DNA from: Solirubrum puertoriconensis
GTDB taxonomy: Bacteria > Bacteroidota > Bacteroidia > Cytophagales > Hymenobacteraceae
NCBI RefSeq assembly: GCF_001483135.1
Contig: NZ_LNAL01000003.1
Span: 124,001 to 188,000 of the forward strand
Direction: 5' to 3'
Length of the DNA: 64,000 nt
The position numbers were made by a program, and so were the translations under genes. Shown one piece after another: positions 1 through 64,000 of this stretch (the first letter of the stretch is position 1; the number at the start of each line of letters is the position of its first letter). The notes under the pieces are model-generated. The model saw only the letters and a program-made list of their open reading frames with translations, was not told where the DNA came from and ran no database searches.

Positions 1-185
1 ATTGAGGGCATATCCTGCACGGCCAACATGGCCATCCACTTACCGTCCGACGATAGGCTGATGCGGGGCGTAACCGGCGCCTCGACAATGTCGGCAATGG
101 CCCGGGGCGGCGTCTGATACGCGACGTTTTGAGCCTGCGCGACGGCGGTCAAACCCAAAAAGCCTGCGAGTAAAATGTGTTTCAT
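1..185 (-). CDS. S9-family peptidase, N-terminal fragment
   Basis: This is the first 61 codons of a minus-strand gene that runs off the left edge. It begins MKHILLAGFLGLTAVAQAQ, a signal peptide, followed by YQTPPRAIADIVEAP and then ISLSSDGKWMAML. The pattern 'YxxPPxxIxDxVxAPxTPxxxxSxDGKWM' is typical of the N-terminal beta-propeller of exported prolyl-oligopeptidase-type (S9) peptidases of Bacteroidota. The catalytic domain lies outside the window, so the family call rests on this short segment only. Confidence 0.7.
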   Translation of the reverse strand, partial: MKHILLAGFLGLTAVAQAQNVAYQTPPRAIADIVEAPVTPRISLSSDGKWMAMLAVQDMPS

Positions 186-467
186 GTAGCAATTGGTGCA
201 GCTAAGGCAGCGTATTAGCTACGAAGATACTATCCAAACCCGCAGTTTTGCCAATTGCTGCCCGGCAAAAGCATGAATTATAGTTTGTTAAATTATCAAT
301 TGCCTGCCTTTTGGCTACGCCGGCTAACCCTTTAATATGAGAAAAGCACCATTCAGATAATTGTTCAGCAGAGCTTGATTCAGGCACAGGTAACGCAAAG
401 TTTGGCTTAAGTGTACTGCAGAACTAGCTCATTACTAAAAGCGGCAACGTAAACGATAGATAGGTGT

Positions 468-1166
468 TTATAGTGAAAACCCTATTTTAAATCCGGCCGG
501 CATATAAAACCCCTGATAGCCGTAATCGAGAAGGCCGGTGCGGTAGCGGCTTTTTGGGAAGGCCGAGGTAAACTGCGTGTTGCGGTAGCCAATGCCTAAG
601 TAAAAGTCCAAGTACACGCGCCCTAGGTCGAGGGGGCTTTGGTAGCCCAGCACAGCGGTAGCTCCGTAGCGCCGAATGGTTTCGGTGTAGTCGATGGGGC
701 CGTATTGGTAATACGTCAGGCCATCGTTGGCGAGCAGCTGTTGCCAACCGTTGGCCTTAAACTGCATTTCGAGGCGCTGGTACTGCGGCCCGTAAGCGAG
801 GTAAAAACCGGCCAGCGCAGCATCGGTGTTCGGAATGAGGTAAGTGCGGTGCAGCAACTCCAAGCCCCAACCGCGCATGCGTTCGTCGGGCTGCACTTCG
901 TGGTCGGAGGTGAGCTGCGTAACGCGCCCGCGGTACAGCTGCGGCGTAAGGCTAAGGCTGTGCTTGGGGTGCCCAGGCAGCTGCTTTTCGAACTCCAGCT
1001 GGTAGCTGCGGGCCAATGGCTGAAACGCATTTACCTTCAACAAAGCCGTATGTGGCCGAGGCGGTGCCTCCTGTGTTTGGGCTGCCGCGGACATGCTCAG
1101 CAGTAGCAACCCGGCACCTAGGGTATGCCAGCGCACAAGGGTGTGGTGGGTGCGGAGCGGCAGCAT
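468..1166 (-). CDS. Secreted or outer-membrane hypothetical protein
   Basis: A 232-residue protein with an N-terminal signal peptide (hydrophobic LGAGLLLLSMSAAAQ). The mature part has alternating aromatic/polar segments (YLAYGPQYQRLEMQFK, VYLDFYLGIGYRNTQF) that suggest an outer-membrane beta-barrel; no named family is recognised. Its ATG overlaps the TGA of the upstream LVIVD lipoprotein (ATGA), so translation is probably coupled. It is the last gene of a three-gene operon and probably works with those two lipoproteins at the outer membrane. Confidence 0.75.
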   Translation of the reverse strand: MLPLRTHHTLVRWHTLGAGLLLLSMSAAAQTQEAPPRPHTALLKVNAFQPLARSYQLEFEKQLPGHPKHSLSLTPQLYRGRVTQLTSDHEVQPDERMRGWGLELLHRTYLIPNTDAALAGFYLAYGPQYQRLEMQFKANGWQQLLANDGLTYYQYGPIDYTETIRRYGATAVLGYQSPLDLGRVYLDFYLGIGYRNTQFTSAFPKSRYRTGLLDYGYQGFYMPAGFKIGFSL

Positions 1167-1930
1167 CAGGGGCGGGCAATGGGCAGCATGCTGAGCTGCG
1201 TGAGGGTGTTGCTGCCGCGGCGGTATTGGTACAACCCATCGGCCCCGATTACCAGCAACAGATCTTGGTTCGGAATGACATCAAATGCCTCGATGCGGTG
1301 GTGCTCGCGCTGCGTGAGCGTGGGCGAGCGGCGAATGTCGAACACCTTCAGGCCATCGTCGCACACGTACAGCTGCGTGGAGTCGGCACCTAGGCCGTAG
1401 GGCTTGGCCATGGGGTACACTTGCGCCAAGCGCGGCTGCTGCAAGTTCTGCAAATCAACTACCTGCAGCTGATTGACACCGCCGCCGCAGGTGCGCCCCT
1501 GCCGCAGAGTAAGGTAGGCGTAGCGTCCCTGCACCACCACTGGGTCGCAGCTTACTACGTGCTGAAAATAGCTGAGCTGCCTGGGATTTTGCGGGTTGCT
1601 GGCATCGAAAATGAACATGCCCTGCTGCGTGCCGATAAACAGGTAAGGCTCTTTCGGGAAGATGGTTTCGATGCCCACGCCTAAGTTGGTAACGCGCACG
1701 GCAGCCGCATTGGTGGGGCTGCTGAGGTCGAACACGCGCAGGCTTTGGTCGTCGACGGTGTAGAGCGTGTTGCCCATGATGGCAAAGCGCGCCATCGAGC
1801 CGCCCTGGCCAACGTCGGCGCCTTTGGGGCTGCTGTCGAACGAATCAGAGGAGCAGCCAGCTAGGCCCACGAGCAGGCCGAACAGCAACGTGCCTAGGTA
1901 GCCAAAACGGACAAAGTAGGAGTTCGGCAT
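1166..1930 (-). CDS. LVIVD-repeat lipoprotein
   Basis: 254 residues. The N-terminus has a hydrophobic stretch ending in a lipobox (GLAGC, residues about 22-26), so it is a lipoprotein. The body contains repeats of the LVIVD type (VFDLSSPTNAAAV, IFDASNPQNPRQL, VVDLQNLQQPRLA), each an aspartate followed by a turn and 'xNPxxP'. These form a beta-propeller-like fold in cell-surface proteins of Bacteroidota. The function is not known. It starts 4 nt after the stop of the preceding lipoprotein and overlaps the next gene, forming an operon of two paralogous lipoproteins and one barrel-like protein. Confidence 0.8.
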   Translation of the reverse strand: MPNSYFVRFGYLGTLLFGLLVGLAGCSSDSFDSSPKGADVGQGGSMARFAIMGNTLYTVDDQSLRVFDLSSPTNAAAVRVTNLGVGIETIFPKEPYLFIGTQQGMFIFDASNPQNPRQLSYFQHVVSCDPVVVQGRYAYLTLRQGRTCGGGVNQLQVVDLQNLQQPRLAQVYPMAKPYGLGADSTQLYVCDDGLKVFDIRRSPTLTQREHHRIEAFDVIPNQDLLLVIGADGLYQYRRGSNTLTQLSMLPIARP

Positions 1931-1934
1931 ACGG

Positions 1935-2465
1935 CTAGTTGTTTACTTTTTGCCAGCCCACTACCACAGCATCGGTGGGGCGATTTTCGGGGCGGTACTC
2001 GGGCTCAATGCTCGCCGGCTCGGGCGGGGCCAGCTCCGGAAAGGCATTGCGGGTGCGGCCTACCACGCGCGCATCGGCAGGGTTGGCCAGGTTGATGGTT
2101 ACCAGGTCAACAGCGTTGTCGGCGTAGAGCAGGGCGCCGCGCATGGCCACATCAACGTTGCCCGGAATGCGCAAAAAGCCCACGTTGCGGGGCTGCGCAG
2201 GGTCGTGGTTATCGATGATGTGGATGCCTTCGTACCGTTCGTTGATGAACAAGTATTTATCCTTGAGGTAGATTTTGCCCGTGTTGCGCATGGGGCGGGC
2301 GGGCACCAGCGCCACCGATTGCTCCAGCGTTGCGCGCGACATGAGAACGGGGCGGTAGGGCGGCAGCACGGGGCGTTCGTCCACATCAATAAAGCAGCCC
2401 GAAAGGCCCAGCAGAAGGCCTGCAGAGAGTAGCGGTACGTAGCGTTGGCGCATGAAAAAGGACAT
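1935..2465 (-). CDS. Short LVIVD-repeat lipoprotein
   Basis: 176 residues; start MSFFMRQR (the inner Met is a possible alternative). The lipobox LSGC follows a hydrophobic segment. It has LVIVD-type repeats (IHIIDNHDPAQPRNV, LVTINLANPADARVV) like the gene 4 nt downstream, so the two are paralogues. It heads the three-gene minus-strand operon. It has about two repeats against about four in the neighbour. Function unknown. Confidence 0.78.
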   Translation of the reverse strand: MSFFMRQRYVPLLSAGLLLGLSGCFIDVDERPVLPPYRPVLMSRATLEQSVALVPARPMRNTGKIYLKDKYLFINERYEGIHIIDNHDPAQPRNVGFLRIPGNVDVAMRGALLYADNAVDLVTINLANPADARVVGRTRNAFPELAPPEPASIEPEYRPENRPTDAVVVGWQKVNN

Positions 2466-2571
2466 TGGCCGGTAAGCCCGCTGCCTGCTCGAGTAAGCAC
2501 CGCGGGCTTAGGCAAGAGTCGGCCCAACGGCAGATGGTTGCAAGCGTCCGAATTAAATACCGGCCAGCGCC

Positions 2572-3630
2572 CTAGGGCTTGCGCCAGCCAACGCCCTCGC
2601 GCAAAACCACAAACGCCGAGTCGGGTACCTGTTGCTGCTGCATGGCTTGGCGCAAATCGGTTACGGGTTCGGTTAGCCCGTCGTCGGCCATCTGAAAGGT
2701 GCCAAAGTGCGTAGCCACGCTGCGCACGGCGCCTAGGTCGCGGTGGGCCTGCACGGCCTGGGCCGGCGACATATGAATGGGCTCCATAAACCACTGCGGC
2801 TTGTAGGCGCCAATGGGCAGTATAGCCAGCTGAATTGGACCTTCGCGGCGGGCAATTTCCTGCAGAAATGGCCCGTAGCCCGTGTCGCCGGCGTAATAGA
2901 GCTTGCCGGCTTTGGTGCGCAGCACCCAGCCCGCCCACAGCGTGGCGTTGCGGTCGGAGAGGCCGCGGCCTGAAAAGTGCTGCGCCGGTACGCACACCGC
3001 CTGCATGGCTTGGCCTAGGTCGCGCTGCTGCCACCAATCCAGCTCGGTGGCGTTGGCAATGCCTTCTTCGTCGAGCAGCTTTTTGACACCTAGGGGCACC
3101 AGAATAAGCGGCTTATCGCGCTCGGCTAGGCGCTGCAAGGTAGGTAGGTCGAGGTGGTCGTAGTGGTTGTGGCTGATAACGACGGCATCTATGCGCGGCA
3201 GCTCCTCGAAGCGCAGGCCCGGCGGGCGCATGCGCTTGGGGCCAATCCAGCTGAAGGGGCTGCACCGCTCGCTCCAGATGGGGTCGGTGAGGATATTCAG
3301 CCCATCAACCTGCAGCAAAAACGTGCCGTGGCCCACAAACGTGAGGCGGACCTTGCCGGCTGCTACTTGCCGGGCCGGAGGCGGGCCAACAAACGCATTA
3401 GGCTGCTCGGGCCACTCGTCTTTGTCGCGGTTGAACATCCACTTCAGCACCCCGCCAAAGCCCTTTTCCTCAACAGGTGGCTGATTCACGAACTCCTTGC
3501 CATTAAAGTGCTCGGAGCGCGGACCCTTATAGCGTGGCGCCGACAATGAGCAGCCCACCAGCACGGCGCCTGCGGCCAGCACCAGTACTGCAGCTAACAA
3601 AGGCAACCAAATGCGGCGGGAGCGAGCCAT
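2572..3630 (-). CDS. MBL-fold metallo-hydrolase, lipoprotein (NAPE-PLD/UlaG-like)
   Basis: 352 residues. The start is set at ATG 3630 (MARSRRIWLPLL) because it opens a signal sequence ending in lipobox LVGC; an in-frame start further upstream would add non-signal sequence. The catalytic zinc motif HxHxDH is visible as SHNHYDHLD, preceded by GHGTFLLQ and ILTDPIW, and followed by the AGDTGYG and THFGTF metal ligands. The overall layout matches N-acyl-phosphatidylethanolamine phospholipase-like MBL proteins. The substrate cannot be told from sequence. Expected location: periplasmic or surface lipoprotein. Confidence 0.87.
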   Translation of the reverse strand: MARSRRIWLPLLAAVLVLAAGAVLVGCSLSAPRYKGPRSEHFNGKEFVNQPPVEEKGFGGVLKWMFNRDKDEWPEQPNAFVGPPPARQVAAGKVRLTFVGHGTFLLQVDGLNILTDPIWSERCSPFSWIGPKRMRPPGLRFEELPRIDAVVISHNHYDHLDLPTLQRLAERDKPLILVPLGVKKLLDEEGIANATELDWWQQRDLGQAMQAVCVPAQHFSGRGLSDRNATLWAGWVLRTKAGKLYYAGDTGYGPFLQEIARREGPIQLAILPIGAYKPQWFMEPIHMSPAQAVQAHRDLGAVRSVATHFGTFQMADDGLTEPVTDLRQAMQQQQVPDSAFVVLREGVGWRKP

Positions 3631-4023
3631 AGGATAACGGGTAGAGTGGCCGAGTTGTGACTTGCCAGATAGTACCCAACCGCCTAGGTAAATGTTTGCC
3701 CACAAGCTCCGCACCGCCGGGGCATAAATGCAATAAGCCCCTCCGTGGTAGCGGAGGGGCTCATACAGCACTGTGATGCATCACAAGTTAGCTAATTTCC
3801 AGCAGCGCCCGGCTGGTAGTTACGGTATGGGGCGCTCAGTTTCGGTAGCGGTGTAAGTGTGCGAGTGGATAGCAATACATCGGTTTGGTGCTTGCAAAGT
3901 AAGCTGATGGCCGGGGGGGCGCAATCCGTGTCGGCACGGGTTTTTCGCGTAACCTTTGATGTGGCTAGCACGTAGGCGCGCGCCCGAAAAGCCCAAAAGT
4001 ACCCCTAAAATGCTATTTCAGGT
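3631..4023. other. Intergenic region, 393 bp
   Basis: No convincing gene. The only structure seen is the GC-rich hairpin at 3736-3761. The rest would hold the promoter of the MBL lipoprotein and the 3' untranslated part of the serine hydrolase. Confidence 0.6.
3736..3761. terminator. Hairpin, weak terminator candidate
   Basis: A 10-bp stem AGCCCCTCCG/CGGAGGGGCT around a 6-nt loop, with no U-tract of note on either strand. It lies downstream of the T9SS serine hydrolase (minus strand) and upstream of the MBL gene. Confidence 0.5.
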
Positions 4024-5352
4024 TTAGTGCACGATGCGGCGCGTGGCTAGCAGTTGCCCCTGCGAGTCGGTTACTTGCAGGAAATACACCCCGCTCGGCA
4101 GCGGTTTCAAGTCAAGCTCCGCCTCGGAGTTGCTGCTCCGTTGGGAGTGCACTAACTGCCCTAGGGCAGTAACCAAGCTTAGGGTGCAGCTACCGAGGTT
4201 TGCGGGCAGTGTTACCCTGAGCTGCTCAGCCGCCGGCTGCGGAAAAACCCCGATGCCACCTATTGCAGTGTTATTGCGCGAGCCCAGCGGCCGGCACTGA
4301 ATTGCCGCCATCAGGCGTCGCCACAGCTCCGCATCGAACGACGACACGGCCAGTTTGCTGGCGCCCGCCGATTGGCCTTGGCGCACCACCACCAGCCCCA
4401 GGCTTGGCACCACGTAAATCTTCTGGTCGTTTTTGCCTAGGGCGGCAATCATATCGGTGGGGGCGGTGGGCACCATAGGCCCATTGAACACCAACTGCGT
4501 GGTGGGCAGCATGTGCGAGGGTTGGCCATTCAGCCACCACAAATAGCCGTAGGAGCGGTTGTGGGTCTGTGAAGGCGTAGTCATGGCCTGGAAGTAGGCA
4601 GCGTCGCTCAAAATAGCGGTTTGCTCCCAGGTGCCGCGGTTCAAAATTAGCAGGCCAAACCGGGCCATGTCGCGGGCGCGGCTGTAGTACACATCGTTGT
4701 ACCACAGCCCGCTCATGCCGATGCGCGAGGCCAGGCGCTGGTTGGTGTATTGGTTGATGGTAAGTCCGCTGGCTCGGGCAATTACATCCTGCAGCAAGCG
4801 GTAGGGCCCCGTGTGGTAAGCCCAACGGGTGCCGGCATCGGCTAAGTAACGCAAGCAGCCGGCCGAGGTGGTTTCGTTGTCGCAGGGTAGGGGCGGGGTA
4901 TCGTCGAGGCCAGTAGTCATGCTCAGCTGATGCCGCACGGTAATCAGCCGCTCCTTTGAGGCCGGCGCCGCCGACCAGCCGCGCCCTAGGTACTTAGAGG
5001 TGCTATCGGAGAGGCTCAGCAAGCCCTCTTGCTGCGCAATGCCAACCAAGGTAGCCGTCAGCGACTTACCCGCCGAGGCCCAGTACCACAGCGAGTCGCG
5101 GGTGTAGGTGCCGTAGTACTGCTCCACCACCATACGGCCGTCCTTCAGCACGATAAACGACTTGGTGCGCTTGCTGGCTAGGTAGTTCAGCAAGGTATCG
5201 AGTTGCGGTTGGCACCAACCTAAGCTTTGGGGCGTGGTGGCTGCCCACGTAGTGCCTGAGTTAGGCGGGAAGTACAGCGGACTTTGCGCAACCAGCGGCA
5301 AGGCCGCCGTCAGCAGCAGAAACAGCAATGAAAGGCGTAGATGTACAAACAT
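4024..5352 (-). CDS. Class C beta-lactamase-like serine hydrolase with T9SS sorting domain
   Basis: 442 residues with a signal peptide (LLFLLLTAALPLVAQ). The nucleophile motif SxxK is in WYWASAGKSLTATLVG, followed by a Tyr motif (YHTGPYRLLQDV) and a PBP-like C-terminal half. The last about 85 residues are a separate domain: GIGVFPQPAAEQLRVTLP, then LVTALGQLV, then LPSGVYFLQVTDSQGQLLATRRIVH. This is a Por secretion (T9SS) C-terminal sorting domain, so the enzyme is probably exported by the type IX system and attached to or released from the cell surface. Substrate unknown (esterase, peptidase or other). Confidence 0.9.
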   Translation of the reverse strand: MFVHLRLSLLFLLLTAALPLVAQSPLYFPPNSGTTWAATTPQSLGWCQPQLDTLLNYLASKRTKSFIVLKDGRMVVEQYYGTYTRDSLWYWASAGKSLTATLVGIAQQEGLLSLSDSTSKYLGRGWSAAPASKERLITVRHQLSMTTGLDDTPPLPCDNETTSAGCLRYLADAGTRWAYHTGPYRLLQDVIARASGLTINQYTNQRLASRIGMSGLWYNDVYYSRARDMARFGLLILNRGTWEQTAILSDAAYFQAMTTPSQTHNRSYGYLWWLNGQPSHMLPTTQLVFNGPMVPTAPTDMIAALGKNDQKIYVVPSLGLVVVRQGQSAGASKLAVSSFDAELWRRLMAAIQCRPLGSRNNTAIGGIGVFPQPAAEQLRVTLPANLGSCTLSLVTALGQLVHSQRSSNSEAELDLKPLPSGVYFLQVTDSQGQLLATRRIVH

Positions 5353-5485
5353 AGTAAGTAGCTAATGTAGCTGCTTGGATGGCAACACCTCCTCAAGGTT
5401 TAGCTGCAGGTAGCATTAATTACTGCGTCCTCAGAAATTATTAAGTCTGAAAGTGAATTATATCATAATAATTGTTTGCTATTTG

Positions 5486-5497
5486 ATTGTGCACAAT
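5486..5497. promoter_or_regulatory. Putative OhrR operator
   Basis: A perfect 12-bp palindrome, ATTGTGCACAAT, 41 bp before the ohrR start, in an AT-rich stretch unlike the rest of the region. OhrR-type MarR repressors bind AT-rich palindromes next to their own gene, so this is the best operator candidate. Function inferred. Confidence 0.5.
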
Positions 5498-5538
5498 GTA
5501 ATGTTGCAGTGTAATCCTAAGCGCAGCGCTGTATCATC

Positions 5539-5988
5539 ATGAGCAAACCGGCCACTCCTATCCCCAGCGAGCTGCTGAAGCTAGATAACCAGCTGTGCTT
5601 CCCGCTCTATGCTGTGTCGCGCTTGTTCACAAAGGCCTACCAGCCGCTGCTGCAAGAGCTCGACTTAACTTACCCGCAGTACTTGGTGCTGCTGCTGCTC
5701 TGGGAACATCCGGAGCTTACGGTAAAAGCCCTAGGTGAAAAACTGCTGCTCGACTCGGGTACCCTCACGCCGTTGCTGAAGCGCATGGAACAGCGCCAGT
5801 TGGTAAGCCGCCGCCGCGACCCGCGCGACGAACGCTCCGTGATTATTACCCTGGCGCCAGCGGGCCAGGCGCTACAGCACCGCGCCGAATGCATCCCCGA
5901 AGCCTTGCTGGCCAAGCTGCAGCTCAGCCCCGATGAGTTTAACCAGCTCCGCAGCCAGCTCACCCGTTTGTTAACCCAGCTTTCCTAA
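5539..5988 (+). CDS. ohrR: MarR-family organic peroxide sensor OhrR
   Basis: 149 residues. The N-terminus reads LDNQLCFPLYAVSRL with Cys20 in the position of the peroxide-sensing cysteine of OhrR. A winged-helix region follows: LTVKALGEKLLLDSGTLTPLLKRME and the wing RRRDPRDERSV. In this family, oxidation of the reactive cysteine releases the repressor from DNA. It lies 30 bp upstream of ohr on the same strand, the usual pairing, and an AT-rich palindrome precedes it. Confidence 0.93.
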   Translation: MSKPATPIPSELLKLDNQLCFPLYAVSRLFTKAYQPLLQELDLTYPQYLVLLLLWEHPELTVKALGEKLLLDSGTLTPLLKRMEQRQLVSRRRDPRDERSVIITLAPAGQALQHRAECIPEALLAKLQLSPDEFNQLRSQLTRLLTQLS

Positions 5989-6018
5989 ACGACCGAAAGC
6001 TTCATTCCCCTGTTTGCG

Positions 6019-6453
6019 ATGAAAATCGAGAAAGTGTACACGGCGCAAGCCCACGTAAAAGGCGGCCGCAACGGCCAAGTTACCAGCCAGGATAACGCCC
6101 TTAACCTCGAGCTCAGCACGCCCAAAGCCATGGGCGGCACGGGCAAAGAAGGTGCTACCAACCCCGAGCAGCTGTTTGCCGCTGGCTATGCTGCCTGCTT
6201 CGAGGGTGCCCTAGGTGTAGCTGCCCGCCAGGCCAAGGTGGCCCTACAAGGCGTAACCATCGAAAGCTTTGTGCACTTTGGCAAAGCCGAGGACGGCGGC
6301 TTTGGTATTGCGGCTGACCTGCACGTAAACATCCCCGGTGTGGAGCAAGGCCAAGCCGAAGAGCTGGTAGCCCAGGCGCACCAAATTTGCCCTTACTCGC
6401 GCGCTACCCGCGGCAACATCGAGGTGAACCTGCGCACCACCACCAACAACTAA
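6019..6453 (+). CDS. ohr: Organic hydroperoxide reductase Ohr
   Basis: 144 residues, the normal Ohr/OsmC length. The two redox cysteines are present: Cys60 in AACFEGAL and Cys124 in QICPYSRATRGN; Arg17 and Glu50 fit the active-site Arg/Glu. It reduces organic hydroperoxides using lipoylated-protein or dithiol electrons in the cytoplasm. It is cotranscribed with or adjacent to ohrR and closed by the strong terminator at 6488-6529. Confidence 0.96.
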   Translation: MKIEKVYTAQAHVKGGRNGQVTSQDNALNLELSTPKAMGGTGKEGATNPEQLFAAGYAACFEGALGVAARQAKVALQGVTIESFVHFGKAEDGGFGIAADLHVNIPGVEQGQAEELVAQAHQICPYSRATRGNIEVNLRTTTNN

Positions 6454-6487
6454 GCTTAACCCCGCACCGGGTTTCGCAGTTATAGCA

Positions 6488-6529
6488 CACCGGCGCCTCC
6501 TGCTGTAGGAGGCGCCGGTGTTGTTTTTT
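6488..6529 (+). terminator. Rho-independent terminator of ohrR-ohr
   Basis: A perfect 13-bp stem (CACCGGCGCCTCC/GGAGGCGCCGGTG), 7-nt loop, then TTGTTTTTT on the plus strand. Confidence 0.9.
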
Positions 6530-6552
6530 CACGCATTGCTGAGCTGCCTGCT

Positions 6553-7563
6553 ATGACCACTCGCACCATCGTCCTCGACCACCGGCCCCAAGGCAAACCC
6601 ACGCCCAACACGTTTCGCTACGAAACCAGCGAGGTAGCTGCGCCCGCCGATGGCCAAGTGCTGCTGAAAACCCTATACGTATCCGTGGACCCCTACATGC
6701 GGGGCCGCATGAGCGACGCAAAGTCGTACGTGCCGCCCTTCGAGGTGGGGCAGTCCATCAGCGGTGGGGTAGTGGCGCAGGTGGTAGAAAGCCGCGTGGG
6801 GCAGCTGCCGGTAGGCACCTTGGTGGTAGGCAACTTGGCCTGGAGCGAGTACCAACTTGCGGGCAGCCGCGGGCTGCAAGCAGTGCCTGCCGATGCTGCA
6901 CCCATCAGTTACTACCTAGGGCTGCTTGGCATGACGGGCCTTACCGCCTACTTCGGCTTGCTCGATATTTGCCAACCCAAAGCAGGCGAAACCGTGGTGG
7001 TATCGGGCGCGGCCGGCGCTGTGGGCATGGTGGTGGGCCAATTGGCCAAAATTCAGGGCGCGCGGGTAGTGGGCACCGCCGGCTCCGATGAGAAAGTAGC
7101 TTACCTGAAAAATGAGTTGGGTTTCGACGAGGCCATCAACTACAAAACTGCCGGCAATCTAGCCCAGGCCCTAGGTGCCGCCTGCCCCAACGGCGTCGAC
7201 TGCTACTTCGACAACGTGGGCGGTGCCATTACCGATGCCGTGTACGACCTACTGAACAAGCACGCGCGCATCGCCTTGTGTGGTCAAATCTCGATTTACA
7301 ACGCCACCGAGCAGCCCGCTGGGCCTAGGCCCGAACCCAAGCTGCTCAAAACAAGTGCGCTGCTCAAAGGCTTTATCGTGAGCGACTACCTGCCGCGCTG
7401 GCCCGAAGGCGTAAAGGCCCTGACGGAGTGGTACCAGCAAGGCAAGCTGAAGTTTGAGGAAACCGTAACCGAAGGCTTCGAGCAAATTCCGGAAGCATTC
7501 CTTGGTTTGTTTAGCGGCGAAAACACCGGCAAGGCCGTGGTGAAAGTAGCCGACCCGGAGTAG
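6553..7563 (+). CDS. NADP-dependent oxidoreductase, zinc-free MDR superfamily (CurA/leukotriene B4 dehydrogenase-like)
   Basis: 336 residues. It has the PTGR/CurA-type N-terminus (YVSVDPYMRGRM), a nucleotide-binding loop (VVSGAAGAVGMVVGQLAKIQG), GTAGSDEKVAYL, and VDCYFDNVGG; there are no zinc-ligand cysteines. Such enzymes reduce the C=C bond of enones and quinones with NADPH in the cytoplasm. It follows the ohr terminator and has its own transcript; a detoxification role alongside Ohr is plausible but inferred. Confidence 0.92.
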   Translation: MTTRTIVLDHRPQGKPTPNTFRYETSEVAAPADGQVLLKTLYVSVDPYMRGRMSDAKSYVPPFEVGQSISGGVVAQVVESRVGQLPVGTLVVGNLAWSEYQLAGSRGLQAVPADAAPISYYLGLLGMTGLTAYFGLLDICQPKAGETVVVSGAAGAVGMVVGQLAKIQGARVVGTAGSDEKVAYLKNELGFDEAINYKTAGNLAQALGAACPNGVDCYFDNVGGAITDAVYDLLNKHARIALCGQISIYNATEQPAGPRPEPKLLKTSALLKGFIVSDYLPRWPEGVKALTEWYQQGKLKFEETVTEGFEQIPEAFLGLFSGENTGKAVVKVADPE

Positions 7564-7603
7564 CGCGGACTTTGGCTACGCCGACCCTCGGTTGTAGTCC
7601 GCG
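7564..7603. repeat. Small imperfect palindrome after oxidoreductase gene
   Basis: Arms CGCGGACT and AGTCCGCG enclose 24 nt. The internal string TTGGCTACGCCG also occurs near 311-322, suggesting a dispersed repeat family. It touches the stop codon of the oxidoreductase gene and may serve as its 3' end. Confidence 0.5.
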
Positions 7604-7631
7604 TCCGCAAATAGAAACCTAATCGTTGTTG

Positions 7632-7753
7632 GTAGCGCAGTGTAGCGTGGGCTTCAGCCCGCGTTTGCGTGAACAACGTCGTTGGTACATCTGTAGCTCA
7701 CAACGATTACGTGCTGGCAAACGCGGGCTGAAGCCCACGCTACACCGCGCTAC
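7632..7753. repeat. REP/BIME-like palindromic element, copy 1
   Basis: Two 36-bp arms (7632-7667 and 7718-7753) are inverted copies with one mismatch. Each arm contains its own small palindrome GGGCTTCAGCCC. The spacer also carries inverted ACAACGATTA against TAATCGTTGT flanking the left arm. A related copy lies at 12788-12899. Nested hairpins like this are typical of REP elements in intergenic DNA. Confidence 0.8.
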
Positions 7754-7765
7754 AGGGCTACTTCC

Positions 7766-7773
7766 TATCTTTG
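7766..7773 (+). promoter_or_regulatory. Bacteroidota-type -7 box of the efflux operon
   Basis: TATCTTTG matches TAnnTTTG. The expected start of transcription is only a few bases before the ATG at 7782, so the message may be leaderless or nearly so. No clear -33 TTTG box is seen because the REP element lies directly upstream. Confidence 0.6.
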
Positions 7774-7781
7774 CACCCGGA

Positions 7782-8189
7782 ATGATGAAGCGGTTGATTA
7801 TAGCGCTGTTGAGCTGGCACTTGTTTGCCGTGAGCCTTGTGCCCGCTGGCAATGCGCTGGAGTTGCTGAAGATTCCGCAATTGGTTGATCATTACCAGCA
7901 GCAGCACGCTGGTAGCTCTGTTCTGCGCTTCCTCTACGACCACTACGCCGGCCTGCATAACCAGCAGCGCCAGCAAGACCACGAGTCGCTGCCCCTGCAC
8001 ACTTGCTTGCACCAGGCCACCGCGCTGGCTTTGCCGCCGGTGCTGCGCTTGGCACTGCCCCAGCCGCTGGAGTTCTCGGAGGCGCAGCAGTACGGCGGCG
8101 AGTACGTGGTTTCGGCCCCGCGGGGCGTGTCGCGCACGTACTTTCAGCCCCCGCGCTCGGTAGCCGCCCCTGTGGCAAGCCGGGCGTAG
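7782..8189 (+). CDS. Small exported protein at head of metal-efflux operon
   Basis: 135 residues; start MMKRLIIALLSWHLFAVSL at 7782 (a second ATG at 7785 is equally possible), chosen because the signal peptide begins there and a -7 box lies just upstream. The mature part is rich in His and Gln (DHYAGLHNQQRQQDHESLPLHTCLH). No catalytic domain is recognised. Small exported His-rich proteins are often encoded before CusA/CzcA pumps in this phylum; a periplasmic metal-binding role is an inference. Confidence 0.7.
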   Translation: MMKRLIIALLSWHLFAVSLVPAGNALELLKIPQLVDHYQQQHAGSSVLRFLYDHYAGLHNQQRQQDHESLPLHTCLHQATALALPPVLRLALPQPLEFSEAQQYGGEYVVSAPRGVSRTYFQPPRSVAAPVASRA

Positions 8190-8303
8190 GCTAGCGGCCC
8201 TGGCTTGGGCGAGGCAGCGCGGTGCACCCTAGGTGCACCGGCCGCCCGTTGCAGTACAGCCAGCCTCCACATGAAAGTTGCCCTTGGCGGCAACGTGCTT
8301 TTC

Positions 8304-11300
8304 ATGTTCAATAAGCTTATTGCGCTAAGCCTCCGGCACAAGCTAGGGGTAGGCGTCGGAGTAGTAGCCCTGTTGGTGTGGGGCCTCTACGCATTGCGGC
8401 ATCTGCCCATCGATGCCGTGCCCGACATCACCAACAACCAGGTTATCGTTTACACGGTGTCGCCCTCGCTGAGCGCGGCCGATGTAGAACGCTTGGTAAC
8501 CTTCCCCGTCGAGCAAAGCGTGGCCACCATTCCGGGCCGCGAAGAGGTGCGCTCGTTTTCGCGCGCAGGCCTCTCGGTAGTTACCATTGTGTTCGGCGAC
8601 GCCATCGACAACTACTGGGCGCGGCAGCAAGTGGCCGAACGATTGCGCGCGGCCGGAGCACAAATACCGCCCGGCCTTGGGCAGCCCGAGATGGGGCCGC
8701 CCACCACCGGCCTGGGCGAAATATACCAGTACACCATCCGCACCAAGCCGGGCTTCGAGAAGAAGTACTCGCTATCCGAGCTGCGCACTTTGCAAGATTG
8801 GGTAGTGCGCCGCCAGTTGCTGGGCACGCCCGGCGTGGCCGATGTATCGTCGTTTGGGGGCTACATGCGCCAGTACGAAGTGGCCGTGGAGCCGGCGCGG
8901 CTGCGCAGCCTGGGGCTTACCGTGGCCGATTTGCAAGAAGCCCTGAGCCGCAACAACGGCAACGCCGGCGGGGGCTACCTCGTGCGCAACCCGCAGGCGT
9001 GGTTTATCCGGACCGAGGGCTTGGCGCAATCCGAGGCTGATATTGGCCGGGCAGTGGTGCGCCCCGCCACCGAAAGCCGCGGGCCCATCCTCATCCGCGA
9101 TGTGGCCGATGTGCGCGCCGGTGCCGCACCGCGCTTTGGTGCCATGACGCGCAACCACCACGGCGAAACCGTGGGCGGCTTGGTGCTGATGCTGCGCGGC
9201 GCCAACTCCTCGGAAGTAGTGGAGGCGGTGAAAGTCAAAATGGCCGCCATCCAGAAAACACTGCCCGCCGGCCTCGAAATCACGCCCTTCCTCGACCGCA
9301 CCAAGCTTGTCGATCAGGCCATCAGCACCGTAGCCAAAAACCTCGCCGAGGGCGCCCTAATTGTGATTTTCGTGCTGGTGCTGTTCTTGGGCAACTGGCG
9401 GGCGGGTTTGCTGGTGGCGTCGGTTATTCCGCTGGCCATGTTGTTTGCCATTGGCATGATGCACGTGTTCGGCGTGTCGGGCAACCTCATGAGCCTAGGG
9501 GCTATCGACTTTGGCCTGATCGTGGACGGCGCCGTTATCATCGTGGAAGCCACCATGCACCGGCTCAGCACGCGTTTCGGGCAGGCCCACGGCAGCGGCG
9601 AGTTGCCCCTCACCAACGACGACCTTTCGCCCGCCGAAATGGACGAAGAGGTGTACGATGCCGCCTCCCGCATTCAGCAGTCGGCTTCGTTCGGGCAGTT
9701 TATCATCCTGATGGTGTACTTGCCTATTTTGGCCCTCACCGGCATCGAAGGCAAAATGTTCCGGCCCATGGCCGAAACCGTGGCCTTTGCCATCCTGGGC
9801 GCCTTTATTTTGTCGCTGACGTACGTGCCGGTGATGTCGGCGCTGCTGCTGCGCAAGGGCGTGCACGGCGGCTGGTCCGATAAAGTGCTGGCCAAGCTGG
9901 GGGCGCGGTACCGGGCATTGGTGCAGCGCGTGCTAACCGTGCCGCAGTTGGTGTTGGGTGCTGCCGCGGCGCTGCTCGTTGGGGCCGTGGTGCTGCTCGG
10001 CACCCTAGGTGGCGAGTTCATACCGACGCTGGAGGAGGGCGACTTTGCCGTGGAAACCCGCGTGCTGCCCGGCTCGTCGCTCGATTACACCATCAAGCAA
10101 GCCCAACAAGCCTCTGATTTGCTGAAGCAACAGTTTCCGGAGGTGAAGGAAGTTGTGGCCAAAATCGGGTCTTCCGAAATTCCCATCGACCCAATGCCGC
10201 TCGAAGCCTGCGACCTTATTGTAGTATTGAAAGACCGCAAGGAATGGTCGTCGGCCGAAAACCGCGAGGACTTGGCCGCCAAAATGGCCCACGCCCTGCG
10301 CGTGCTGCCCGGCGTGACGTTCGGTTTTCAGCAGCCCATTCAAATGCGCTTCAATGAGCTGATCAGCGGCGCGCGGCAGGATGTGGTGGTGAAGATTTAC
10401 GGCGAAGACCTCGACCAGCTTGCCGGTTACGCCCGGCAAGTAGGCAACCTCGTGAAACAAGTACCCGGCGCGGCCGACCTTTATGTGGAGCAGGCTACCG
10501 GCCTGGCCCAAATTGTGGTGCGCCCCGACCGCGAACGACTGGCGCAGTTTGGCTTGAGCGTCGATGACCTCAACCAAAGCATTGCCGCGGCCTTTGCAGG
10601 CGCGGGGGCTGGCCAAGTGTTCGAGGGCGACCGGCGCTTCGACCTTGTGGTGCGCCTCGCCGACCAGTACCGCCACGACATTAGCCAGGTGCGCGCCCTC
10701 AACGTGCCGCTACCAGCGGGCGGGCAGGTACCCCTCGAACAAGTTGCACAGGTTGATTACCAAGTTGGCCCCAGCCAGATTCAGCGCGACAACGCCCAGC
10801 GCCGCATTACGGTGGGCTTCAACGTACGCGGCCGCGATGTGCAGCGCGTGGTGGAGGAGGTGCAGGCGCTGGTGCAAAGCAAGGTGAAGCTCAGCCCGGG
10901 CTACAACGTAACCTACGGCGGGCAGTTTGAGAACCTTCGCCAGGCCAACGAACGGCTGGGCATTGCGGTGCCGGTGGCGCTGCTCATGATTTTCGGTTTG
11001 CTGTTCCTCACGTTCGGCTCGCTCAAGCAAGCGGTGCTCATCTTCACGGCTATTCCGCTGGCGGCGGTGGGCGGCGTGGCGGCTTTGTGGCTGCGCGGCT
11101 TGCCGTTCAGTATTTCGGCGGGGGTGGGCTTTATTGCGCTGTTTGGGGTGGCAGTGCTCAACGGCATTGTGCTGCTGAGCGCGTTTAACACGCTGCGCGA
11201 TTTTGGCGTGCGCGATGTGCGCGAACGGGTGCTGCGCGGCACTGAGGAGCGCCTGCGCCCCGTGCTGATGACGGCCACGGTGGCGTCCCTAGGTTTCTTG

Positions 11301-12779
11301 CCGATGGCCTTGGCCGGCACCGCTGGTGCCGAGGTGCAACGGCCGCTGGCCACTGTGGTAATTGGCGGGCTGGTATCGGCTACGCTGCTTACGCTGCTGG
11401 TGCTGCCGGTGCTGTATTACCTCAGCGAGGCCGAAGGCGGTTTTTGGCGCAATTTGCTGGGCCGCGCATCTAAGTCGAAAGCGGTAGCCGCAATAGGAGC
11501 GGGGCTGGTGCTGTTGCTGCCCGCCGCGGCTTCGGCCCAAACACCCGCTCCCGACCGCAGCACAGCCCCGGCGCCGCTTACCGCAACCGGCGCGGTGCAA
11601 GCTGCCCTAGGTAGAAGCGGCGACGTGCGTGCGGCCAGCTATCAGTTATCGGCCCGTACTGCGGTGCGCGGAGCGGTTTGGGAGCTGCCGCGCACCACGG
11701 TGCAAGCGGGCTACGGGCAGTTCAACTCGCCGTACATGGATAATCAGTTTTCCGTTGCGCAGCCGCTGCCCGCCCTAGGTCAGTACCGCGCCCTGATGGG
11801 CTTGGCAGCGGCGCAAGTAGCCGTAGCCGAAACGGAGCTGGATATGCGCCGCGCCGAGCTGCGCCGGCAGGTGCGTGCTACTTACCAGCAAGCCGTTCAT
11901 GCCCGGCACCGGCTGGTATTGCTGCGCAGTCAGGATAGCCTCAGCCGTGCTTTTCGCCGGGCGGCCGAATTGCGGTTTAAAACCGGCGAGGCAGCCCGCA
12001 TCGAACCCGCCACGGCCGTGGTGCAGCAGGGTGAAACGCAGATAGCTACCGCCCGCACCCGCACCGATTACCTCGCGGCCCGCCGCCAGCTGCAAGCTTT
12101 GCTGCAGTGGCCCGGCCTGCCCGTGCCCGCCGACAGTTTGCTGCAGCCTTTGCCGTTGCCTACCGAAGTGGTAACCCTCCTAGGTGATTCGTTGCAGGCC
12201 ACGGCCGACACCACCAATGCTACCGACCCCACGGCCCGCCTGCTAAACCGGCAAGCCGCCGAGCGCCAGGCCGAAGCCTTGGTGCTGCGGCGCAGCCGTC
12301 GCCCCGAGTTGGGCCTTACGTACCTCAATCAGTCGTTGCGCGGCAATATCCTCTACAAAGGCACCGAGCGTTTCTACGGCCCCGGCAACCGCTTTCAGGC
12401 GGCGCAACTCAGCCTAAACGTACCCCTCTGGACGCGCCCGTACAAAGCCCGCGAAGAAGCTGCTCGGCTGCAGCAGCTGGCAGCGCAAGAGGCATACCGC
12501 CGCCGCGTAGCCGAAGTCGCGGCTAACCAAGCGTCGTTGTTGGCTAGGTTGCGCGAGCAGCAGCAGCGCATGGCTTTCTATCAGCAAACGGGCTTGCCGC
12601 AGGCGGCGCTCATTTTGCGGTTGGCCGGCAAAGGCTGGCGCGCCGGCGAGATGGATTTTGCCGAGTACTTGCTGCACGCCGAACGCGCCCAGCGCCTGCG
12701 CGCCGATTATCTCGATGCCATATTGGCTTACAACCAAACGGTGCTCGAACTAGAGTACCTACTAGGCCGCACCGATTAG
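8304..12779 (+). CDS. CusA/CzcA heavy-metal RND pump fused to a TolC-like outer-membrane factor
   Basis: 1491 residues from MFNKLIALSLRHKLG at 8304; upstream in-frame codons do not resemble the family. Residues 1 to about 1040 are an HME-type RND pump: LRHLPIDAVPDITNNQV, the TM4 signature SLGAIDFGLIVDGAVIIVEA, and paired porter domains. After LPVLYYLSEAEGG comes a linker and a signal-peptide-like hydrophobic segment (residues about 1060-1086, ending AASAQ). About 400 residues of TolC/OEP-type coiled-coil follow (LDMRRAELRRQVRATYQQAV, LRADYLDAILAYNQTVLELEYLLG). The pump exports metal ions (Cu/Ag or Zn/Co/Cd type, not resolvable here) by proton exchange; the fused moiety should provide the exit duct. 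CusB follows. Confidence 0.93.
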   Translation: MFNKLIALSLRHKLGVGVGVVALLVWGLYALRHLPIDAVPDITNNQVIVYTVSPSLSAADVERLVTFPVEQSVATIPGREEVRSFSRAGLSVVTIVFGDAIDNYWARQQVAERLRAAGAQIPPGLGQPEMGPPTTGLGEIYQYTIRTKPGFEKKYSLSELRTLQDWVVRRQLLGTPGVADVSSFGGYMRQYEVAVEPARLRSLGLTVADLQEALSRNNGNAGGGYLVRNPQAWFIRTEGLAQSEADIGRAVVRPATESRGPILIRDVADVRAGAAPRFGAMTRNHHGETVGGLVLMLRGANSSEVVEAVKVKMAAIQKTLPAGLEITPFLDRTKLVDQAISTVAKNLAEGALIVIFVLVLFLGNWRAGLLVASVIPLAMLFAIGMMHVFGVSGNLMSLGAIDFGLIVDGAVIIVEATMHRLSTRFGQAHGSGELPLTNDDLSPAEMDEEVYDAASRIQQSASFGQFIILMVYLPILALTGIEGKMFRPMAETVAFAILGAFILSLTYVPVMSALLLRKGVHGGWSDKVLAKLGARYRALVQRVLTVPQLVLGAAAALLVGAVVLLGTLGGEFIPTLEEGDFAVETRVLPGSSLDYTIKQAQQASDLLKQQFPEVKEVVAKIGSSEIPIDPMPLEACDLIVVLKDRKEWSSAENREDLAAKMAHALRVLPGVTFGFQQPIQMRFNELISGARQDVVVKIYGEDLDQLAGYARQVGNLVKQVPGAADLYVEQATGLAQIVVRPDRERLAQFGLSVDDLNQSIAAAFAGAGAGQVFEGDRRFDLVVRLADQYRHDISQVRALNVPLPAGGQVPLEQVAQVDYQVGPSQIQRDNAQRRITVGFNVRGRDVQRVVEEVQALVQSKVKLSPGYNVTYGGQFENLRQANERLGIAVPVALLMIFGLLFLTFGSLKQAVLIFTAIPLAAVGGVAALWLRGLPFSISAGVGFIALFGVAVLNGIVLLSAFNTLRDFGVRDVRERVLRGTEERLRPVLMTATVASLGFLPMALAGTAGAEVQRPLATVVIGGLVSATLLTLLVLPVLYYLSEAEGGFWRNLLGRASKSKAVAAIGAGLVLLLPAAASAQTPAPDRSTAPAPLTATGAVQAALGRSGDVRAASYQLSARTAVRGAVWELPRTTVQAGYGQFNSPYMDNQFSVAQPLPALGQYRALMGLAAAQVAVAETELDMRRAELRRQVRATYQQAVHARHRLVLLRSQDSLSRAFRRAAELRFKTGEAARIEPATAVVQQGETQIATARTRTDYLAARRQLQALLQWPGLPVPADSLLQPLPLPTEVVTLLGDSLQATADTTNATDPTARLLNRQAAERQAEALVLRRSRRPELGLTYLNQSLRGNILYKGTERFYGPGNRFQAAQLSLNVPLWTRPYKAREEAARLQQLAAQEAYRRRVAEVAANQASLLARLREQQQRMAFYQQTGLPQAALILRLAGKGWRAGEMDFAEYLLHAERAQRLRADYLDAILAYNQTVLELEYLLGRTD

Positions 12780-12787
12780 GCCTGTAA

Positions 12788-12899
12788 TGCGATGTAGCGC
12801 GGGCTTTAGCCCGCGTTCTTCAGAACAAAATCGTTAGAACAGAGTCGTGCATTACTTGTCGTGCCAGCAAACGCAGGCGGAAGCCCGCGCTACGTCGCA
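12788..12899. repeat. REP/BIME-like palindromic element, copy 2
   Basis: Left arm 12794-12817 begins GTAGCGCGGGCTTTAGCCCG; right arm 12870-12893 is its imperfect inverse (ends AAGCCCGCGCTAC). It lies between cusA and cusB, 9 nt after the cusA stop. Same family as 7632-7753 but more diverged. The hairpin could stabilise or attenuate the message between the two genes. Confidence 0.75.
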
Positions 12900-12924
12900 C
12901 AACATTGCATTTCATCAGCTTTCC

Positions 12925-14115
12925 ATGCTTCACCGCTCAACTTCATACTTCCGATACTTGCTGCTTGCAGCCCTAGGTGCTTGCAACTCCGCGCCGGCGG
13001 AGCAGCCGCAGGGGCAGGCTACCGCCGCTACCGAGGCCGCCACACCAACCGCCGAAAACGAGGTGCATCTCAGCGCCGATGAGCTGCGCGTAGCGGGCGT
13101 GCGCACGGGCCGTGTCAGCTACCAATCGGCGGCGGGTGTGCTGCGCGTAAACGGCTCGTTGGAGGCGCCGCCGCAAAGCCTAGTGGTGCTGAGTGCGCCC
13201 TTGGGCGGCTACATCGAGCGGCTACCGTTGTTGCCGGGTGCCCACGTGCGCAAGGGCGAGGCCGTGGCCGTGGTGCGCAACCCCGAGTTTATTCAGGTGC
13301 AGCAGGATTATCGCCAGGTGCTTAGCCAGCTCGAGTACGCCCGCACCGAGATGGAACGCCAACGCCAATTGGTGCAGGAAGAAGTAGCTCCGGCCAAAAA
13401 CTACCAGCGTGCCCAAGCCGAATACCGCAGTTTGCAGGCGCAACGCGATGCCTTAGCGGCGCGGCTACGCCTGGCGGGCTTGCCGGTTCGGGCTAGCGGG
13501 GCCATGGCTACCACGGCCGAGTTGCGGGCGCCCATTAGCGGGTTTGTGCGCCACGTGCGCGCCACCACCGGGCAAACCGTAACCTCCACCGAGCCGGTGG
13601 CCGAACTCGTAGATCCTACCCACCTGCACGTGGAGCTAACGGTGTTTGAGAAAGACGCACCTAGGGTGAAAATGGGCCAGCCCTTGCGCTTCACGCTCGC
13701 GTCCGACTCAGCCGGTGCCCAACACACGGCCCGCATTACGTTGGTAAGCCGCGCCGTCGACCCCGAAGCCCGCACCATAACCGTGCACGCCCACCCCGAC
13801 GAGGAAGATAACCCAGCCTTGTTGCCGGGCATGTTTGTGCGCGCCGCCATCCAAACCGAAACCGGCCAACCAAAAGCCATTACGCCCACATTGCCTGAAG
13901 CGGCCGTAGTCGATTTTGAGGGCCGGAGCTACATTTTCGTGCAGCCCAATCCGGCCCAAGCCCACTACCGCATGGTGGAGGTGCGCCGTGCTGGCGCCGT
14001 CGAAAACGGCACGGTGCCGGTAGTGCTGCCGACCACAGTTACGGCCGAAACGCAAGTGGTAACCACGGGCGCCTACAGCCTGCTAGGCAAGCTGAAAAAC
14101 ACGGCCGAAGAGTAG
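12925..14115 (+). CDS. RND efflux periplasmic adaptor (CusB/CzcB family), lipoprotein
   Basis: 396 residues from MLHRSTSYFRYLLLAALGAC, whose lipobox LGAC fixes the start at 12925. The membrane-fusion-protein features are present: a biotinyl-lipoyl-like half motif (LSAPLGGYIERLPLLPGAHVRKGEAVAVV), a central coiled coil (QVQQDYRQVLSQLEYARTEMERQRQLV), the second lipoyl half (LRAPISGFVRHVRATTGQTV) and a beta-barrel domain. It would bridge CusA and the outer-membrane channel. The gene order (pump-channel fusion first, adaptor second) differs from the classical cusCBA order. Confidence 0.92.
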   Translation: MLHRSTSYFRYLLLAALGACNSAPAEQPQGQATAATEAATPTAENEVHLSADELRVAGVRTGRVSYQSAAGVLRVNGSLEAPPQSLVVLSAPLGGYIERLPLLPGAHVRKGEAVAVVRNPEFIQVQQDYRQVLSQLEYARTEMERQRQLVQEEVAPAKNYQRAQAEYRSLQAQRDALAARLRLAGLPVRASGAMATTAELRAPISGFVRHVRATTGQTVTSTEPVAELVDPTHLHVELTVFEKDAPRVKMGQPLRFTLASDSAGAQHTARITLVSRAVDPEARTITVHAHPDEEDNPALLPGMFVRAAIQTETGQPKAITPTLPEAAVVDFEGRSYIFVQPNPAQAHYRMVEVRRAGAVENGTVPVVLPTTVTAETQVVTTGAYSLLGKLKNTAEE

Positions 14116-14182
14116 CGCTGCGTAAGTTCGGGGCATGAGGGCTGCTCGTTTGCCATTTGTTGTTGCGCCAAACCCCGCCGAA

Positions 14183-15034
14183 ATGCGGAAGGTAGTGTCG
14201 CGCCTGGCACCCACGCCAAGCGGCTATTTGCACCTAGGCAATGCCGTAAATTTTGTGCTGACGTGGCTGCTCGTGCGCCGCGCCGGCGGCACGTTGCACC
14301 TGCGCATCGACGACCTCGACCGCAACCGCCTGCGCCGCGCGTACCTCGAGAGCATCTTCCGCACCATCGAGTGGCTTGGCCTCGACTACGACCACGGCCC
14401 CACCGGCCCCGACGATTTCCTGCGCCACTACTCGCAGCTGCTGCACCAACCCGCGTACAACTACCTGCTGCGCCGCCTGCGCCTGGTGCCCGGCCTGCTG
14501 CATGCCAGTACCCGCTCGCGCACCAACGGCCTCGAAATCCCGGTCGACCTCGACCAACCAGGCGTGGCGTGGCGGGCCCACGTGCCCATCGGTACCACCG
14601 TCAGCTTTGCCGATGACTGGCAAGGTACCAGCAGCCTCGACCTAGGCGCCGCCATGCCCGATTTTGTGCTGCGCAAGAAAGATGCGGTGGTGGCGTATCA
14701 GCTTGCTTCCATTGCCGACGATCTGCGCCTAGGTACCACGCTTATTGTGCGCGGCCAAGACCTGCTGCCCAGTACCGCCGCGCAATTGTGGCTGGCTCAG
14801 CAACTGCCCGAAACCGCCGCTTTCAACGCCGCGCGCATTCAGTTTTTGCACCACCCACTGCTAACCGACTCTGAAGGCCGCAAACTCAGCAAATCGCAGC
14901 AGCTGCCCCTCGATCGTGGCGTGCTTAACGCCGCAACCGGGCCACAGTCCGTGTACGCGGCTGTGGCCCGGTTGCTCCAATTGCCACCCGAAGCGGGCGA
15001 GTCGTTGAGGGCGTTGCAGCAGGCTTTGGGTTAG
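14183..15034 (+). CDS. Glutamyl-tRNA synthetase-like protein (GluQ-type, possible glutamyl-Q tRNA(Asp) synthetase)
   Basis: 283 residues from MRKVVSRLAPTPSGYLHLGN. It has the class I signature variant (PSGYLHLGN) and a KMSKS-like loop (KLSKSQQLPLDRG). There is no anticodon-binding domain, as in GluQ (YadB), which charges queuosine-34 of tRNA(Asp). DLDRNRLRRAYLESIFRTIEWLGLDYD and the IDDLD element fit the family. The cysteine/tyrosine zinc site seen in many GluQ proteins is not visible: the matching stretch reads RLVPGLLHASTRSRT with no Cys. Such a site is missing in some GluQ-like proteins, so the exact substrate is less sure. It ends 6 bp before the convergent DUF5916 gene. Confidence 0.82.
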   Translation: MRKVVSRLAPTPSGYLHLGNAVNFVLTWLLVRRAGGTLHLRIDDLDRNRLRRAYLESIFRTIEWLGLDYDHGPTGPDDFLRHYSQLLHQPAYNYLLRRLRLVPGLLHASTRSRTNGLEIPVDLDQPGVAWRAHVPIGTTVSFADDWQGTSSLDLGAAMPDFVLRKKDAVVAYQLASIADDLRLGTTLIVRGQDLLPSTAAQLWLAQQLPETAAFNAARIQFLHHPLLTDSEGRKLSKSQQLPLDRGVLNAATGPQSVYAAVARLLQLPPEAGESLRALQQALG

Positions 15035-15040
15035 GCAATG

Positions 15041-17578
15041 CTAGCGGCCCTTGCGCAGCGTAAGGTAATCGAGGTAGTACAGCACCTTGATGGACACCGA
15101 GTTGTTGTGCGGGGTGTTGATGGTGTTGTTGAAGTTGTCGAAGTACTGCGGCGTGGCTTGCTCGGCGAGCAGGAAAGTGGAGCCGGCGTTTTTCCATACC
15201 AAACTTACCTGCGAGCCGGGCGCGAACCACCAGGAGTACACCGCATCCACGTTGAAGGCGTTGTAGGTGTTGTCGCGGTTGCGGCGGTAGTCGATGAGCT
15301 CCTCCTGCCCACCTTCTCCTAGCCGCGCAAAGTCACGGTAGCGCACGTTGCTGGTGTAGTGGCGCGTGCGCAGCGTAAACGACATGCGGTTGTTGAAGGT
15401 GTAGGCCATCTGCACCACGTTCGACACCGTCACCACGTTGCGCCGCCCCAGCACCACTTGCCCCACGAACGGCTCGTCCAGCGGCTCGCCCGCGTCCATG
15501 CCCCCGTTCACGTAGCCAATCTCGTTTTGGCCCAGGCTCCAATCGAGCGAGTAGCGGAAGGTGAGGTGGTCGTTGACGCGGTAGCGCGGGTAAGCGCCAA
15601 ACTGGTAGCGGGCCCGGCGCGGGCGGGCGAGGCGGTCGTCGAGGGCATAGCCGCGGATGCCGGCGTTCATGCCCAAGGCAAATTTCTTGCGCGTATCGGA
15701 GTTGAAGAAGGCGAGGAAGAACGTGCTGCCGGGCACCTGCACGTAGTACTTGCCCAGCGGAAACACGCGCGGCTCGTAGAAGTCGTGGTTTTTGGGGTCG
15801 ACACTCATATCAAAGCCAACCTGCAAAAAGCTCTTCGTGAACACCGTGTTGGCGCCTAGGTAGTAGCTGTGGTTTTGGTAGCGGGTGGGCTTGTAGAGCA
15901 ACGAGTAGCGCGCCTGCCCGAAGATGTGGAAGTTGTTGACCTTCCAGAAGGGCTTGTACTTGTGGTAGCCCCAATCAAACGCCTGCGTGATGTTGTTGTT
16001 GCCGAACAAGATGCCCAGGTCGTTGGGGTTGTAGCGGTCCGATTCGATGCGGTGGTTGAGGCCCCACGTCCAGGTGCCGCTGATTTTGCCCACCCCGATT
16101 TCGTACTTAAACCCGTCGCGGTCGTCGATTTGCTCCTCGGAACCGAAGCGGTTGCCGCGCCGCCGCGAGTACACTACGCCGCCATCGAGTGCGTAGGTGT
16201 TGGTTTTGTCGTTGAAGCGGAACAGGCCGCCCGTTACATTGGCGTCGTAGGTTTGGCCCCAGCGCGTGACGTTGGTGTTGATGAGCGAAACATAGGAGTT
16301 GTTTTTCAGCGACTGATCGAGCACGGCGATGTTGTAGTTGCTGAAGGGTTGGGTTTTCACCTGCCGTTCTTCGCCCGTTTCCTCGTTGCGCACGGTGGCG
16401 TACACGTCGTTGCTCAAGGCGTTGAACACACCAATGCCCAAGCCTTGGCGCGTGCGACCCGAAACCTTCGTGGCGTTGAGCAGGCGCGTTTCGGCCGGGT
16501 TGCGCACGATCTTCTCATCGTCGCCCGCCTGCACGTCATAGAAGCCGATAGGCGTGGCACCCACCCGGCGCGAGTAGAACAAGTTGCCTTTGTTGAAGAG
16601 CTCGGTGCCCTCGGTGAAGAACTGCCGGTTTTCGGCGAACTGCACCTCAAAGGGCGAGAGGTTCAGCACCTGGTTGTCGCTCTGCACCTGCCCGAAGTCC
16701 GGCACCAAGGTGGCGTCTAGGGTAAAGCTCTCGTTGATGCCCCACTTCACGTCGGCCCCGCCGTTGAACGAAGTTGTGGTGCGCCGTTGCCCCTCCGCGT
16801 TAAGCGGGTTGTCGTTCACGTAGCCCGATACATAGGGCGTCAGCGAGAGGCGCAGCGGCGGCTTCACGTCGCGCACGCCGTGCAAGGTGCCCCACTGATT
16901 GACGAAGCCGTTGATGGCGGGCTTTACCTCGTTCCAAAAAAACTGTGCGTTGTCGCGCTTGCGCTGGCGGGCAAAGTTGAGGCCCCACAGCTGCTCGGGC
17001 ATGTTGCTGAAGCGAATAGCCGAGTACGGAATTCGGATTTCAGCCACCCAGTCGGTGCCTCTGATGGCGGTGCGGCTTTCCCACACGGCGTTCCAGTTCC
17101 AGTCTTCGCCCACGGCCGGCGAATAGCGCGCATCGAGCTGCACGCCGGTGGGCGTTACCGTGAAGTTGTAGCCGTTGATCTGGTCGTGGTAGGTGTCGAG
17201 AAACACCGAGAAGATATCGGAGTTGCCGAACTGGTCGCGCGCGGTCATTTCGCGCAGAATGGAGTCGGGTGATACGTCGTGCATGATGGCGCCCACGTAC
17301 AGGTTGGCGTCGTCGTAAAGCACGCGCACCTCGGTTTTCTGCTTTTCGGGCACGCCGGGGTTGGGCCGTTGCTGCACAAAGTCGGTAGCCACGGGTGCCT
17401 GCTGCCATGCCGCCTCGTCGAGCACGCCATCCATTTTCAGGGCTTCGCTGATGCGCACGGCCTGCAGCTGCCGCTTAGGCGCCGCCGTGGTTGCCGTTGC
17501 TTGCGCAGCAGCTTGCCGGGCACCTAGGCCCAGCGCCAAAAGCAAACAGGCAACGCGCAGCGTAGAGGTAAAAGACAT
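15041..17578 (-). CDS. DUF5916 protein with N-terminal CBM9-like domain, outer-membrane barrel
   Basis: 845 residues; the start at 17578 (MSFTSTLRVACLLLALG) opens a signal peptide ending AAAQ. The N-terminal domain is of the carbohydrate-binding family 9 type (ISEALKMDGVLDEAAWQQA, VRVLYDDANLYVGAIMHD, WNAVWESRTAI). The large C-terminal part is DUF5916, rich in alternating aromatic strands (FALGMNAGIRGYALDDR, VSLVWKNAGSTF) consistent with an outer-membrane barrel. The family is widespread in Bacteroidota; the ligand is unknown. It stands alone on its strand. Confidence 0.92.
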   Translation of the reverse strand: MSFTSTLRVACLLLALGLGARQAAAQATATTAAPKRQLQAVRISEALKMDGVLDEAAWQQAPVATDFVQQRPNPGVPEKQKTEVRVLYDDANLYVGAIMHDVSPDSILREMTARDQFGNSDIFSVFLDTYHDQINGYNFTVTPTGVQLDARYSPAVGEDWNWNAVWESRTAIRGTDWVAEIRIPYSAIRFSNMPEQLWGLNFARQRKRDNAQFFWNEVKPAINGFVNQWGTLHGVRDVKPPLRLSLTPYVSGYVNDNPLNAEGQRRTTTSFNGGADVKWGINESFTLDATLVPDFGQVQSDNQVLNLSPFEVQFAENRQFFTEGTELFNKGNLFYSRRVGATPIGFYDVQAGDDEKIVRNPAETRLLNATKVSGRTRQGLGIGVFNALSNDVYATVRNEETGEERQVKTQPFSNYNIAVLDQSLKNNSYVSLINTNVTRWGQTYDANVTGGLFRFNDKTNTYALDGGVVYSRRRGNRFGSEEQIDDRDGFKYEIGVGKISGTWTWGLNHRIESDRYNPNDLGILFGNNNITQAFDWGYHKYKPFWKVNNFHIFGQARYSLLYKPTRYQNHSYYLGANTVFTKSFLQVGFDMSVDPKNHDFYEPRVFPLGKYYVQVPGSTFFLAFFNSDTRKKFALGMNAGIRGYALDDRLARPRRARYQFGAYPRYRVNDHLTFRYSLDWSLGQNEIGYVNGGMDAGEPLDEPFVGQVVLGRRNVVTVSNVVQMAYTFNNRMSFTLRTRHYTSNVRYRDFARLGEGGQEELIDYRRNRDNTYNAFNVDAVYSWWFAPGSQVSLVWKNAGSTFLLAEQATPQYFDNFNNTINTPHNNSVSIKVLYYLDYLTLRKGR

Positions 17579-18033
17579 AGCACTCAGGGTTCGGGTGAGA
17601 GAAGGATTGGCAAGAGGTAGCACAAAGGCAAGGCGCTGCCCTGCAACAGCATAGCTGCGCTGAAAAACGACCAGAAAGGCGGAGCAAACAGTACCTGAGC
17701 TAGGTACTACAGCCGGCGGCGCCACTTGCCGGGGTGGCAGCGTCGGGAGCTAGAAAATACCACTACATGCGGCCGCGGCTACTGGTAGGTGCGGCAAGCA
17801 AAACAGGGTGTTTTGTAATTCGGCGGTGGAAACTTCGCCTCGGCGCCAAGGTTACAGGCTGCTGCAATATTTTTTTGCAAAGCTTAGCTTCTGCACCCCA
17901 GAGGCATGCTCTTGGGTAGCGCAATAGGGCGTTTCACCTAGGGCTAAGGCGGTAACGGGCCTGCGTCGAAACTGCGCAGGCCCACCGGCAACAGCCGGGG
18001 CTGCGCTGTGGCGCATCAGCAGCAAGTAGTTGA
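17579..18033. other. Intergenic region, 455 bp, with hairpin at 17957-17983
   Basis: No credible gene. An AT-rich stretch near 17867-17885 (GCAATATTTTTTTGCAA) is the most promoter-like part and would serve the DUF5916 gene only from a distance. A hairpin at 17957-17983 (stem GGGCCTGCG/CGCAGGCCC) lies downstream of endonuclease V and may end its transcript; it has no U-tract. Confidence 0.55.
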
Positions 18034-18723
18034 TTACAGTACCTCGCTTTTAAACTTAGCCGCCCACAAATCGGCAAGGCGGGTGGGCTCGGGCAGCTTG
18101 TAACCGCCTGCGCAACCTAGGGCCAGGGCAGTGGCACCGGCTTGGTCCAGGCGGTGGCCCGGCGACACAAACACGGGTTGTACGCGGTCTTTCATGCGCA
18201 CCACTTCGCCAATCAGTTCGCCGGTTTTTTTGTCGGTAAGCGGCGTTACGTTGCCCTTTTCGGGCGCGGGTTCGGGGTACTGGCCGGTAAGCACCTGTTT
18301 GGCTACGCCCAGGCTGGGCTTGTCGAGCAAAATACCGATGTGCGCGCCGATGCCCATGCGGCGTGGGTGGGCGTAGCCGTGGCCGTCTACCATCAGCACA
18401 TCGGGCTGGTGCTGCAGCTTAGCAAAGGCATGCATAAGATTGGGCGCTTCGCGGAAGGACAAGAAGCCTGGCACGTAGGGCATATCAACGGGCCCGTAGT
18501 TGTACACCTTCTCAACCAACTCCAGCCCTGGGTACGTGAGCACCACAATTACCGACAGAATCGTGTCCTCCGTCGGAAACGATGAATCGAGCCCGGCAAT
18601 AAGCTTGGGCGGCGTAGCCAGTGGCTCGATGCGTTGCCGCGCACGCATTTCGTTTTGCTGCTGCGTGAGCTGGCGTACCAAAGCAGGGTCGGCGGGCGGG
18701 TGGTAGGGGCGGTAGTAAGCCAT
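18034..18723 (-). CDS. nfi: Endonuclease V (deoxyinosine 3' endonuclease)
   Basis: 229 residues. The RNase H-like catalytic acidic residues are visible: Asp46 in AGLDSSF, Glu92 in PYVPGFLSFREAP and Asp113 in LMVDGHGYAHPRRMGIGAHIG. The PYVPG wedge, which inserts into DNA next to the lesion in Endonuclease V, is intact. It nicks DNA one base 3' of deoxyinosine to start repair of deaminated adenine. It is monocistronic, with a hairpin before it (18758-18786). Confidence 0.95.
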   Translation of the reverse strand: MAYYRPYHPPADPALVRQLTQQQNEMRARQRIEPLATPPKLIAGLDSSFPTEDTILSVIVVLTYPGLELVEKVYNYGPVDMPYVPGFLSFREAPNLMHAFAKLQHQPDVLMVDGHGYAHPRRMGIGAHIGILLDKPSLGVAKQVLTGQYPEPAPEKGNVTPLTDKKTGELIGEVVRMKDRVQPVFVSPGHRLDQAGATALALGCAGGYKLPEPTRLADLWAAKFKSEVL

Positions 18724-18757
18724 AAGCGGAGCGGTTGGTACGCGGCTATACGCAAGT

Positions 18758-18786
18758 AGGGCCGGCAGCGTGTTGCTACCGGCCCT
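18758..18786. terminator. GC hairpin between serine hydrolase and endonuclease V
   Basis: Stem AGGGCCGG.AGC/GCT.CCGGCCCT with a short loop; it lies 36 bp after the serine-hydrolase stop and 35 bp before the nfi start. CCTAGG sits at the edge of the stem. There is no U-tract, so its strength as a terminator is uncertain. Confidence 0.5.
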
Positions 18787-18821
18787 AGGTTGGTTGTTGT
18801 TGCCTATGAAGCAGAGGCTAA

Positions 18822-20372
18822 TTACCCCTTCGTAAACACGTACGGATCTTGGTCGATGCCGTCGTTTACGCGCAGCTCCACCGATTTCACCTGGCCGTTA
18901 TCAACCACGAACGTGGCCGGGTAAATGCCATAGGTTAGGTTGGAGTACGTGGCCCGGAAATCCTGCGCATCCATGTAGTCGAGGGTAGCGCGCAGCTCGG
19001 GGTGGCGGCTGAAGCGGATGATCAGCTGCTTGCCCTTGGCTTCGATGGTAATGGGCCCGTAAACCGGGTGCGTGTACTGGCCGGCATAGTTCTTCAGCGC
19101 CACGGCGGGCTTGTTTTTCTTGGCTACGCGGGCGTTTAGCTGAGCAATGTTTTGGCGGGTTTCGTCGCGGGCGGCTTGGCTGCGGTTCCACAGCTGGCGG
19201 CTGCGGTCGACGTACGGCACGCCTAGGTAGGCATCAAGCAGCTGGTAGCGCAGGGCCTCGAAGAAGCTTTGGTTGTCTTGGTTGGTGAGCACGGCAATGC
19301 CCAGGCGCTCCTCGGGCACAAAGCACGTGTTGCTAACGTAGCCGGTGGCGCCGCCCGTGTGCCAGAATACCTGCCGGCCGTTGTAATCGGCAGCAAACAC
19401 GCCCAGGCCGTAGGTGCGGAAGTGCTCGGGCAAGAAGCTGGATTTGCGCGTTGAGACGAGCGTGTTGGGGTCGCGGGTGCGGCGCAGCGCGGCCCAGGGC
19501 AGCACCTGTTGGCCCTGGTACTTGCCGCTATCGAGCTGGCACTGCAGCCACTTGGCCAGGTCGCTCACGCTCGAAACCATGCTGGCCGCCGGCCCTAGGT
19601 TGTCGATTTGGTCGATGGGCAGCACAGCCAGCGGGCCGTAGGCGTTGGAGTAGGGCAGGGCAATGTTGGGGCGCTTCTCGAAGCCGGCCGTTAGCATGTA
19701 AGTGTTGGCCATGCCCAAGGGCTTCAGCATGGTTTGCTCCACGTAGTTTTCCCAGGTGGTGCCGCCCGTTACCCGCGGGATAATCTCACCCGCGGCCAGG
19801 AAACCGGCGTTGCAGTAGCCGTAGTCTTGCCGAAACTGGTACACGGGCTTCAGCGTGCGCATACGCTCGATGATTTCCTCCCGCGTGAAGTTGGAATCCC
19901 AGAAAGCGAAGTCGCCCTGGAAGGTTTTGGTGCCGAGGTGGTGGCCCAGCAAATCGCGTACGGTGGTGAGCTGCGTGCTCACGGGGTCGTAGAGCTGAAA
20001 ACCGGGCAAGTACTTGGTGGCCGCGTCGTTGAGCGAGAGTTTCTTTTGCTGCTCGAGGTTGGCCAGGGCCGTGCCGGTAAAAAGCTTGCTGTTCGAGGCA
20101 ATCAGAAACAGCGTTTTATCATCGATGGGCTCTTTCTTGGCAAGGTCGCGCACGCCGTAGCCTTTGCTGACCACCACTTGCCCATCTTTCACCACCACCA
20201 CAGCCAGCCCCGGAATTTGCCACTGACGCATGCCGCGCTGGATGTACCGATCGAGCGAATCGGCGACGAAACGGTTGGGGGCCGAAGTATTTTGGGCCGT
20301 AGCCGGTGCCGCGCTACCTAGGGCCAGGGCAAACAAGCCGCCAAGCAGTGGCTTGATAAAGCGAGTACGCAT
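18822..20372 (-). CDS. Class C beta-lactamase-related serine hydrolase
   Basis: 516 residues with a signal peptide (LLGGLFALALGSAAPATAQ). The active-site SxxK is LIASNSKLFTG; the second motif YxN is YGYCNAGF; the third is HTGGATG. The C-terminal about 100 residues (VALKNYAGQYTHPVYGPITIEAKGKQLIIRFSRHPEL) form the lipocalin-like domain (DUF3471 type) common in these proteins. Periplasmic esterase/peptidase-type enzyme of unknown substrate. Unlike the enzyme at 4024-5352 it has no T9SS sorting domain. Confidence 0.92.
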   Translation of the reverse strand: MRTRFIKPLLGGLFALALGSAAPATAQNTSAPNRFVADSLDRYIQRGMRQWQIPGLAVVVVKDGQVVVSKGYGVRDLAKKEPIDDKTLFLIASNSKLFTGTALANLEQQKKLSLNDAATKYLPGFQLYDPVSTQLTTVRDLLGHHLGTKTFQGDFAFWDSNFTREEIIERMRTLKPVYQFRQDYGYCNAGFLAAGEIIPRVTGGTTWENYVEQTMLKPLGMANTYMLTAGFEKRPNIALPYSNAYGPLAVLPIDQIDNLGPAASMVSSVSDLAKWLQCQLDSGKYQGQQVLPWAALRRTRDPNTLVSTRKSSFLPEHFRTYGLGVFAADYNGRQVFWHTGGATGYVSNTCFVPEERLGIAVLTNQDNQSFFEALRYQLLDAYLGVPYVDRSRQLWNRSQAARDETRQNIAQLNARVAKKNKPAVALKNYAGQYTHPVYGPITIEAKGKQLIIRFSRHPELRATLDYMDAQDFRATYSNLTYGIYPATFVVDNGQVKSVELRVNDGIDQDPYVFTKG

Positions 20373-20475
20373 CAGAAAGAAGGGAAAAGAAGAAGTGGGG
20401 CAGCAGCACCGAGGCGCCTGCGCAACGGGGCTGCACGCAGGTAAAAATAACGCCCGAGTTGGTATAGCAGCCGGG

Positions 20476-21108
20476 CTACCACCGAATGCTGAAGGCCGTG
20501 AGGTGCGGATCGGTGGGCACGGGCCGTTCGGGCTCTACTTCAACCTTCACGCGCACGGCATCGGCGGGCTTAAAGCGCCGGGCCAAACCCGTAATAATGC
20601 CTAGGTCGAAAGGAACGGGGTTGGGTGTGCGGCAATGCAGCAGCATTTCGTGCTCGGTTTCGCGCACCACGTGGTAGTAGCCCATGTTCTGGCCGTGCAC
20701 ATTGGTGCGGTACGTAAGATCGAGCCCGCGCATAGCCTGCGACAACGAGTGCAGCGAAGCCGGAAACTGGCTGTGGTCGACGACCTGCAGGCCGATGCTA
20801 TAGAGCGTTTCGGGCCCGAATTCGGCTTCTACATCGGCCAGTACATCGAGCCAGGCTTGCATGGGGTACCACTTGCCGGGTTCGGGGTTTTCGGCAATGC
20901 CGTGGCGGGCAAGCAGCTCGGACCCTTGGTTGGCCAGGCGCAGCCCGGCCAGCAAAGAGCGCACGCTCTCGCCGTTGATGGTGGCATTGGTATCGAACGA
21001 GGTATAAGTGGGCACTGATGCAGGAGCTTTGCCGAAGAAAAATAACCAAAAAGTAATGGTGTGCCACAGCCACTCGCTGCCAATGTATGCAGCTTGCAAA
21101 TAAAGCAT
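20476..21108 (-). CDS. Hypothetical protein, about 210 aa
   Basis: The start is placed at ATG 21108 (MLYLQAAYIGSEWLW), because a longer reading would overlap the divergent gene starting at 21207. Recognisable segments: INGESVRSLLAGLRLANQGSELLARHG, WYPMQAWLDVLADVEAEFG and a C-terminal MGYYHVVRETEHEMLLHCRTPNPVPFD. I cannot name the family. It looks like a small soluble sensor-type domain. The hydrophobic N-terminal piece may not be translated. Confidence 0.65.
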   Translation of the reverse strand: MLYLQAAYIGSEWLWHTITFWLFFFGKAPASVPTYTSFDTNATINGESVRSLLAGLRLANQGSELLARHGIAENPEPGKWYPMQAWLDVLADVEAEFGPETLYSIGLQVVDHSQFPASLHSLSQAMRGLDLTYRTNVHGQNMGYYHVVRETEHEMLLHCRTPNPVPFDLGIITGLARRFKPADAVRVKVEVEPERPVPTDPHLTAFSIRW

Positions 21109-21206
21109 TGGTGCTGAATAGCTAGGGCACCAGGCAGGCATTAGCCCTAGGGCAATGTACCTTTTGCCACTAGCTGCGTAAAGGAAAGCACCTTCTCTCT
21201 GCACGC

Positions 21207-21860
21207 ATGAATTCATCAGTAGTTACGCCGACCACCACGGCGGTACGGCTGGAGCTGCCGCAAGCCACCCTGTTGGGCGACCTGACGGTACCCGCCAATG
21301 CTTCGGGCATCGTGGTGTTCTCGCACGGCAGCGGCAGCAGTCGGCTCAGCTCGCGCAACCGCTTTGTGGCCCAGTGCTTGCAGCGGGCGGGTTTTGCCAC
21401 CTTGCTTTTCGACCTGCTCACGCCCGAAGAAGACGAGCACTTCGAGGCCCGTTTTGATATTGATTTGCTTACGCGCCGCCTGCTAGGTGCCACCAGCTGG
21501 GTGCGCCGCGAGCAGCGCCTGCACGATTTGCGGCTCGGCTTTTTTGGCGCCAGCACCGGCGCGGCTTCGGCCATGCGCGCGGCGGCCGAGCTCGGCTCGC
21601 AGGTGCACGCGGTGATTTCGCGCGGCGGCCGCCCCGATTTGGTGCTGCCCGCGCTGCACCGCGTTTCGGCGCCGTCGTTGCTGATTGTGGGCGGGCAGGA
21701 TTGGCCCGTAATCGGCCTGAACGAGCAAGCCATGGATGCCCTAGGTGGCCCGTGCCAAATGCGGGTAGTGCAAGGCGCCGGTCATTTGTTTGAGGAGCCC
21801 GGAACGCTCGAAGAAGTAGCCGACCTGGCCGTGGATTGGTGCACGCACTACCTGCGCTAA
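21207..21860 (+). CDS. Alpha/beta hydrolase, dienelactone-hydrolase type
   Basis: 217 residues. Catalytic triad candidates: nucleophile Ser in GFFGASTGAASAM, Asp in IVGGQDWPVIG, His in VVQGAGHLFEEPG; oxyanion region VVFSHGSGSSR. It is followed 28 bp later by a phosphoribosyltransferase gene. In other bacteria these two domains are often adjacent or fused into one protein, so the pair probably acts together; the reaction is unknown. Confidence 0.9.
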   Translation: MNSSVVTPTTTAVRLELPQATLLGDLTVPANASGIVVFSHGSGSSRLSSRNRFVAQCLQRAGFATLLFDLLTPEEDEHFEARFDIDLLTRRLLGATSWVRREQRLHDLRLGFFGASTGAASAMRAAAELGSQVHAVISRGGRPDLVLPALHRVSAPSLLIVGGQDWPVIGLNEQAMDALGGPCQMRVVQGAGHLFEEPGTLEEVADLAVDWCTHYLR

Positions 21861-21888
21861 GCAACGGCGCACAAGCTTGGCAGGGCCC

Positions 21889-22527
21889 ATGATTGCTAAG
21901 TTTCAAAACCGACTGGAAGCGGCTCATCTGCTGGCCCAGCAACTGCAGCACCTAGGATTGCAGCCGCCCGGCGTGGTGTTGGCTATACCGCGAGGCGGTG
22001 TACCCATTGGGGCAGTATTGGCGCAAGCCCTGGGGTGGCCGCTCGAGCTGGCCCTCACCAAGAAAATCGGCCACCCCAGCAACCCCGAGTACGCTGTTGG
22101 GGCCGTAAGCGAAACCGGTTACGTGCTTACGCCCGGCTTAGTGCTACCTACCGAGTACTTGGCCGAGCAAATACCCCGTTTGCAAGCGCAACTGCGCGAA
22201 CGGCGCTTGCAGTTTGCCGGCACCCAACCGGCCACGCCGCTGCGAGGCCGCACGGTAGTTATTACCGACGATGGCGTAGCTACCGGGCACACCATGCTGG
22301 CAACCCTCGAGCTGGTGCTGGTACAGCAGTCGGCCCGGGTGGTAGTGGCGGTGCCCGTGTCGTCGGCGGAAGCGCTGCGGCTGATGGCGGCACGGGTTGA
22401 TGAGGTAGTGAGCCTGCTCGTACCGCCCGATTTCCACGCCGTTGGGCAGTACTACCACGACTTCAGCGAAACCACCGATGCCGACGTAACTGCCGCCTTG
22501 GCGCAAGTACGCGGCCCTACGAGTTAA
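21889..22527 (+). CDS. Phosphoribosyltransferase-family protein
   Basis: 212 residues from ATG 21889 (MIAKFQNRLEAAHLLAQQL). The PRPP-binding loop is TVVITDDGVATGHTMLATL, and the N-terminal motif VVLAIPRGGVPIGAVLAQAL is typical of the PRTase branch paired with dienelactone hydrolases. KKIGHPSNPEYAVGAVSE is another hallmark. Substrate unknown. Cotranscribed with the hydrolase upstream. Confidence 0.9.
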   Translation: MIAKFQNRLEAAHLLAQQLQHLGLQPPGVVLAIPRGGVPIGAVLAQALGWPLELALTKKIGHPSNPEYAVGAVSETGYVLTPGLVLPTEYLAEQIPRLQAQLRERRLQFAGTQPATPLRGRTVVITDDGVATGHTMLATLELVLVQQSARVVVAVPVSSAEALRLMAARVDEVVSLLVPPDFHAVGQYYHDFSETTDADVTAALAQVRGPTS

Positions 22528-22597
22528 CCTCTGGCTTGTTGGTGTCGTTTTGAGGGTAGCATCTGCCCTGTTCCTTCCCCCGGCAGGTGCGGCGTTT

Positions 22598-23173
22598 ATG
22601 TCTCAAAATCCGCAAACCCCCGAACAGGGCGCTGGGCCTTTCACGGAGCGGCGCTACTACATCGATATAGCTCATTCCAAGCAATCGGCAACTGCCCTTA
22701 TGCACGATATTCAGTGCAACATCGAGCGGTACTCGCCGGGCTTGCTGGCCGAGTTTCACAAAGAAAAAGGCGAAAAGCAGGGCCTGCACGTGGGCGACGA
22801 ATACCACATCAAGATATTAGGCCCCTGGAACGGCTCAGTGCGCGTAACCGAGGTAGCCAAGCAGCACTTCGAGCTGCTAACCCTCGAAGGCCACCCCGAA
22901 GCCGGTCACATTCGGTTTTCGCTGCGTCAGTTGCCCAATCAGTCTGACGTGTTGCGCTTTGAAATCCACTCCAAAGCCCGGGCGCGCGATGGGCTGGTGG
23001 CCTTTGCCTACGGCACCCTCGGCGTGGGCAAGCAGGTGCAGGAGCAAACCTGGGTTACGTTTTGCCAGCGCGTGGCCGAAGAAAGCGGCGGCCAAACCCT
23101 AGGTTCGGTGCAAGTAGATACCACCGAGCACGACGGTGCAGAAAAGCGCAAGGAGCACCATGAGCGCAGCTAA
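22598..23173 (+). CDS. DUF1990-like protein, paralogue 1
   Basis: 191 residues from MSQNPQTPEQG. Motifs include ERRYYIDIAHSK, LGPWNGSVRVTEV and the DUF1990-like LEGHPEAGHIRFSLRQL, then a region ending LGVGKQVQEQTWVTFCQRV. The gene overlaps the next by 14 bp, and the neighbour has the same LEGHxExGxI pattern, so the two look like a tandem duplication. DUF1990 proteins have a START/SRPBCC-like fold; function unknown. Confidence 0.75.
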   Translation: MSQNPQTPEQGAGPFTERRYYIDIAHSKQSATALMHDIQCNIERYSPGLLAEFHKEKGEKQGLHVGDEYHIKILGPWNGSVRVTEVAKQHFELLTLEGHPEAGHIRFSLRQLPNQSDVLRFEIHSKARARDGLVAFAYGTLGVGKQVQEQTWVTFCQRVAEESGGQTLGSVQVDTTEHDGAEKRKEHHERS

Positions 23174-23822
23174 CCCCACGGGCGTACCGGCTTGGCACCA
23201 GTACCGTACGCAGTTAGAGGCCTACGGCAAGGCCAAAGTAAACTACGACTTGGAGCGCGTGCACGAGTACACCTCCGAAACCGGCTGGCAGCTCGATGAT
23301 TACGGCACCGACTTACCAGCCGAGCCGCCCGGCCCGCCCGTGGCCGGCGGCAGCTTTGAGGCGGCCAAGCAAGTGCTTCTGAACTACTCTTTTCCGCCGC
23401 CCGATCTGATTACCGGCATCTTCGTGCCGGAGCAGCCGTTGGCCGAGCGCGTAATGCTGCTGCGCGGGCAGTTTCTGGGCTTCACGTTCTGGTTTGGCGT
23501 GCGCATCGGCGGTGTTATCGACGAGCAACGCACCGCTTCGCCCGACGACGGGCCGGAGCAAGTGTGGGGCTACAACTACCGCACGCTCGAGGGCCACTTC
23601 GAGAAAGGCGAAATCACCTTTACCGTGCACAAGCAGCTGCGCACCGGGCGCGTGCGGTTTCAGGTGAAAGCCTACTCGCAACCCGACCGCATCCAGAACT
23701 TCTTCTACCGCATTGGCTTTAAGCTGTTCGGACGCATGCTGCAGCGCAAGTTCGCTCGCGAGTCGATGCGGCGCATGCGCGAGCAGGTAGTGGTGCAACT
23801 GCGGCAAGGCAGTGCTGGTTAG
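23160..23822 (+). CDS. DUF1990-domain protein, paralogue 2
   Basis: 220 residues; ATG at 23160 lies inside the last codons of the preceding gene (14-bp overlap), which supports translational coupling. The signature WGYNYRTLEGHFEKGEITFTV followed by VKAYSQPDRIQNFFYRIGFK is that of DUF1990. It ends 5 bp from the convergent DUF4304 gene. Confidence 0.85.
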   Translation: MSAANPTGVPAWHQYRTQLEAYGKAKVNYDLERVHEYTSETGWQLDDYGTDLPAEPPGPPVAGGSFEAAKQVLLNYSFPPPDLITGIFVPEQPLAERVMLLRGQFLGFTFWFGVRIGGVIDEQRTASPDDGPEQVWGYNYRTLEGHFEKGEITFTVHKQLRTGRVRFQVKAYSQPDRIQNFFYRIGFKLFGRMLQRKFARESMRRMREQVVVQLRQGSAG

Positions 23823-23827
23823 TCAAG

Positions 23828-24430
23828 CTAGCTTTCCTGCAAACCCAGTTCAGCGGCCAGATCTTTGTACCACCTACGGTCCCATTGGGTTCCGGCAGCT
23901 AACTCTTGTTGCAAACGCGCTTGGGCTTCGGCCAGGTAGCCATTGGCATGAAACACTCTGATGGCCGTTGGTGCGTGCGCAAGCTGGGGCTGGTCTATTA
24001 TCAGTTGGAGCATATCCGGCCGGCTTTGGGCTTGGTTTAAGAAGGGTAGAATGTAGCTTACTACATCGTCTTCTACTGCCTTGTGAAGTTCGGCCGTATT
24101 AGTAATCGGAAGTATATCATACCACAGGTCGCGACGATCGGGCTTTAGAAAGCCAATACGTTTACGGATAAAGCAATCCGGCTCTGTGAACGTACTTGAT
24201 GTTCTAAACTCATCTACCTCAGGCAAGTACATGCCGACGTTCGACGTAAAATGTATGTGCTGCTTATCGTAGAATCTGCTCTTCTGGAAATTCAGAATCT
24301 TGCCCGATCCATCTGCATGCAGGCAGCGGAAGTTATTGCCAGCCTTCCGGTAGCCGCGCGCTTTGAAGTGCGGCCAAATCACTTTGGAAACCAGGAAGTC
24401 GAATTCGGCTTCAACCGGAGTTTTCGGCAC
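23828..24430 (-). CDS. DUF4304-domain protein
   Basis: 200 residues if started at GTG 24430 (PKTPVEAEFDFLVSKVIWPHFKARGYRKAGNNFRC). A TTG at 24475 would add 15 residues but would abut the terminator at 24477-24515, so I prefer the GTG. The stretch HFKARGYRKAGNNFR and FNFQKSR-like continuation match DUF4304, a small family of unknown role found across bacteria. Confidence 0.8.
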   Translation of the reverse strand: MPKTPVEAEFDFLVSKVIWPHFKARGYRKAGNNFRCLHADGSGKILNFQKSRFYDKQHIHFTSNVGMYLPEVDEFRTSSTFTEPDCFIRKRIGFLKPDRRDLWYDILPITNTAELHKAVEDDVVSYILPFLNQAQSRPDMLQLIIDQPQLAHAPTAIRVFHANGYLAEAQARLQQELAAGTQWDRRWYKDLAAELGLQES

Positions 24431-24476
24431 AGCAGCTGTAGGTATAAAACCGAGGTAAGATACCCGAACGCGCAAA

Positions 24477-24515
24477 AATCAGCCGCTTACTTATGAGCAA
24501 GAAAGTGGCTGATTT
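24477..24515 (-). terminator. Terminator of DUF3817 gene
   Basis: On the minus strand, AATCAGCC...GGCTGATT arms around a loop are followed by TTTTTGCG. It sits downstream of the DUF3817 stop (24559) and just upstream of the DUF4304 start. Confidence 0.7.
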
Positions 24516-24558
24516 AGCAGGGTAGACAGGAATTAGAAGCGACAGCGTCAGGAAATAA

Positions 24559-24861
24559 CTACTCCCGAAACAGCCGCTTATCGGCCCAAAACGTACCGAA
24601 CGGCACCAGCGAGGCCACAAAGCCCAATGCGGCTTTGCGCACCGACCAGCTGTGCTCAATAGTGGCCATAATCAGCAGCAGCACGTAGAGCACAAACAGC
24701 AAGCCGTGCGCCATGCCCACGTGCTTCACTGCTTCGGGCTGGCCCATGAGGTACTTGAGGGGCATGGCAATGCCCAACAGCACCAAAAACGACAAACCCT
24801 CCAGGAAGCCTACCACGCGCAGGCGACCTAGGGTAGAAGAAAACAAACCGGAGTTCTGCAT
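24559..24861 (-). CDS. DUF3817 membrane protein
   Basis: 100 residues, normal length. Three hydrophobic helices: VVGFLEGLSFLVLLGIAMPLKYL, GMAHGLLFVLYVLLLIMA and AALGFVASLVPFGTFWADKRL. The GxLEGxSFL start, the GxAHGxLF helix and the PFGTFWxDKxL end are hallmark DUF3817 features. Inner-membrane protein of unknown function. Divergent from the alcohol dehydrogenase gene. Confidence 0.92.
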   Translation of the reverse strand: MQNSGLFSSTLGRLRVVGFLEGLSFLVLLGIAMPLKYLMGQPEAVKHVGMAHGLLFVLYVLLLIMATIEHSWSVRKAALGFVASLVPFGTFWADKRLFRE

Positions 24862-24958
24862 ATCAAGGCCAACAATAACCCAAGCCGCGAAGTTACCGTC
24901 TTCCTTTTCCTTTGTGGCTGACTTTTGTCAGACCTCGATCAACTTCTTATTCCAAGCA

Positions 24959-26002
24959 ATGCAACCAACGAAAGCCTACGCAGCGCCGGCGGCCAACATT
25001 CCGCTCGCGCCATTTGAGTTTGAGCGCCGCGAGGTGGGCCCCCACGACGTGCAGATTGACATTCTGTACTGCGGCGTGTGCCACTCCGATTTGCACCAGG
25101 TACGCGACGAGTGGGGCGGCTCCATCTTCCCGATGGTACCCGGCCACGAAATTGTGGGCCGCGTAACCAAAGTGGGGGAGCACGTGCGCCAGTTTAAGCC
25201 CGGCGACCTGGCCGGCGTGGGCTGCATGGTCGATTCGTGCCGCACCTGCCCCAGCTGCAAAGAAGGCCTCGAGCAGTACTGCGAGGTAGGCTTTGTGGGC
25301 ACCTACAACGGCCGCGAGCTAAGCAACGGCGCGCCCACCTACGGGGGCTACTCCAAGCTGATTGTGGTAGACGAAGCTTACACCCTACGCGTGCCCGAGT
25401 CGTTGCCGCTTGAGGGCGTGGCGCCACTGCTGTGCGCCGGTATTACCACCTACTCGCCGCTGCGCCAGTGGAAGGTAGGCCAAGGCCACCGCGTTGGCGT
25501 AATGGGCCTGGGCGGGCTGGGCCACATGGCCGTAAAGCTGGCGGCCGCCATGGGCGCCGAGGTAACAGTGCTTAGCACCTCGCCCAACAAGCAAGCCGAT
25601 GCCGAAGCCCTAGGTGCCCACAAGTTTGTGGTGACCAAAGACCAGGCCGCGCTTAAGAGCGTATCGAACTACTTCGACTTTATCATCAATACCGTATCGG
25701 CGCCACTTGATATGGGCATGTACGTAAACCTGCTCCGCCGCGACGGTACCATGATTTTGCTGGGCGTGCCGCCCGAAGCGCCGCAGCTGCATGCCTTCAA
25801 CCTCATTGCCAAGCGCCGCCGCATTGCCGGCTCGCTGATTGGCGGCATCGAGGAAACGCAGGAAATGCTCGACTTCTGCGCCCAGCACAACATCACTTCC
25901 GATGTAGAGGTGATTTCGATGGACTACATCAACGAAGCCTACGAACGCATGCTGAAAGCTGATGTGAAATACCGCTTCGTAATTGATTTGGCTACGTTAT
26001 AA
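24959..26002 (+). CDS. Zinc-dependent NAD(P) alcohol dehydrogenase (cinnamyl/YahK type)
   Basis: 347 residues from MQPTKAYAAPAANIPL at 24959; a longer reading upstream overlaps the divergent gene. Catalytic zinc ligands: Cys in YCGVCHSDLHQ and GHE in VPGHEIVGRV. Structural zinc cysteines are in SCRTCPSCKEGLEQYC. Rossmann motif GVMGLGGLGHMAVKLAAAMG. It oxidises or reduces aldehydes/alcohols with NADP(H). The C-terminus is closed by the terminator at 26027. Confidence 0.95.
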   Translation: MQPTKAYAAPAANIPLAPFEFERREVGPHDVQIDILYCGVCHSDLHQVRDEWGGSIFPMVPGHEIVGRVTKVGEHVRQFKPGDLAGVGCMVDSCRTCPSCKEGLEQYCEVGFVGTYNGRELSNGAPTYGGYSKLIVVDEAYTLRVPESLPLEGVAPLLCAGITTYSPLRQWKVGQGHRVGVMGLGGLGHMAVKLAAAMGAEVTVLSTSPNKQADAEALGAHKFVVTKDQAALKSVSNYFDFIINTVSAPLDMGMYVNLLRRDGTMILLGVPPEAPQLHAFNLIAKRRRIAGSLIGGIEETQEMLDFCAQHNITSDVEVISMDYINEAYERMLKADVKYRFVIDLATL

Positions 26003-26026
26003 GCTCTTGATCGGCTAAGACCCAAA

Positions 26027-26066
26027 CGGACGGCTCCCTACCTAGGGAGCCGCCCGTTTTGTTTTT
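26027..26066 (+). terminator. Terminator of alcohol dehydrogenase gene, CCTAGG in the loop
   Basis: CGGCTCCCTA and TAGGGAGCCG form the core stem, with the loop CC making CCTAGG; one mismatch lies near the base. Followed by TTTTGTTTTT. Confidence 0.9.
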
Positions 26067-26082
26067 CCGAATACCAAAAAGG

Positions 26083-26595
26083 CTAGCGCACTTCGTAGGG
26101 AAAATGAAAATTGCCCTCCAAGGTTAGCCGCTTGGCTTTGGCCCGGCTGCTGTTGGTTTGGCACAACACGGCGCGGTACGTGCCGGTGAGGGTGTGGGCT
26201 TTGGTATCCACGGCCGTAATGCGCACTTCGCCGTCGTTTACCCCGCAGGCTTTCGATTCGGCGGTTACGTCGTCGGCGCGGTAATAGGCTTCGCGCACGT
26301 GCCCGCTCAGGATTTCCTTGAACCGGTACACGCCGGGCTGCGGCTTAAACTCATCCACGAGAATCGACAAGCCAACATCGTCCGGGAAATCGGCACGCAC
26401 GATGGACAACGTCAGCACCTTGCCGGCTCCGCTAGAGGCCGTGATGCGCGAGCCGATGGAATCGGTAACGATGGCCCCGCCGTTGAGGCGCATCGTGAGT
26501 TGGTAGCGGGAAGCAGGCGGCGTGGGCAAAGTGGCGCTGCTAAGCAACAGACCTAGGCCCAACGGAAGAAGGAAAGCGAAACGAGCCAGCGGCAT
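26083..26595 (-). CDS. Secreted hypothetical protein
   Basis: 170 residues with a signal peptide (FAFLLPLGLGLLLSSA). The mature region is beta-rich (YQLTMRLNGGAIVTDSIGS, VLTLSIVRADFPDDVG, AHTLTGTYRAVLC) and resembles small lipocalin-like exported proteins of Bacteroidota. No named family. Monocistronic. Confidence 0.7.
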   Translation of the reverse strand: MPLARFAFLLPLGLGLLLSSATLPTPPASRYQLTMRLNGGAIVTDSIGSRITASSGAGKVLTLSIVRADFPDDVGLSILVDEFKPQPGVYRFKEILSGHVREAYYRADDVTAESKACGVNDGEVRITAVDTKAHTLTGTYRAVLCQTNSSRAKAKRLTLEGNFHFPYEVR

Positions 26596-26689
26596 GGAAA
26601 GCGGTAAGTAGGGTAGCAGCCGAAGTTACAACGCACGGATGGGCTTCGGGCGCATAAGCACGCAATTCTTTGTATGCCTAGGTGGGTAA

Positions 26690-27889
26690 CTACTGCTGCC
26701 GGCCAGGGTATATCTCCAGCGCCTTGGCCAGGCAGTCCATGGCGGCATCAATGGCCTCTAAACTCAGTACGTAGGCCAAGCGTACCTCTTGCCGGCCGAT
26801 GCCGGGCGTGGCGTAGAAACCGGTAGCCGGCGAAAGCATGACCGTTTGGCCTAGGTGTTCGAACTCTTCGAGCAGCCACTTGGCAAAGCGTTCGGCATCG
26901 TCGATGGGCAAGCTTGGCATCACGTAGAACGCGCCACCCGGCACGGGGCATTGCACGCCGGGTATGGCTTGCAGGCGCTGCACCATCCGGTCGCGGCGGG
27001 TTTGGTACTCGGCTTTGGTGTGGTCGAAATACGTTTCGGGCAGCTCGGCGGCGGCTTCGCCCAGCAGTTGCGCTAAGCCAGGTGGGCTCACGCGCATTTG
27101 CGCAAACTTGAAAGCCGCATCGTACACCGCCTTGTTTTTGGTGACCAACGCACCAATGCGTGCCCCGCAGGCGCTGTAGCGCTTCGAAATGGTATCGAGC
27201 AGTACCACGTGCTCCTCGGCAGCCGGCCCTAGGTGCAGGGCGCTTACGTAGGGCGCATCGTAGCAAAACTCGCGGTACGCTTCGTCGGAAAGCAAAAACA
27301 GGTGATGCCGTTCGCACAATGCCAGCAGCTCCTCCAGCTCGCGGCGCGTGTACACGTAGCCCGTGGGGTTGTTGGGGTTGCAGAGCAGCACGGCTTTGGT
27401 GCGCACAGTAATGCGGGCCTCCAACTCGGCAATGGGCGGCAGGGCAAAGCCGGTTTCGATGTGCGCCGTAACGGGCACAATGTGCACGCCGGCCGCAATG
27501 GCAAACGCGGTGTAGGCGCCGTAATAAGGCTCCGGTACAATCACCTCGTCGCCAGGGTTCAGGCAGCTCAGAAACGCAAACAAAATAGCCTCCGAGCCGC
27601 CCGCCGTTACGATGATTTCCGTTGCCGATACCTCAATGCCTACCCGCTGGTAGTACTGCGCCAGCTTTTGGCGGTAGCTCAGGTTGCCCGCGCCGTGGCT
27701 GTACTCCAGCACCCGAATGTTGGCTTGCTGCACCGCGGCCATTACCGCGGGCGGCGTTTCGATGTCGGGCTGGCCGATGTTGAGGTGGTACACCTTCGTG
27801 CCGCGGGCTTTAGCGGCATCGGCGTAGGGCGTGAGCTTGCGGTAAGGCGACATGGGCATGGCCACACCGCGCGAAGAGACTTGAGGCAT
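26690..27889 (-). CDS. PLP-dependent aminotransferase, class I/II (aspartate-aminotransferase fold)
   Basis: 399 residues from ATG 27889 (MPQVSSRGVAM). Motifs: YHLNIGQPDIETPP, SHGAGNLSYR, VTAGGSEAILFAF, NPNNPTGYVYTRREL, the DEAYREF loop and the PLP lysine region LLDTISKRYSACGARIGALV. LAYVLSLEAIDAAMDCL near the C-terminus contains the expected closing region. It transfers amino groups between an amino acid and a 2-oxo acid; donor specificity cannot be told. Confidence 0.95.
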   Translation of the reverse strand: MPQVSSRGVAMPMSPYRKLTPYADAAKARGTKVYHLNIGQPDIETPPAVMAAVQQANIRVLEYSHGAGNLSYRQKLAQYYQRVGIEVSATEIIVTAGGSEAILFAFLSCLNPGDEVIVPEPYYGAYTAFAIAAGVHIVPVTAHIETGFALPPIAELEARITVRTKAVLLCNPNNPTGYVYTRRELEELLALCERHHLFLLSDEAYREFCYDAPYVSALHLGPAAEEHVVLLDTISKRYSACGARIGALVTKNKAVYDAAFKFAQMRVSPPGLAQLLGEAAAELPETYFDHTKAEYQTRRDRMVQRLQAIPGVQCPVPGGAFYVMPSLPIDDAERFAKWLLEEFEHLGQTVMLSPATGFYATPGIGRQEVRLAYVLSLEAIDAAMDCLAKALEIYPGRQQ

Positions 27890-28112
27890 AACCACAAAAA
27901 TACAGTGCCGCCGCCCGCGCCCGAAAGCCCAACGGCAGCTGCTTCTTCATGTTTGCTTCAGGTTTCTTACGCGAAGTTTGCCTTACATAACCTGGTTTGG
28001 TTAGATACGGAAAGAGGCACTTACTTTGAGTGCTTTTTTTTGTGCGGTACCTAGGGGCAACTCCGGTGCTCCAAGAGCGGTAACAAGTGCGGTTCTTACC
28101 GGTTACGTCCCC

Positions 28113-28643
28113 ATGAATACTCCTGCTGCCACCGCGCCCGAAGTATGGCTGCGCGGCCCCTTGCCCGATGTGCCTGCTCTGCTGCAGCCCGTAGGGCACG
28201 CCCTGCTGCAAGCCCGCGAAGAACTTGAAAACGTGCTGCGCAACTTCCCCGATGCGCTGCTGTGGGAGCGGCCCGCTGGCGTGGCCTCGGTGGGCTTTCA
28301 TCTGCAGCACCTCACCGGTGTGCTCGACCGCCTGCTTACCTATGCCCGCGCCGAACAGCTCAGTCCCGCCCAACTCGCCTACCTAGGCGCCGAAGGCAAG
28401 CCCGAGCAAACCACCGCCAGCACCGCCGAGCTATTACAGGCTTTCAGCCAACAAGTAGAGCGCGCCTTACAACAGCTTCGGACCACCGACCCCGCCACCC
28501 TCACCGAAACGCGCGGCGTGGGGCGGGCACAACTGCCCTCCACGGCACTGGGCCTGTTGGTGCACGCCGCCGAGCACACCATGCGCCACCTAGGGCAACT
28601 ACTCGTTACGGCTCGGGTGCTGCAAGCCAGCCCTAGGCAGTAG
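28113..28643 (+). CDS. DinB-family protein
   Basis: 176 residues from MNTPAATAPEVWLRG; an earlier in-frame start at 28026 is not supported by conservation. Four-helix DinB/YfiT layout: VGFHLQHLTGVLDRLL with the first metal His, a middle helix, and LVHAAEHTMRHLGQLLVTARVL with two more His. These are metal-binding thiol transferase-like proteins of uncertain substrate in Bacteroidota. Closed by the hairpin at 28661-28718. Confidence 0.88.
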   Translation: MNTPAATAPEVWLRGPLPDVPALLQPVGHALLQAREELENVLRNFPDALLWERPAGVASVGFHLQHLTGVLDRLLTYARAEQLSPAQLAYLGAEGKPEQTTASTAELLQAFSQQVERALQQLRTTDPATLTETRGVGRAQLPSTALGLLVHAAEHTMRHLGQLLVTARVLQASPRQ

Positions 28644-28660
28644 GTTACCCCATGGAGTAA

Positions 28661-28718
28661 CACAACCGCACCAGTTGAGGTGCTTCGCTAGGAAGATGCC
28701 TCCGCTGGTGCGGTTGTG
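28661..28718. terminator. Long hairpin between convergent genes
   Basis: 14-bp perfect stem CACAACCGCACCAG/CTGGTGCGGTTGTG with a 30-nt loop that has its own GAGG/CCTC pair. Located between convergent dinB-like and lipoprotein genes; likely bidirectional, though the U-tract is weak. Confidence 0.65.
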
Positions 28719-28742
28719 TGCTTGATGCGGGTAGCTGCCGGC

Positions 28743-29153
28743 TTACTGAGCCGTAGTAGCTGTGCCGCCACCGGCCGTAGTGGTGCCCGCGGTGGTGCCG
28801 CTGCCCGTGCCGGTTGCGCTGCCGCTGGCCGTGCTGCCCGAGGTGGCCGAGCCACTGGTGGTAGTGGCCGTGCGGCCCGTGGTGGAGGTGGCGCCGCCCG
28901 GCGTAGAAGCCCGCGACGTAGGCCCACCGTAAATAGAGGAGCCGTTGTTGGTAGTGGTTTGGTCGGTGCCCTCGATGCTGGCCGGGCCGTCGCCGGTTTG
29001 GTCGGCGGTAGCGCCGGGCGCGGGCTGGGCGCCCTCTGCCGTTCCGTCGGTATTGTCTTGCACGGTGCGCTGCTCAGCCGAGTTCTCGTTGTGCGTGCAC
29101 GAGGCAAAGCTGAACGCAGCGGCTGCCAGCGCAAGAAAGAGTGTCTTCTTCAT
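28743..29153 (-). CDS. Small Thr/Ser/Gly-rich lipoprotein
   Basis: 136 residues with signal peptide and lipobox (MKKTLFLALAAAAFSFASC). The rest is low complexity, alternately TTT, SG and GTT (SATSGSTASGSATGTGSG). No fold is recognisable. Composition resembles the secreted repeat protein at 57392-57886. Function unknown; possibly a disordered surface spacer. Confidence 0.6.
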   Translation of the reverse strand: MKKTLFLALAAAAFSFASCTHNENSAEQRTVQDNTDGTAEGAQPAPGATADQTGDGPASIEGTDQTTTNNGSSIYGGPTSRASTPGGATSTTGRTATTTSGSATSGSTASGSATGTGSGTTAGTTTAGGGTATTAQ

Positions 29154-29389
29154 GGTAGTAGGTGAAAGGTTGTGGTAGTTAGGTGCCGGATGTGCAAGCC
29201 GCTGCAGGTTGCAGGGATGCCGTCCGTAGTTCTACGGCAGAATGCGGTACTAAGGTCGGGGCATGGCAAAGCTGCGCAGTTGCCGAGCGTTGTACGGGCG
29301 TAAAGGCTGCCTAGTCCGGCAATAGTTGGGTGTTGCTGCCAGCTTGCCTGCTAGCAGCGTGTGCCGTGGGCAACTCAATAAATTCGTAC

Positions 29390-30277
29390 CTAGGCAGGCT
29401 GCTCCTGTTCTGAGAACCGGCCCATTCGGCCGCTCTCAAAATCGTTGATGGCCTGCACCAGCTCCTGGTTGGTGTTCATCACGAAGGGACCATACGTTGC
29501 AAGCGGCTCCTCAATCGGCTGCCCGGCTAGCACCAGCATCACGGTATCCTTGGCGCAACTGATGTGGATATCTTCCGCATCCCAGCCAAACACTACTAGC
29601 TGCTTGGTTTGGGCAGCGCGGTTGCCATTTAGCTGCACCGCGCCATGTACCACGTAAATGCCCACGTTATAGTCGGCAGGTAAGTGCAGGGTTAGTTCGC
29701 TGCCTTGGGGCTGGTGCACATCCAGCATAATCATGGGCGAAAAGGTTTGGGCTGGGCCTTGCACCCCCTCGTAGCTACCCGCAATTACCCGGATGCTGCC
29801 CCGCCCATCGGCAATAGGCAGGCTCGGAATCATATCGGCCCGCAGTTCCTGGTAGCGCGGCGGGTGCATTTTGTCCTGCTTCGGCACGTTTACCCACAGT
29901 TGCAGCAACTCCAACGTGCCGCCTTGCCGCGAAAACTCCCGCTCGTGCCGCTCCTCGTGCAGCAGGCCCGAGCCGGCCGTCATCCACTGCACATCGCCGG
30001 GGCCAATTTTACCGCTGTAGCCGGCCGTGTCGCGGTGCGCCAAGTAGCCTTGGTACACCACTGTTACGGTTTCGAAGCCGCGGTGCGGGTGCGGGTCGGC
30101 ACCTAGGGGCTGCTCGGTAGGAGCCACGGCCATGGGGCCGGTGTGGTCGATGAGCAGGAAAGGGCTAAGCTGCCGAATGCGCGAGCCCGGCATGGGGCTG
30201 GTGACATCAAACCCGTCGCCGACGAGCTTCTTCACGCCATCGATAACTTGAAAAATACGGCGGTAGGGAGTAGGCAT
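29390..30277 (-). CDS. Pirin-family protein
   Basis: 295 residues from ATG 30277 (MPTPYRRIFQVIDG). The pirin metal site appears in HPHRGFETVTVVYQG (two His), VQWMTAGSGLLHEERHE (His plus Glu), and the two cupin halves follow (GIYVVHGAVQLNG in the second). Pirins bind Fe; some have quercetinase activity. The substrate is unknown. Confidence 0.94.
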   Translation of the reverse strand: MPTPYRRIFQVIDGVKKLVGDGFDVTSPMPGSRIRQLSPFLLIDHTGPMAVAPTEQPLGADPHPHRGFETVTVVYQGYLAHRDTAGYSGKIGPGDVQWMTAGSGLLHEERHEREFSRQGGTLELLQLWVNVPKQDKMHPPRYQELRADMIPSLPIADGRGSIRVIAGSYEGVQGPAQTFSPMIMLDVHQPQGSELTLHLPADYNVGIYVVHGAVQLNGNRAAQTKQLVVFGWDAEDIHISCAKDTVMLVLAGQPIEEPLATYGPFVMNTNQELVQAINDFESGRMGRFSEQEQPA

Positions 30278-30371
30278 GTGCATCAGAAGTAGATAGAACA
30301 ATGCCTTTACCGCTCCTCGCGGGAAGATGTTTGCGATAACTCAAGTATTTGCCTAGGGTGCAGTAGCCAAG

Positions 30372-30412
30372 AAAACAAAAAACCCGCGCCAGCTTCAGCC
30401 AACGCGGGGTTT
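30372..30412 (-). terminator. Terminator of icd
   Basis: Minus-strand AACCCCGCG...CGCGGGTT stem with internal GGC/GCC pairing, followed by TTTTTTGTTTTC. It is 24 bp beyond the icd stop. Confidence 0.9.
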
Positions 30413-30435
30413 CCTTTTGACCTAGGGTCAGCGAA

Positions 30436-31701
<1,266 letters not shown>

Positions 31702-31804
31702 ATGTTACGTTGTCAGTAAATGACGCCGGGGTTAAGGGTGTTTGGTGAAGAAACAAACCAAGTAACAAACAGGCTTGGCCCGCAGGTTTTGCTTGAAACG
31801 GATG

Positions 31805-31832
31805 CAAAGCACCGACATTAATTGGGCCCAAA
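31805..31832 (-). promoter_or_regulatory. Candidate icd promoter
   Basis: On the minus strand, TTTG (31829-31832) and GTGCTTTG (31805-31812) are spaced 16 bp, resembling the -33 TTTG and -7 TAnnTTTG boxes of Bacteroidota (G in place of A at one position). It would give a leader of about 95 nt. Confidence 0.45.
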
Positions 31833-31917
31833 CAAGTGTTTGAAAAAAATGTCGTATATGCAGCGGCGCCCTGGCGGCCCTTGGCATGGGCGGATTTCCT
31901 AGGTACCCTTGGTAAAC

Positions 31918-31954
31918 AAAACGGGCCGGCACCTAGGTGGTGCCGGCCCGTTTT
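31918..31954. terminator. Bidirectional terminator, CCTAGG at the loop
   Basis: Stem AAAACGGGCCGGCACC/GGTGCCGGCCCGTTTT around a loop containing TAGGT; A and T runs flank both sides. It serves the M16 peptidase gene on the minus strand (stop 31974). CCTAGG is formed at the stem-loop border. Confidence 0.9.
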
Positions 31955-31973
31955 GGCCTGGCTGCAGGAGCCG

Positions 31974-34940
31974 CTAGTAGCCGAAGATTTCCTTCAACGT
32001 AAGCTGCTTCACCTCGCCGTATTTGCCTAGTTCCTTAAAGTTCAGGCGGTCCTTCGAGCCGATTACCAGAATGGTTTGCGGCTGGCCTTTCACCTTGGCT
32101 TCCTGAAACTTCTTCAGGTCGGCGAGGCTCATGTTCTGCGTCTGCTCGTACACGTCGCGGCGCAGGTCGTAGTCCAGACCTAGGCGGCGGGCCCGCTCGT
32201 AGCTGAACAGGATGTCGGACTTGGTGATGCGCTCCGTAGCAATGCTGTTGCGAATGCTCTGGCGGGCAATGTTGAGGTTGGCTTCGGCCATGGGCATGTC
32301 GTTCAGCAGGGTTTGCATGCCGGCCATGGCCTCGGGCAGCTTATCGGCCTGGGTGCCGATGTAGCTGAGCTGGTAGTTGGAGCGACCCACTTTATCGGCG
32401 TTGGCGTAGCGTGAGGTAGCCGAGTACGCCAGGGCCTTCGACTCGCGCAGCTCCTGAAATACAATGCTGCCCATGTTGCCGCCGAAGTACTCGTTGTAGA
32501 GGCTCACGGTGGGCACCAGCTTGGGGTCGTAAGCGTCGCGCTTGCTCAGGAACAGGATTTCGGCCTGCACCATGTTGTAGTCGGCCCAGTACACGCGGCG
32601 TTCCTTCAGCGGCTGCTCGGCAAATTCCTTAACCGGCGGGGTAGGAGTGAGCTTAGCCGGAACCTTGTGATGGGCTACCAACGTACTTTGCAGCTCCTGC
32701 GCACCACGCGGGCCGTAGTATAGCACACGGTGCTGGTAGGTGGGCAACTGCTTAATGCGGGCAATCAAATCCTGCGGCTTAAGTGCCTTCAGCTCCTTCT
32801 CACTTACAATGTTCGTGAAAGGGTTGTTGGGGCCGTATTTGGCGTAGTTCACCATGGCCTGCTGCAGGATCACGCCTTTGTTCAGCTTGGCATCCTGGCG
32901 GTTTTTCAGCACACCGGCCACCATGTTTTTCAGGGCTTCGGCGTCGGGGGTGGGGTTGGCAAGCAATTGCTCAAATAGTTGCAATGCAGGCTCCAGGTTC
33001 TTATCAAGGCCCGAAAGACTCACGAATACGCGGTCCTGGCCGCTCTGCACACCAAACGAGCAGCCGAGCTTATAGAACTCTTGCTGCAACTGCGCAGCCG
33101 AATATTTGCCCGTGCCCAGGTACTGCAGGTAGTCGGCCGCGAGGCCCAGCTTGGGGTCGTTGTTGGTGCCTAGGTCGAGCACATAGTACAGCGAGAACAG
33201 GCCGTTCTCCTTGTTCTGCGTGTAGTGCAGCGGCAGGCCAGGCTTTAGCTCCGTTTGCTGAATGTCTTTTTTGAAATCGACAAACACCGGCTGCAGCTCG
33301 GGCGAGGGCATGCCCACCACTTGCTTGTAGTAATCCGAAGCCGCGTCGCGGTTGACGGGCACGGGCGTAATGGCCGGCTTAATCACCTTAGGCGTGCTGG
33401 TGTCTTTGCCGGTGCGCTTGTAGATGAGGGCATAACCAGGGCCGTAATACTGGTTGGCCACGCGCATCACGTCTTCCTTCGTGATTTTGCCGAAGTCCTC
33501 GAACTGCTGCAGGTAGTCCTTCCAGTCTTCGCGCGCTACAAAGGCTGCCACAAAGGCGCCCGCACGGGCTTCGTTGCTCTCGTAGCTCTTGGTGCGCTGC
33601 AGTTGCTCGTTGTTGATGATGGCCGGAATCAGCCACTCCGGGAAGTCGCCCTTCTTCACCTTGTCCAGCTGCGCTAGCAGCAAGGTTTTCACCTGATCCA
33701 GTGTCTGGCCCTGGCGCGGCGTGCCGTACAGCACGTGGGTGCTGTAGTCGTTGTTGATGTCGGTAAACGAAGCAGCTTCCAGTACAGCCTGCTTTTGGTT
33801 CAGGTTGAGGTCAATAAGACCAGCTTGGCCGTTGGTCAGGATTTTGTCAATCATGCGCAGCACCAGCGCATCCTTGGTAGCGGTGCCCGGAAAGCGGAAA
33901 CCCAGCATCACGTTTTCGGCGTTGGGACCTTTTATTTCCTTGACGATAGGCGCAGCAATAGGCTCCTCGCCGGCCGGCACAAAGTCGGGCAGGGGTTTGC
34001 GCTCCAGCTTGCCAAAGTACTGATCCACGATGCGGATGGTCTGGTCGAAATCCAGGTCGCCGCTCATGGCTACGGCCATGTTGTTGGGCACGTAATACTT
34101 GTTGAAGTACCGCTTAATCTCCGTGATGGACGGATTTTGCAGGTGCTCAATCGTGCCGATGGTGGTTTGGGTGCCGTATTGGTGCTTCCGGAACAGCGAA
34201 GCATTCATGGCCTCAAACTCCTTGTTGAAGTCGTTGTCGAGGCCACGGTTTTTCTCCTCGTAAACGGCCTCCAGCTCGGTGTGGAACAGGCGCGGCACCA
34301 GCTCGCCAAAACGCTCGGCCTGCACCGCCGCCCACTTCTCAATCTGGTTCGACGGTATGTCTTCCTGGTAAACCGTCTGCTCCACCGAGGTGTAGGCGTT
34401 CGAGCCTTTTGCCCCGATGGCGCCCATCAGCTTATCGTACTCGTTGGCGACGGCGTACTTCGCCGCCTCGCTCGAGATAGAGTCGATCTGGTGGTACAAA
34501 GCCTTGCGTTGCGCCGCGTCGCGGGTGCCGCGGTATTTCTCGTACAGGCCCTCAATTTTCTGCAGCTCGGCCCGCTCGGCGTCGAAGTTTTGGGCACCTA
34601 GGCGCGAGGTACCCTTAAACACCATGTGCTCTAGGTAGTGCGCGAGGCCGGTAGCATCGGCGGGGTCGTTTTTAGAGCCGGCGCGCACTGCTACGTACGT
34701 TTGGATGCGCGGCGCGTCGTCGTAGTCGGAGAGGTATACCGTTAGGCCATTGTCGAGGGTGTAAATGCGCGTTTTCAGCGGGTCGCCCTCTACGGTGGTG
34801 TATTTGTATTCTTTGGCCTTGGGCGCCTCGGTAGCAGCTTGGGGCGTGCTGGTTGCTGTAGCAGCCGTTTTGCTGGGCTGGCACTGCATCAGGCCAAGCG
34901 CCACCGCGGCCGGCAGCAGAAGCAGGATTGGTTTTTTCAC
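31974..34940 (-). CDS. M16-family zinc metallopeptidase (pitrilysin type), lipoprotein
   Basis: 988 residues starting at GTG 34940 (KKPILLLLPAAVALGLMQC, lipobox LMQC); upstream codons do not form a signal sequence. The inverted zinc motif HxxEH is HYLEHMVFKGT, with the third ligand Glu about 80 residues later (ELEAVYEEKNR). It has the two-half M16 layout (about 490 residues each), the second half inactive. Periplasmic peptide degradation is the usual role. A terminator follows at 31918. Confidence 0.93.
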   Translation of the reverse strand: MKKPILLLLPAAVALGLMQCQPSKTAATATSTPQAATEAPKAKEYKYTTVEGDPLKTRIYTLDNGLTVYLSDYDDAPRIQTYVAVRAGSKNDPADATGLAHYLEHMVFKGTSRLGAQNFDAERAELQKIEGLYEKYRGTRDAAQRKALYHQIDSISSEAAKYAVANEYDKLMGAIGAKGSNAYTSVEQTVYQEDIPSNQIEKWAAVQAERFGELVPRLFHTELEAVYEEKNRGLDNDFNKEFEAMNASLFRKHQYGTQTTIGTIEHLQNPSITEIKRYFNKYYVPNNMAVAMSGDLDFDQTIRIVDQYFGKLERKPLPDFVPAGEEPIAAPIVKEIKGPNAENVMLGFRFPGTATKDALVLRMIDKILTNGQAGLIDLNLNQKQAVLEAASFTDINNDYSTHVLYGTPRQGQTLDQVKTLLLAQLDKVKKGDFPEWLIPAIINNEQLQRTKSYESNEARAGAFVAAFVAREDWKDYLQQFEDFGKITKEDVMRVANQYYGPGYALIYKRTGKDTSTPKVIKPAITPVPVNRDAASDYYKQVVGMPSPELQPVFVDFKKDIQQTELKPGLPLHYTQNKENGLFSLYYVLDLGTNNDPKLGLAADYLQYLGTGKYSAAQLQQEFYKLGCSFGVQSGQDRVFVSLSGLDKNLEPALQLFEQLLANPTPDAEALKNMVAGVLKNRQDAKLNKGVILQQAMVNYAKYGPNNPFTNIVSEKELKALKPQDLIARIKQLPTYQHRVLYYGPRGAQELQSTLVAHHKVPAKLTPTPPVKEFAEQPLKERRVYWADYNMVQAEILFLSKRDAYDPKLVPTVSLYNEYFGGNMGSIVFQELRESKALAYSATSRYANADKVGRSNYQLSYIGTQADKLPEAMAGMQTLLNDMPMAEANLNIARQSIRNSIATERITKSDILFSYERARRLGLDYDLRRDVYEQTQNMSLADLKKFQEAKVKGQPQTILVIGSKDRLNFKELGKYGEVKQLTLKEIFGY

Positions 34941-35018
34941 GGAGCAGATGAGGTGAAAAACAAGAAATAGGTAGCTACCAAAGGTAACGATGCAAAGCAA
35001 ACAGGTGATGAGAAGCAA

Positions 35019-35050
35019 AAAGCTCCCTGCCTATGGAGGCGGGGAGCTTT
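35019..35050 (-). terminator. Terminator of dnaX
   Basis: Minus-strand stem AAAGCTCCC.GCCT/AGGC.GGGAGCTTT followed by TTTTTGC. It is 28 bp past the dnaX stop. Confidence 0.88.
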
Positions 35051-35077
35051 GCAAAAAGGTTACTTGGCTGCTAAGGG

Positions 35078-37108
35078 TTAAAAGTCGGTATCCAGACCTA
35101 GACGGTGCTTCATCTCGTTCAGCACCGGAAATTTCCCGGCCAAATACTCAAACTTATCCGACGAAGTGTAGAGGCGTTTGCCGGTTTGCACCTGCTCAAT
35201 TACTTCCGTTTGAATGGTAAGCGAACGGTAGCCCGTGCGTTGGCGCAGGGCCAACAGAAACTCTGGCTTAAACGAGTTGAACTGGTCGAGCTGCACCGGG
35301 TTTTCGAGCTGCAGGCGAATTACGTGCTGCTCATCGGCCTGAATGGGCCGGTTCAGCGTCATGAACTCGCTCATGCTGATCTGCTTCCGGCTTTCGGCCA
35401 GCTCGCGCCACACTTGCTGCAGCATGGCTTGGTTGATGGTGCCTGTAACCGGTGCAGCGGCTTCTTCTTCCAGCACCGCCGCCGCAGTTTCCTGCCGCTG
35501 CGTAGCCTGCGCTTTCACGGCTTGCAGGTTCAGCTTCGGAATGGCCAGCGGCTTGGGTGCGGGGCGGGCGCTGCTAGGTGCCGCCGACGCAATTGGCTCG
35601 GGGGCAGCTACCAGCGGGCGGCTGCCCGGCTCGTGGCCGGCCACGCTGGGGCGGCCGGTTTCTACGTGCGGGAGAGTATCAACCAACTGCCGGCGCGTAG
35701 AGGGCGTTTCTTCCCGCTCCGTTTCGATACTGGGCGTGGGGTGCATTTCTACCACTCCGCTTTGCACCGGCACAATAGGCTCGGGAGCAGCAGGGGCAGA
35801 GGCCGTTACGCCGTGGGCTTTAGGGTAGGCGGGAGCAGCGGCTTCGCGTGCTGTCGGTGTCGGTGCATGGCCGTTGGCCGCATAGCTATTGCCATTGCTA
35901 GTAGGAGTAGTGGCCGGCGCAGCAGGAGCTACTGCATCAGTTTTTTTTTTAGCCTCGCCGTTGCCCGACGAAGCTAGCTGCGCGCCCGCAACCAAATCCT
36001 GGGTGAGCTGCACGGCGTTGCGCAGGTAAGCCAGCTTCATCAAGGCCAGCTCTACGTGCAGGCGCTGGTTTTTGGCAGCTTTAAAATCCCGGTCGCACTG
36101 GCTGAGCAGGTTCAGGCCGGTTACCAAAAAGCTAAGCGGCGCTTGGCGGGCCTGGTCGGCGTAGCGCTGGCGCAAGCCTTCCGATACCTCTAGCAGTTGC
36201 ACGGTTTGCGGATCCTTGCACACCAGCAAGCCGCGCAGGTGCTCGGCCGCGCCAATTACAAACTGGTGCAGGTCGAAGCCATTCTGAACCACCTCCTCGA
36301 GCAGCAACAGCGTAGCCGAGAGGTTTTGGGTTAGGCAGGCTTCGGTAAGGCGAAAATAGTACTCGTAATCAAGTACGTGCAGGTTTTGCACCACCGCGCG
36401 GTAGCTCAGCTGATGACCCGAGAACGTCACCATCTGGTCAAAAATGCTGAGCGCGTCGCGCAGGCCACCGTCGGCTTTCTGCGCAATCAGGTGCAGCGCA
36501 TCGTCTTCAGCCGTTACCTGCTCCTTGCCGGCAATGTAGCCTAGGTGGCCAACAATGTCGTCGAGCTTGATGCGGTTAAAGTCGAAGATCTGGCAGCGCG
36601 ACAAGATGGTGGGGATAATCTTGTGGCGCTCGGTAGTAGCCAGAATAAAAATGGCGTAGCCCGGCGGTTCCTCCAGCGTTTTCAGGAAGGCGTTGAAAGC
36701 CGCGTTCGAGAGCATGTGCACCTCGTCGATGATGTACACCTTGTAGCGGCCCTGCTGCGGCGCGTAGCGCACCTGCTCCACGAGCGAGCGAATATCCTCC
36801 ACGGAGTTGTTGGAGGCCGCATCCAGTTCGTGCACGTTAAACGAGGCGTTCTGGTTGAAGGCGCGGCACGAGTCGCACTCGTTGCAGGCCTCGGCCTCGG
36901 GCGTGAGGTTGGTGCAGTTAATGGTTTTGGCCAGAATGCGGGCGCAGGTGGTTTTGCCCACTCCGCGCGGACCGCAAAACAGGAACGCCTGAGCCAAATG
37001 GCCGGTAACAATGGCGTTTTGCAGCGTGGTGGTCACGTGCTGTTGCCCTACTACACTGCGAAACGTAGCGGGGCGGTACTTCCGGGCCGAAACAACGAAA
37101 TTCTCCAT
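35078..37108 (-). CDS. dnaX: DNA polymerase III subunit tau (gamma/tau)
   Basis: 676 residues from MENFVVSARKYRPATF. AAA+ ATPase with Walker A FCGPRGVGKTT, a four-Cys zinc module (CTNLTPEAEACNECDSC), Walker B IIDEVHML and sensor ATTERHKII. Domain III ends near residue 380 (ALMKLAYLRNAVQL). A Pro/Ala-rich linker follows and then a C-terminal tau region (residues about 570-676). It organises the clamp loader and replisome. The linker begins with an A10 run that may yield a shorter gamma form (see separate feature). Confidence 0.96.
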   Translation of the reverse strand: MENFVVSARKYRPATFRSVVGQQHVTTTLQNAIVTGHLAQAFLFCGPRGVGKTTCARILAKTINCTNLTPEAEACNECDSCRAFNQNASFNVHELDAASNNSVEDIRSLVEQVRYAPQQGRYKVYIIDEVHMLSNAAFNAFLKTLEEPPGYAIFILATTERHKIIPTILSRCQIFDFNRIKLDDIVGHLGYIAGKEQVTAEDDALHLIAQKADGGLRDALSIFDQMVTFSGHQLSYRAVVQNLHVLDYEYYFRLTEACLTQNLSATLLLLEEVVQNGFDLHQFVIGAAEHLRGLLVCKDPQTVQLLEVSEGLRQRYADQARQAPLSFLVTGLNLLSQCDRDFKAAKNQRLHVELALMKLAYLRNAVQLTQDLVAGAQLASSGNGEAKKKTDAVAPAAPATTPTSNGNSYAANGHAPTPTAREAAAPAYPKAHGVTASAPAAPEPIVPVQSGVVEMHPTPSIETEREETPSTRRQLVDTLPHVETGRPSVAGHEPGSRPLVAAPEPIASAAPSSARPAPKPLAIPKLNLQAVKAQATQRQETAAAVLEEEAAAPVTGTINQAMLQQVWRELAESRKQISMSEFMTLNRPIQADEQHVIRLQLENPVQLDQFNSFKPEFLLALRQRTGYRSLTIQTEVIEQVQTGKRLYTSSDKFEYLAGKFPVLNEMKHRLGLDTDF
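35941..35950 (-). promoter_or_regulatory. A10 slippage site in dnaX
   Basis: In the coding direction, GGCT is followed by ten A and then CTGATGCAGTAG. The run covers codons 387-389 and the first base of codon 390. Adding one base gives AAC-TGA (stop, product of 390 residues); losing one gives CTG-ATG-CAG-TAG (stop, product of 392 residues). So slippage in either direction ends the protein at the domain III/linker border. Confidence 0.6.
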
Positions 37109-37515
37109 AACGAGTCTCACAAAGATACGCATTCAGCAGTGCGCTTCCGCGCCTTCTCCTGTGGTACCGGGCATTGCTGTGGGCACCCAGCAGCAAGTAG
37201 TAATTATCGTTGATCGGCAGTTCTAGCTTACCAAAGAATTGTATATAAAGTGCTAATCGGCAGTTTGTTGCAGGAGATGTCCTTCTTCATTTGCTCGTGA
37301 CAAAGTATGCCACGTATTCAAACTGTACAGCATACTAGTGTGGTGCTAACGCAGCGGAAGAGTAGGTAGTGAAGGATGAATTTTACTGACGAGTTTATGA
37401 ATATTGAAACAAATACTTGTGTTTGTCGAATAATGTAACTATGTTCATATACTGTTGAAGTTACTCTAGTTGAATGCATTCAACAGTTCACCACATCTCA
37501 CCCAAAACATCTTCT
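37109..37515. other. Intergenic region, 407 bp, with 16-bp palindrome at 37469-37484
   Basis: AT-richer than the surroundings. The perfect palindrome GTTGAATGCATTCAAC sits 32 bp before the start of the downstream membrane-protein gene and looks like an operator. No gene is supported; the dnaX promoter should also be here. Confidence 0.55.
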
Positions 37516-38043
37516 ATGAGAACAGCTTCTACTTCATTCTCGCGGTGGCTTTTGCCAGTTTATGTGCTGCTTGCTTTGTATTGCTTGGCGGCAGCCGCAA
37601 CCACTGAGTGGCAGGAGTACCGCAGTTGGGCCGACATGGGTTCGTACCTAAGCCTAACCGATTTTGCAGCTTGGAATATGGCTAGCTCGCAGCAAGCCGT
37701 GCTCTTGCTCACCGTGCCTTCGGTGGTCCTTACTGCTTTGGTGCTGGCCTTGTTCCGATACCTGCCGGTTTCGGTACCCAGAGGGCCGTTGTGGGTAGTA
37801 CTAGCCTGCCACATAGTAGTTTGGGCAGCGTTCATCTTGGCCCGTGTGCCGTTGGCTGCAGTAGTGAGCCAAAGCGAGTTGGTAAATCTGTTGCTGCAAA
37901 GCGACTGGATGCGCAAACTGACGTTGCTGATTGAAGCCCCAATGGCTGTTTACATGGCTTACCGTGCCTATGGGGCTAATCTGTGGCACGCCCAGCCGGC
38001 TTCGTTGCTGCGTACCCGCGGCAACACGCCTGCCATGAGTTAG
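37516..38043 (+). CDS. Four-helix membrane protein, hypothetical
   Basis: 175 residues from MRTASTSFSRWLLPVYVLL. Hydrophobic helices: WLLPVYVLLALYCLAAAA, AVLLLTVPSVVLTALVLALF, LWVVLACHIVVWAAFIL, and a last one around LIEAPMAVYMAYRAYG. No family recognised. It is preceded by a 16-bp palindrome and closed by a strong hairpin at 38068-38113. Confidence 0.7.
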   Translation: MRTASTSFSRWLLPVYVLLALYCLAAAATTEWQEYRSWADMGSYLSLTDFAAWNMASSQQAVLLLTVPSVVLTALVLALFRYLPVSVPRGPLWVVLACHIVVWAAFILARVPLAAVVSQSELVNLLLQSDWMRKLTLLIEAPMAVYMAYRAYGANLWHAQPASLLRTRGNTPAMS

Positions 38044-38067
38044 CCTGATTAACATTGGGTATGGCCA

Positions 38068-38113
38068 TCCGGGCGAGCCGGTTCTGTGCTTGTACAGAAC
38101 CGGCTCGCCCGGA
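38068..38113 (+). terminator. Strong hairpin before tmRNA
   Basis: A 20-bp perfect stem (TCCGGGCGAGCCGGTTCTGT and its complement), 6-nt loop, then AAACTTTTTG. It ends the membrane-protein transcript 87 bp before tmRNA. Confidence 0.85.
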
Positions 38114-38199
38114 AACTTTTTGCCCTGTTTCGTCCGTTATTCATCTGCTTGCGTACCTTCGCAACCCCGCTTACCACGGCGGGTCGTTCTTACACAATT

Positions 38200-38568
38200 G
38201 GGGCTGACCGGAATTGACAGCTCGTGCAGGTCGCGAGTAAGCGTGTCGAGAGTTGGGTGAATCTCTCGCCAACAAATCATCCGAACAACAACTGGCGAGT
38301 ATAGCTACGCCATGGCTGCCTAGTCTAGGTACTAAGCAATAGCCATCATCCCGCATCCGTCTGCCTTATCACGGATGAGCACGGGGTGTCGAAAGAATAA
38401 GGATTGCCTAGGTGGCGCTGCGACGCCTAGGTGAACCTCTAGCAGATAAGGGTAACTCACAGGCCTGACGGGCGCCTAGGTTACCTCGAACAAATTAAGC
38501 TCGGATACACACGTAGAAAGCTCGACGGTCTCCTTGTCTGGACCAGGGTTCGACTCCCTGCAGCTCCA
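38200..38568 (+). ncRNA. ssrA: tmRNA (transfer-messenger RNA)
   Basis: The 5' end GGGGCTGACCGGAATTGACA and the 3' end GGTTCGACTCCCTGCAGCTCCA pair as the tRNA-like acceptor stem (GGGGCTG with CAGCTCC). The T-arm GGTTCGACTCC is intact; CCA is not fully encoded. The tag reading frame is at 38294-38323. It rescues stalled ribosomes with SmpB. The 3' 14 nt belong to the 57-bp att repeat of the inserted element. Three CCTAGG hexamers lie in the RNA (38401-38480), probably within pseudoknot stems. Confidence 0.95.
38294..38323 (+). other. tmRNA tag-peptide frame (GEYSYAMAA)
   Basis: Codons GGC GAG TAT AGC TAC GCC ATG GCT GCC then TAG give GEYSYAMAA-stop. The AMAA ending is a normal ClpXP-type degradation signal; the preceding residue is alanine added by the tRNA-like part. 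Confidence 0.88.
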
Positions 38569-38611
38569 CAATAAACCCTCCTTACGCCACCGTGGGGAGG
38601 GTTTTCTGTTT
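38555..38611 (+). repeat. attL: 57-bp direct repeat
   Basis: Starts TCCCTGCAGCTCCACAATAA (the last 14 bases of tmRNA first) and ends in the tmRNA terminator (stem ACCCTCC/GGAGGGT then TTTT). It is identical to 53390-53446. Integration there restores tmRNA and its terminator. Confidence 0.95.
38573..38605 (+). terminator. tmRNA terminator inside attL
   Basis: Stem AAACCCTCC/GGAGGGTTT with loop TTACGCCACCGTGG-like and a T-tract. The second copy at 53408-53440 now has no tmRNA upstream. Confidence 0.8.
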
Positions 38612-38614
38612 CTG

Positions 38615-38633
38615 GGGGTACAGCTAGGGGTAC
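38615..38633. promoter_or_regulatory. Candidate integrase arm site, left
   Basis: Two GGGGTAC repeats 12 bp apart start 4 bp inside attL. An almost identical pair lies near the right end (53244-53262). Pairs of short direct repeats near the core are typical integrase arm sites. Confidence 0.6.
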
Positions 38634-38659
38634 ACCTGGTATAAACCCGGCCTAATCTC

Positions 38660-38667
38660 TATCTTTG
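38660..38667 (+). promoter_or_regulatory. -7 box, left end of element
   Basis: TATCTTTG matches TAnnTTTG; a start about 7 bp later would give a transcript ending at the terminator at 38712-38751. Confidence 0.5.
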
Positions 38668-38673
38668 GTGGCG

Positions 38674-38751
38674 CCCTGAGCTGAGTTGTGCTAGCATCCG
38701 CTTAGACGCTTAAAGCCCCGCTGCCTAGTCGATAGGAGTGGGGCTTTTCTA
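38674..38751 (+). ncRNA. Candidate small RNA, left end of element
   Basis: About 78 nt between a TATCTTTG box and a terminator (AAAGCCCC/GGGGCTTT then TCT). No open frame. Unproven. Confidence 0.35.
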
Positions 38752-38766
38752 TTGCCGCTGAACAGC

Positions 38767-38814
38767 CAGAAAAAAAGATGTTTTTAGGCGTGCATTAACT
38801 ACACTTGCTGCACG
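38767..38814 (-). repeat. 48-bp motif, copy A
   Basis: On the minus strand it reads cg-TGCAGCAAG-TGTAGTTAA-TGCACGCCT-AAAAACATCTTTTTTTCTG. The three TGYA units are 9 bp apart. It lies 25 bp before the gene at 38839. Three more copies exist (44901, 49489, 51286). Confidence 0.8.
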
Positions 38815-38838
38815 AATCAAACAGCACTGCTCTCTAAA

Positions 38839-39231
38839 ATGGAAGCACCCGCAACTATTCTCATGAATCAAGCAATAGTCCACTTAGTAAGACTTATCGA
38901 TGCTTTTGAAGAAAATGAGGGCTGCTGGAAGAATTGGAGGGATTCATTGTTTGATCGCGAGTATCTAACGAGTGAATACAACGAGGATTTGGAAGCAATG
39001 AAGAAGTGCTATGAAAGCTCAAGACAGATTCAAGCAGAAATCCCGGGTGCCGCTGCGGCAGTGCTTACAGAATTGCCATCGGCTGTACAGTGGGCTGTAA
39101 AGGACTTTTCCAGAACATACCTGCTTACAGAGAGTAAAATATTTCAGTATTTCATTACAAAAGAAGGAGAGAAGATAACCGCATACCGTAAAACGAATCC
39201 ATCCTATGATGAAGGCATCCTAGCTAGGTGA
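38839..39231 (+). CDS. Element orphan protein, 130 aa
   Basis: Start MEAPATILMNQAIVHLVRLIDAFEE (a second Met at 38863 is possible). Mostly helical and charged (REYLTSEYNEDLEAMKKCYES). No domain is recognised. It is the first gene inside attL and follows motif copy A. Confidence 0.6.
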   Translation: MEAPATILMNQAIVHLVRLIDAFEENEGCWKNWRDSLFDREYLTSEYNEDLEAMKKCYESSRQIQAEIPGAAAAVLTELPSAVQWAVKDFSRTYLLTESKIFQYFITKEGEKITAYRKTNPSYDEGILAR

Positions 39232-39241
39232 CCAAACACCT

Positions 39242-39598
39242 ATGCCTAGCACCCGTGCTTACATCTTGCTTAGTCACCACTACTACCGGGGGCGCTCGTC
39301 AAAACTTTACTTGGTAGCTCCTCATCCCCTGGAGCAAGCGTGGAAAGCCAGGCGGGAAGTGAAAGCCAATGGAGGCGAAGTGCTGTTCTGTGATGCGCCG
39401 CAGCGGGCCAAGCCGTACCAGTTAATCAAGTGGGTAGGGCAGCATGTTAATAATGCGGGCTTCCACAATAGTGCGGGCTACACCAACTATCAACGCATAG
39501 AGAAACCAATGCGCGGCGTGGGCTCGGTGCAGGAGTCTTGGGCTACTGCAGTGGCAGCGCTGGGCAATCCTGTCGAAGTGCTAGTAGTGCGGGTATGA
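39242..39598 (+). CDS. Element orphan protein, 118 aa
   Basis: Start MPSTRAYILLSHHYYRGRSSKLYLV. Basic and aromatic-rich; no domain recognised. It is 10 bp downstream of the previous gene, so the two are probably cotranscribed. Confidence 0.6.
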   Translation: MPSTRAYILLSHHYYRGRSSKLYLVAPHPLEQAWKARREVKANGGEVLFCDAPQRAKPYQLIKWVGQHVNNAGFHNSAGYTNYQRIEKPMRGVGSVQESWATAVAALGNPVEVLVVRV

Positions 39599-39656
39599 AC
39601 CGGATTTGCGCATTTTTGAATTAAGAAGTATAAATAATAAAGACACTGCTTCACTA

Positions 39657-40277
39657 ATGAAAAAAACAGTGGCAATAGGCTTTATCTTATTGGTGTTAAT
39701 CCCGGCTCATGTAGCCGTAAGCAATTTTCACAATAACAATATGATTGGCTCATTTGTGAGCTGTAATGGCCGAGATATTCCTCAAGACTTTATCAATTCA
39801 ATAAATGAATTAAAGTATGTGACGGATCGTAATAACAAAGACATAGATACCAATAATCTTGATGATATGTACTACAATAGGGCTTTCATTTATGCACTAG
39901 AAGACTATACAAGCAAAAGTAATTGCTTTGATGTGGATAGGTATAATCATGATTTGTTTCAGGCTGCTTACATAGCTAAATACAACAAGTTTTGCGCTGT
40001 TGTTCTTGAAAGCGAAGGATTGTTTAAGATGAGATTGGTAAGTTCTTTTCAAAAACACAGGATCAAGTACAATCCTCTTAGCGTTGATAAGGTGTATGAT
40101 GTGATGTTAGCTGGGTACAGCAAATTCAAAAACGGAAATATTAATACTTATACTGAGAACTACATTCCTGATACGCCTTGGAACAGAGAGCTAGGATACA
40201 CCACAAGTAAGGTTCCGCATAAGTATAGATTTAATGCTTTTTCAAGGAACGGTAATCTTATCACAACTATCCGGTAA
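39657..40277 (+). CDS. AT-rich orphan with N-terminal membrane or signal segment
   Basis: 206 residues from MKKTVAIGFILLVLIPAHVAV, a signal or anchor segment. The rest (YNRAFIYALEDYTSKSNCFDV, VYDVMLAGYSKFKN) has no known domain. Its base composition is much more AT-rich than the core, which suggests recent acquisition. Terminated by the hairpin at 40292-40320. Confidence 0.6.
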   Translation: MKKTVAIGFILLVLIPAHVAVSNFHNNNMIGSFVSCNGRDIPQDFINSINELKYVTDRNNKDIDTNNLDDMYYNRAFIYALEDYTSKSNCFDVDRYNHDLFQAAYIAKYNKFCAVVLESEGLFKMRLVSSFQKHRIKYNPLSVDKVYDVMLAGYSKFKNGNINTYTENYIPDTPWNRELGYTTSKVPHKYRFNAFSRNGNLITTIR

Positions 40278-40291
40278 GGTTAGCAATAAAT

Positions 40292-40320
40292 AAGGCTCCA
40301 GCTTTTCGCCAGAGCCTTTT
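40292..40320. terminator. Bidirectional terminator
   Basis: AAGGCTC/GAGCCTT stem with T-runs both sides, between the convergent 39657 and 40322 genes. Confidence 0.8.
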
Positions 40321-40321
40321 G

Positions 40322-40840
40322 CTACGCTTTGTTTGTATGAGCCTCAAGCTTAGTCTGTATCCGCTCCAGCCATTCAAGCTCTTCATCAGTAAGTATACTG
40401 AGGTCGTATTGTGGCTGCGCTTTGATGGTAGCGTTTACATCAACCGCTGAGCGGTCCTTGTACTTCTCGGGGCGGTGCGCCTTCAGCAGCGTAACGGCTA
40501 GCGTGTCGCTGAAAACCGGCTCGCAGTAGGGCTCTCCCGTTACCGGGTGAGGAATAGACTTGCCGTCTTTGGTGAACTGGTAGCTGATGTTTTCGCCCTT
40601 GGCCCGGGCCCAGCAAGCTTCTTCCAGGCTGTCGACTCCTTCTTCCAAAGCTTCTTCCCATTCAGCGGCAAATTCGGGATCTGCTTTGCGGCATTGCCGG
40701 GCCCATTCACGGCTGATTCCCGCTACGCGGGCCGCACGACTGATGTTAGGCGACTGGCTTAGCGCTTCTAGGAAGGGCTTGCGCCAAGCTGCTAGTGGCC
40801 GATCTTCGGCGGGTTGGGGTAAGGTATTTTCGTTGCTCAT
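40322..40840 (-). CDS. Terminase small subunit-like protein
   Basis: 172 residues. The N-terminal helix-turn-helix ALSQSPNISRAARVAGISREWARQCRKADPEFAAEWEEALEEG matches terminase small subunits, which recognise packaging sites on phage DNA. The rest (DTLAVTLLKAHRPEKYKD) is also typical of this group. No large subunit is encoded in the element; in PICIs such a lone TerS redirects the helper-phage packaging machine. Last gene of the long minus-strand cluster. Confidence 0.75.
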   Translation of the reverse strand: MSNENTLPQPAEDRPLAAWRKPFLEALSQSPNISRAARVAGISREWARQCRKADPEFAAEWEEALEEGVDSLEEACWARAKGENISYQFTKDGKSIPHPVTGEPYCEPVFSDTLAVTLLKAHRPEKYKDRSAVDVNATIKAQPQYDLSILTDEELEWLERIQTKLEAHTNKA

Positions 40841-41026
40841 ATGTTGATGCGTTGGTTAAGAATGCAGCTGCTTGGTTGGTCTGCGTGCCTTGATTAGTGG
40901 CCGCGTGGCTAGCGGCCTACCGTTGCTGATGATGGTAATGCTTTTCACGGGTGCGGCTTATGAGCTTGAGTTGCGAGAGAAAAAGAAACAGGGAGTGAGC
41001 CTGTGTAAGGCCCGCTCCGCATGGCC

Positions 41027-42973
41027 TTAGAAGGTGGGCACGTCCACGACGTTGGCAGCCTCGATGCGCGGGTTTTGCACGTAATTGCTGGTAATGCTCA
41101 TGGCCACGTCCAGCCAGCAGGGGAAGTTGACGGCAATGTTCCACGTAGCCATTGGCGCTGTCTCCGTTCCGAAGTAAGCTTCCACGCGGTCGGTGTATAC
41201 CCACAGCGCAAAGTCCCAGGTAGCACCCGGCGTAGAGGTGAAGGGGCGAATGGTGCCGAGCGACTGCGCAAACGTCCACTTGTTGAACTCCGAGCCGCCG
41301 AACTCAAGGCCGATTTTCAAGTCGGTAAAGCTGGTCCCAGTAGGCGCGTCGCTAATGCCGATGAACATGGAGCCTGTTTGCCCAGTCGTGACGTACTGAA
41401 TGCCGCGCAGCCCCGGTATGCCTTTGTAATCCGTAGCGCTGGCGCCAATGCCTTTCGTCGTGGTTGCCCCGCCGGCGTAGGAGGCGTTGCCATTGATGCC
41501 TACGCGCTTGTTGGCTGCGTCGTAAGTGGCAATGCCGGCCACGTTTTTCCAGTCAATGGCCTGGATGGAAGATGTAGGCGGAGCTGCCGCGCCGTAAGTG
41601 CTGCGGTCAGGCAGGGCCACGCCTTTAGTCAAGTTCAGGATGTAGTCGGCTACGATGCGGCCCAGCACGTCGAATCCTTTGTCTTTCAGATGCACGAGCA
41701 TGTGGCGGTTGCCGCCGGTTTCGCCGTAGTATGGGTTGTTGTCGGCCAAGTAGCCCGTGACATCGTAGGAGCCGCCAATAAGGGGGCTGGTCAGGATGGG
41801 CTGGTATGAAGAGTAATCAGTATCCCCCCCGAAGTCTGCTGCGCCTTGCGAACCAATCAGCGACTTGCCGCCGTCGAGGTCGATGTAGGTTGCGCCCAAC
41901 GCCGCCAACTCGTTTTTCAAGCGTAGGTTGGTGGCTTTGTGCAAGCGGCCTTCCTGGTCCCAACCCGAGCCCCAACCGGGTACGACAGTTTTGGGCAGCG
42001 TGCTAATCCAGAACACCTTCCAGGCACCGGCGGCGTAGCACTGCTGCACCCATTGCTTCACCTTGTCAACGTAGGCGTTGCCGCCGGCCGTTAGGCTTTG
42101 CGTGGCCTTGTCCCAGAAGCCCTGGTCGCCCAGCGAGTTGGTGCCTTCCATGCCCACAACGATGTTGCCGCGCCCGCTCACCATGCGGTTAGTGACGCGG
42201 TTGGCAAAATCACCCAGCATGTTGTCGATGCCCCAGCCCGACACGCCGCCGTTGTAGTGCAGGTAGTCGCCTTCACCCGAAAGGAAGGCAGCCGTACGCG
42301 CTGGGTACGAATCGCCCCGGTGCTCTACGTTGGAGTTGCCGCCGTAAATGACGTTGTAGGTAGAAAAGGTAGGGGCAGCAACGGCGCTAATAGCCGGGCT
42401 AGGCGCCCAGGATGAAGCATTGCGGCCCGTGGCGGCCTTTACGCGGAACTCCCATTTACCAGCGGCATGTGCGCTGTTATCGATGCTCTGTGCCGCGTAA
42501 GGCTGGGCAGCCCCGCCACTCACGCGGTATTCCAGCTCAGTGGTGCCGAGCGCGTGCGTAGCGGAGAGTACGCGGGTGCTGGTGTTGAAGCTAACCGTGG
42601 GGGCGGCGGGCGTAGTATTGGCGGGTGGTGTGGTAGCTATGGGCGTGCACACGAGCTGGCCTTGCGCCTGCTGCAGCGCGGCGTTATAAGCCTTTGTGTT
42701 GGCCTCGGCCTGGGTGCTGCCGCTGTACTGGCCGGCTCCCACGGTAATCGTCTTGCTGCCTGTGTAGCCGCTGCCGCAAGTAGCGGTGGCCGTCTGTACG
42801 GTGTTGTATACCGGGCCCGTGGTTGAGCCCCCCGATTGCAGCTTGTTCACTACGCTAATCAGTTGGTTCAAGCGGTCTACAATCTGGTTGACGTCGTCCG
42901 CTGAAATCTCCGTGCTGGGGTCCATGACCGGTACCAGGTCCTGTTTCGGTACTATGTTTAAGGGTTCAATCAT
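41027..42973 (-). CDS. Phage tail-type protein with SGNH-hydrolase domain
   Basis: 648 residues. N-terminal coiled segment (SADDVNQIVDRLNQLISVVNKLQ), then a DUF5977-like repeat (GAGQYSGSTQAEANTKAYNAALQQ) and a fibronectin-like stretch. The middle has SGNH-type blocks (nucleophile candidate in IYGGNSNVEHRGDSYPART; VVGMEGTNSLGD; catalytic His in MLVHLKDKGFDVLG). The C-terminal part is a beta-rich domain. It could be a receptor-binding or polysaccharide-cleaving tail protein, or a surface enzyme; SGNH assignment is moderate. Confidence 0.7.
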   Translation of the reverse strand: MIEPLNIVPKQDLVPVMDPSTEISADDVNQIVDRLNQLISVVNKLQSGGSTTGPVYNTVQTATATCGSGYTGSKTITVGAGQYSGSTQAEANTKAYNAALQQAQGQLVCTPIATTPPANTTPAAPTVSFNTSTRVLSATHALGTTELEYRVSGGAAQPYAAQSIDNSAHAAGKWEFRVKAATGRNASSWAPSPAISAVAAPTFSTYNVIYGGNSNVEHRGDSYPARTAAFLSGEGDYLHYNGGVSGWGIDNMLGDFANRVTNRMVSGRGNIVVGMEGTNSLGDQGFWDKATQSLTAGGNAYVDKVKQWVQQCYAAGAWKVFWISTLPKTVVPGWGSGWDQEGRLHKATNLRLKNELAALGATYIDLDGGKSLIGSQGAADFGGDTDYSSYQPILTSPLIGGSYDVTGYLADNNPYYGETGGNRHMLVHLKDKGFDVLGRIVADYILNLTKGVALPDRSTYGAAAPPTSSIQAIDWKNVAGIATYDAANKRVGINGNASYAGGATTTKGIGASATDYKGIPGLRGIQYVTTGQTGSMFIGISDAPTGTSFTDLKIGLEFGGSEFNKWTFAQSLGTIRPFTSTPGATWDFALWVYTDRVEAYFGTETAPMATWNIAVNFPCWLDVAMSITSNYVQNPRIEAANVVDVPTF

Positions 42974-43057
42974 CTTGATTGGTGGAGTTGGGGTGAAGGG
43001 TGGTTAGGGGCCGCCGCAGGCTTGGACTCCGGAGCGGCGGCCTCTAGCCAATGGGTA

Positions 43058-43738
43058 TTACTTGCGGGCTAGCTTGCTCTCGAACTTGCCGCCCTTGATG
43101 CGCTCCAGGTTGCTGTAGATCATGTGCTCATTGGGCACAATGGGCCCGTCGTGGCTTTCGCTCTTGAAGTAGTCGGCCAGCTTGCCAAACGCTTGGTAAA
43201 TCGAAGCGCTACTATCCCGGGAGGAATGAATCATTTCACGCGCCATCTCCAGCTCCTTGCCTAGCTTTTGGAAGTAGGCCAGCACGTGCTCGTTGCCCTT
43301 CCAATTGAAAGTGTGCTTGTCGAGGTATGCTGCTAGGTTCAAGCCAAATTCAGAAGCGAAAGTGGACAACGGCATTTCTCGTTCGGGCATCATCAAGCCG
43401 GATCCGGCACTGATCATGATGCGGCTGAAGGCCGTTTTAATGGCCGCTACTTGCTTCTCGATCTGCTCGACTACCTCGTAGCCGTCCAGGTTAATGGTTT
43501 CGGCTACGAGCTTCTCTTGCGCCTCTTCGGTGCGCAGCATTTCAAAGCGCATTTTCAGGCCCGCGTCAACCGTGAGCAGCTGGGCAAAGAGCTTGTTGCG
43601 AATGGCCGTTTTCAGAGTGGGCACACATACTGAAAGGGGTAGCTCGTTAGCCTCGAGCAGTTGGCGGTAGGTGGCGCACTGTTCGATGAAAGCGCGCTGG
43701 GCGGTTTGGGCTTGTTGGTTTTCCTGTTGGGTCAACAT
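43058..43738 (-). CDS. Element hypothetical protein, 226 aa
   Basis: Helical, charged protein (LTQQENQQAQTAQRAFIEQCA, AGLKMRFEMLRTEEAQEKLV). No domain recognised. Lies in the minus-strand cluster between the SGNH protein and the Toprim-like protein. Confidence 0.6.
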   Translation of the reverse strand: MLTQQENQQAQTAQRAFIEQCATYRQLLEANELPLSVCVPTLKTAIRNKLFAQLLTVDAGLKMRFEMLRTEEAQEKLVAETINLDGYEVVEQIEKQVAAIKTAFSRIMISAGSGLMMPEREMPLSTFASEFGLNLAAYLDKHTFNWKGNEHVLAYFQKLGKELEMAREMIHSSRDSSASIYQAFGKLADYFKSESHDGPIVPNEHMIYSNLERIKGGKFESKLARK

Positions 43739-43820
43739 GAGGTATTATGGGTTTGAAAGTGAAAGTCAGTTGAGGCGAGAGGCTAGCCAGCTGGGCGGGC
43801 CCCGGTCTGCAGCAGGGCGG

Positions 43821-44903
43821 CTAGTGCTCATTCCAGCTCGGCGGAAAGCCTTCCCATTGCGTGAGCAGCAGGTCAGCTAGGTCAATGCCTTGCTGTTTCT
43901 GCTCTTCGGTTGCGCCCTTCTCGAGCAGGTCGGATACTTCAATCTTGAAGCCTTGCCTGCGCAGCTTTTCGGCGGCGGCGCTCCATTCCTGGTAAGCGCG
44001 GCCGTTCTCCGAAGCATCCGGGAACAGGACGATGCCGCGGCCCCTGAGCGGCGTCAGGCGTGAATCATTGAGGTAAGACAGTGCCCCAACGGCTAGCCAA
44101 GTGAAGCCCGGGAAATATGGCGTGCACAGCACGGCCGTTTTAGGAGCCTCCACTATTGCCACCGGCATATCGAGCGGGGCGGTGGTGAGCTGCGGCAAGC
44201 CAAACAGGCAGGGGCTTTTGCTGCCCGCTTCGATGTAGTCAGTCAGCCACCCGGGCAGGGGTTGGCTTTTGCGTTGGTAGTGCGCACTAAGGGCCGTGTG
44301 TACCCAGCTGGTACGCCGGCGCACGCTGCCATCGGCGGCTACTGCTTTGACCGTGTGGCCTTCTTCATCAAACTGTACCACTTGCCCGCCGCGTACGCGC
44401 TGCTGCTCATCTACCAGCCAGAACACGCAGGCCCCGTTCCAGTAAGCAGAGGTGCCGATCTGAAAACGAAGCAGCAGCTCAGCAGCTACGCCCGCGCCGA
44501 AGTGCGACTGCAGCAAGCGAGCAAAGCGATTGCGCTCGTATTGCCCCATGGACTGCTCGAGCAGGTGCGCCGGCAAGGTGCTGGGCTTCGCCGCGGGTGC
44601 CGCTGGCTTGAGGGCGTTTCGCCCGCGCGTTAGGGTGGCAACTGGTGACAAGTGGTTAGCCGCGCGGTGCTCCTGGTGCACCCGCTCTTTGTAGCTCAGG
44701 CCGTCCGCTTCAATATGGTAGGGGCTGCGGTGGTAGCCGCACTTCTCTTCGCGGTTGCAGCGCCCGTACTCGGCTGGTAGTGCTTCGTTGGTGCGCCGAT
44801 CGATGTAGGGCGCTAAGGTGCGCTTGCCGCCGCAGTTCGGGCAATCCAAGCGCGTTGCCGGGCCCCCGTAGGGACGCAGCTGGTAGCGGTAAGGCTTAGC
44901 CAT
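43821..44903 (-). CDS. Zinc-finger/Toprim-like primase-associated protein (DUF6371 type)
   Basis: 360 residues. N-terminal zinc finger LDCPNCGGKRTLAPYID...CNREEKCGYH and a C-terminal Toprim-like region (PVAIVEAPKTAVLCTPYFPGFTWLAVGAL, GRGIVLFPDASENGRAYQEW). It is the DUF6371-type partner found next to helicases in Bacteroidota mobile elements. Its ATG is the last three bases of motif copy B. Together with the helicase gene it supplies priming and unwinding. Confidence 0.75.
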   Translation of the reverse strand: MAKPYRYQLRPYGGPATRLDCPNCGGKRTLAPYIDRRTNEALPAEYGRCNREEKCGYHRSPYHIEADGLSYKERVHQEHRAANHLSPVATLTRGRNALKPAAPAAKPSTLPAHLLEQSMGQYERNRFARLLQSHFGAGVAAELLLRFQIGTSAYWNGACVFWLVDEQQRVRGGQVVQFDEEGHTVKAVAADGSVRRRTSWVHTALSAHYQRKSQPLPGWLTDYIEAGSKSPCLFGLPQLTTAPLDMPVAIVEAPKTAVLCTPYFPGFTWLAVGALSYLNDSRLTPLRGRGIVLFPDASENGRAYQEWSAAAEKLRRQGFKIEVSDLLEKGATEEQKQQGIDLADLLLTQWEGFPPSWNEH

Positions 44904-44948
44904 AAAAAAAGATGTTTTTAGGCGTACACTTTCTGCACTAGCTGCACG
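44901..44948 (-). repeat. 48-bp motif, copy B
   Basis: Minus-strand motif with TGCA/TGCA/TGTA units 9 bp apart, then CTAAAAACATCTTTTTTTATG, whose ATG is the start codon of the zinc-finger/Toprim protein. It is the only sequence between that gene and the helicase stop (44950). Confidence 0.8.
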
Positions 44949-44949
44949 C

Positions 44950-46443
44950 CTAAAAGGCCAGCTTCTTCCGCGCGTAAACCATGTTGCCGCCGGCAGCGCG
45001 GGTAGTCAGAAAGCCCGCTGCCTCAAGTCGCTTTTTGAAGTTTGGACTGCCCACCGGCTTGTATAGATCTTCCTTGCAGAAGAGCTGGTATTCGCGGTGC
45101 ATGTCCTTCAGCGACACTTTGTAATCGGTATCGGGCACGTACTGCAACTCATCGAGGAACATGCGCACACTGTCCGAAGACTTGCGGTAATTGTCGCGCT
45201 CGGCCGCCACGGCGGCGGGCTCCGCGAAGTTTTGGCGCTGTAGCAGGCGCTCGAGCCCGGCCAGTACCCAGTTAAAGACGCCCGACAGCTCCGTGGCAAT
45301 GATCTTCGCTGCTAGCTGGGTATCCTGCTCGGCGCGCGGAATGGTGACGTTAAACGGCACAATTAGGAAGCGGCGGAAATAGCCTTCGGTCTGTTCCGCG
45401 TTTCCTGGCAGGGTGTTGCAGTTGAAGATTAAGCGGGCGTAGTCGCGCAGCTCGAAAGGTTGGCCGTAGGGCAGGCGCGCTTCAATCGTTTCGCCCGAAG
45501 TCATCTGCTTAAAGCAGTTCGCTTCCAGGTTGCCGCTGATCTCCGACACGTAGTTCACCAGTTTATTAGCCAGGTTAGCACGGCTGTAGGCGGGGGGCGT
45601 GGTGAGCGACTCGAGCGAGTAGTGGCTGATGTTTTCCGGGCCTAGCAGGGCCGTTATCACTTCGTAGAACACGCTCTTGCCGTTGGCGCCACCGCCGTAG
45701 AGCAACAGGGCCCGCTCCAGCTTCAGGCGGCGATTCGATACGAACACATAGCCGATGTATTCCGCCAGCAGCTGCTGGCAGTCTGCGTCCGGTTGCACCT
45801 TATCCAAGAAGGCCTGAAACTTGGGAGCCTTAGCCGCCGGGTTGTAGGGGAAAGGCAGCTGATACAGCAGGAAGTCTTCGGCCTTAGGAGCCCGTAGCTC
45901 ATTTCCCTTGGGGCTGATTACAAACGTGCCGTTGCTCAGGTTAATGCGTACCGTGTCGGGGCTGGGCTGCGGAGCGGGTAGGTAGGCCGCGTCAAGAAAT
46001 TGCTTTAGCAGGAGCTCCTTAAAGCCCACGAAGCGGGCCTTGCGCTTATCTACGCCCATGCGCTCGGCTGCCATGCCCAGGAACGCGCTTAGCTTCTTTT
46101 CGCTAATGGTTTTCCAGTACGCCCCGTTATAGATATAAACAAAGGGGCTGTTTTCGTTCTTCGCAAGGCCCCAACGGTTTACGTCAGCCAAGCGCAGCAC
46201 TTCTTCTACTACGCAGATAACGTAGTCGGATTGCTTCAGCTTTTCCTCTTCATCGCTTAGGCCTGCCAACTCGCGAAAGTCAACCGGCTTGATCTGCTCG
46301 AGCAGCGCGTTCAGTACTTCGTCGTGTACCAGCAAGGCAGAAGCGGCGGCGGCGTGGCTAGCCTGCTCCTTAATTTGCTGCTGTAAATTGAGGATGCTTA
46401 GGGCGGTTGGCGTAGCCGTCGCCGGTGTTTGGATTTCGGACAT
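44950..46443 (-). CDS. P4/D5-type primase-helicase (SF3 helicase)
   Basis: 497 residues. Walker A GGGANGKSVFYE (residues about 250-257), Walker B-like region and SF3 motif C LIFNCNTLPGN, followed by the P4-type YFRRFLIVPFN. This is the replication initiator class of PICIs, P4-like satellites and plasmids. The Toprim-type function lies in the separate downstream gene. Confidence 0.85.
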   Translation of the reverse strand: MSEIQTPATATPTALSILNLQQQIKEQASHAAAASALLVHDEVLNALLEQIKPVDFRELAGLSDEEEKLKQSDYVICVVEEVLRLADVNRWGLAKNENSPFVYIYNGAYWKTISEKKLSAFLGMAAERMGVDKRKARFVGFKELLLKQFLDAAYLPAPQPSPDTVRINLSNGTFVISPKGNELRAPKAEDFLLYQLPFPYNPAAKAPKFQAFLDKVQPDADCQQLLAEYIGYVFVSNRRLKLERALLLYGGGANGKSVFYEVITALLGPENISHYSLESLTTPPAYSRANLANKLVNYVSEISGNLEANCFKQMTSGETIEARLPYGQPFELRDYARLIFNCNTLPGNAEQTEGYFRRFLIVPFNVTIPRAEQDTQLAAKIIATELSGVFNWVLAGLERLLQRQNFAEPAAVAAERDNYRKSSDSVRMFLDELQYVPDTDYKVSLKDMHREYQLFCKEDLYKPVGSPNFKKRLEAAGFLTTRAAGGNMVYARKKLAF

Positions 46444-46496
46444 AGTGCCAGCTGTTCCCCGCGCCGAAGCGCCGGGGTAATGGTGGAGAAAAAGCG

Positions 46497-46844
46497 TTAC
46501 CGGCGGTCGCTAATCGCGTAGGCCAGCTCTTTGATTTCGAGCGGGGAAAGCATCGGTGCCAGGCTGCGGATTTCGCGCCGGCGCAGAATGGCGGCCGTTT
46601 GGCCATCGGGCTGAGCAAGGCACAGGCACGGGGCGCCCGGGTGGCTCAGCTTATTCTCCAGAAGTTGGAAGTAGTACACGCCACCGTAGCCGTTTAGGCG
46701 CACGAGCAGCCACTGCCCGGACTCCAGGCTAGCCCATTTGGCAGGCGGGAACGGTTTACCGGCGTACTGGGCAGCGGCACCGGTAAAGAGCTGGAGTTGG
46801 CCTGCTGCAGTCACACCCCAGCGCGAACGATCAGGATTAGCCAC
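46497..46844 (-). CDS. Element hypothetical protein, 115 aa
   Basis: Start MANPDRSRWGVTAAGQLQLFTG. Beta-rich, with VRLNGYGGVYYFQLLENKL. No domain recognised. It overlaps the upstream HTH gene by 8 bp, so translation is coupled. Confidence 0.6.
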   Translation of the reverse strand: MANPDRSRWGVTAAGQLQLFTGAAAQYAGKPFPPAKWASLESGQWLLVRLNGYGGVYYFQLLENKLSHPGAPCLCLAQPDGQTAAILRRREIRSLAPMLSPLEIKELAYAISDRR

Positions 46845-47151
46845 GACGGCGCCCTCCTTTCTGGCTGCGTTGCTGGCTCTGCAGGCTGTTAAGAAGCTCC
46901 AGCCGTTTTATAAATGAGCGGCCACCGATTTTATGGTACGGCAGTAGCCCCTTCCGTTTCCAGGAGTGCACGCACCTTGCGCTTACATCAAGCAAAGCAG
47001 CCGCTTGATTAACTGTCAGTAGCTCTTCTGTTTCTGCCGTGGGAGCAGGTGCGCTCGTACCCGCTTGCTGCAGCTCGTAGCGGACTACCGCCCGAACCTG
47101 CTCCATTAGTTCAGCTAGGGTTATACCAGCCGTAATAATTGTGGTGTGCAT
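46837..47151 (-). CDS. Helix-turn-helix (excisionase/MerR-like) protein
   Basis: 104 residues from ATG 47151 (MHTTIITAGITLAELMEQV). The HTH is LLTVNQAAALLDVSARCVHSWKRKGLLPYHKIGGRSFIKRLEL, an HTH_17/AlpA-type. Possible excisionase or regulator. Overlaps the 46497 gene by 8 bp. Confidence 0.7.
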   Translation of the reverse strand: MHTTIITAGITLAELMEQVRAVVRYELQQAGTSAPAPTAETEELLTVNQAAALLDVSARCVHSWKRKGLLPYHKIGGRSFIKRLELLNSLQSQQRSQKGGRRRG

Positions 47152-47323
47152 GGTGCCTTTGGCCCCCATTAGTGGGAGTATACCCCTAAAAGGGCGCACC
47201 GTTCACCTGTTGCTAATAGTTGTGCACTTTTTAGCACACACCGCCACCTCAAACTGAGTTTACAGCTAATAGACAGGGTTTTATTAGCGAAAAAAAGTTC
47301 TTGCAGAGACTTGCGAGGCGGTA

Positions 47324-47665
47324 TTAGCCTGCTGTTGAAGGTCCAGTATCCCGATCTATTTGCATCAGGTGTACCCGCAACTTCTCTTCTTTGTCGAGCA
47401 TCGCCACTTCGCTACACCAGTACACTTCCTGTTTCTCCAGTTCCTCCACGCGTGTTTCTACCCGCTCCAACAGCTTCTCGAGAAGCTTGGCGCTGGGCTT
47501 TCCTGGGCACAACGCCGTAACAGTGCCGCGTGTCGAGCGGAACGTTACTTCTACCGGCTCATCGAGAATGAAGGCGCGCTGTATTTCTTTTAAAGATGCT
47601 TGCTCTGCCCGGGCTGCGTTCAGGTAAGCAACGGCCTCGTGTAGTTCTTTCTGTGCGTAGTTCAT
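47324..47665 (-). CDS. Element hypothetical protein, 113 aa
   Basis: Coiled-coil type (LLEKLLERVETRVEELEKQEV). Starts MNYAQKELHEAVAYLNAAR. No known domain. Part of the leftward operon, 12 bp after the 47678 gene. Confidence 0.55.
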   Translation of the reverse strand: MNYAQKELHEAVAYLNAARAEQASLKEIQRAFILDEPVEVTFRSTRGTVTALCPGKPSAKLLEKLLERVETRVEELEKQEVYWCSEVAMLDKEEKLRVHLMQIDRDTGPSTAG

Positions 47666-47677
47666 CGGTAGAGCAGA

Positions 47678-48043
47678 TTAGCGGTTAAGGGCAGAAATGA
47701 AAGTGCAGGTACCTTCGGCGTACGCCAGCTGAAGCGATTCTTCGCGCTCATTGCGTAGGCGGTACACGTTGCGGAACCAGCGCTGCAGCTGGGCTATGCA
47801 CTGGCATTGCTCAATGCTTTCGGCAGTGCGCTGGCGTTCGACAGGAGAGAAGACCGGCGAGTCTTCTACTAAGGCCAGGACGTTGGTGCGCATCGAGCGC
47901 AGCGTAGCCGCGGCCATTACGGCGCGGGCCTTTTCATCTTTGAGGCGATGCTGCTCTTTTAAGAAGTTGCCCAGCGGACCTTTGTAGCGGGGCATAGAGG
48001 CGGCAACTGTTAACGCAGTTGCGGCGGTAGCAATAGCTTGCAT
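47678..48043 (-). CDS. Element hypothetical protein, 121 aa, first gene of leftward operon
   Basis: Start MQAIATAATALTVAASMPRYKGPLG; charged helical remainder (RLRNEREESLQLAYAEGT). No domain recognised. It is the first gene after the leftward promoter at 48152, and is thus likely to be an early gene of the element. Confidence 0.55.
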   Translation of the reverse strand: MQAIATAATALTVAASMPRYKGPLGNFLKEQHRLKDEKARAVMAAATLRSMRTNVLALVEDSPVFSPVERQRTAESIEQCQCIAQLQRWFRNVYRLRNEREESLQLAYAEGTCTFISALNR

Positions 48044-48151
48044 ACCTTTATGGTTGAAAGTGAAGGAATAGGAGTTAGCGCTCCTGTTTCTGATACCCGG
48101 AGGCCACTTGTTAGCGCAGGTGGCCTCTTTCGTTTGTCACTGAGAACACGA

Positions 48152-48239
48152 CAAAGGTAGTATACTTCTTGTGAAACACAAGTGTTTTATATGTGTATCA
48201 CAAAAATATTTTGCTACATACACTAGTGTTGTATATTTG
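48152..48239. promoter_or_regulatory. Divergent promoter pair with two ACACWAGTGT operators
   Basis: Rightward: TTTG 48210-48213, TATATTTG 48232-48239 (18 bp apart); transcription start falls on or near the ATG at 48244, so leaderless. Leftward: TACCTTTG (48152-48159). Palindromes ACACAAGTGT (48176-48185) and ACACTAGTGT (48220-48229) are 44 bp apart; one lies over the likely leftward -33 region and the other between the rightward boxes. CTTGTG-AAA-CACAAG (48168-48182) extends the first. Confidence 0.75.
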
Positions 48240-48243
48240 CAGT

Positions 48244-48411
48244 ATGGATAATGATAAGCAGCAGAAGTCGCGTAAGCCCCAAATAGGGGTTGAGGTTACA
48301 GCAGAAGAGAAAGCCACTATCGAGAAGGTAGCTAAGGCTAAGGGTATGCGTGCTGCTACTCTGTTGCGCACCTTGGCTCTAGATGAAGCCCGCCGGCTTG
48401 GCATAGCTTAA
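48244..48411 (+). CDS. Ribbon-helix-helix-type small repressor
   Basis: 55 residues: after basic KQQKSRKPQ come IGVEVTAEEKATIEKVAKAKG and AATLLRTLALDEARRLG. The beta-strand (IGVEVT) followed by two helices is that of Arc/CopG-type repressors. ATG at 48244 lies right after the -7 box. Divergently transcribed from the leftward replication operon, so it is the best master-repressor candidate. Followed by a strong terminator. Confidence 0.7.
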   Translation: MDNDKQQKSRKPQIGVEVTAEEKATIEKVAKAKGMRAATLLRTLALDEARRLGIA

Positions 48412-48416
48412 ATAGA

Positions 48417-48462
48417 AGCATGAAAAAAGCCTCAGTTGCTATACTGAGGCTTTTTTCATGCT
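48417..48462. terminator. Terminator of the small repressor
   Basis: Long perfect stem AGCATGAAAAAAGCCTCAGT and its inverse (loop TGCTAT), with T6 within the stem on both strands. Confidence 0.92.
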
Positions 48463-48538
48463 GGATTAACTGCCTCGGTAAAAGCAGATTAAGATTTAGG
48501 AAACTTGATATTGGTAAATATCGTTATACTTGCAACGT

Positions 48539-48610
48539 GACCTGCCTAAGTCCTGTGACTTTTGCCGGGCCACGACAAAGCCCCCGGTTTTTAACCGGGG
48601 CATTTTTTTT
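48539..48610 (+). ncRNA. Candidate small RNA with promoter, operator and terminator
   Basis: TTG (48505) and TATACTTG (48525-48532) form a promoter, with GATATT-GGTA-AATATC overlapping it. About 70 nt later comes CCCCGGTT-TTT-AACCGGGG followed by CATTTTTTTT (48580-48610). No open frame is present. It lies directly after the repressor terminator, so it is a separate transcript if real. Confidence 0.4.
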
Positions 48611-49364
48611 ATACCCTAACTATGCCTTGGGCATCGCGTCCCGAAGCCTCTTTCACACACATACTATCAAGGGTGTCGAAGAGAAGGTGAAAACCAAACT
48701 TTTTAAGGCTGCCTTTAGGGTACTCTTTTCGATATAAACAGAAGGCTATTACATCAACTGCTTGAATAAAGAAGGAGTGTGTTGATGATCTATAGAATAT
48801 GTCCTCAATTACATTAGTTATTACAGGATTGTGATAGCCTCCAAATCGAGATTCTACGGGGTTGTAGACGCGCATTCCTCGCAACAGCCTCCGCAATGTG
48901 GGCTCACTTGAATCGTCAGAAACGATGATGCCTTTGCTTTTGTTCTTCTTTAAGAAGGTGTCATAGCGTTGAATTAAGCGCTTCCAAGCTAGCTCTTGCA
49001 TGCCCGAGCTATACTTGGACTGGCTAATATGTTCCTTGTCTAGACAGATATTAATTAGTCTTCCATTGGGAAACATGTTGCACATTTCGGCAACGAAAAG
49101 ACGAATTATGTTTACCCTATCCGACTTATGAATGCGTTTGTAAGCCTCTACTTTGTGAGGGCGAATCATTTCCGAGCTGTGAATTTCTTCGCGCTTGTTT
49201 AATCCATATGCTTTCTGGATCATTTCGCGAAACTTTACCAATCGCTGGACACACTCATTCCAGTCTTCAATGGAAATTATAAGACCGCTTAGGATAAAAT
49301 GAGGCGAATTCTGTCCATTATAAGGACCAGGATCACCGCTCTCATCCACATACATTATGTACAT
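48609..49364 (-). CDS. DUF3800 protein (RNase H-like fold)
   Basis: 251 residues. MYIMYVDESGDPG at the start carries the first acidic residues, and SFFIQAVDVIAFCLYR near the end carries another Asp: the conserved marks of DUF3800. These proteins are common cargo of mobile elements and defence islands and are predicted nuclease-like. AT-rich compared with the core. Terminates into the 48580 hairpin. Confidence 0.85.
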   Translation of the reverse strand: MYIMYVDESGDPGPYNGQNSPHFILSGLIISIEDWNECVQRLVKFREMIQKAYGLNKREEIHSSEMIRPHKVEAYKRIHKSDRVNIIRLFVAEMCNMFPNGRLINICLDKEHISQSKYSSGMQELAWKRLIQRYDTFLKKNKSKGIIVSDDSSEPTLRRLLRGMRVYNPVESRFGGYHNPVITNVIEDIFYRSSTHSFFIQAVDVIAFCLYRKEYPKGSLKKFGFHLLFDTLDSMCVKEASGRDAQGIVRV

Positions 49365-49437
49365 TCTTGCCTTTGCTAAATGAGTACAACGTTAACATGG
49401 AAGTTGTGTATACCAAAGCGAAAGCAGCTATAGAGTA

Positions 49438-49476
49438 AGAAACGCCCCGCCGGCCGCTAAGCCAGTGGGGCGTTTC
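49438..49476. terminator. Terminator, AAACGCCCC hairpin
   Basis: GAAACGCCCC/GGGGCGTTTC stem. It lies upstream of the DUF3800 start and of the 49545 gene, so it must end a rightward transcript from further left or isolate the two. Confidence 0.7.
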
Positions 49477-49488
49477 TCATTTAAGAGT

Positions 49489-49536
49489 TGTGTAGCATGT
49501 GTAGCTAATGCACACCTGAAAACATCTTTTTTTCTA
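49489..49536 (+). repeat. 48-bp motif, copy C
   Basis: TGTA/TGTA/TGCA units 9 bp apart, then ACCTGAAAACATCTTTTTTTCTA. It ends 8 bp before the GTG start of the excisionase-like gene. Confidence 0.8.
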
Positions 49537-49544
49537 GCCTCATC

Positions 49545-49808
49545 GTGGACATAAAAGCAGTACTCAGCTTATCAGGCCCACTCGAGCAGATGCTCATCAT
49601 CGAAGCCGCCAAGCACTACGCCAAAGTGAAAGCTGAGCAGGAGGCGCTAGGCCAAGTATATACTGTGGCAGAGCTAGGCAAGCGTATCAAGTGCGGGAAA
49701 ACGAAGGCTTACGAGCTAGTACGCGCTGGGATAATCCGCAGTCAGCAGGTGGGCGGGAGGTATATAGTAAGTGAGCGGGCAGTGAGGGAGTGGATGGGGG
49801 ATATCTAA
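49545..49808 (+). CDS. Excisionase-like HTH protein
   Basis: 87 residues, GTG start at 49545. The C-terminal half VYTVAELGKRIKCGKTKAYELVRAGIIRSQQVGGRYIVSERAVREWM is a Xis/AlpA-type HTH_17. It probably directs excision with the integrase or regulates it. Directly preceded by motif copy C, which may be its own binding site. Confidence 0.8.
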   Translation: MDIKAVLSLSGPLEQMLIIEAAKHYAKVKAEQEALGQVYTVAELGKRIKCGKTKAYELVRAGIIRSQQVGGRYIVSERAVREWMGDI

Positions 49809-49833
49809 TAAAATATTGACCCTTCAAATACAA

Positions 49834-51225
49834 CTATTTTTTCACAGCACTAATCAATTCAGTAGCTGTAGTTTTTAGGGCAGTAGCTGTTTCAGCTACG
49901 CTCTTTGTCGCATCAACTAAATGTTGACTGCTCACGGGAGTTATGTTTGCCTGCTTTCCAATAGATGGAGGTGAATATATTCCTTGAATTGTATTAATTA
50001 GCATTGAAGTCTTATGATCTGCATCATGAATCATTGCTGAGTATGCGGTGACAGTTCTTGCTACAGCTGATTTGAATGCATATTCTTCCTGAAGGTTACG
50101 CTCTTTTGTATACTGTGCTATAGTAAAGTACATAAGAATAAAGGCAGGGGCAGTACGGGTGATATTTAATAAAGTAAGCGACCAGTTGAATCCAGAAGGG
50201 TCTTTGTAGCTGTTGAATATATAGATGACCCAACACAGAGCAAGCCCTGTAATAACTACTGCAGCTGCAGCCCAAATCATAGTTGGTTTAAATAACGCCT
50301 TGCTGCGTTGATCAAAGGTGTGCCCCAAAGCTCCGTCAGCAGCGTAGCCAAGTAGTTCCTCGATTCTTGATTGGCTTCCGAGTATAGATGCCTCTTTGCT
50401 TTGGGCATTGGTCAGAGTATTATCAAACGATGTTGAAGTACTCTGTAACTGAGTAATCCAGTGCTCAGACTCAGATTTCAATGTATTGAAATCATCTCTA
50501 ATAGCTTCGAAAGCTTTTCTATCGGCGTTGTGAGCAGCTTTAGATTCTGCCAGCATCTGCTTTTGTTGCTCAGCGAAAGCAGCGGATGCGGCATTGTTCG
50601 TGCTGGCCTCCGTATTATGAGTTCTTATTTCGTTAAGAAGCGTGTCTGATTGTATTTGGTTTTTCAATATTGTGCCAAATTCTTGTTTTTTATCATTTAT
50701 AAGGCTTTCCAAGTCGGTCTTAGCTTTTTCTAGCTCCTTGTATAATGTATTTGCTTTATTAATCGCTGATTCTAGTTCTTTCGCTGTTGCCGCATTCAAA
50801 ATATTGGCTTGAGCAATTTTCAATTCGTCAATCGAATGAACTTTGTGTTTAGATTTATCCCAAAATCCTAATTGCATTTGATATCGTGCTAGCCACAATA
50901 CTTGGGATTGTATATTATCAAATGAATAGCCCCCATCTAAATGCGAGACTAGATGCTGAAGGATTTGATTAAGTGAATACTGTCCTATTTCCAGATCATT
51001 GTATTGATAAGGCATGATCTGCCAGTTGCCTTTATCCAGTTCTACTCTTAATTGTTTAATAGATCTATTGGTTATTCCTATAAACTCGACAACTGTTATA
51101 TCACCACCAACCATGGTGTGGCGTATGTCCTTGCTGGTATAAACTTGTTTGGCTTTGTCCGTTAGGTCAATTTGTTCAAGTTGAGTAAGAAGTTTATCAA
51201 CGTTCGCTTTTTGCGGCGTGGTCAT
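49834..51225 (-). CDS. Coiled-coil protein with two membrane helices, cargo
   Basis: 463 residues. Coiled coil at about 140-270 (KANTLYKELEKAKTDLESLIND, QKQMLAESKAAHNADRKAF). Two hydrophobic helices at about 313-338 (MIWAAAAVVITGLALCWVIYIF) and 356-371. QYTKERNLQEEYAFKSAVARTVTAYS follows. It is AT-rich and no family can be named. A membrane anti-phage effector or a structural coiled coil are both possible. Confidence 0.7.
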   Translation of the reverse strand: MTTPQKANVDKLLTQLEQIDLTDKAKQVYTSKDIRHTMVGGDITVVEFIGITNRSIKQLRVELDKGNWQIMPYQYNDLEIGQYSLNQILQHLVSHLDGGYSFDNIQSQVLWLARYQMQLGFWDKSKHKVHSIDELKIAQANILNAATAKELESAINKANTLYKELEKAKTDLESLINDKKQEFGTILKNQIQSDTLLNEIRTHNTEASTNNAASAAFAEQQKQMLAESKAAHNADRKAFEAIRDDFNTLKSESEHWITQLQSTSTSFDNTLTNAQSKEASILGSQSRIEELLGYAADGALGHTFDQRSKALFKPTMIWAAAAVVITGLALCWVIYIFNSYKDPSGFNWSLTLLNITRTAPAFILMYFTIAQYTKERNLQEEYAFKSAVARTVTAYSAMIHDADHKTSMLINTIQGIYSPPSIGKQANITPVSSQHLVDATKSVAETATALKTTATELISAVKK

Positions 51226-51285
51226 AAATTAGGTAATGGAGTAACTGATATAGCTTTGTACTATATCTATGGCCCCGCAATCTAC

Positions 51286-51333
51286 GATGCAGCAAGTGTA
51301 GCCAATGCACGGCTAAAAAGATCTTTTTTTCTG
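51286..51333 (+). repeat. 48-bp motif, copy D
   Basis: TGCA/TGTA/TGCA units 9 bp apart, then GGCTAAAAAGATCTTTTTTTCTG. It lies 60 bp upstream of the minus-strand coiled-coil gene and far from any plus-strand start. Confidence 0.8.
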
Positions 51334-51494
51334 TCGCGCTGCTTTGCCACTGTCAGCAACTCGGGAACCTAGTTAGTTTAATCAGGTCTCGCTATGCGAG
51401 TACAGTCTTGAGGCTTGAGGCAGCTACCGCTACGGTCGTGCACAATTCAGTGATAGCACTGATGTGCGATGCTGAGTGAAGGATCAACTTACTC

Positions 51495-51893
51495 ATGAAC
51501 CAAATCATTACTTCTATGCCTACTGTAGCTTCCCTCATCAAACTAGCCCCAGGGCAGAGGCTTGACCTTGAAGCAAATTTCAATGGTGAATGCGAGAATG
51601 TAGTTCTCGTAACTCAGAATGGTGCTAATCAAGTTTGTAATTGGAATAGCACCGTTCCAAGCTCATATAGGGCATCATTCACGAACAATACAACAGATAG
51701 AATTGAAACGTATGAAATCCAAGGACTCAGCAAGCAGGCGCCTGAAGGAGGGTTCCCCTTTGTAGAATCCCAGCCATACATAGTGGAAGCGTTGTGTGAA
51801 GCTCTTTCAACTACTATTGTGTTAGGATACGACGACATAGCCGGCGACCGTGATTTTAACGACGCTGTTGTCACTGCCAAAGTATCGTTATAG
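51495..51893 (+). CDS. Small protein with DUF4114-like motif
   Basis: 132 residues. The C-terminus GYDDIAGDRDFNDAVVTAKV resembles the Ca-binding end of DUF4114 domains (GxEDLxxGDRDFNDVVV). The N-terminal part has no known domain. No signal peptide. Closed by the terminator at 51913. Confidence 0.65.
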   Translation: MNQIITSMPTVASLIKLAPGQRLDLEANFNGECENVVLVTQNGANQVCNWNSTVPSSYRASFTNNTTDRIETYEIQGLSKQAPEGGFPFVESQPYIVEALCEALSTTIVLGYDDIAGDRDFNDAVVTAKVSL

Positions 51894-51912
51894 CGGCAGG
51901 CTCCCGTCATCA

Positions 51913-51943
51913 CAAAGCCCTGACCAACTGGTTAGGGCTTTTC
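51913..51943. terminator. Bidirectional terminator before integrase
   Basis: AAAGCCCT.ACCA/TGGT.AGGGCTTT stem between the 51495 gene and the integrase stop (51957). Confidence 0.8.
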
Positions 51944-51956
51944 AATATCATCTATT

Positions 51957-53198
51957 TTACTTCGCCACTTTCAGCAACTGGGGCATGTCGTACACCTTAG
52001 CAAACTCCCGTTCTACTGCTTGCTCCGTGATGTTGACGTAGCGCTGGAAGGCCCGCCAAGTACGGTGCCCGGTAATCTTCATTACCAGCTCAGGCCGTAA
52101 GCCCCGCTCCAGGCTCAGTGTAACAAACGTACGGCGGCCGGTGTGGCAGCCCAGCTTCTCCCACTTGGCTACTGTCTGACTGGAGCGATTGCCCGCTTTG
52201 TACTTGATGATTTCAATAGGATCAGTAATGCCCGCCAGCTGCCCCAATTCTTTGAGGTAGTCGTTTAGCTTCTGATTCGTAATCAGCCGTACCCCACCGG
52301 CTAAGTAGCGAGTAACAATGATCAGCGCCCGGGCCTGTAGCGGTATGCTGATAATCTCCCTAGTCTTTTGCGTAGTGATGCGCAGCGTATTGCCCCGTAA
52401 GTGCTCAGCACGGATGCTTACTAGGTCCGAGTAGCGCAGTCCAGTATAGCAGCTGAGCAGGAACAGTGCGCGGGCATTCTCCAAGTAAGACCCTTCGGTC
52501 AGCTCCAGCGCCTCGAGTCGGGCTACCTCTTCAGCGGTCAGCGTCATAATATCCGGCTCCTGTCGCTTCCACTTCATCTTCTCCCAGCCGCGTGCCTCGG
52601 TGTACCCCCGATCAACAGCAAAGCGCATAAAGCGCCGCAGCCGGTCAAAGTGCTTGGCTATGGTGTTGTCGGTAAGATCAGCCGGGCCCATGAGGTAGGC
52701 GGTATAGGCATCGGCAAAGGCCGGTGTGATGGTATCAAAGTCGACGGCGTACCCCGTAGCTTTTTCAAAGTCTTGAAGGTGGCGCAGCGTCGTATTGCCG
52801 GCTCGAGCCGTGCCCACCTTACCTCGGGCCAAGGTCAGCTGCACCCATTCAGTATAGTACTCGGCAAACGTCTTGCGCTGCGCTTTCGGGTTGGGCGCTG
52901 GAGCTTGGGGGGCGGCTAGTTCGCGCAGTACTTCCGGGCTGGGTAGTAAGCCCAAGGCGCGCTGTTCGTCACAATAGGCAAGTAATTGCTTCGCCAGCAA
53001 GTCCAGCGCATCATTCAGTGCGCCGTTCTGCTGATAACCTCGTTCCTGAGCCCTCTGCTCGGCTTTGATCCACTGCTTGGGCAGGATGCTGAGGCCGGTG
53101 TAAACTTTGGTGCGTTGCCCGCTGCAACTGACTAAGGCAATGATGGCCGTGGGGATGGTAGCGTCAGGCCGCTTCAGGTGAAAGGAGACAGAAGCCAT
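51957..53198 (-). CDS. int: Tyrosine recombinase (integrase)
   Basis: 413 residues from ATG 53198 (MASVSFHLKRPDATIPTAI). N-terminal arm-binding region, core-binding SAM-like domain, catalytic domain with Arg255 (TGLRYSDL), His352-Arg355 (HTGRRTFVT), His378 (GHRTW) and Tyr387 (FQRYVNI). Bacteroidota phage-integrase type. It is the gene nearest to attR, the normal place for the enzyme that inserts at ssrA. The GGGGTAC pair lies upstream of its start. Confidence 0.95.
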   Translation of the reverse strand: MASVSFHLKRPDATIPTAIIALVSCSGQRTKVYTGLSILPKQWIKAEQRAQERGYQQNGALNDALDLLAKQLLAYCDEQRALGLLPSPEVLRELAAPQAPAPNPKAQRKTFAEYYTEWVQLTLARGKVGTARAGNTTLRHLQDFEKATGYAVDFDTITPAFADAYTAYLMGPADLTDNTIAKHFDRLRRFMRFAVDRGYTEARGWEKMKWKRQEPDIMTLTAEEVARLEALELTEGSYLENARALFLLSCYTGLRYSDLVSIRAEHLRGNTLRITTQKTREIISIPLQARALIIVTRYLAGGVRLITNQKLNDYLKELGQLAGITDPIEIIKYKAGNRSSQTVAKWEKLGCHTGRRTFVTLSLERGLRPELVMKITGHRTWRAFQRYVNITEQAVEREFAKVYDMPQLLKVAK

Positions 53199-53236
53199 GG
53201 GGTAGGAGTTGTGCCAGGCTAAAGCTAGTGAAAGTT

Positions 53237-53262
53237 GTACCCTGGGGTACGGCTGGGGGTAC
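53237..53262. promoter_or_regulatory. Candidate integrase arm site, right
   Basis: GGGGTAC at 53244-53250 and 53256-53262, again 12 bp apart, and an inverted GTACCC at 53237-53242. Of the 19 bases of the pair, 17 match the left copy. Confidence 0.6.
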
Positions 53263-53389
53263 AAAAACGCTCATTTATTAGCACCCAAACTCCTCTATCT
53301 TCACAACTGACACACAGAATATGCTTCAACAGTCTGCATTGAGGCATGTTTGAGTGAGATTAACTACTGTTTCAATGATGAGGTGTAAG

Positions 53390-53446
53390 TCCCTGCAGCT
53401 CCACAATAAACCCTCCTTACGCCACCGTGGGGAGGGTTTTCTGTTT
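53390..53446 (+). repeat. attR: 57-bp direct repeat
   Basis: Identical to 38555-38611; includes a fragment of the tmRNA 3' end and a copy of its terminator. The chromosomal sequence resumes at 53447. Confidence 0.95.
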
Positions 53447-53910
53447 TTACGTTCTTTCGAATCAGCTCAAAGAAATTATCTTTTCAGAACCTTTTCTAAC
53501 AAGAGGTTAGATCTGAATTGGTGGCAAATGCGCACAACTCAAACAAAGGTTTAAAACCTTAGCCCAAGCTCGACAGTATAAGGAGCAAATTCCCTTGCTA
53601 TAAAGACCCGGCGTGCCTTGTGCTCCGGGTCTTTGCATTTTGGTGCGGTTTGGTTGCGGGCGGATGCAGAAATATGTGCAGCATTGCGAGGTTGGTAGCT
53701 CCGACAATGTCACAATGCGTTGGATGTGATAGAAGCTTGGTGGTGGCTTGGGCTCTTTTGAAGCATTCGTTAAGGCTTACTGAAAGAATAGCGGAGTAAA
53801 AAGCGAGGTTTTTGGTTGTCACGCAGCCAGCAACATTTTCCTTGATACAGGGAGGGCAAATCCCCACATTTGAAACCCAACCCGCTTCTTTTCCATAACC
53901 AAACCACAAG
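53447..53910. other. Intergenic region, 464 bp, with hairpin at 53602-53634
   Basis: First chromosomal DNA after the element. AAAGACCCGG/CCGGGTCTTT hairpin followed by GCATTTTGG is a likely terminator. No gene supported. Confidence 0.6.
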
Positions 53911-54174
53911 ATGAACGCCTTTAACTCTGCCATGGCTGGGCTGCAGGCGGCGGCCCTCGTGCAAGAAGCAATGCACGAGGGCCGTACCATCGAGGCGGCT
54001 TGTTTGTTGGCCCAGTGGGTACAAGTTCAGGAGGGTACGCCTGTGTTGGGGCAGGAGCAGCAAGCCCATTTGCTGCACAGCTGCCACGATTTGATCCTGA
54101 GCGAAATGGAAACCCGCTCCGACTTATGGGGCCGGGCACGCGCTTGCCTCTACGCAGCGCTGCTTCTCAGCTAA
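53911..54174 (+). CDS. Small hypothetical protein, 87 aa
   Basis: Reads MNAFNSAMAGLQAAALVQEAMHEGRT... with normal core codon use (GC-rich third positions) and ends before the convergent LytTR gene. All helical, no domain recognised. Confidence 0.5.
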   Translation: MNAFNSAMAGLQAAALVQEAMHEGRTIEAACLLAQWVQVQEGTPVLGQEQQAHLLHSCHDLILSEMETRSDLWGRARACLYAALLLS

Positions 54175-54199
54175 GCCTTTGCCAACCCTGCTGCCTGCG

Positions 54200-54883
54200 C
54201 TACCCCCGCAGCAGCGGCAGGTACGAAGCCCCTAAGGGCACAGGCTTGCCATTAATGCTGACTTGGTGCCGCTCGATGCGGTCGATTTTGTCTTTGGCAA
54301 CGATAAACGAGCGGTGCACGCGCACGAAGCGGTCGGGGGGTAAAAGCTCCACCAGTTCGTTGATGGTCATGCGGGTAAGTACATTTTTACCCTCCAGCAC
54401 AAACGTAACGTAGTTTCCCGCCGCCTCGAGGTACAAAATGTCCTCGTAGCGCACTTTCACTTGTTCGTAACCAGTCTTTACAAACAGGTAATCCTTGGGT
54501 GCCGCCGCGGCCGGAGCGGCTTGGCCCCGCAGCTGCAGTTGCTCGTGGGCTTTGTTGCAGGCTTTTACGAAGCGCGGCAAGGAAAACGGCTTGAGCAGGT
54601 AATCCAAAGCATCGAGCTCAAAACCCGTTACGGCGTGCTCGGCATAGGCTGTAGTAAAAATTACCATGGGCTTCTTCGCCAAGCTGCTCACCAGCTCCAA
54701 ACCCGATATATCGGGCATGTTGATGTCGAGAAACAACAAATCGACGGGCTCGTGCTGCAGGTACTCCAGGCCCTCGAAGGCATTGGTGAAGCACGCTTTC
54801 AACTCCACAAACGGCACCTTGGCGGCAAGGGAGCGAATTACCTCGAGGGCAATGGGTTCGTCGTCGATGGCAATGGCAAGCAT
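54200..54883 (-). CDS. LytTR-family response regulator
   Basis: 227 residues. Receiver domain with Asp53 in LLFLDINMPD, Asp/Glu acidic pocket at 7-9 (IDDEP), Thr (FTTAY) and Lys (LLKPF). C-terminal LytTR DNA-binding domain (YLEAAGNYVTF, RVHRSFIVAKDKID). It controls transcription after phosphorylation by the kinase encoded just upstream. Confidence 0.95.
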   Translation of the reverse strand: MLAIAIDDEPIALEVIRSLAAKVPFVELKACFTNAFEGLEYLQHEPVDLLFLDINMPDISGLELVSSLAKKPMVIFTTAYAEHAVTGFELDALDYLLKPFSLPRFVKACNKAHEQLQLRGQAAPAAAAPKDYLFVKTGYEQVKVRYEDILYLEAAGNYVTFVLEGKNVLTRMTINELVELLPPDRFVRVHRSFIVAKDKIDRIERHQVSINGKPVPLGASYLPLLRG

Positions 54884-54909
54884 ACTCTGTAACCTAGAAT
54901 GGGGCGCGG

Positions 54910-55923
54910 CTAAAGCTGTAACGTAAGGTGCACGAAAAATTCGCTGCTGGTTTCGCGGATTATCAACTCGTGGCGTTTGGGGTAGAGCAAAGCAAGGCGC
55001 TGCTGCACGTTGCTGAGACCTAGGCCCGACTCGGCCAGCGGTTCTTGCTCGGGCCTGGGGTGCGTGCTGTTGTACACATCGAAATACAGCTTGCCTTGCG
55101 CGTAGTGCAGGGTGGTTTTTATCCAGGAGCGTCGTTGTAGGCTGATGCCGTGTTTAAAGGCGTTTTCCACAAACGGAATAAGCAGCATGGGCGCAATCCA
55201 GGTGGCTTCGGGCACCTCCTCGATGTTGGTTTCGAGAGTGATGTTGGGCGAGGTGGCAATGCGCAACGATTGCAGCTCGATGTAGTTGCGCAGGTATTCG
55301 ATTTCGCGCGCCAGCAGTATGCGCGACTGGTGATTTTCGTGCAGCATAAACCGCATCATGTCGCCCAGCATCTGTATGCCCTGCGCAGTCCGCTCGCCTT
55401 GCTCCTGCAGCGCGGTGCCGTAAAGCGTATTGAGCGCATTGAACAAGAAATGCGGATTGATCTGAGCCCGCAGCAAATCAAGAGTGGCGTTTGATTGTCC
55501 TAGCTCTTGCTTTAGCCCCTCAAGGGCCCGCTGCCCTCGCGTGCGGCGCTGGTACACAAACCACGAAAGCGGCATGGTAAACATCACGTGGAATGCCGAG
55601 TGAAACAGGACGTAGCCCGCTGCCTCTTCGGCATCGCCGCCGCGCAACACAGCCACCAGAAAACCTACGGGCAATGCCGTGAGCACCAACGTAAGCGCCA
55701 TCCGGAGTAAGTAACTCCAGAAAGGATGCTTACGACCTAGGGCGCTAGGGAGTAGTGTATGGCAAGCAAACGCGTGCAACAAAGTGCCACTTACGGCTAG
55801 CAGGCTCCAGTAGAAAACCAGTGCCCCGTCGTTACCGGCAACCAGGATAAAGGCCGAGCCCAAGGCCCACAAAATCAAGCCAACAGTTGCATCGCGCAGA
55901 ATGCTGCGAGTTTCGGAAGACAT
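54910..55923 (-). CDS. LytS-type sensor histidine kinase
   Basis: 337 residues from ATG 55923 (MSSETRSILRDATVG); a longer reading upstream is not kinase-like. Four membrane helices in the first about 150 residues; the His_kinase region QINPHFLFNALNTLY and an ATPase domain (PFVENAFKHGIS, GLGLSNVQQRLALLY). It ends 26 bp before the response regulator. Confidence 0.94.
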   Translation of the reverse strand: MSSETRSILRDATVGLILWALGSAFILVAGNDGALVFYWSLLAVSGTLLHAFACHTLLPSALGRKHPFWSYLLRMALTLVLTALPVGFLVAVLRGGDAEEAAGYVLFHSAFHVMFTMPLSWFVYQRRTRGQRALEGLKQELGQSNATLDLLRAQINPHFLFNALNTLYGTALQEQGERTAQGIQMLGDMMRFMLHENHQSRILLAREIEYLRNYIELQSLRIATSPNITLETNIEEVPEATWIAPMLLIPFVENAFKHGISLQRRSWIKTTLHYAQGKLYFDVYNSTHPRPEQEPLAESGLGLSNVQQRLALLYPKRHELIIRETSSEFFVHLTLQL

Positions 55924-55961
55924 GGTTTCGAGAACCGAAAACCACGATAGGCTGAGGTGCT

Positions 55962-56303
55962 TCACAGAAGTAAGATGGCCAGGTTTGAAGCCGGCCGGTA
56001 CGTAAATAACGAAGAAACCGAATGGCAGAGGCAGGCAATGGTGCAGTGCGGGCAACCGTGGTGCTGCAACTCGGTCACCCATTGGGCCGGCAGCAGCGAA
56101 TTGGCGGAGGGCTTGTGCTGCCGAAACTGCAGCGTGTGCACGGGCATATGAGCCGGCGGCTGAGCAGTAGGTGTGGGCTGAGGCAATCGGGTGCGCAGCG
56201 CGTAGGCCAAGGCCAGCCAGACCAGCGCCAAAACAGCCAGTACCACGGCCGGCCAGCGCCAAAGCCGCTCGGCTACTAAGCGAGGTTGTGCGAAGGTGCT
56301 CAT
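55962..56303 (-). CDS. Possible small membrane protein
   Basis: 113 residues. Hydrophobic helix WPAVVLAVLALVWLALAYAL near the start, then a tail with GCPHCTIACLC. Only weakly supported: no homologue recognised, and the tail is not typical of known families. Confidence 0.4.
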   Translation of the reverse strand: MSTFAQPRLVAERLWRWPAVVLAVLALVWLALAYALRTRLPQPTPTAQPPAHMPVHTLQFRQHKPSANSLLPAQWVTELQHHGCPHCTIACLCHSVSSLFTYRPASNLAILLL

Positions 56304-56505
56304 TGCAGTAGGTGTTTGCCAGAGTTAGAAGCTGGTGGCTGCGGTAGCGCTGCCGTACTGGTGAGCAAGGTTAGCCTGCCTAGGCAAGGCCTGAAATAAA
56401 AAGTGACGAACAGCCCAGAAAATGGGATGAACAGCAGCCCAAGGCGCCGACTTGCCGAGGCTGCCGTGGGCTTAGGGGCAATGCCACCTAGAGCACAGGC
56501 GTAAA

Positions 56506-56543
56506 CTACAACGCCCCGCCTGTTTACAGGCGGGGCGTTGTAG
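56506..56543. terminator. Perfect 18-bp hairpin
   Basis: CTACAACGCCCCGCCTGT and its complement around TT. It lies 21 bp beyond the stop of the 56564 gene; no U-tract follows on the minus strand. Confidence 0.75.
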
Positions 56544-56563
56544 CTGCGGCAAGATTACTAAGG

Positions 56564-56962
56564 TTACTTATGCAACACCGACACCAGCGTGGATGAAGTA
56601 GTAGTCACGCGCTGCCGCCCAAGGAGGTAGCGGGCATTTTGAGCTGGCGAAGCCAAACGTTGTACTGCCTGCACAAACTGCGCATCGGCGTTGGCAGTGA
56701 CCGCGGCATACTGCGCCGGCGAGCCAAATACTACCTGCGCCAGCGAATCCTGCTTGGCAAACTGCTGCAGAGCCAAGCGGTAGACCTGGTGCATTTGGTG
56801 AGGATGGAGCTGCATGCTATTACCTAGGTACCGGGCTACGTTGCAAGCCCGGGCATATTGCCCCGAAGTGGTTGTGCCGCCGGGTTGCCCGGCGTGTACC
56901 CGCACCGAGAGAGCAAGAATAAGCAGCAAAGCAAACGCGAGGTAGTAGCGGAAATTTTTCAT
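56564..56962 (-). CDS. Small exported hypothetical protein
   Basis: 132 residues with a signal peptide (YYLAFALLLILALSVRVHAGQ). The mature part is helical (QYARACNVARYLGNSMQLHPHQMHQVYRLALQQFA). Resembles short periplasmic helical proteins; no family named. Confidence 0.7.
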   Translation of the reverse strand: MKNFRYYLAFALLLILALSVRVHAGQPGGTTTSGQYARACNVARYLGNSMQLHPHQMHQVYRLALQQFAKQDSLAQVVFGSPAQYAAVTANADAQFVQAVQRLASPAQNARYLLGRQRVTTTSSTLVSVLHK

Positions 56963-57391
56963 GGTTGCTGAGGTGTAGCTGATGGGTAGGAGAAGCTGGC
57001 GCGCTGTGCTGCGCCTGTGTGGCTGATCAGATGGCTGAACCTACTTCTGCTTGTTTGCCCACGCCGGTTATTTATGCGAACGTGGTACTTTACTTGCCAG
57101 CTGTGATACTTTTCTTAGCGGCGCCAAGGCTTGTGCTGGGTAATGAGAAATCGGCTGATCAGGTTTAGGCCAAACCGCCCCAGATAAAAGGATGCACAAC
57201 TACTTACCATCGGCCGAGGTCGGTTGCAGCGGGGAGAAGTACGTAGCCAGGCTTCCGCAGAAGCACGGAAATGCGGGCGGTGAGTGCGCTCGACAATAAC
57301 CTTGCAGTAGCAAACCTGCGTAAGCGCGCATTCCGGCAGGGAACAACCGCACGGGTAAAAACATATCCATCCTCAACCAAAGCACCTCGTT
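56963..57391. other. Intergenic region, 429 bp
   Basis: No gene or strong hairpin seen. It holds the divergent upstream regions of the 56564 gene and the repeat-protein gene at 57392. Confidence 0.5.
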
Positions 57392-57886
57392 ATGAAAAAG
57401 GTAATCGTACTGGCAGCTATGCTCGCCGCAGGCTTTGCAACGCAAGCGCAAACAACCGCAGGCGGTACCACTTCGGGTGGCACCACCACCAGCGGCACTA
57501 CTTCGGGTACTACCAGCGGCTCAACTACCATGAGCACCAGCGGTAGCACCTCGGGCTCATCTACTATGGGCACCACCACCTCGGGTACCACCAGCGGTAC
57601 TACCGGCACTACTTCGGGTACCACCTCGGGTACTACTTACGGCACTACTTCAGGCACTACCAGCGGCTCGACGACCATGAGCACCAGCGGCTCTACGGGT
57701 ACTACTTCGGGCACTACGAGCGGTAGCACCAGCGGCACCACTTCGGGCTCGATGGGCCAAGGCTCGACTACCAACGGTACGGTGCGTGGCCAAGGCCGCG
57801 AAAACAGCACCCAAAAAAGCAACCGCACCAAATCGAAGAGCACCCGTAGCCGCTCGTCTTCGAGCACCTCGGGTTCGCGCATGTAG
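57392..57886 (+). CDS. Secreted Thr/Ser/Gly-repeat protein
   Basis: 164 residues. Signal peptide MKKVIVLAAMLAAGFATQAQ, then about 100 residues of TTSG/GTTSGS repeats; two long segments (STTMSTSGST) recur, and a basic tail (STQKSNRTKSKSTRSRSSSS) ends it. Probably disordered and surface exposed. The repeats are prone to change in copy number. Confidence 0.75.
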   Translation: MKKVIVLAAMLAAGFATQAQTTAGGTTSGGTTTSGTTSGTTSGSTTMSTSGSTSGSSTMGTTTSGTTSGTTGTTSGTTSGTTYGTTSGTTSGSTTMSTSGSTGTTSGTTSGSTSGTTSGSMGQGSTTNGTVRGQGRENSTQKSNRTKSKSTRSRSSSSTSGSRM

Positions 57887-57910
57887 CACCACCCCAGCGC
57901 AGTTTCAACA

Positions 57911-57946
57911 GGAGCCTGCACCGTTGGTGTGGGCTCCTTTGCGTTT
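57911..57946 (+). terminator. Terminator of repeat-protein gene
   Basis: GGAGCCTGCACC/GGTGTGGGCTCC stem then TTTGCGTTT. Confidence 0.75.
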
Positions 57947-58029
57947 GGGGTGCCGCCGCACCTAGGGTGAGTGAGCAGGATGAGGCAAATCTCTACCTTC
58001 GTTACCTCCCACCCACTTTACTCCCACCC

Positions 58030-59349
58030 ATGAAAGAGTTGCGCAAGCAAGCCGAGCTAAATGGCCGGCCGCTAAAGCCCGAAAGCCTGATGATGAGCTA
58101 CGGCTTTCGGCCCGAATGGAGCGAGGGCGCCATTAAGTGCCCCATCTTCCAGACCTCCACGTTCGTGTTTAAGAACGCCGAAGAGGGCAAAGCCTTCTTC
58201 GAATTGGCGTATGGCCTGCGCCAGCCCGCTCCCGAAGAGGAAATGGGCCTGATTTACTCGCGCCTCAACAACCCCTCGCTCGAAATTTTGGAAGACCGCC
58301 TTACCCTGTGGGACGGCGCCGAAGATGCCGCTTCGTTTGCTTCGGGCATGGCCGCCATCAGCACCTCGCTGCTGGCCCTGCTGAAGCCCGGCGACGTGGT
58401 GCTGCACTCCGAGCCCGTGTACGGCGGCACCGATTTCTTCTTGAAAAACGTACTGCCGCGCTTTGGCATCACGGCCGAAGGCTTTTCGCCCACGCTGCCC
58501 GCCGATGAACTGCAGGCTCGTGCCGCTGCCCTAGGTGAAAAGTTGGCCGTGCTGTACGTGGAGACGCCCGCCAACCCCACCAACCACCTCGTCGATCTGG
58601 ATGCGTGCGTGGCGGCGGCTAAGCTGGCCGGCAGCACTGAGCGCCCCTGCCGTGTGGTGGTCGATAACACCTTCCTGGGGCCCGTGTTTCAGCACCCACT
58701 GCGCCACGGTGCCGATCTGGTACTGTACTCGGCTACCAAATTCCTGGGTGGCCACTCCGATTTGATTGCCGGCGCGGCCCTAGGTTCGAAAGCCCTGATG
58801 AAGGAGGTACGGGCCATGCGCACCTTTATGGGCACCATGTGCGACCCGAACACGGGCTGGATGCTGATGCGCAGCCTCGAGACCCTGAAACTGCGCATGG
58901 AGCGGGCCGCTCAATCGGCGCGCGTAGTAGCCGATTGGCTGCGGCAGCACCCGCAGGTTACGCGCACCTATTACCTAGGGCACCTCGACGACAACGCTGC
59001 CCAGCAGGATATTTACCGGCGCCAGTGCCTCTCGCCGGGCTCCATGATTTCGTTTGACATTGCCGGTGGCGAAGCCGAGGCGTTCCGCTTCCTCAACCGC
59101 TTGCAGCTGATTAAGCTGGCCGTGAGCCTGGGCGGTACGGAAAGCCTGGCCGAGCACCCCGCCACCATGACGCACTCCGACATCACGCCCGAACTGCAGC
59201 GCGAAATGGGCATCACCGAAAGCATGGTGCGCCTGAGCATCGGCGTAGAGGACCCTGCCGACATTATTGCCGACCTGTCCCAAGCCTTCGGCGACGAGGC
59301 CGAGGCGGCTGCGTTTGTTGATGCAAACGTGTACGACGCGGTAATCTAA
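58030..59349 (+). CDS. PLP-dependent Cys/Met metabolism enzyme (cystathionine gamma-synthase/methionine gamma-lyase family)
   Basis: 439 residues from ATG 58030 (MKELRKQAELNGRPLKPESL). PLP Lys in LYSATKFLGGHSDLIAGAA; YSRLNNPSLEILEDRL and VYVETPANPTNHLVDLD are family marks, as is SLGGTESLAEHPATMTHSDI. Acts on sulfur amino acids. Without further data it could be a gamma-lyase, gamma-synthase or beta-lyase. Closed by a very stable hairpin. Confidence 0.93.
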   Translation: MKELRKQAELNGRPLKPESLMMSYGFRPEWSEGAIKCPIFQTSTFVFKNAEEGKAFFELAYGLRQPAPEEEMGLIYSRLNNPSLEILEDRLTLWDGAEDAASFASGMAAISTSLLALLKPGDVVLHSEPVYGGTDFFLKNVLPRFGITAEGFSPTLPADELQARAAALGEKLAVLYVETPANPTNHLVDLDACVAAAKLAGSTERPCRVVVDNTFLGPVFQHPLRHGADLVLYSATKFLGGHSDLIAGAALGSKALMKEVRAMRTFMGTMCDPNTGWMLMRSLETLKLRMERAAQSARVVADWLRQHPQVTRTYYLGHLDDNAAQQDIYRRQCLSPGSMISFDIAGGEAEAFRFLNRLQLIKLAVSLGGTESLAEHPATMTHSDITPELQREMGITESMVRLSIGVEDPADIIADLSQAFGDEAEAAAFVDANVYDAVI

Positions 59350-59367
59350 GCCAAGCACTCAGGTGCC

Positions 59368-59415
59368 AAAACAGCACGGCCGGCACGCTCATTGAGCGTG
59401 CCGGCCGTGCTGTTT
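59368..59415. terminator. Very stable hairpin after PLP enzyme
   Basis: About 23-bp perfect stem (AAACAGCACGGCCGGCACGC and inverse) with tiny loop; A and T runs at both ends make it bidirectional between convergent genes. Confidence 0.9.
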
Positions 59416-59432
59416 ATTCGTAGGGGAAAGCC

Positions 59433-59801
59433 TTAGCGGCCGTTGTTATCAACCTCCAGCTCGCCGCCGATGCGCAGCAGCAAGGTGCTCAGCTGCGACA
59501 AACCCACTTTGCGTTCATCTGGAGCGTGCGGCATAATCTCCGTCACTTGTGCCCCCAGCATACTTAGGGAGCGGCCGATGGCAGGCCCATCGAGCTGGCC
59601 GCTGCTGAGAATGGACTGCAGGTTGCCGATTTCGCGGGCTATGTTCTGCAGCTCGGGCTGGCCACTTTGCAGGAACTGCTGCTGCCAAGCTTCGGTGTTG
59701 GTCATGGCTTCGCTCAGCGGCACAGCCGTTAGGCCGCTTTGCAGGGCATGAATGGTATCGGCGAGAAGGTCGGCGTTTTGGTCGGATTGGGGTGATTGCA
59801 T
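59433..59801 (-). CDS. Hypothetical protein, 122 aa
   Basis: Helical protein (LADTIHALQSGLTAVPLSEAM, LPELQNIAREIGNLQSIL-like). No family named, but an apparently ordinary core gene. It follows uvsE on the same strand with a 14-bp gap. Confidence 0.65.
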   Translation of the reverse strand: MQSPQSDQNADLLADTIHALQSGLTAVPLSEAMTNTEAWQQQFLQSGQPELQNIAREIGNLQSILSSGQLDGPAIGRSLSMLGAQVTEIMPHAPDERKVGLSQLSTLLLRIGGELEVDNNGR

Positions 59802-59815
59802 GGTTGGGATATAGC

Positions 59816-60742
59816 TTAGTACGAAGTGGCTGATGAAGTGCGCGGCGCCGTAAGGCGGCCCACGTCGCGCAGAATAGCGCAGGCCTTGTGGGCGCTGGCT
59901 TCTTTATCTTTTATCTCGAGCATGATGTCGGCGTCGATGCCACGCAAATCATCTACAAAAGACCGGAACAGGTCTTCCTCGATGCTGTTCACGTGCTTGC
60001 CTTTCCGCTCGCCCGGTGCTTGCGAGCTGTAGTCGATCATCAGCGGGCCGTCCTTTTCGGGGTGCCAGGTGGCAGCAGCCAACTGCAAGGCCATGGGCAT
60101 GGGCTCGCCGCTGTTTAGGCACTCGTGGTGGAAGTTATCGAACAGCACCGGCACGCCCACCGAGTCGTAGAGGCGCAAGCACTCCTGCAGGCTGTAGAGG
60201 CGGTCGTCGTTTTCAACCACCAGGCGCACCTTCACGGCTTCGGGCAGCAACTCGTTGTAAGTCGCAATCCAGCGCTTCAGGGCGGCTTCTTTGTCGCCGT
60301 ACACGCCGCCGGCGTGTATCTGCAGCTTGGCCTTGCCGTCGAGGCCCATCAAATCGAGCATGGAGCCTTGGTACACCAGCTCGGCTACGCTACGCTCCAC
60401 AATGCCGGTGTCGGGCGAGTTCAGCACCACAAACTGATCGGGGTGAAACGACACCCGCATATCATGCTGCTTGATGTAGTCGCCGATGGCCCTAAACTCG
60501 GCCGCAAAGCGCTCTTGCCAAGGGTAGGTATTGACGGGGTGCGAGCCAAACGGCACGATGCCCGAGCCAATCCGGAAAAAGCGCAAATCGTGCTGAACGT
60601 TGTACTCCAGAATGCGCTGCAGGCAAGCCAAGTTGTTGGCAACCGCCTGCTCCAGCCGCTCGGCCGAGTACGAGGCCAGCCGGAAGGTGGAGGTAGACGT
60701 GCAGTCGAGCGACTCGTTGACGCAAGGATAGCCAATTCTCAT
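59816..60742 (-). CDS. uvsE: UV damage endonuclease UvsE
   Basis: 308 residues. MRIGYPCVN start, then FFRIGSGIVPFGSH, SFHPDQFVVLNSPD, LQIHAGGVYGDKEAALKR, VENDDRLYSLQECL and DNFHHECLNSG. These TIM-barrel segments hold the metal-binding His, Glu and Asp residues. It nicks DNA 5' of UV photoproducts, a repair path distinct from UvrABC. Confidence 0.96.
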   Translation of the reverse strand: MRIGYPCVNESLDCTSTSTFRLASYSAERLEQAVANNLACLQRILEYNVQHDLRFFRIGSGIVPFGSHPVNTYPWQERFAAEFRAIGDYIKQHDMRVSFHPDQFVVLNSPDTGIVERSVAELVYQGSMLDLMGLDGKAKLQIHAGGVYGDKEAALKRWIATYNELLPEAVKVRLVVENDDRLYSLQECLRLYDSVGVPVLFDNFHHECLNSGEPMPMALQLAAATWHPEKDGPLMIDYSSQAPGERKGKHVNSIEEDLFRSFVDDLRGIDADIMLEIKDKEASAHKACAILRDVGRLTAPRTSSATSY

Positions 60743-60828
60743 AGCTATGGCTTACGCCGGGGCCGCCCCCTAGGTTGGCAAAACCATGCATGTACCTAGG
60801 GCCGGCCTGCTTCGGCCAGCAGCGTGGC

Positions 60829-61611
60829 TTAACGCTTGGGCGACAAACTGCCAGCGGGCGGCTGAACGGGTTGGGTGGGCAACGCAGGCAAAGTGCGCGG
60901 CACCGAAATGGGCACGTAAGCGGAGTCACCCTCCACCTCGTAGCCCTTGTTTACGCGGAAGAGGCGGTTATAAGCGCGGCGCCGGGCCAGCTCATCGTTG
61001 TACTGCTTCTGAGCCTGAATTTCCTCCATCTTACGGCGCTGGTCGCCCTCGCGCGAAAACTGGTCGTAGAGGAAGCTGATGGGGCTGGCCAGCGTAGGAA
61101 CGGGCGCCTTGGGGGCCGTAGAGTCGACGGGGAACAGGGGCTTGGGCTTGGGTGGGCGCTTTACCGCGTTGGGCGGTGGTGTAGACCGCCGAATGTTGCG
61201 CAAGGCCTTGTTGATGGTGGCATCGTCGGGGCGGCCTTCGCGAATGGTAACGCCCGTGAGCTGCACGCTGGTACGCTGCAGCTTTACTTGCACAATCAGC
61301 TGCGAGAGGCCCGTGCCACCTAGGGGCATGCGGTACGAGGCATAACCGATAGCCCGAAATTCAAGCGTGTCGGTTGATTGCGCTATCAGGTTGAAGCTGC
61401 CTTGCTCATCGGCTACCACGCCGCGGCGGGTGCGTAGGTTGATTACCGCTGCGCCGGGTATGTCTTGCCGCGTGTCTTTGTCGCTGATGGAGCCCGTAAC
61501 GCGCACCTGCGTTTGCGCCGTTGCCGGCACAGCGGCCCACAGGCACAACACAGCAGCTAGGGCCAGCCACCAAGGCGAAATCAACCGATGTAAATTCAAC
61601 GATACTTTCAT
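60829..61611 (-). CDS. Secreted carboxypeptidase-regulatory-like protein
   Basis: 260 residues from ATG 61611 (MKVSLNLHRLISPWWLALA). Signal peptide ends PATAQ, then a CarboxypepD_reg-like domain (VTGSISDKDTRQDIPGAAVINLRT, FNLIAQSTDTLEFRAIGY). The C-terminal half is Pro- and charge-rich (KRPPKPKPLFPVDST). Family proteins are found in outer-membrane assembly contexts; role unknown. Confidence 0.85.
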   Translation of the reverse strand: MKVSLNLHRLISPWWLALAAVLCLWAAVPATAQTQVRVTGSISDKDTRQDIPGAAVINLRTRRGVVADEQGSFNLIAQSTDTLEFRAIGYASYRMPLGGTGLSQLIVQVKLQRTSVQLTGVTIREGRPDDATINKALRNIRRSTPPPNAVKRPPKPKPLFPVDSTAPKAPVPTLASPISFLYDQFSREGDQRRKMEEIQAQKQYNDELARRRAYNRLFRVNKGYEVEGDSAYVPISVPRTLPALPTQPVQPPAGSLSPKR

Positions 61612-61670
61612 GCAAGGCTGCAAACAACCAATCGGCCCGCAATGTATTCAAGCCTCAGGCCAATGAGTTA

Positions 61671-61709
61671 AAAAAAGCCTGCGCCGTTGGCAACGGCGCA
61701 GGCTTTTTT
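61671..61709. terminator. Bidirectional terminator
   Basis: AAAAAAGCCTGCGCCGTTG/AACGGCGCAGGCTTTTTT stem; A6 and T6 on the two sides. Ends the acidic-lipoprotein transcript. Confidence 0.92.
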
Positions 61710-61735
61710 GCAAAATCCAGAATTAAGCCAACCGG

Positions 61736-62416
61736 CTATTCCATTTTTACCTTTTGGCCCTCTTCGGGTTTGTGCTTCACGGTGCCGTCGTCGGCATCCA
61801 TTTTGGTTTTGTTGTCGGCGGCGTCCTTAATCTTCAGGTCGCCGTCGCGCTGAATCTTCACTTTCGTGTCGCCGTCTTTGGCTTTCATCGTGCCCGACAT
61901 CGAAGCCGAACCCGACGCATTTTCAGCGTTCATGTCGTCGCCACTGGCCATCGAGGTGTTATCGGTGGTCATGTAGCGGTCTTCTAGGTACATGTCGCGG
62001 TTCGACTCGTAGGTGGCGTACATTTCGGGCTCCGTGAACACCGTCTTCAGTTCGGTGTCGGCGTCGGAGTACACGCGGTTCATTTCGGCGGCCATGCCGG
62101 TGGTGTCGTTGGCGTACTTGCTGTGCAGCTCACCTAGGCGCTTCGAGCGGTTGTAGTACACGGTGCGTACTTTCTCGCGAGTGGCGTCGTCGAGCTTCAT
62201 GTTGCTCGCCATGTCCTGCGAAATCCGATCGGCGCGGCTGTTGTAGTCGGCATCGGAGTAGCCGCCCATGGCAGCCGAAGCGTTACCGGTGGCCGAAGTC
62301 TCAGTGGTCGTGGTTTCGGTGGTGGTAGCCGTCGAATCAGTGTTGCTGTTATCGCTGCTACACGAGGCCATGGTCAGCGCACCCGCGCAGGCCAATAGCA
62401 TGAAGGTCTTTTTCAT
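61736..62416 (-). CDS. Acidic lipoprotein
   Basis: 226 residues from ATG 62416 (MKKTFMLLACAGALTMASC, lipobox MASC). Thr-rich linker, then a helical region (YNSRADRISQDMASNMKLDDATREKV) and a C-terminal Lys/Asp-rich stretch with KVKIQRDGDLKIKDAADNKTK. No family name. Probably outer-membrane lipoprotein. Confidence 0.8.
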   Translation of the reverse strand: MKKTFMLLACAGALTMASCSSDNSNTDSTATTTETTTTETSATGNASAAMGGYSDADYNSRADRISQDMASNMKLDDATREKVRTVYYNRSKRLGELHSKYANDTTGMAAEMNRVYSDADTELKTVFTEPEMYATYESNRDMYLEDRYMTTDNTSMASGDDMNAENASGSASMSGTMKAKDGDTKVKIQRDGDLKIKDAADNKTKMDADDGTVKHKPEEGQKVKME

Positions 62417-62553
62417 ATCTAAGTAAGTCAACAGTTGAAGAAGGTACAGCGCCGTGGATGCCCTTGCCGGGCGTGCCACAGCACCATACACACCAGCTTA
62501 TACGAAGCTGTTAATGTTGCGTTACCTAGATAATTGAGTACTTCTTAGATAAG

Positions 62554-63807
62554 CTACGCCCGGCGCAGCTCAAACACCGTGATTTCGGGCAGGAAGCCCA
62601 CGCGACCAGGATAGCCGATGAAGCCGAGGCCGGTGTTTACGTACAGCAACTGCTTGCCGCGCTCGTACAGGCCCGCCCACTGCCGATATACATACTGCAC
62701 GGGGCTCCACTTAAGGTGCGGCAGGTTCACGCCAAACTGCATGCCATGCGTGTGGCCCGAAAGCGTGAGGTCGATGTCGTTGTACTCCAGTACTTGCGCC
62801 TCCCAGTGCGAGGGGTCGTGCGAGAGCAGGATTTTAAAAGGCGCATCGCCCGCCGAAGCGTAGGTTTTGGGCAGGTCGCCGTACTTAGCAAATCCGCGCT
62901 GGCCCCAGTTCTGCACGCCCAAAATGGCAATCTTCTCGCCGTTCCGCTCAATGTGGTGCGTTTCATCGAGCAGCAGGCGCCAGCCAATTTTGGCGTGGTT
63001 TTGCTTGATGCGGGCCAGGTTGGCGGCCTTGGCCTCGGCGCCACCTAGGGGGCCCCAGTCCACGTAGTCGGAGTAGTCGTGGTTGCCGAGCACCGAGAGC
63101 TTGGCTCCGCCCGAGGTAATACCGGCCAGCGTTTCAATGTGCTCCTCTACCTCGTGGGCGAAGTTGTTTACTAGGTCGCCGGTCATCACTACCAGGTCGG
63201 CACCCTGTTGGTTGATGAGTTCCACAGCCCGGCGGAGCGGCTCTTTCGATTGGAAGGAGCCCGTATGCAGATCCGAAATCTGCACCATCTTGAAACCATC
63301 GAACGAAGCCGGTAGGTTCGGGAACCGCAACGTCACGCGCTTGATGCGGTAATCGGTGGCGCCTTTTACCATGCCGTAAATCAGCGCCACAAACGGAATA
63401 CCCGCCGTAAGCAGGGCCATTTTGCTCAGGAACTCGCTGCGCGTAATAGGCGCGCCGCTTGCCACGGCACCATCGCCCGAGCGCGTGAACAACCGCGCCA
63501 CCCAACGGCCCAGGCGTACAACGTCTTCGGGTACCAAAAAAAGCAGCACAATGAGCTTGGCTACCACAAACGCCAGCAGCAAGCCGCCGATGTATGATTT
63601 AACGGCACTGCCACCCATGTGGCGGGTGCTCATGGCCCAAATACCCGCCACCCATAGGCCAACGGTTACCAGCCAGTAGGCCGCCGTAACCACGCGCCGG
63701 GTGTTTAGCGAATAATGCTGCAACAGCGTGCGAATGGCTTGCGAGCCGTACCACTCGGCCACCACCAGCAGCGCCAGAAAAAAGAACGATGAAAACAGAC
63801 GAGACAT
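62554..63807 (-). CDS. Membrane-anchored metallophosphoesterase (calcineurin-like)
   Basis: 417 residues. Four hydrophobic helices in the first about 150 residues, then the phosphoesterase motifs: VQISDLHTGS, VMTGDLVNN, VLGNHDYSDY, LLSHDPSHWE and LSGHTHGMQFG. The metal ligands of the superfamily are complete. Belongs to the YkuE-like group; substrate unknown. Confidence 0.93.
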   Translation of the reverse strand: MSRLFSSFFFLALLVVAEWYGSQAIRTLLQHYSLNTRRVVTAAYWLVTVGLWVAGIWAMSTRHMGGSAVKSYIGGLLLAFVVAKLIVLLFLVPEDVVRLGRWVARLFTRSGDGAVASGAPITRSEFLSKMALLTAGIPFVALIYGMVKGATDYRIKRVTLRFPNLPASFDGFKMVQISDLHTGSFQSKEPLRRAVELINQQGADLVVMTGDLVNNFAHEVEEHIETLAGITSGGAKLSVLGNHDYSDYVDWGPLGGAEAKAANLARIKQNHAKIGWRLLLDETHHIERNGEKIAILGVQNWGQRGFAKYGDLPKTYASAGDAPFKILLSHDPSHWEAQVLEYNDIDLTLSGHTHGMQFGVNLPHLKWSPVQYVYRQWAGLYERGKQLLYVNTGLGFIGYPGRVGFLPEITVFELRRA

Positions 63808-63919
63808 ATCGAGGCTAACAAACTCCGCGGCGGCCGTATGGTTGCAGCCGCGCGTCTGTACGTAAGACGAACAAGTTGAAATTTTACTTTACTCCGCCCC
63901 TCAACAATTGTAGTGCCGT

Positions 63920-64000
63920 ATGAATTCGCTTGACATGATGTCGGAAGAGGAAAGCGTACCGGGCAGCTACCAGGCGCCGGCGAGTTTCAGCATCAAGAGC
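63920..64000 (+). CDS. Start of an unidentified gene
   Basis: 27 codons, MNSLDMMSEEESVPGSYQAPASFSIKS, open to the right end of the window. Too short to name. Confidence 0.5.
   Translation, partial: MNSLDMMSEEESVPGSYQAPASFSIKS

Follow-up and report, generated by a model that had tools for sequence, protein, structure and literature searches.

A probable phage satellite with a tail-fibre-like gene integrated at ssrA of Solirubrum puertoriconensis (Bacteroidota)

Phage-inducible chromosomal islands (PICIs), described as SaPIs and from Gram-negative bacteria, combine an integrase, a regulatory switch, a primase and a lone terminase small subunit (TerS) with accessory cargo and have no capsid set. 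P4-like satellites integrate into RNA genes, carry iterons near the replication gene and are marked by sid/psu/delta-type genes, and cf-PICIs make their own capsid. PMC11364771 gives PICIs a length of about 10-15 kb, and its map shows int as well as genes for regulation, replication and packaging. PLE11 of Vibrio cholerae encodes a tape measure, a tail assembly chaperone and a baseplate hub and forms chimeric tails; tape-measure piracy is thereby already published for PLEs, and the legend of Extended Data Fig. 10 of the same source lists putative tape-measure genes in some capsid-forming PICIs (cf-PICIs; PMC12987554).

In the 64,000-nucleotide stretch of S. puertoriconensis DNA analysed here (the window), we found an island that is, in our best reading of its sequence, probably a phage satellite (Table 1). 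It resembles PICIs in size, integrase at the att site, a putative switch, primase, lone TerS, missing capsid set and cargo, a likeness drawn from descriptions rather than from a comparison of protein sets. Unlike PICIs, it belongs to another phylum, has a P4-family primase with a probable DUF6371 partner and a probable RHH repressor, and carries a tail-fibre-like gene (D648) and an orphan gene (E226). It shares with P4-like satellites the P4-family primase-helicase, the integration into an RNA gene and the iterons near the replication gene, but differs by its TerS, and no family named for P4 capsid-sizing or polarity functions (sid/psu/delta-type) appeared in the PHROGs and Pfam scans of the island. 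It differs from cf-PICIs in having no capsid genes by PHROGs. As in PLEs, tape-measure or hub genes occur in relatives of the island, a likeness by gene function only; host phylum and integration sites differ, and the Solirubrum island has TerS and a fibre-like gene instead. The sequence-only reading had called it a PICI-like satellite. The satellite part of this stands, as the element appears to be mobile, has its own replication and packaging genes and lacks a virion set. We use "PICI" as a description of the probable working mode rather than of membership, and given the tail-fibre-like gene the island is not simply a TerS-only PICI.

Table 1. Features of the ssrA island of S. puertoriconensis (positions in the window)
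Feature	Position	Strand	Evidence
ssrA (tmRNA), integration target, 3' end retained at left junction	38200..38571	+	ARAGORN, Rfam RF00023
attL, 57-bp repeat; likely core 38555-38569	38555..38611	+	repeat comparison, G055 match
Two putative integrase arm-type sites GGGGTAC, attL +60 and +72	38615..38633	+	
Iteron arm 1: A-rich block and 3x RCAY at 9-bp steps	38769..38813	+	
Three ORFs of 130, 118 and 223 aa (cargo) without a family match	38839..40277	+	
TerS, terminase small subunit	40322..40840	-	phrog_4044 6.9e-21; 51% to L025 TerS
D648, 648-aa tail-fibre-like protein, beside TerS	41027..42973	-	prophage homologue; DUF5977 below cut-off
E226, conserved orphan of these satellites	43058..43738	-	12/204 family genomes
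Zn-ribbon and DUF6371 protein, probable primase partner	43821..44903	-	domain matches; PG0870_Nterm
Iteron arm 2, where relatives have paired putative origin	44903..44947	+	
P4-family primase-helicase (D5_N, DUF5906)	44950..46443	-	TIGR01613
HTH_17 excisionase-like protein, probable RDF	46837..47199	-	domain, PHROGs, NCBIfam profile matches
Small satellite proteins of 113 and 121 aa, both conserved	47324..48043	-	
Ribbon-helix-helix (RHH) protein, ~55 aa, probable repressor of divergent operon	48244..48411	+	
DUF3800 cargo	48609..49364	-	PF12686 7.8e-22
Iteron arm 3	49490..49534	-	
Second HTH_17 excisionase-like protein	49545..49808	+	domain match; 61% in G055
Cargo protein of 463 aa; by eye with coiled coil and membrane-like	49834..51225	-	
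Iteron arm 4	51287..51331	-	
Tyrosine integrase (start may be 53198)	51957..53264	-	Phage_int_SAM_5, Phage_integrase
Two putative integrase arm-type sites GGGGTAC, attR -146 and -134	53244..53262	+	
attR, 57-bp repeat; likely core 53390-53404	53390..53446	+	repeat comparison, G055 match

The perfect 57-bp direct repeats claimed before were found at the 3' end of ssrA with a spacing of 14,835 bp, and the recombinase proposed beside attR carries both domains of a tyrosine integrase. As ssrA ends at 38569 or 38571, the left repeat spans the final 15-17 nt of the gene and the sequence behind it. In the G055 element, also located at ssrA but in a genus other than Solirubrum, the exact repeat match is limited to the 15 nt TCCCTGCAGCTCCAC, which is therefore the likely crossover core. 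At ssrA in G055 the integrase is 78-80% identical; the value for the ssrA integrase of Hymenobacter sp. BT18 is 80%. The putative arm-type sites lie on the attL side at equal positions within 1 bp in G055, G083, G067 and G059, and their spacing to both att sites is equal within 1 bp in the Solirubrum island, G055, G083 and G067; the pairs are absent or incomplete in G022, G027a, G044b, G027b and G045. All seven congeners have no island around ssrA, and thus the gene set is not fixed in the core. In a DNA comparison, parts of both flanks (30001-38199 and 53447-64000), including the sequence next to the repeats, aligned with congener chromosomes, and capsid or portal genes did not appear there in this comparison; outside the window, capsid absence was judged against the genes of L025 and prophage C8.

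Scans of 18 island ORFs against PHROGs and Pfam recognised neither capsid, portal or large terminase (TerL), as the sequence-only reading had claimed, nor a lysis set; D648 is the exception of virion type. TerS, likewise predicted before as a lone packaging gene, was the only strong head/packaging match among these ORFs; the HTH protein at 46837 gave a weak one (phrog_57, 0.0015). Both HTH_17 proteins claimed as excisionase-like were recovered. At the proposed divergent switch, the RHH gene, encoding a putative repressor, faces the leftward operon. The RHH protein is 80% identical in G055, and a palindrome-like sequence, ACACAAGTGT, is common to both upstream regions. That earlier description did not include D648, E226, the four 45-bp iteron arms scattered over the island, the Zn-ribbon/DUF6371 protein or the putative integrase arm sites.

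The regulators and E226 are common to a family of 12-15 kb elements at tRNA genes and ssrA in Hymenobacteraceae. Seven E226 elements could be sized at 12.1-15.1 kb (the Solirubrum island, G055, G022, G027a, G059, G044b and G027b); they are inserted at ssrA, tRNA-Arg, -Val, -Met, -Phe or -Ser, and in every case 13-57 bp of the 3' end of the RNA gene are repeated. For G027a and G044b, with short att matches of 13 and 14 bp, respectively, 3 of 400 random windows reached the same length in each case. In this chance test the Solirubrum island scored 2/400, G059 4/400 and the other six elements 0-3/400; since the pool of windows included the Solirubrum island region and G083, the values 2/400 and 4/400 may reflect true att copies. 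An order-level sample of 390 genomes gave three strong E226 matches in Hymenobacteraceae and one weak match outside, and a scan of genome contigs gave 3 loci, all in Hymenobacter. No E226 was found in IMG/VR, where the profile was searched by back-translated patterns only. A structural model of E226 from 4 sequences was poor (mean pLDDT 58) and was not used.

Virion or packaging genes were present in six of the ten E226 elements read and differed between them. The Solirubrum island has TerS and the tail-fibre-like gene, G044b has TerS and TerL, G027a a tape measure (phrog_27166, 2.6e-34) and G059 a baseplate hub (phrog_4930, 7.7e-60); G055 and G022 have tape measures according to local matches to those of resident prophages (1.6e-12 to 7.7e-15). 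The remaining four have no recognised virion gene. A 250-aa gene of G055, whose weakly similar prophage genes adjoin terL, is not claimed as a tail chaperone.

The only long match of D648 is tail-end gene 32 of the resident prophage G000:C8 (57% over 452 aa). We consider D648 tail-fibre-like on the basis of this one homologue and of its gene position. No relatives of D648 were obtained from IMG/VR with back-translated patterns only, and D648, E226 and the prophage fibre had no match in 50,697 phage records. Residues 196-648 modelled alone gave a poor pLDDT of 34.5, and this model was not used either. Motifs read by eye in D648 suggested an SGNH-esterase but gained no support from Pfam, PDB sequences or NCBIfam, and this function is not claimed.

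The claimed P4-type primase-helicase scored 160.8 bits with TIGR01613 (cut-off 108.7). This module was detected at high similarity in 17 of 204 family genomes; back-translated patterns only, applied to IMG/VR, gave no primase relatives. Sixteen relatives were compared, two weak matches (G157 and G197, E about 3e-4) being excluded. An inverted-iteron pair forming a putative origin is present in 14 of them, and the Solirubrum island has a single arm at this site, 3' of the primase gene. The RCAY pattern was loosened after the first matches and a later pattern was built from the four island arms; the counts from these patterns thus describe rather than test. A short, exact candidate origin is now available for the P4-type primase module. 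Among the 16 relatives TerS was seen in G185 only, and the three that were checked carry type I restriction-modification (R-M; G173, G005) or Dnd genes (G041), so that the replication module alone is no mark of a satellite.

These neighbours would also suit an integrative mobilisable element or defence island moved by conjugation in trans, with TerS and the fibre-like protein as captured anti-phage decoys, and the RHH protein matches a NikA-like mobilisation family weakly (1.5e-5, under the cut-off). We regard this as improbable, because Pfam detected no relaxase among the 18 island ORFs, the RHH relatives occur in elements with TerS-TerL or tape-measure-like genes, its position suits a repressor switch, and virion or packaging genes recur among the E226 elements as described above. 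Even less credible is the decay of a prophage down to integrase, primase and TerS with loss of the structural genes: each of these three matches PHROGs, and integrase relatives in G037 and G104 are situated in longer regions of phage-like character, close to a TerS or to a primase of the BT4734 type, but the compact 12-15 kb layout with att repeats recurs at different sites, in different genomes and with different virion genes, the island genes are whole ORFs, E226 was found in no phage record (the IMG/VR part being pattern-limited), and no complete phage came to light that combines this integrase, E226 and TerS with a capsid set.

The island TerS shares 49-52% identity with the TerS proteins of L025/G041, G061, G076 and G052, each of which has TerL as the adjacent gene; L025/G041, G061 and G076 have portal and head relatives, too. 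Further TerS relatives were 4 weak phage records and one IMG/VR locus. The host genome contains no close TerL partner, its only match to the L025 TerL being that of prophage C7 (32%). The D648 homologue lies in prophage C8, whose own TerS belongs to a different family (phrog_1482). Therefore no single helper for both proteins was identified. Identity to the four phage TerS is 47-55% (residues 14-60), 52-58% (61-110) and 45-50% (111-166); the idea of a diverged DNA-binding half beside a conserved TerL-binding half was rejected, as the DNA-binding part shows no special divergence.

The island can probably excise, replicate and be packed by a virus. Helper infection or prophage induction would relieve repression by the RHH protein, integrase and an HTH protein would excise the island at ssrA, and the primase would replicate it from the iterons. 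TerS would then recruit a TerL of the L025 type, such as adjoins its relatives in Hymenobacteraceae phages, and satellite DNA would be packed into helper heads; packaging through the island TerS with a helper TerL appears likely. D648 may be built into particles in place of, or beside, the helper fibre, giving a chimeric virion by analogy with the PLE tape measure, a step that we propose tentatively. E226, whose gene immediately precedes the late genes, could aid this piracy step, although such a role is rather doubtful.

The different borrowed virus parts among the relatives suggest an unusual modular hijacking of viruses. Satellites with a common integrase and regulator core seem to swap packaging, tail-length, baseplate and fibre parts, and why satellites steal particular virion functions thereby becomes directly testable. 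More speculatively, a slot for swappable virion parts might lie behind E226, with which each element would remodel the helper particle at another site, and the island fibre might re-target its particles. The parts in such a slot would be TerS, TerS-TerL, tape measure, baseplate hub and receptor-binding fibre, one or two per element, and the island fibre would be matched to a prophage resident in the same cell. Among the papers listed by searches of the open-licence literature, no title or abstract opening describes a phage satellite of Bacteroidota, the main satellite census lying outside this scope. The phylum, the exchanged parts, E226 and the fibre gene look new, and if our reading is true, phage satellites extend into Bacteroidota.

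Concerning the cargo, a search of 10 of the 18 ORFs with PADLOC for known defence genes returned only a weak LmuB match (0.0035) in the 463-aa protein, which otherwise shows weak matches to TrlF and SMC only. Among the small satellite proteins, the 113-aa protein is 48-62% identical in G055, G022 and G044b and the 121-aa protein 54-58% in G022 and G055.

As far as can be judged from its sequence, the element seated at the 3' end of ssrA in Solirubrum puertoriconensis is a phage satellite. It is 14,835 bp long and, as the sequence-only reading had claimed, is bounded by perfect 57-nt direct repeats, encodes a terminase small subunit (TerS; phrog_4044, 6.9e-21) and a P4-type primase (TIGR01613, above its cut-off), and has no capsid, portal or large terminase (TerL) gene among its 18 ORFs. 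Leftward from the integrase, the main genes encode the integrase itself, small regulators, an excisionase-like HTH protein, the primase, a Zn-ribbon/DUF6371 protein, the conserved orphan E226, the tail-fibre-like D648 and TerS; cargo ORFs lie at either end. GC content is 0.40-0.44 in 1-kb windows at 48-52 kb compared to ~0.6 across most of the flanks. The proposal of a PICI-like satellite stands for the satellite and for a probable PICI-like packaging; membership in the PICIs is not proven. Judged against part of the literature, the satellite family appears to be new: in the titles and abstract beginnings of the accessible part of the open literature, no phage satellite is described for Bacteroidota, Bacteroidetes or Hymenobacter. 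In the available portion of a hitcher review, Bacteroides is mentioned for NBU-type elements only (PMC11389934).

Coordinates of the features discussed (window positions unless a genome or locus is named)
Feature	Position	Strand	Remark
Inverted repeat	38068-38113		perfect, 20 bp, directly upstream of ssrA; hairpin-like
Left repeat	38555-38611
tmRNA gene end	38569-38571
TerS	40322-40840	-
D648	41027-42973	-	648 aa
E226	43058-43738	-
Primase	44950-46443	-	P4 family
RHH protein	48244-48411	+	ribbon-helix-helix
Right repeat	53390-53446
C7 prophage (L213-L216)	G000:C7 295921-332381		second resident prophage of the same genome, 36.4 kb between 22-bp repeats
C8 prophage (L127-L129)	G000:C8 ~1358848-1400702		resident, spanning ~42 kb from tRNA-Cys to an integrase-like gene, ends approximate; TerS phrog_1482, TerL, 1087-aa tape-measure-like gene, D648-like gene
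Filled ssrA site	G001:C6 69805-89064		probably a different element; broken 44%-identical integrase, 1468-aa gene (efflux-pump-like by eye)
Primase-family element (L028, L029)	G041:C7 ~880-909 kb		at tRNA-Gly; DndA, DndB, DndC, DndD/PbeC-like genes; genome also holds an L025-type prophage
TerS of another family (L046)	G185:C7 12488-12994		phrog_51, 9.5e-35, in a primase-family element, ends not found
Integrase region (L180, L204)	G123:C1 589700-629699		70%-identical integrase with one internal stop, 961-aa tape-measure-like gene, 1652-aa gene partly resembling prophage fibre; ends not found
Sigma-70 region 2 protein	L131 5688-6269		G055 ssrA satellite, near its tape-measure-like gene; may serve as a sigma factor for late genes

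Relatives of TerS were found in 9 of the 204 Hymenobacteraceae genomes, the own genome included. Of the nine other genomic places, seven (G037, G041, two in G044, G052, G061 and G076) have, directly beside TerS, a relative of the TerL of L025, a phage locus which carries TerS, TerL, portal and head families and matches the G041 locus at 99-100%. Portal and head relatives then follow only in G041, G061 and G076, and one of the seven places, G044b, is itself satellite-like. No such TerL was found beside TerS in G027 or in G126, where the contig ends ~0.8 kb past TerS. The sole match to the L025 TerL in the S. puertoriconensis genome (31-32%) lies in the C7 prophage. The TerL genes beside the TerS relatives point to likely packaging partners within the family, none of them close in the S. 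puertoriconensis genome.

Pfam, PHROGs, NCBIfam and PADLOC gave no significant match for E226, which occurs at 13 places in 12 of the 204 genomes; contexts were read for ten of these, leaving out those in G111, G097 and G005. Seven of the elements comprise 12.1-15.1 kb bounded by repeats of a tRNA or ssrA 3' end, and three at tRNA-Glu 6.7-7.3 kb. Their late genes vary and include phage parts in six of the ten. Besides TerS and D648 in the window element, these are TerS and a 494-aa TerL (53.5% to L025 TerL) in G044b (tRNA-Phe), whose 15.1 kb contain no relative of either the portal or the head gene of L025, a tape measure (phrog_27166, 2.6e-34) in G027a (tRNA-Val) and a baseplate hub (phrog_4930, 7.7e-60) in G059 (tRNA-Met). 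Furthermore, the late proteins of G055 (774 aa) and G022 (767 aa) are 64% identical to each other; neither is named by PHROGs, nor that of G055 by Pfam. Locally, the G055 protein matches the tape measures, so called from size and gene order, of the C8 (27.5%, 7e-13) and C7 (30%, 7.7e-15) prophages, and the G022 protein that of C8 (30.5%, 1.6e-12), so both are putative tape measures. A recognised virion gene was absent from G027b, G060, G039 and G103. An element in G045 (tRNA-Phe), where E226 was not found, encodes a protein related to the tape measure of G027a (68%).

Over residues 196-647, D648 shows 57% identity to gene 32 (827 aa) of the C8 prophage, whose TerS belongs to another family. 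By reading, gene 32 lies behind the tail genes and ahead of lysis-cassette-like genes, a usual position of tail fibres; this place and the homology make D648 tail-fibre-like, and it might be assembled into particles. Residues 200-460 (66.5% to gene 32) have no other occurrence among the fetched loci, matches in 12 other family genomes cover short stretches only, mostly residues 50-215, and residues 1-55 gave no convincing match save a weak one from residue 28 on. In their putative tail piracy, the relatives of the window element resemble PLEs, membership again not being proven. According to PMC12987554, in whose main text the word Bacteroid is absent, PLE11 encodes a tape measure, chaperone and hub of its own and was shown to form chimeric tails, and putative tmp genes were noted in PLE-like elements and cf-PICIs. 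PICIs are described to interfere with tail assembly (PMC11364771). For satellites with fibre genes, a search of part of the open literature turned up nothing that clearly addresses them.

From the family, 16 primase relatives with 46-57% identity were fetched, two very weak ones being left out. In 14 of them we detected an inverted arm pair, either no more than 260 bp past the 3' end of the primase gene or slightly overlapping that end, each arm consisting of three RCAY units in 9-bp steps, A/T-rich outside; it was absent in G167 and the degenerate G009. With the RCAY pattern fixed after a first look at the data, 17 elements contain 29 sites in 5.1 kb beside the primase versus 9 in 632 kb elsewhere, 3 of the latter being the other window arms. 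We read the arm pair as a putative replication origin. The window element has a single arm beside the primase and three further arms upstream of cargo genes, at distances of ~25, 125 and 60 bp. In the 4.8-Mb genome, an exact pattern built from these four hits only these 4 places. The dispersed arms may tie cargo expression to replication. Repeats overlapping a tRNA flank seven of the 16 relatives (G005, G041, G136, G173, G009, G012, G083), and the cargo of those checked includes type I R-M (G173, G005) and Dnd (G041) genes.

The sequence-only reading had also suggested looking for ssrA sites without the element. ssrA is present in all eight genomes of the genus. In 20 kb fetched around it in the seven congeners, tblastn (1e-4) found no coding sequence for any of the 18 window proteins, with parts of the left flank matching in all seven and of the right flank in six. 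In G001, the exception, an integrase of 44% identity, interrupted by one internal stop, lies ~17.6 kb beyond ssrA. By these comparisons the element is mobile on an evolutionary scale. Integrase relatives (E <= 1e-60) occur in 75 of the 204 genomes, own included, the closest (78-80%) at ssrA of Hymenobacter sp. BT18 (G055). The G055 satellite shares with the window element the integrase (80%), the RHH protein (80%), two HTH proteins (60 and 61%), two small proteins (58 and 48%) and E226 (39%); its replication gene is unlike the window's, being BT4734-like, and its late genes differ too.

Both att sites in the window appear intact. Inward of attL, a GGGGTAC pair with 12-bp spacing lies at 60 and 72 bp, and inward of attR another at 146 and 134 bp; we read these pairs as putative integrase arm sites. 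They recur at these distances, within 1 bp, in G055, G083 and G067, are partly present in G059 and G086, and are missing or single in G022, G027a, G044b, G027b and G045. The exact repeat of G055 comprises only the last 15 nt of ssrA, after which its two copies run into differing hairpin-like terminators (judged by eye), suggesting that ssrA gains a new terminator from the element. In the window, one and the same terminator stands behind both copies (by eye), as would be expected if a like element had occupied the site earlier. Sequences at this position are unlike the window's in six of seven congeners; that of G001, where the site is seemingly occupied by another element, resembles it.

The RHH gene and the leftward operon are divergently oriented. 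The intergenic region shares the palindrome ACACAAGTGT with G055, the RHH proteins being 80% identical, and G022 and G044b (RHH proteins 75% identical) have AAATGTAAAGACAAAA in its place (all by eye). Since the shared sites change along with the RHH protein, they would fit an RHH repressor.
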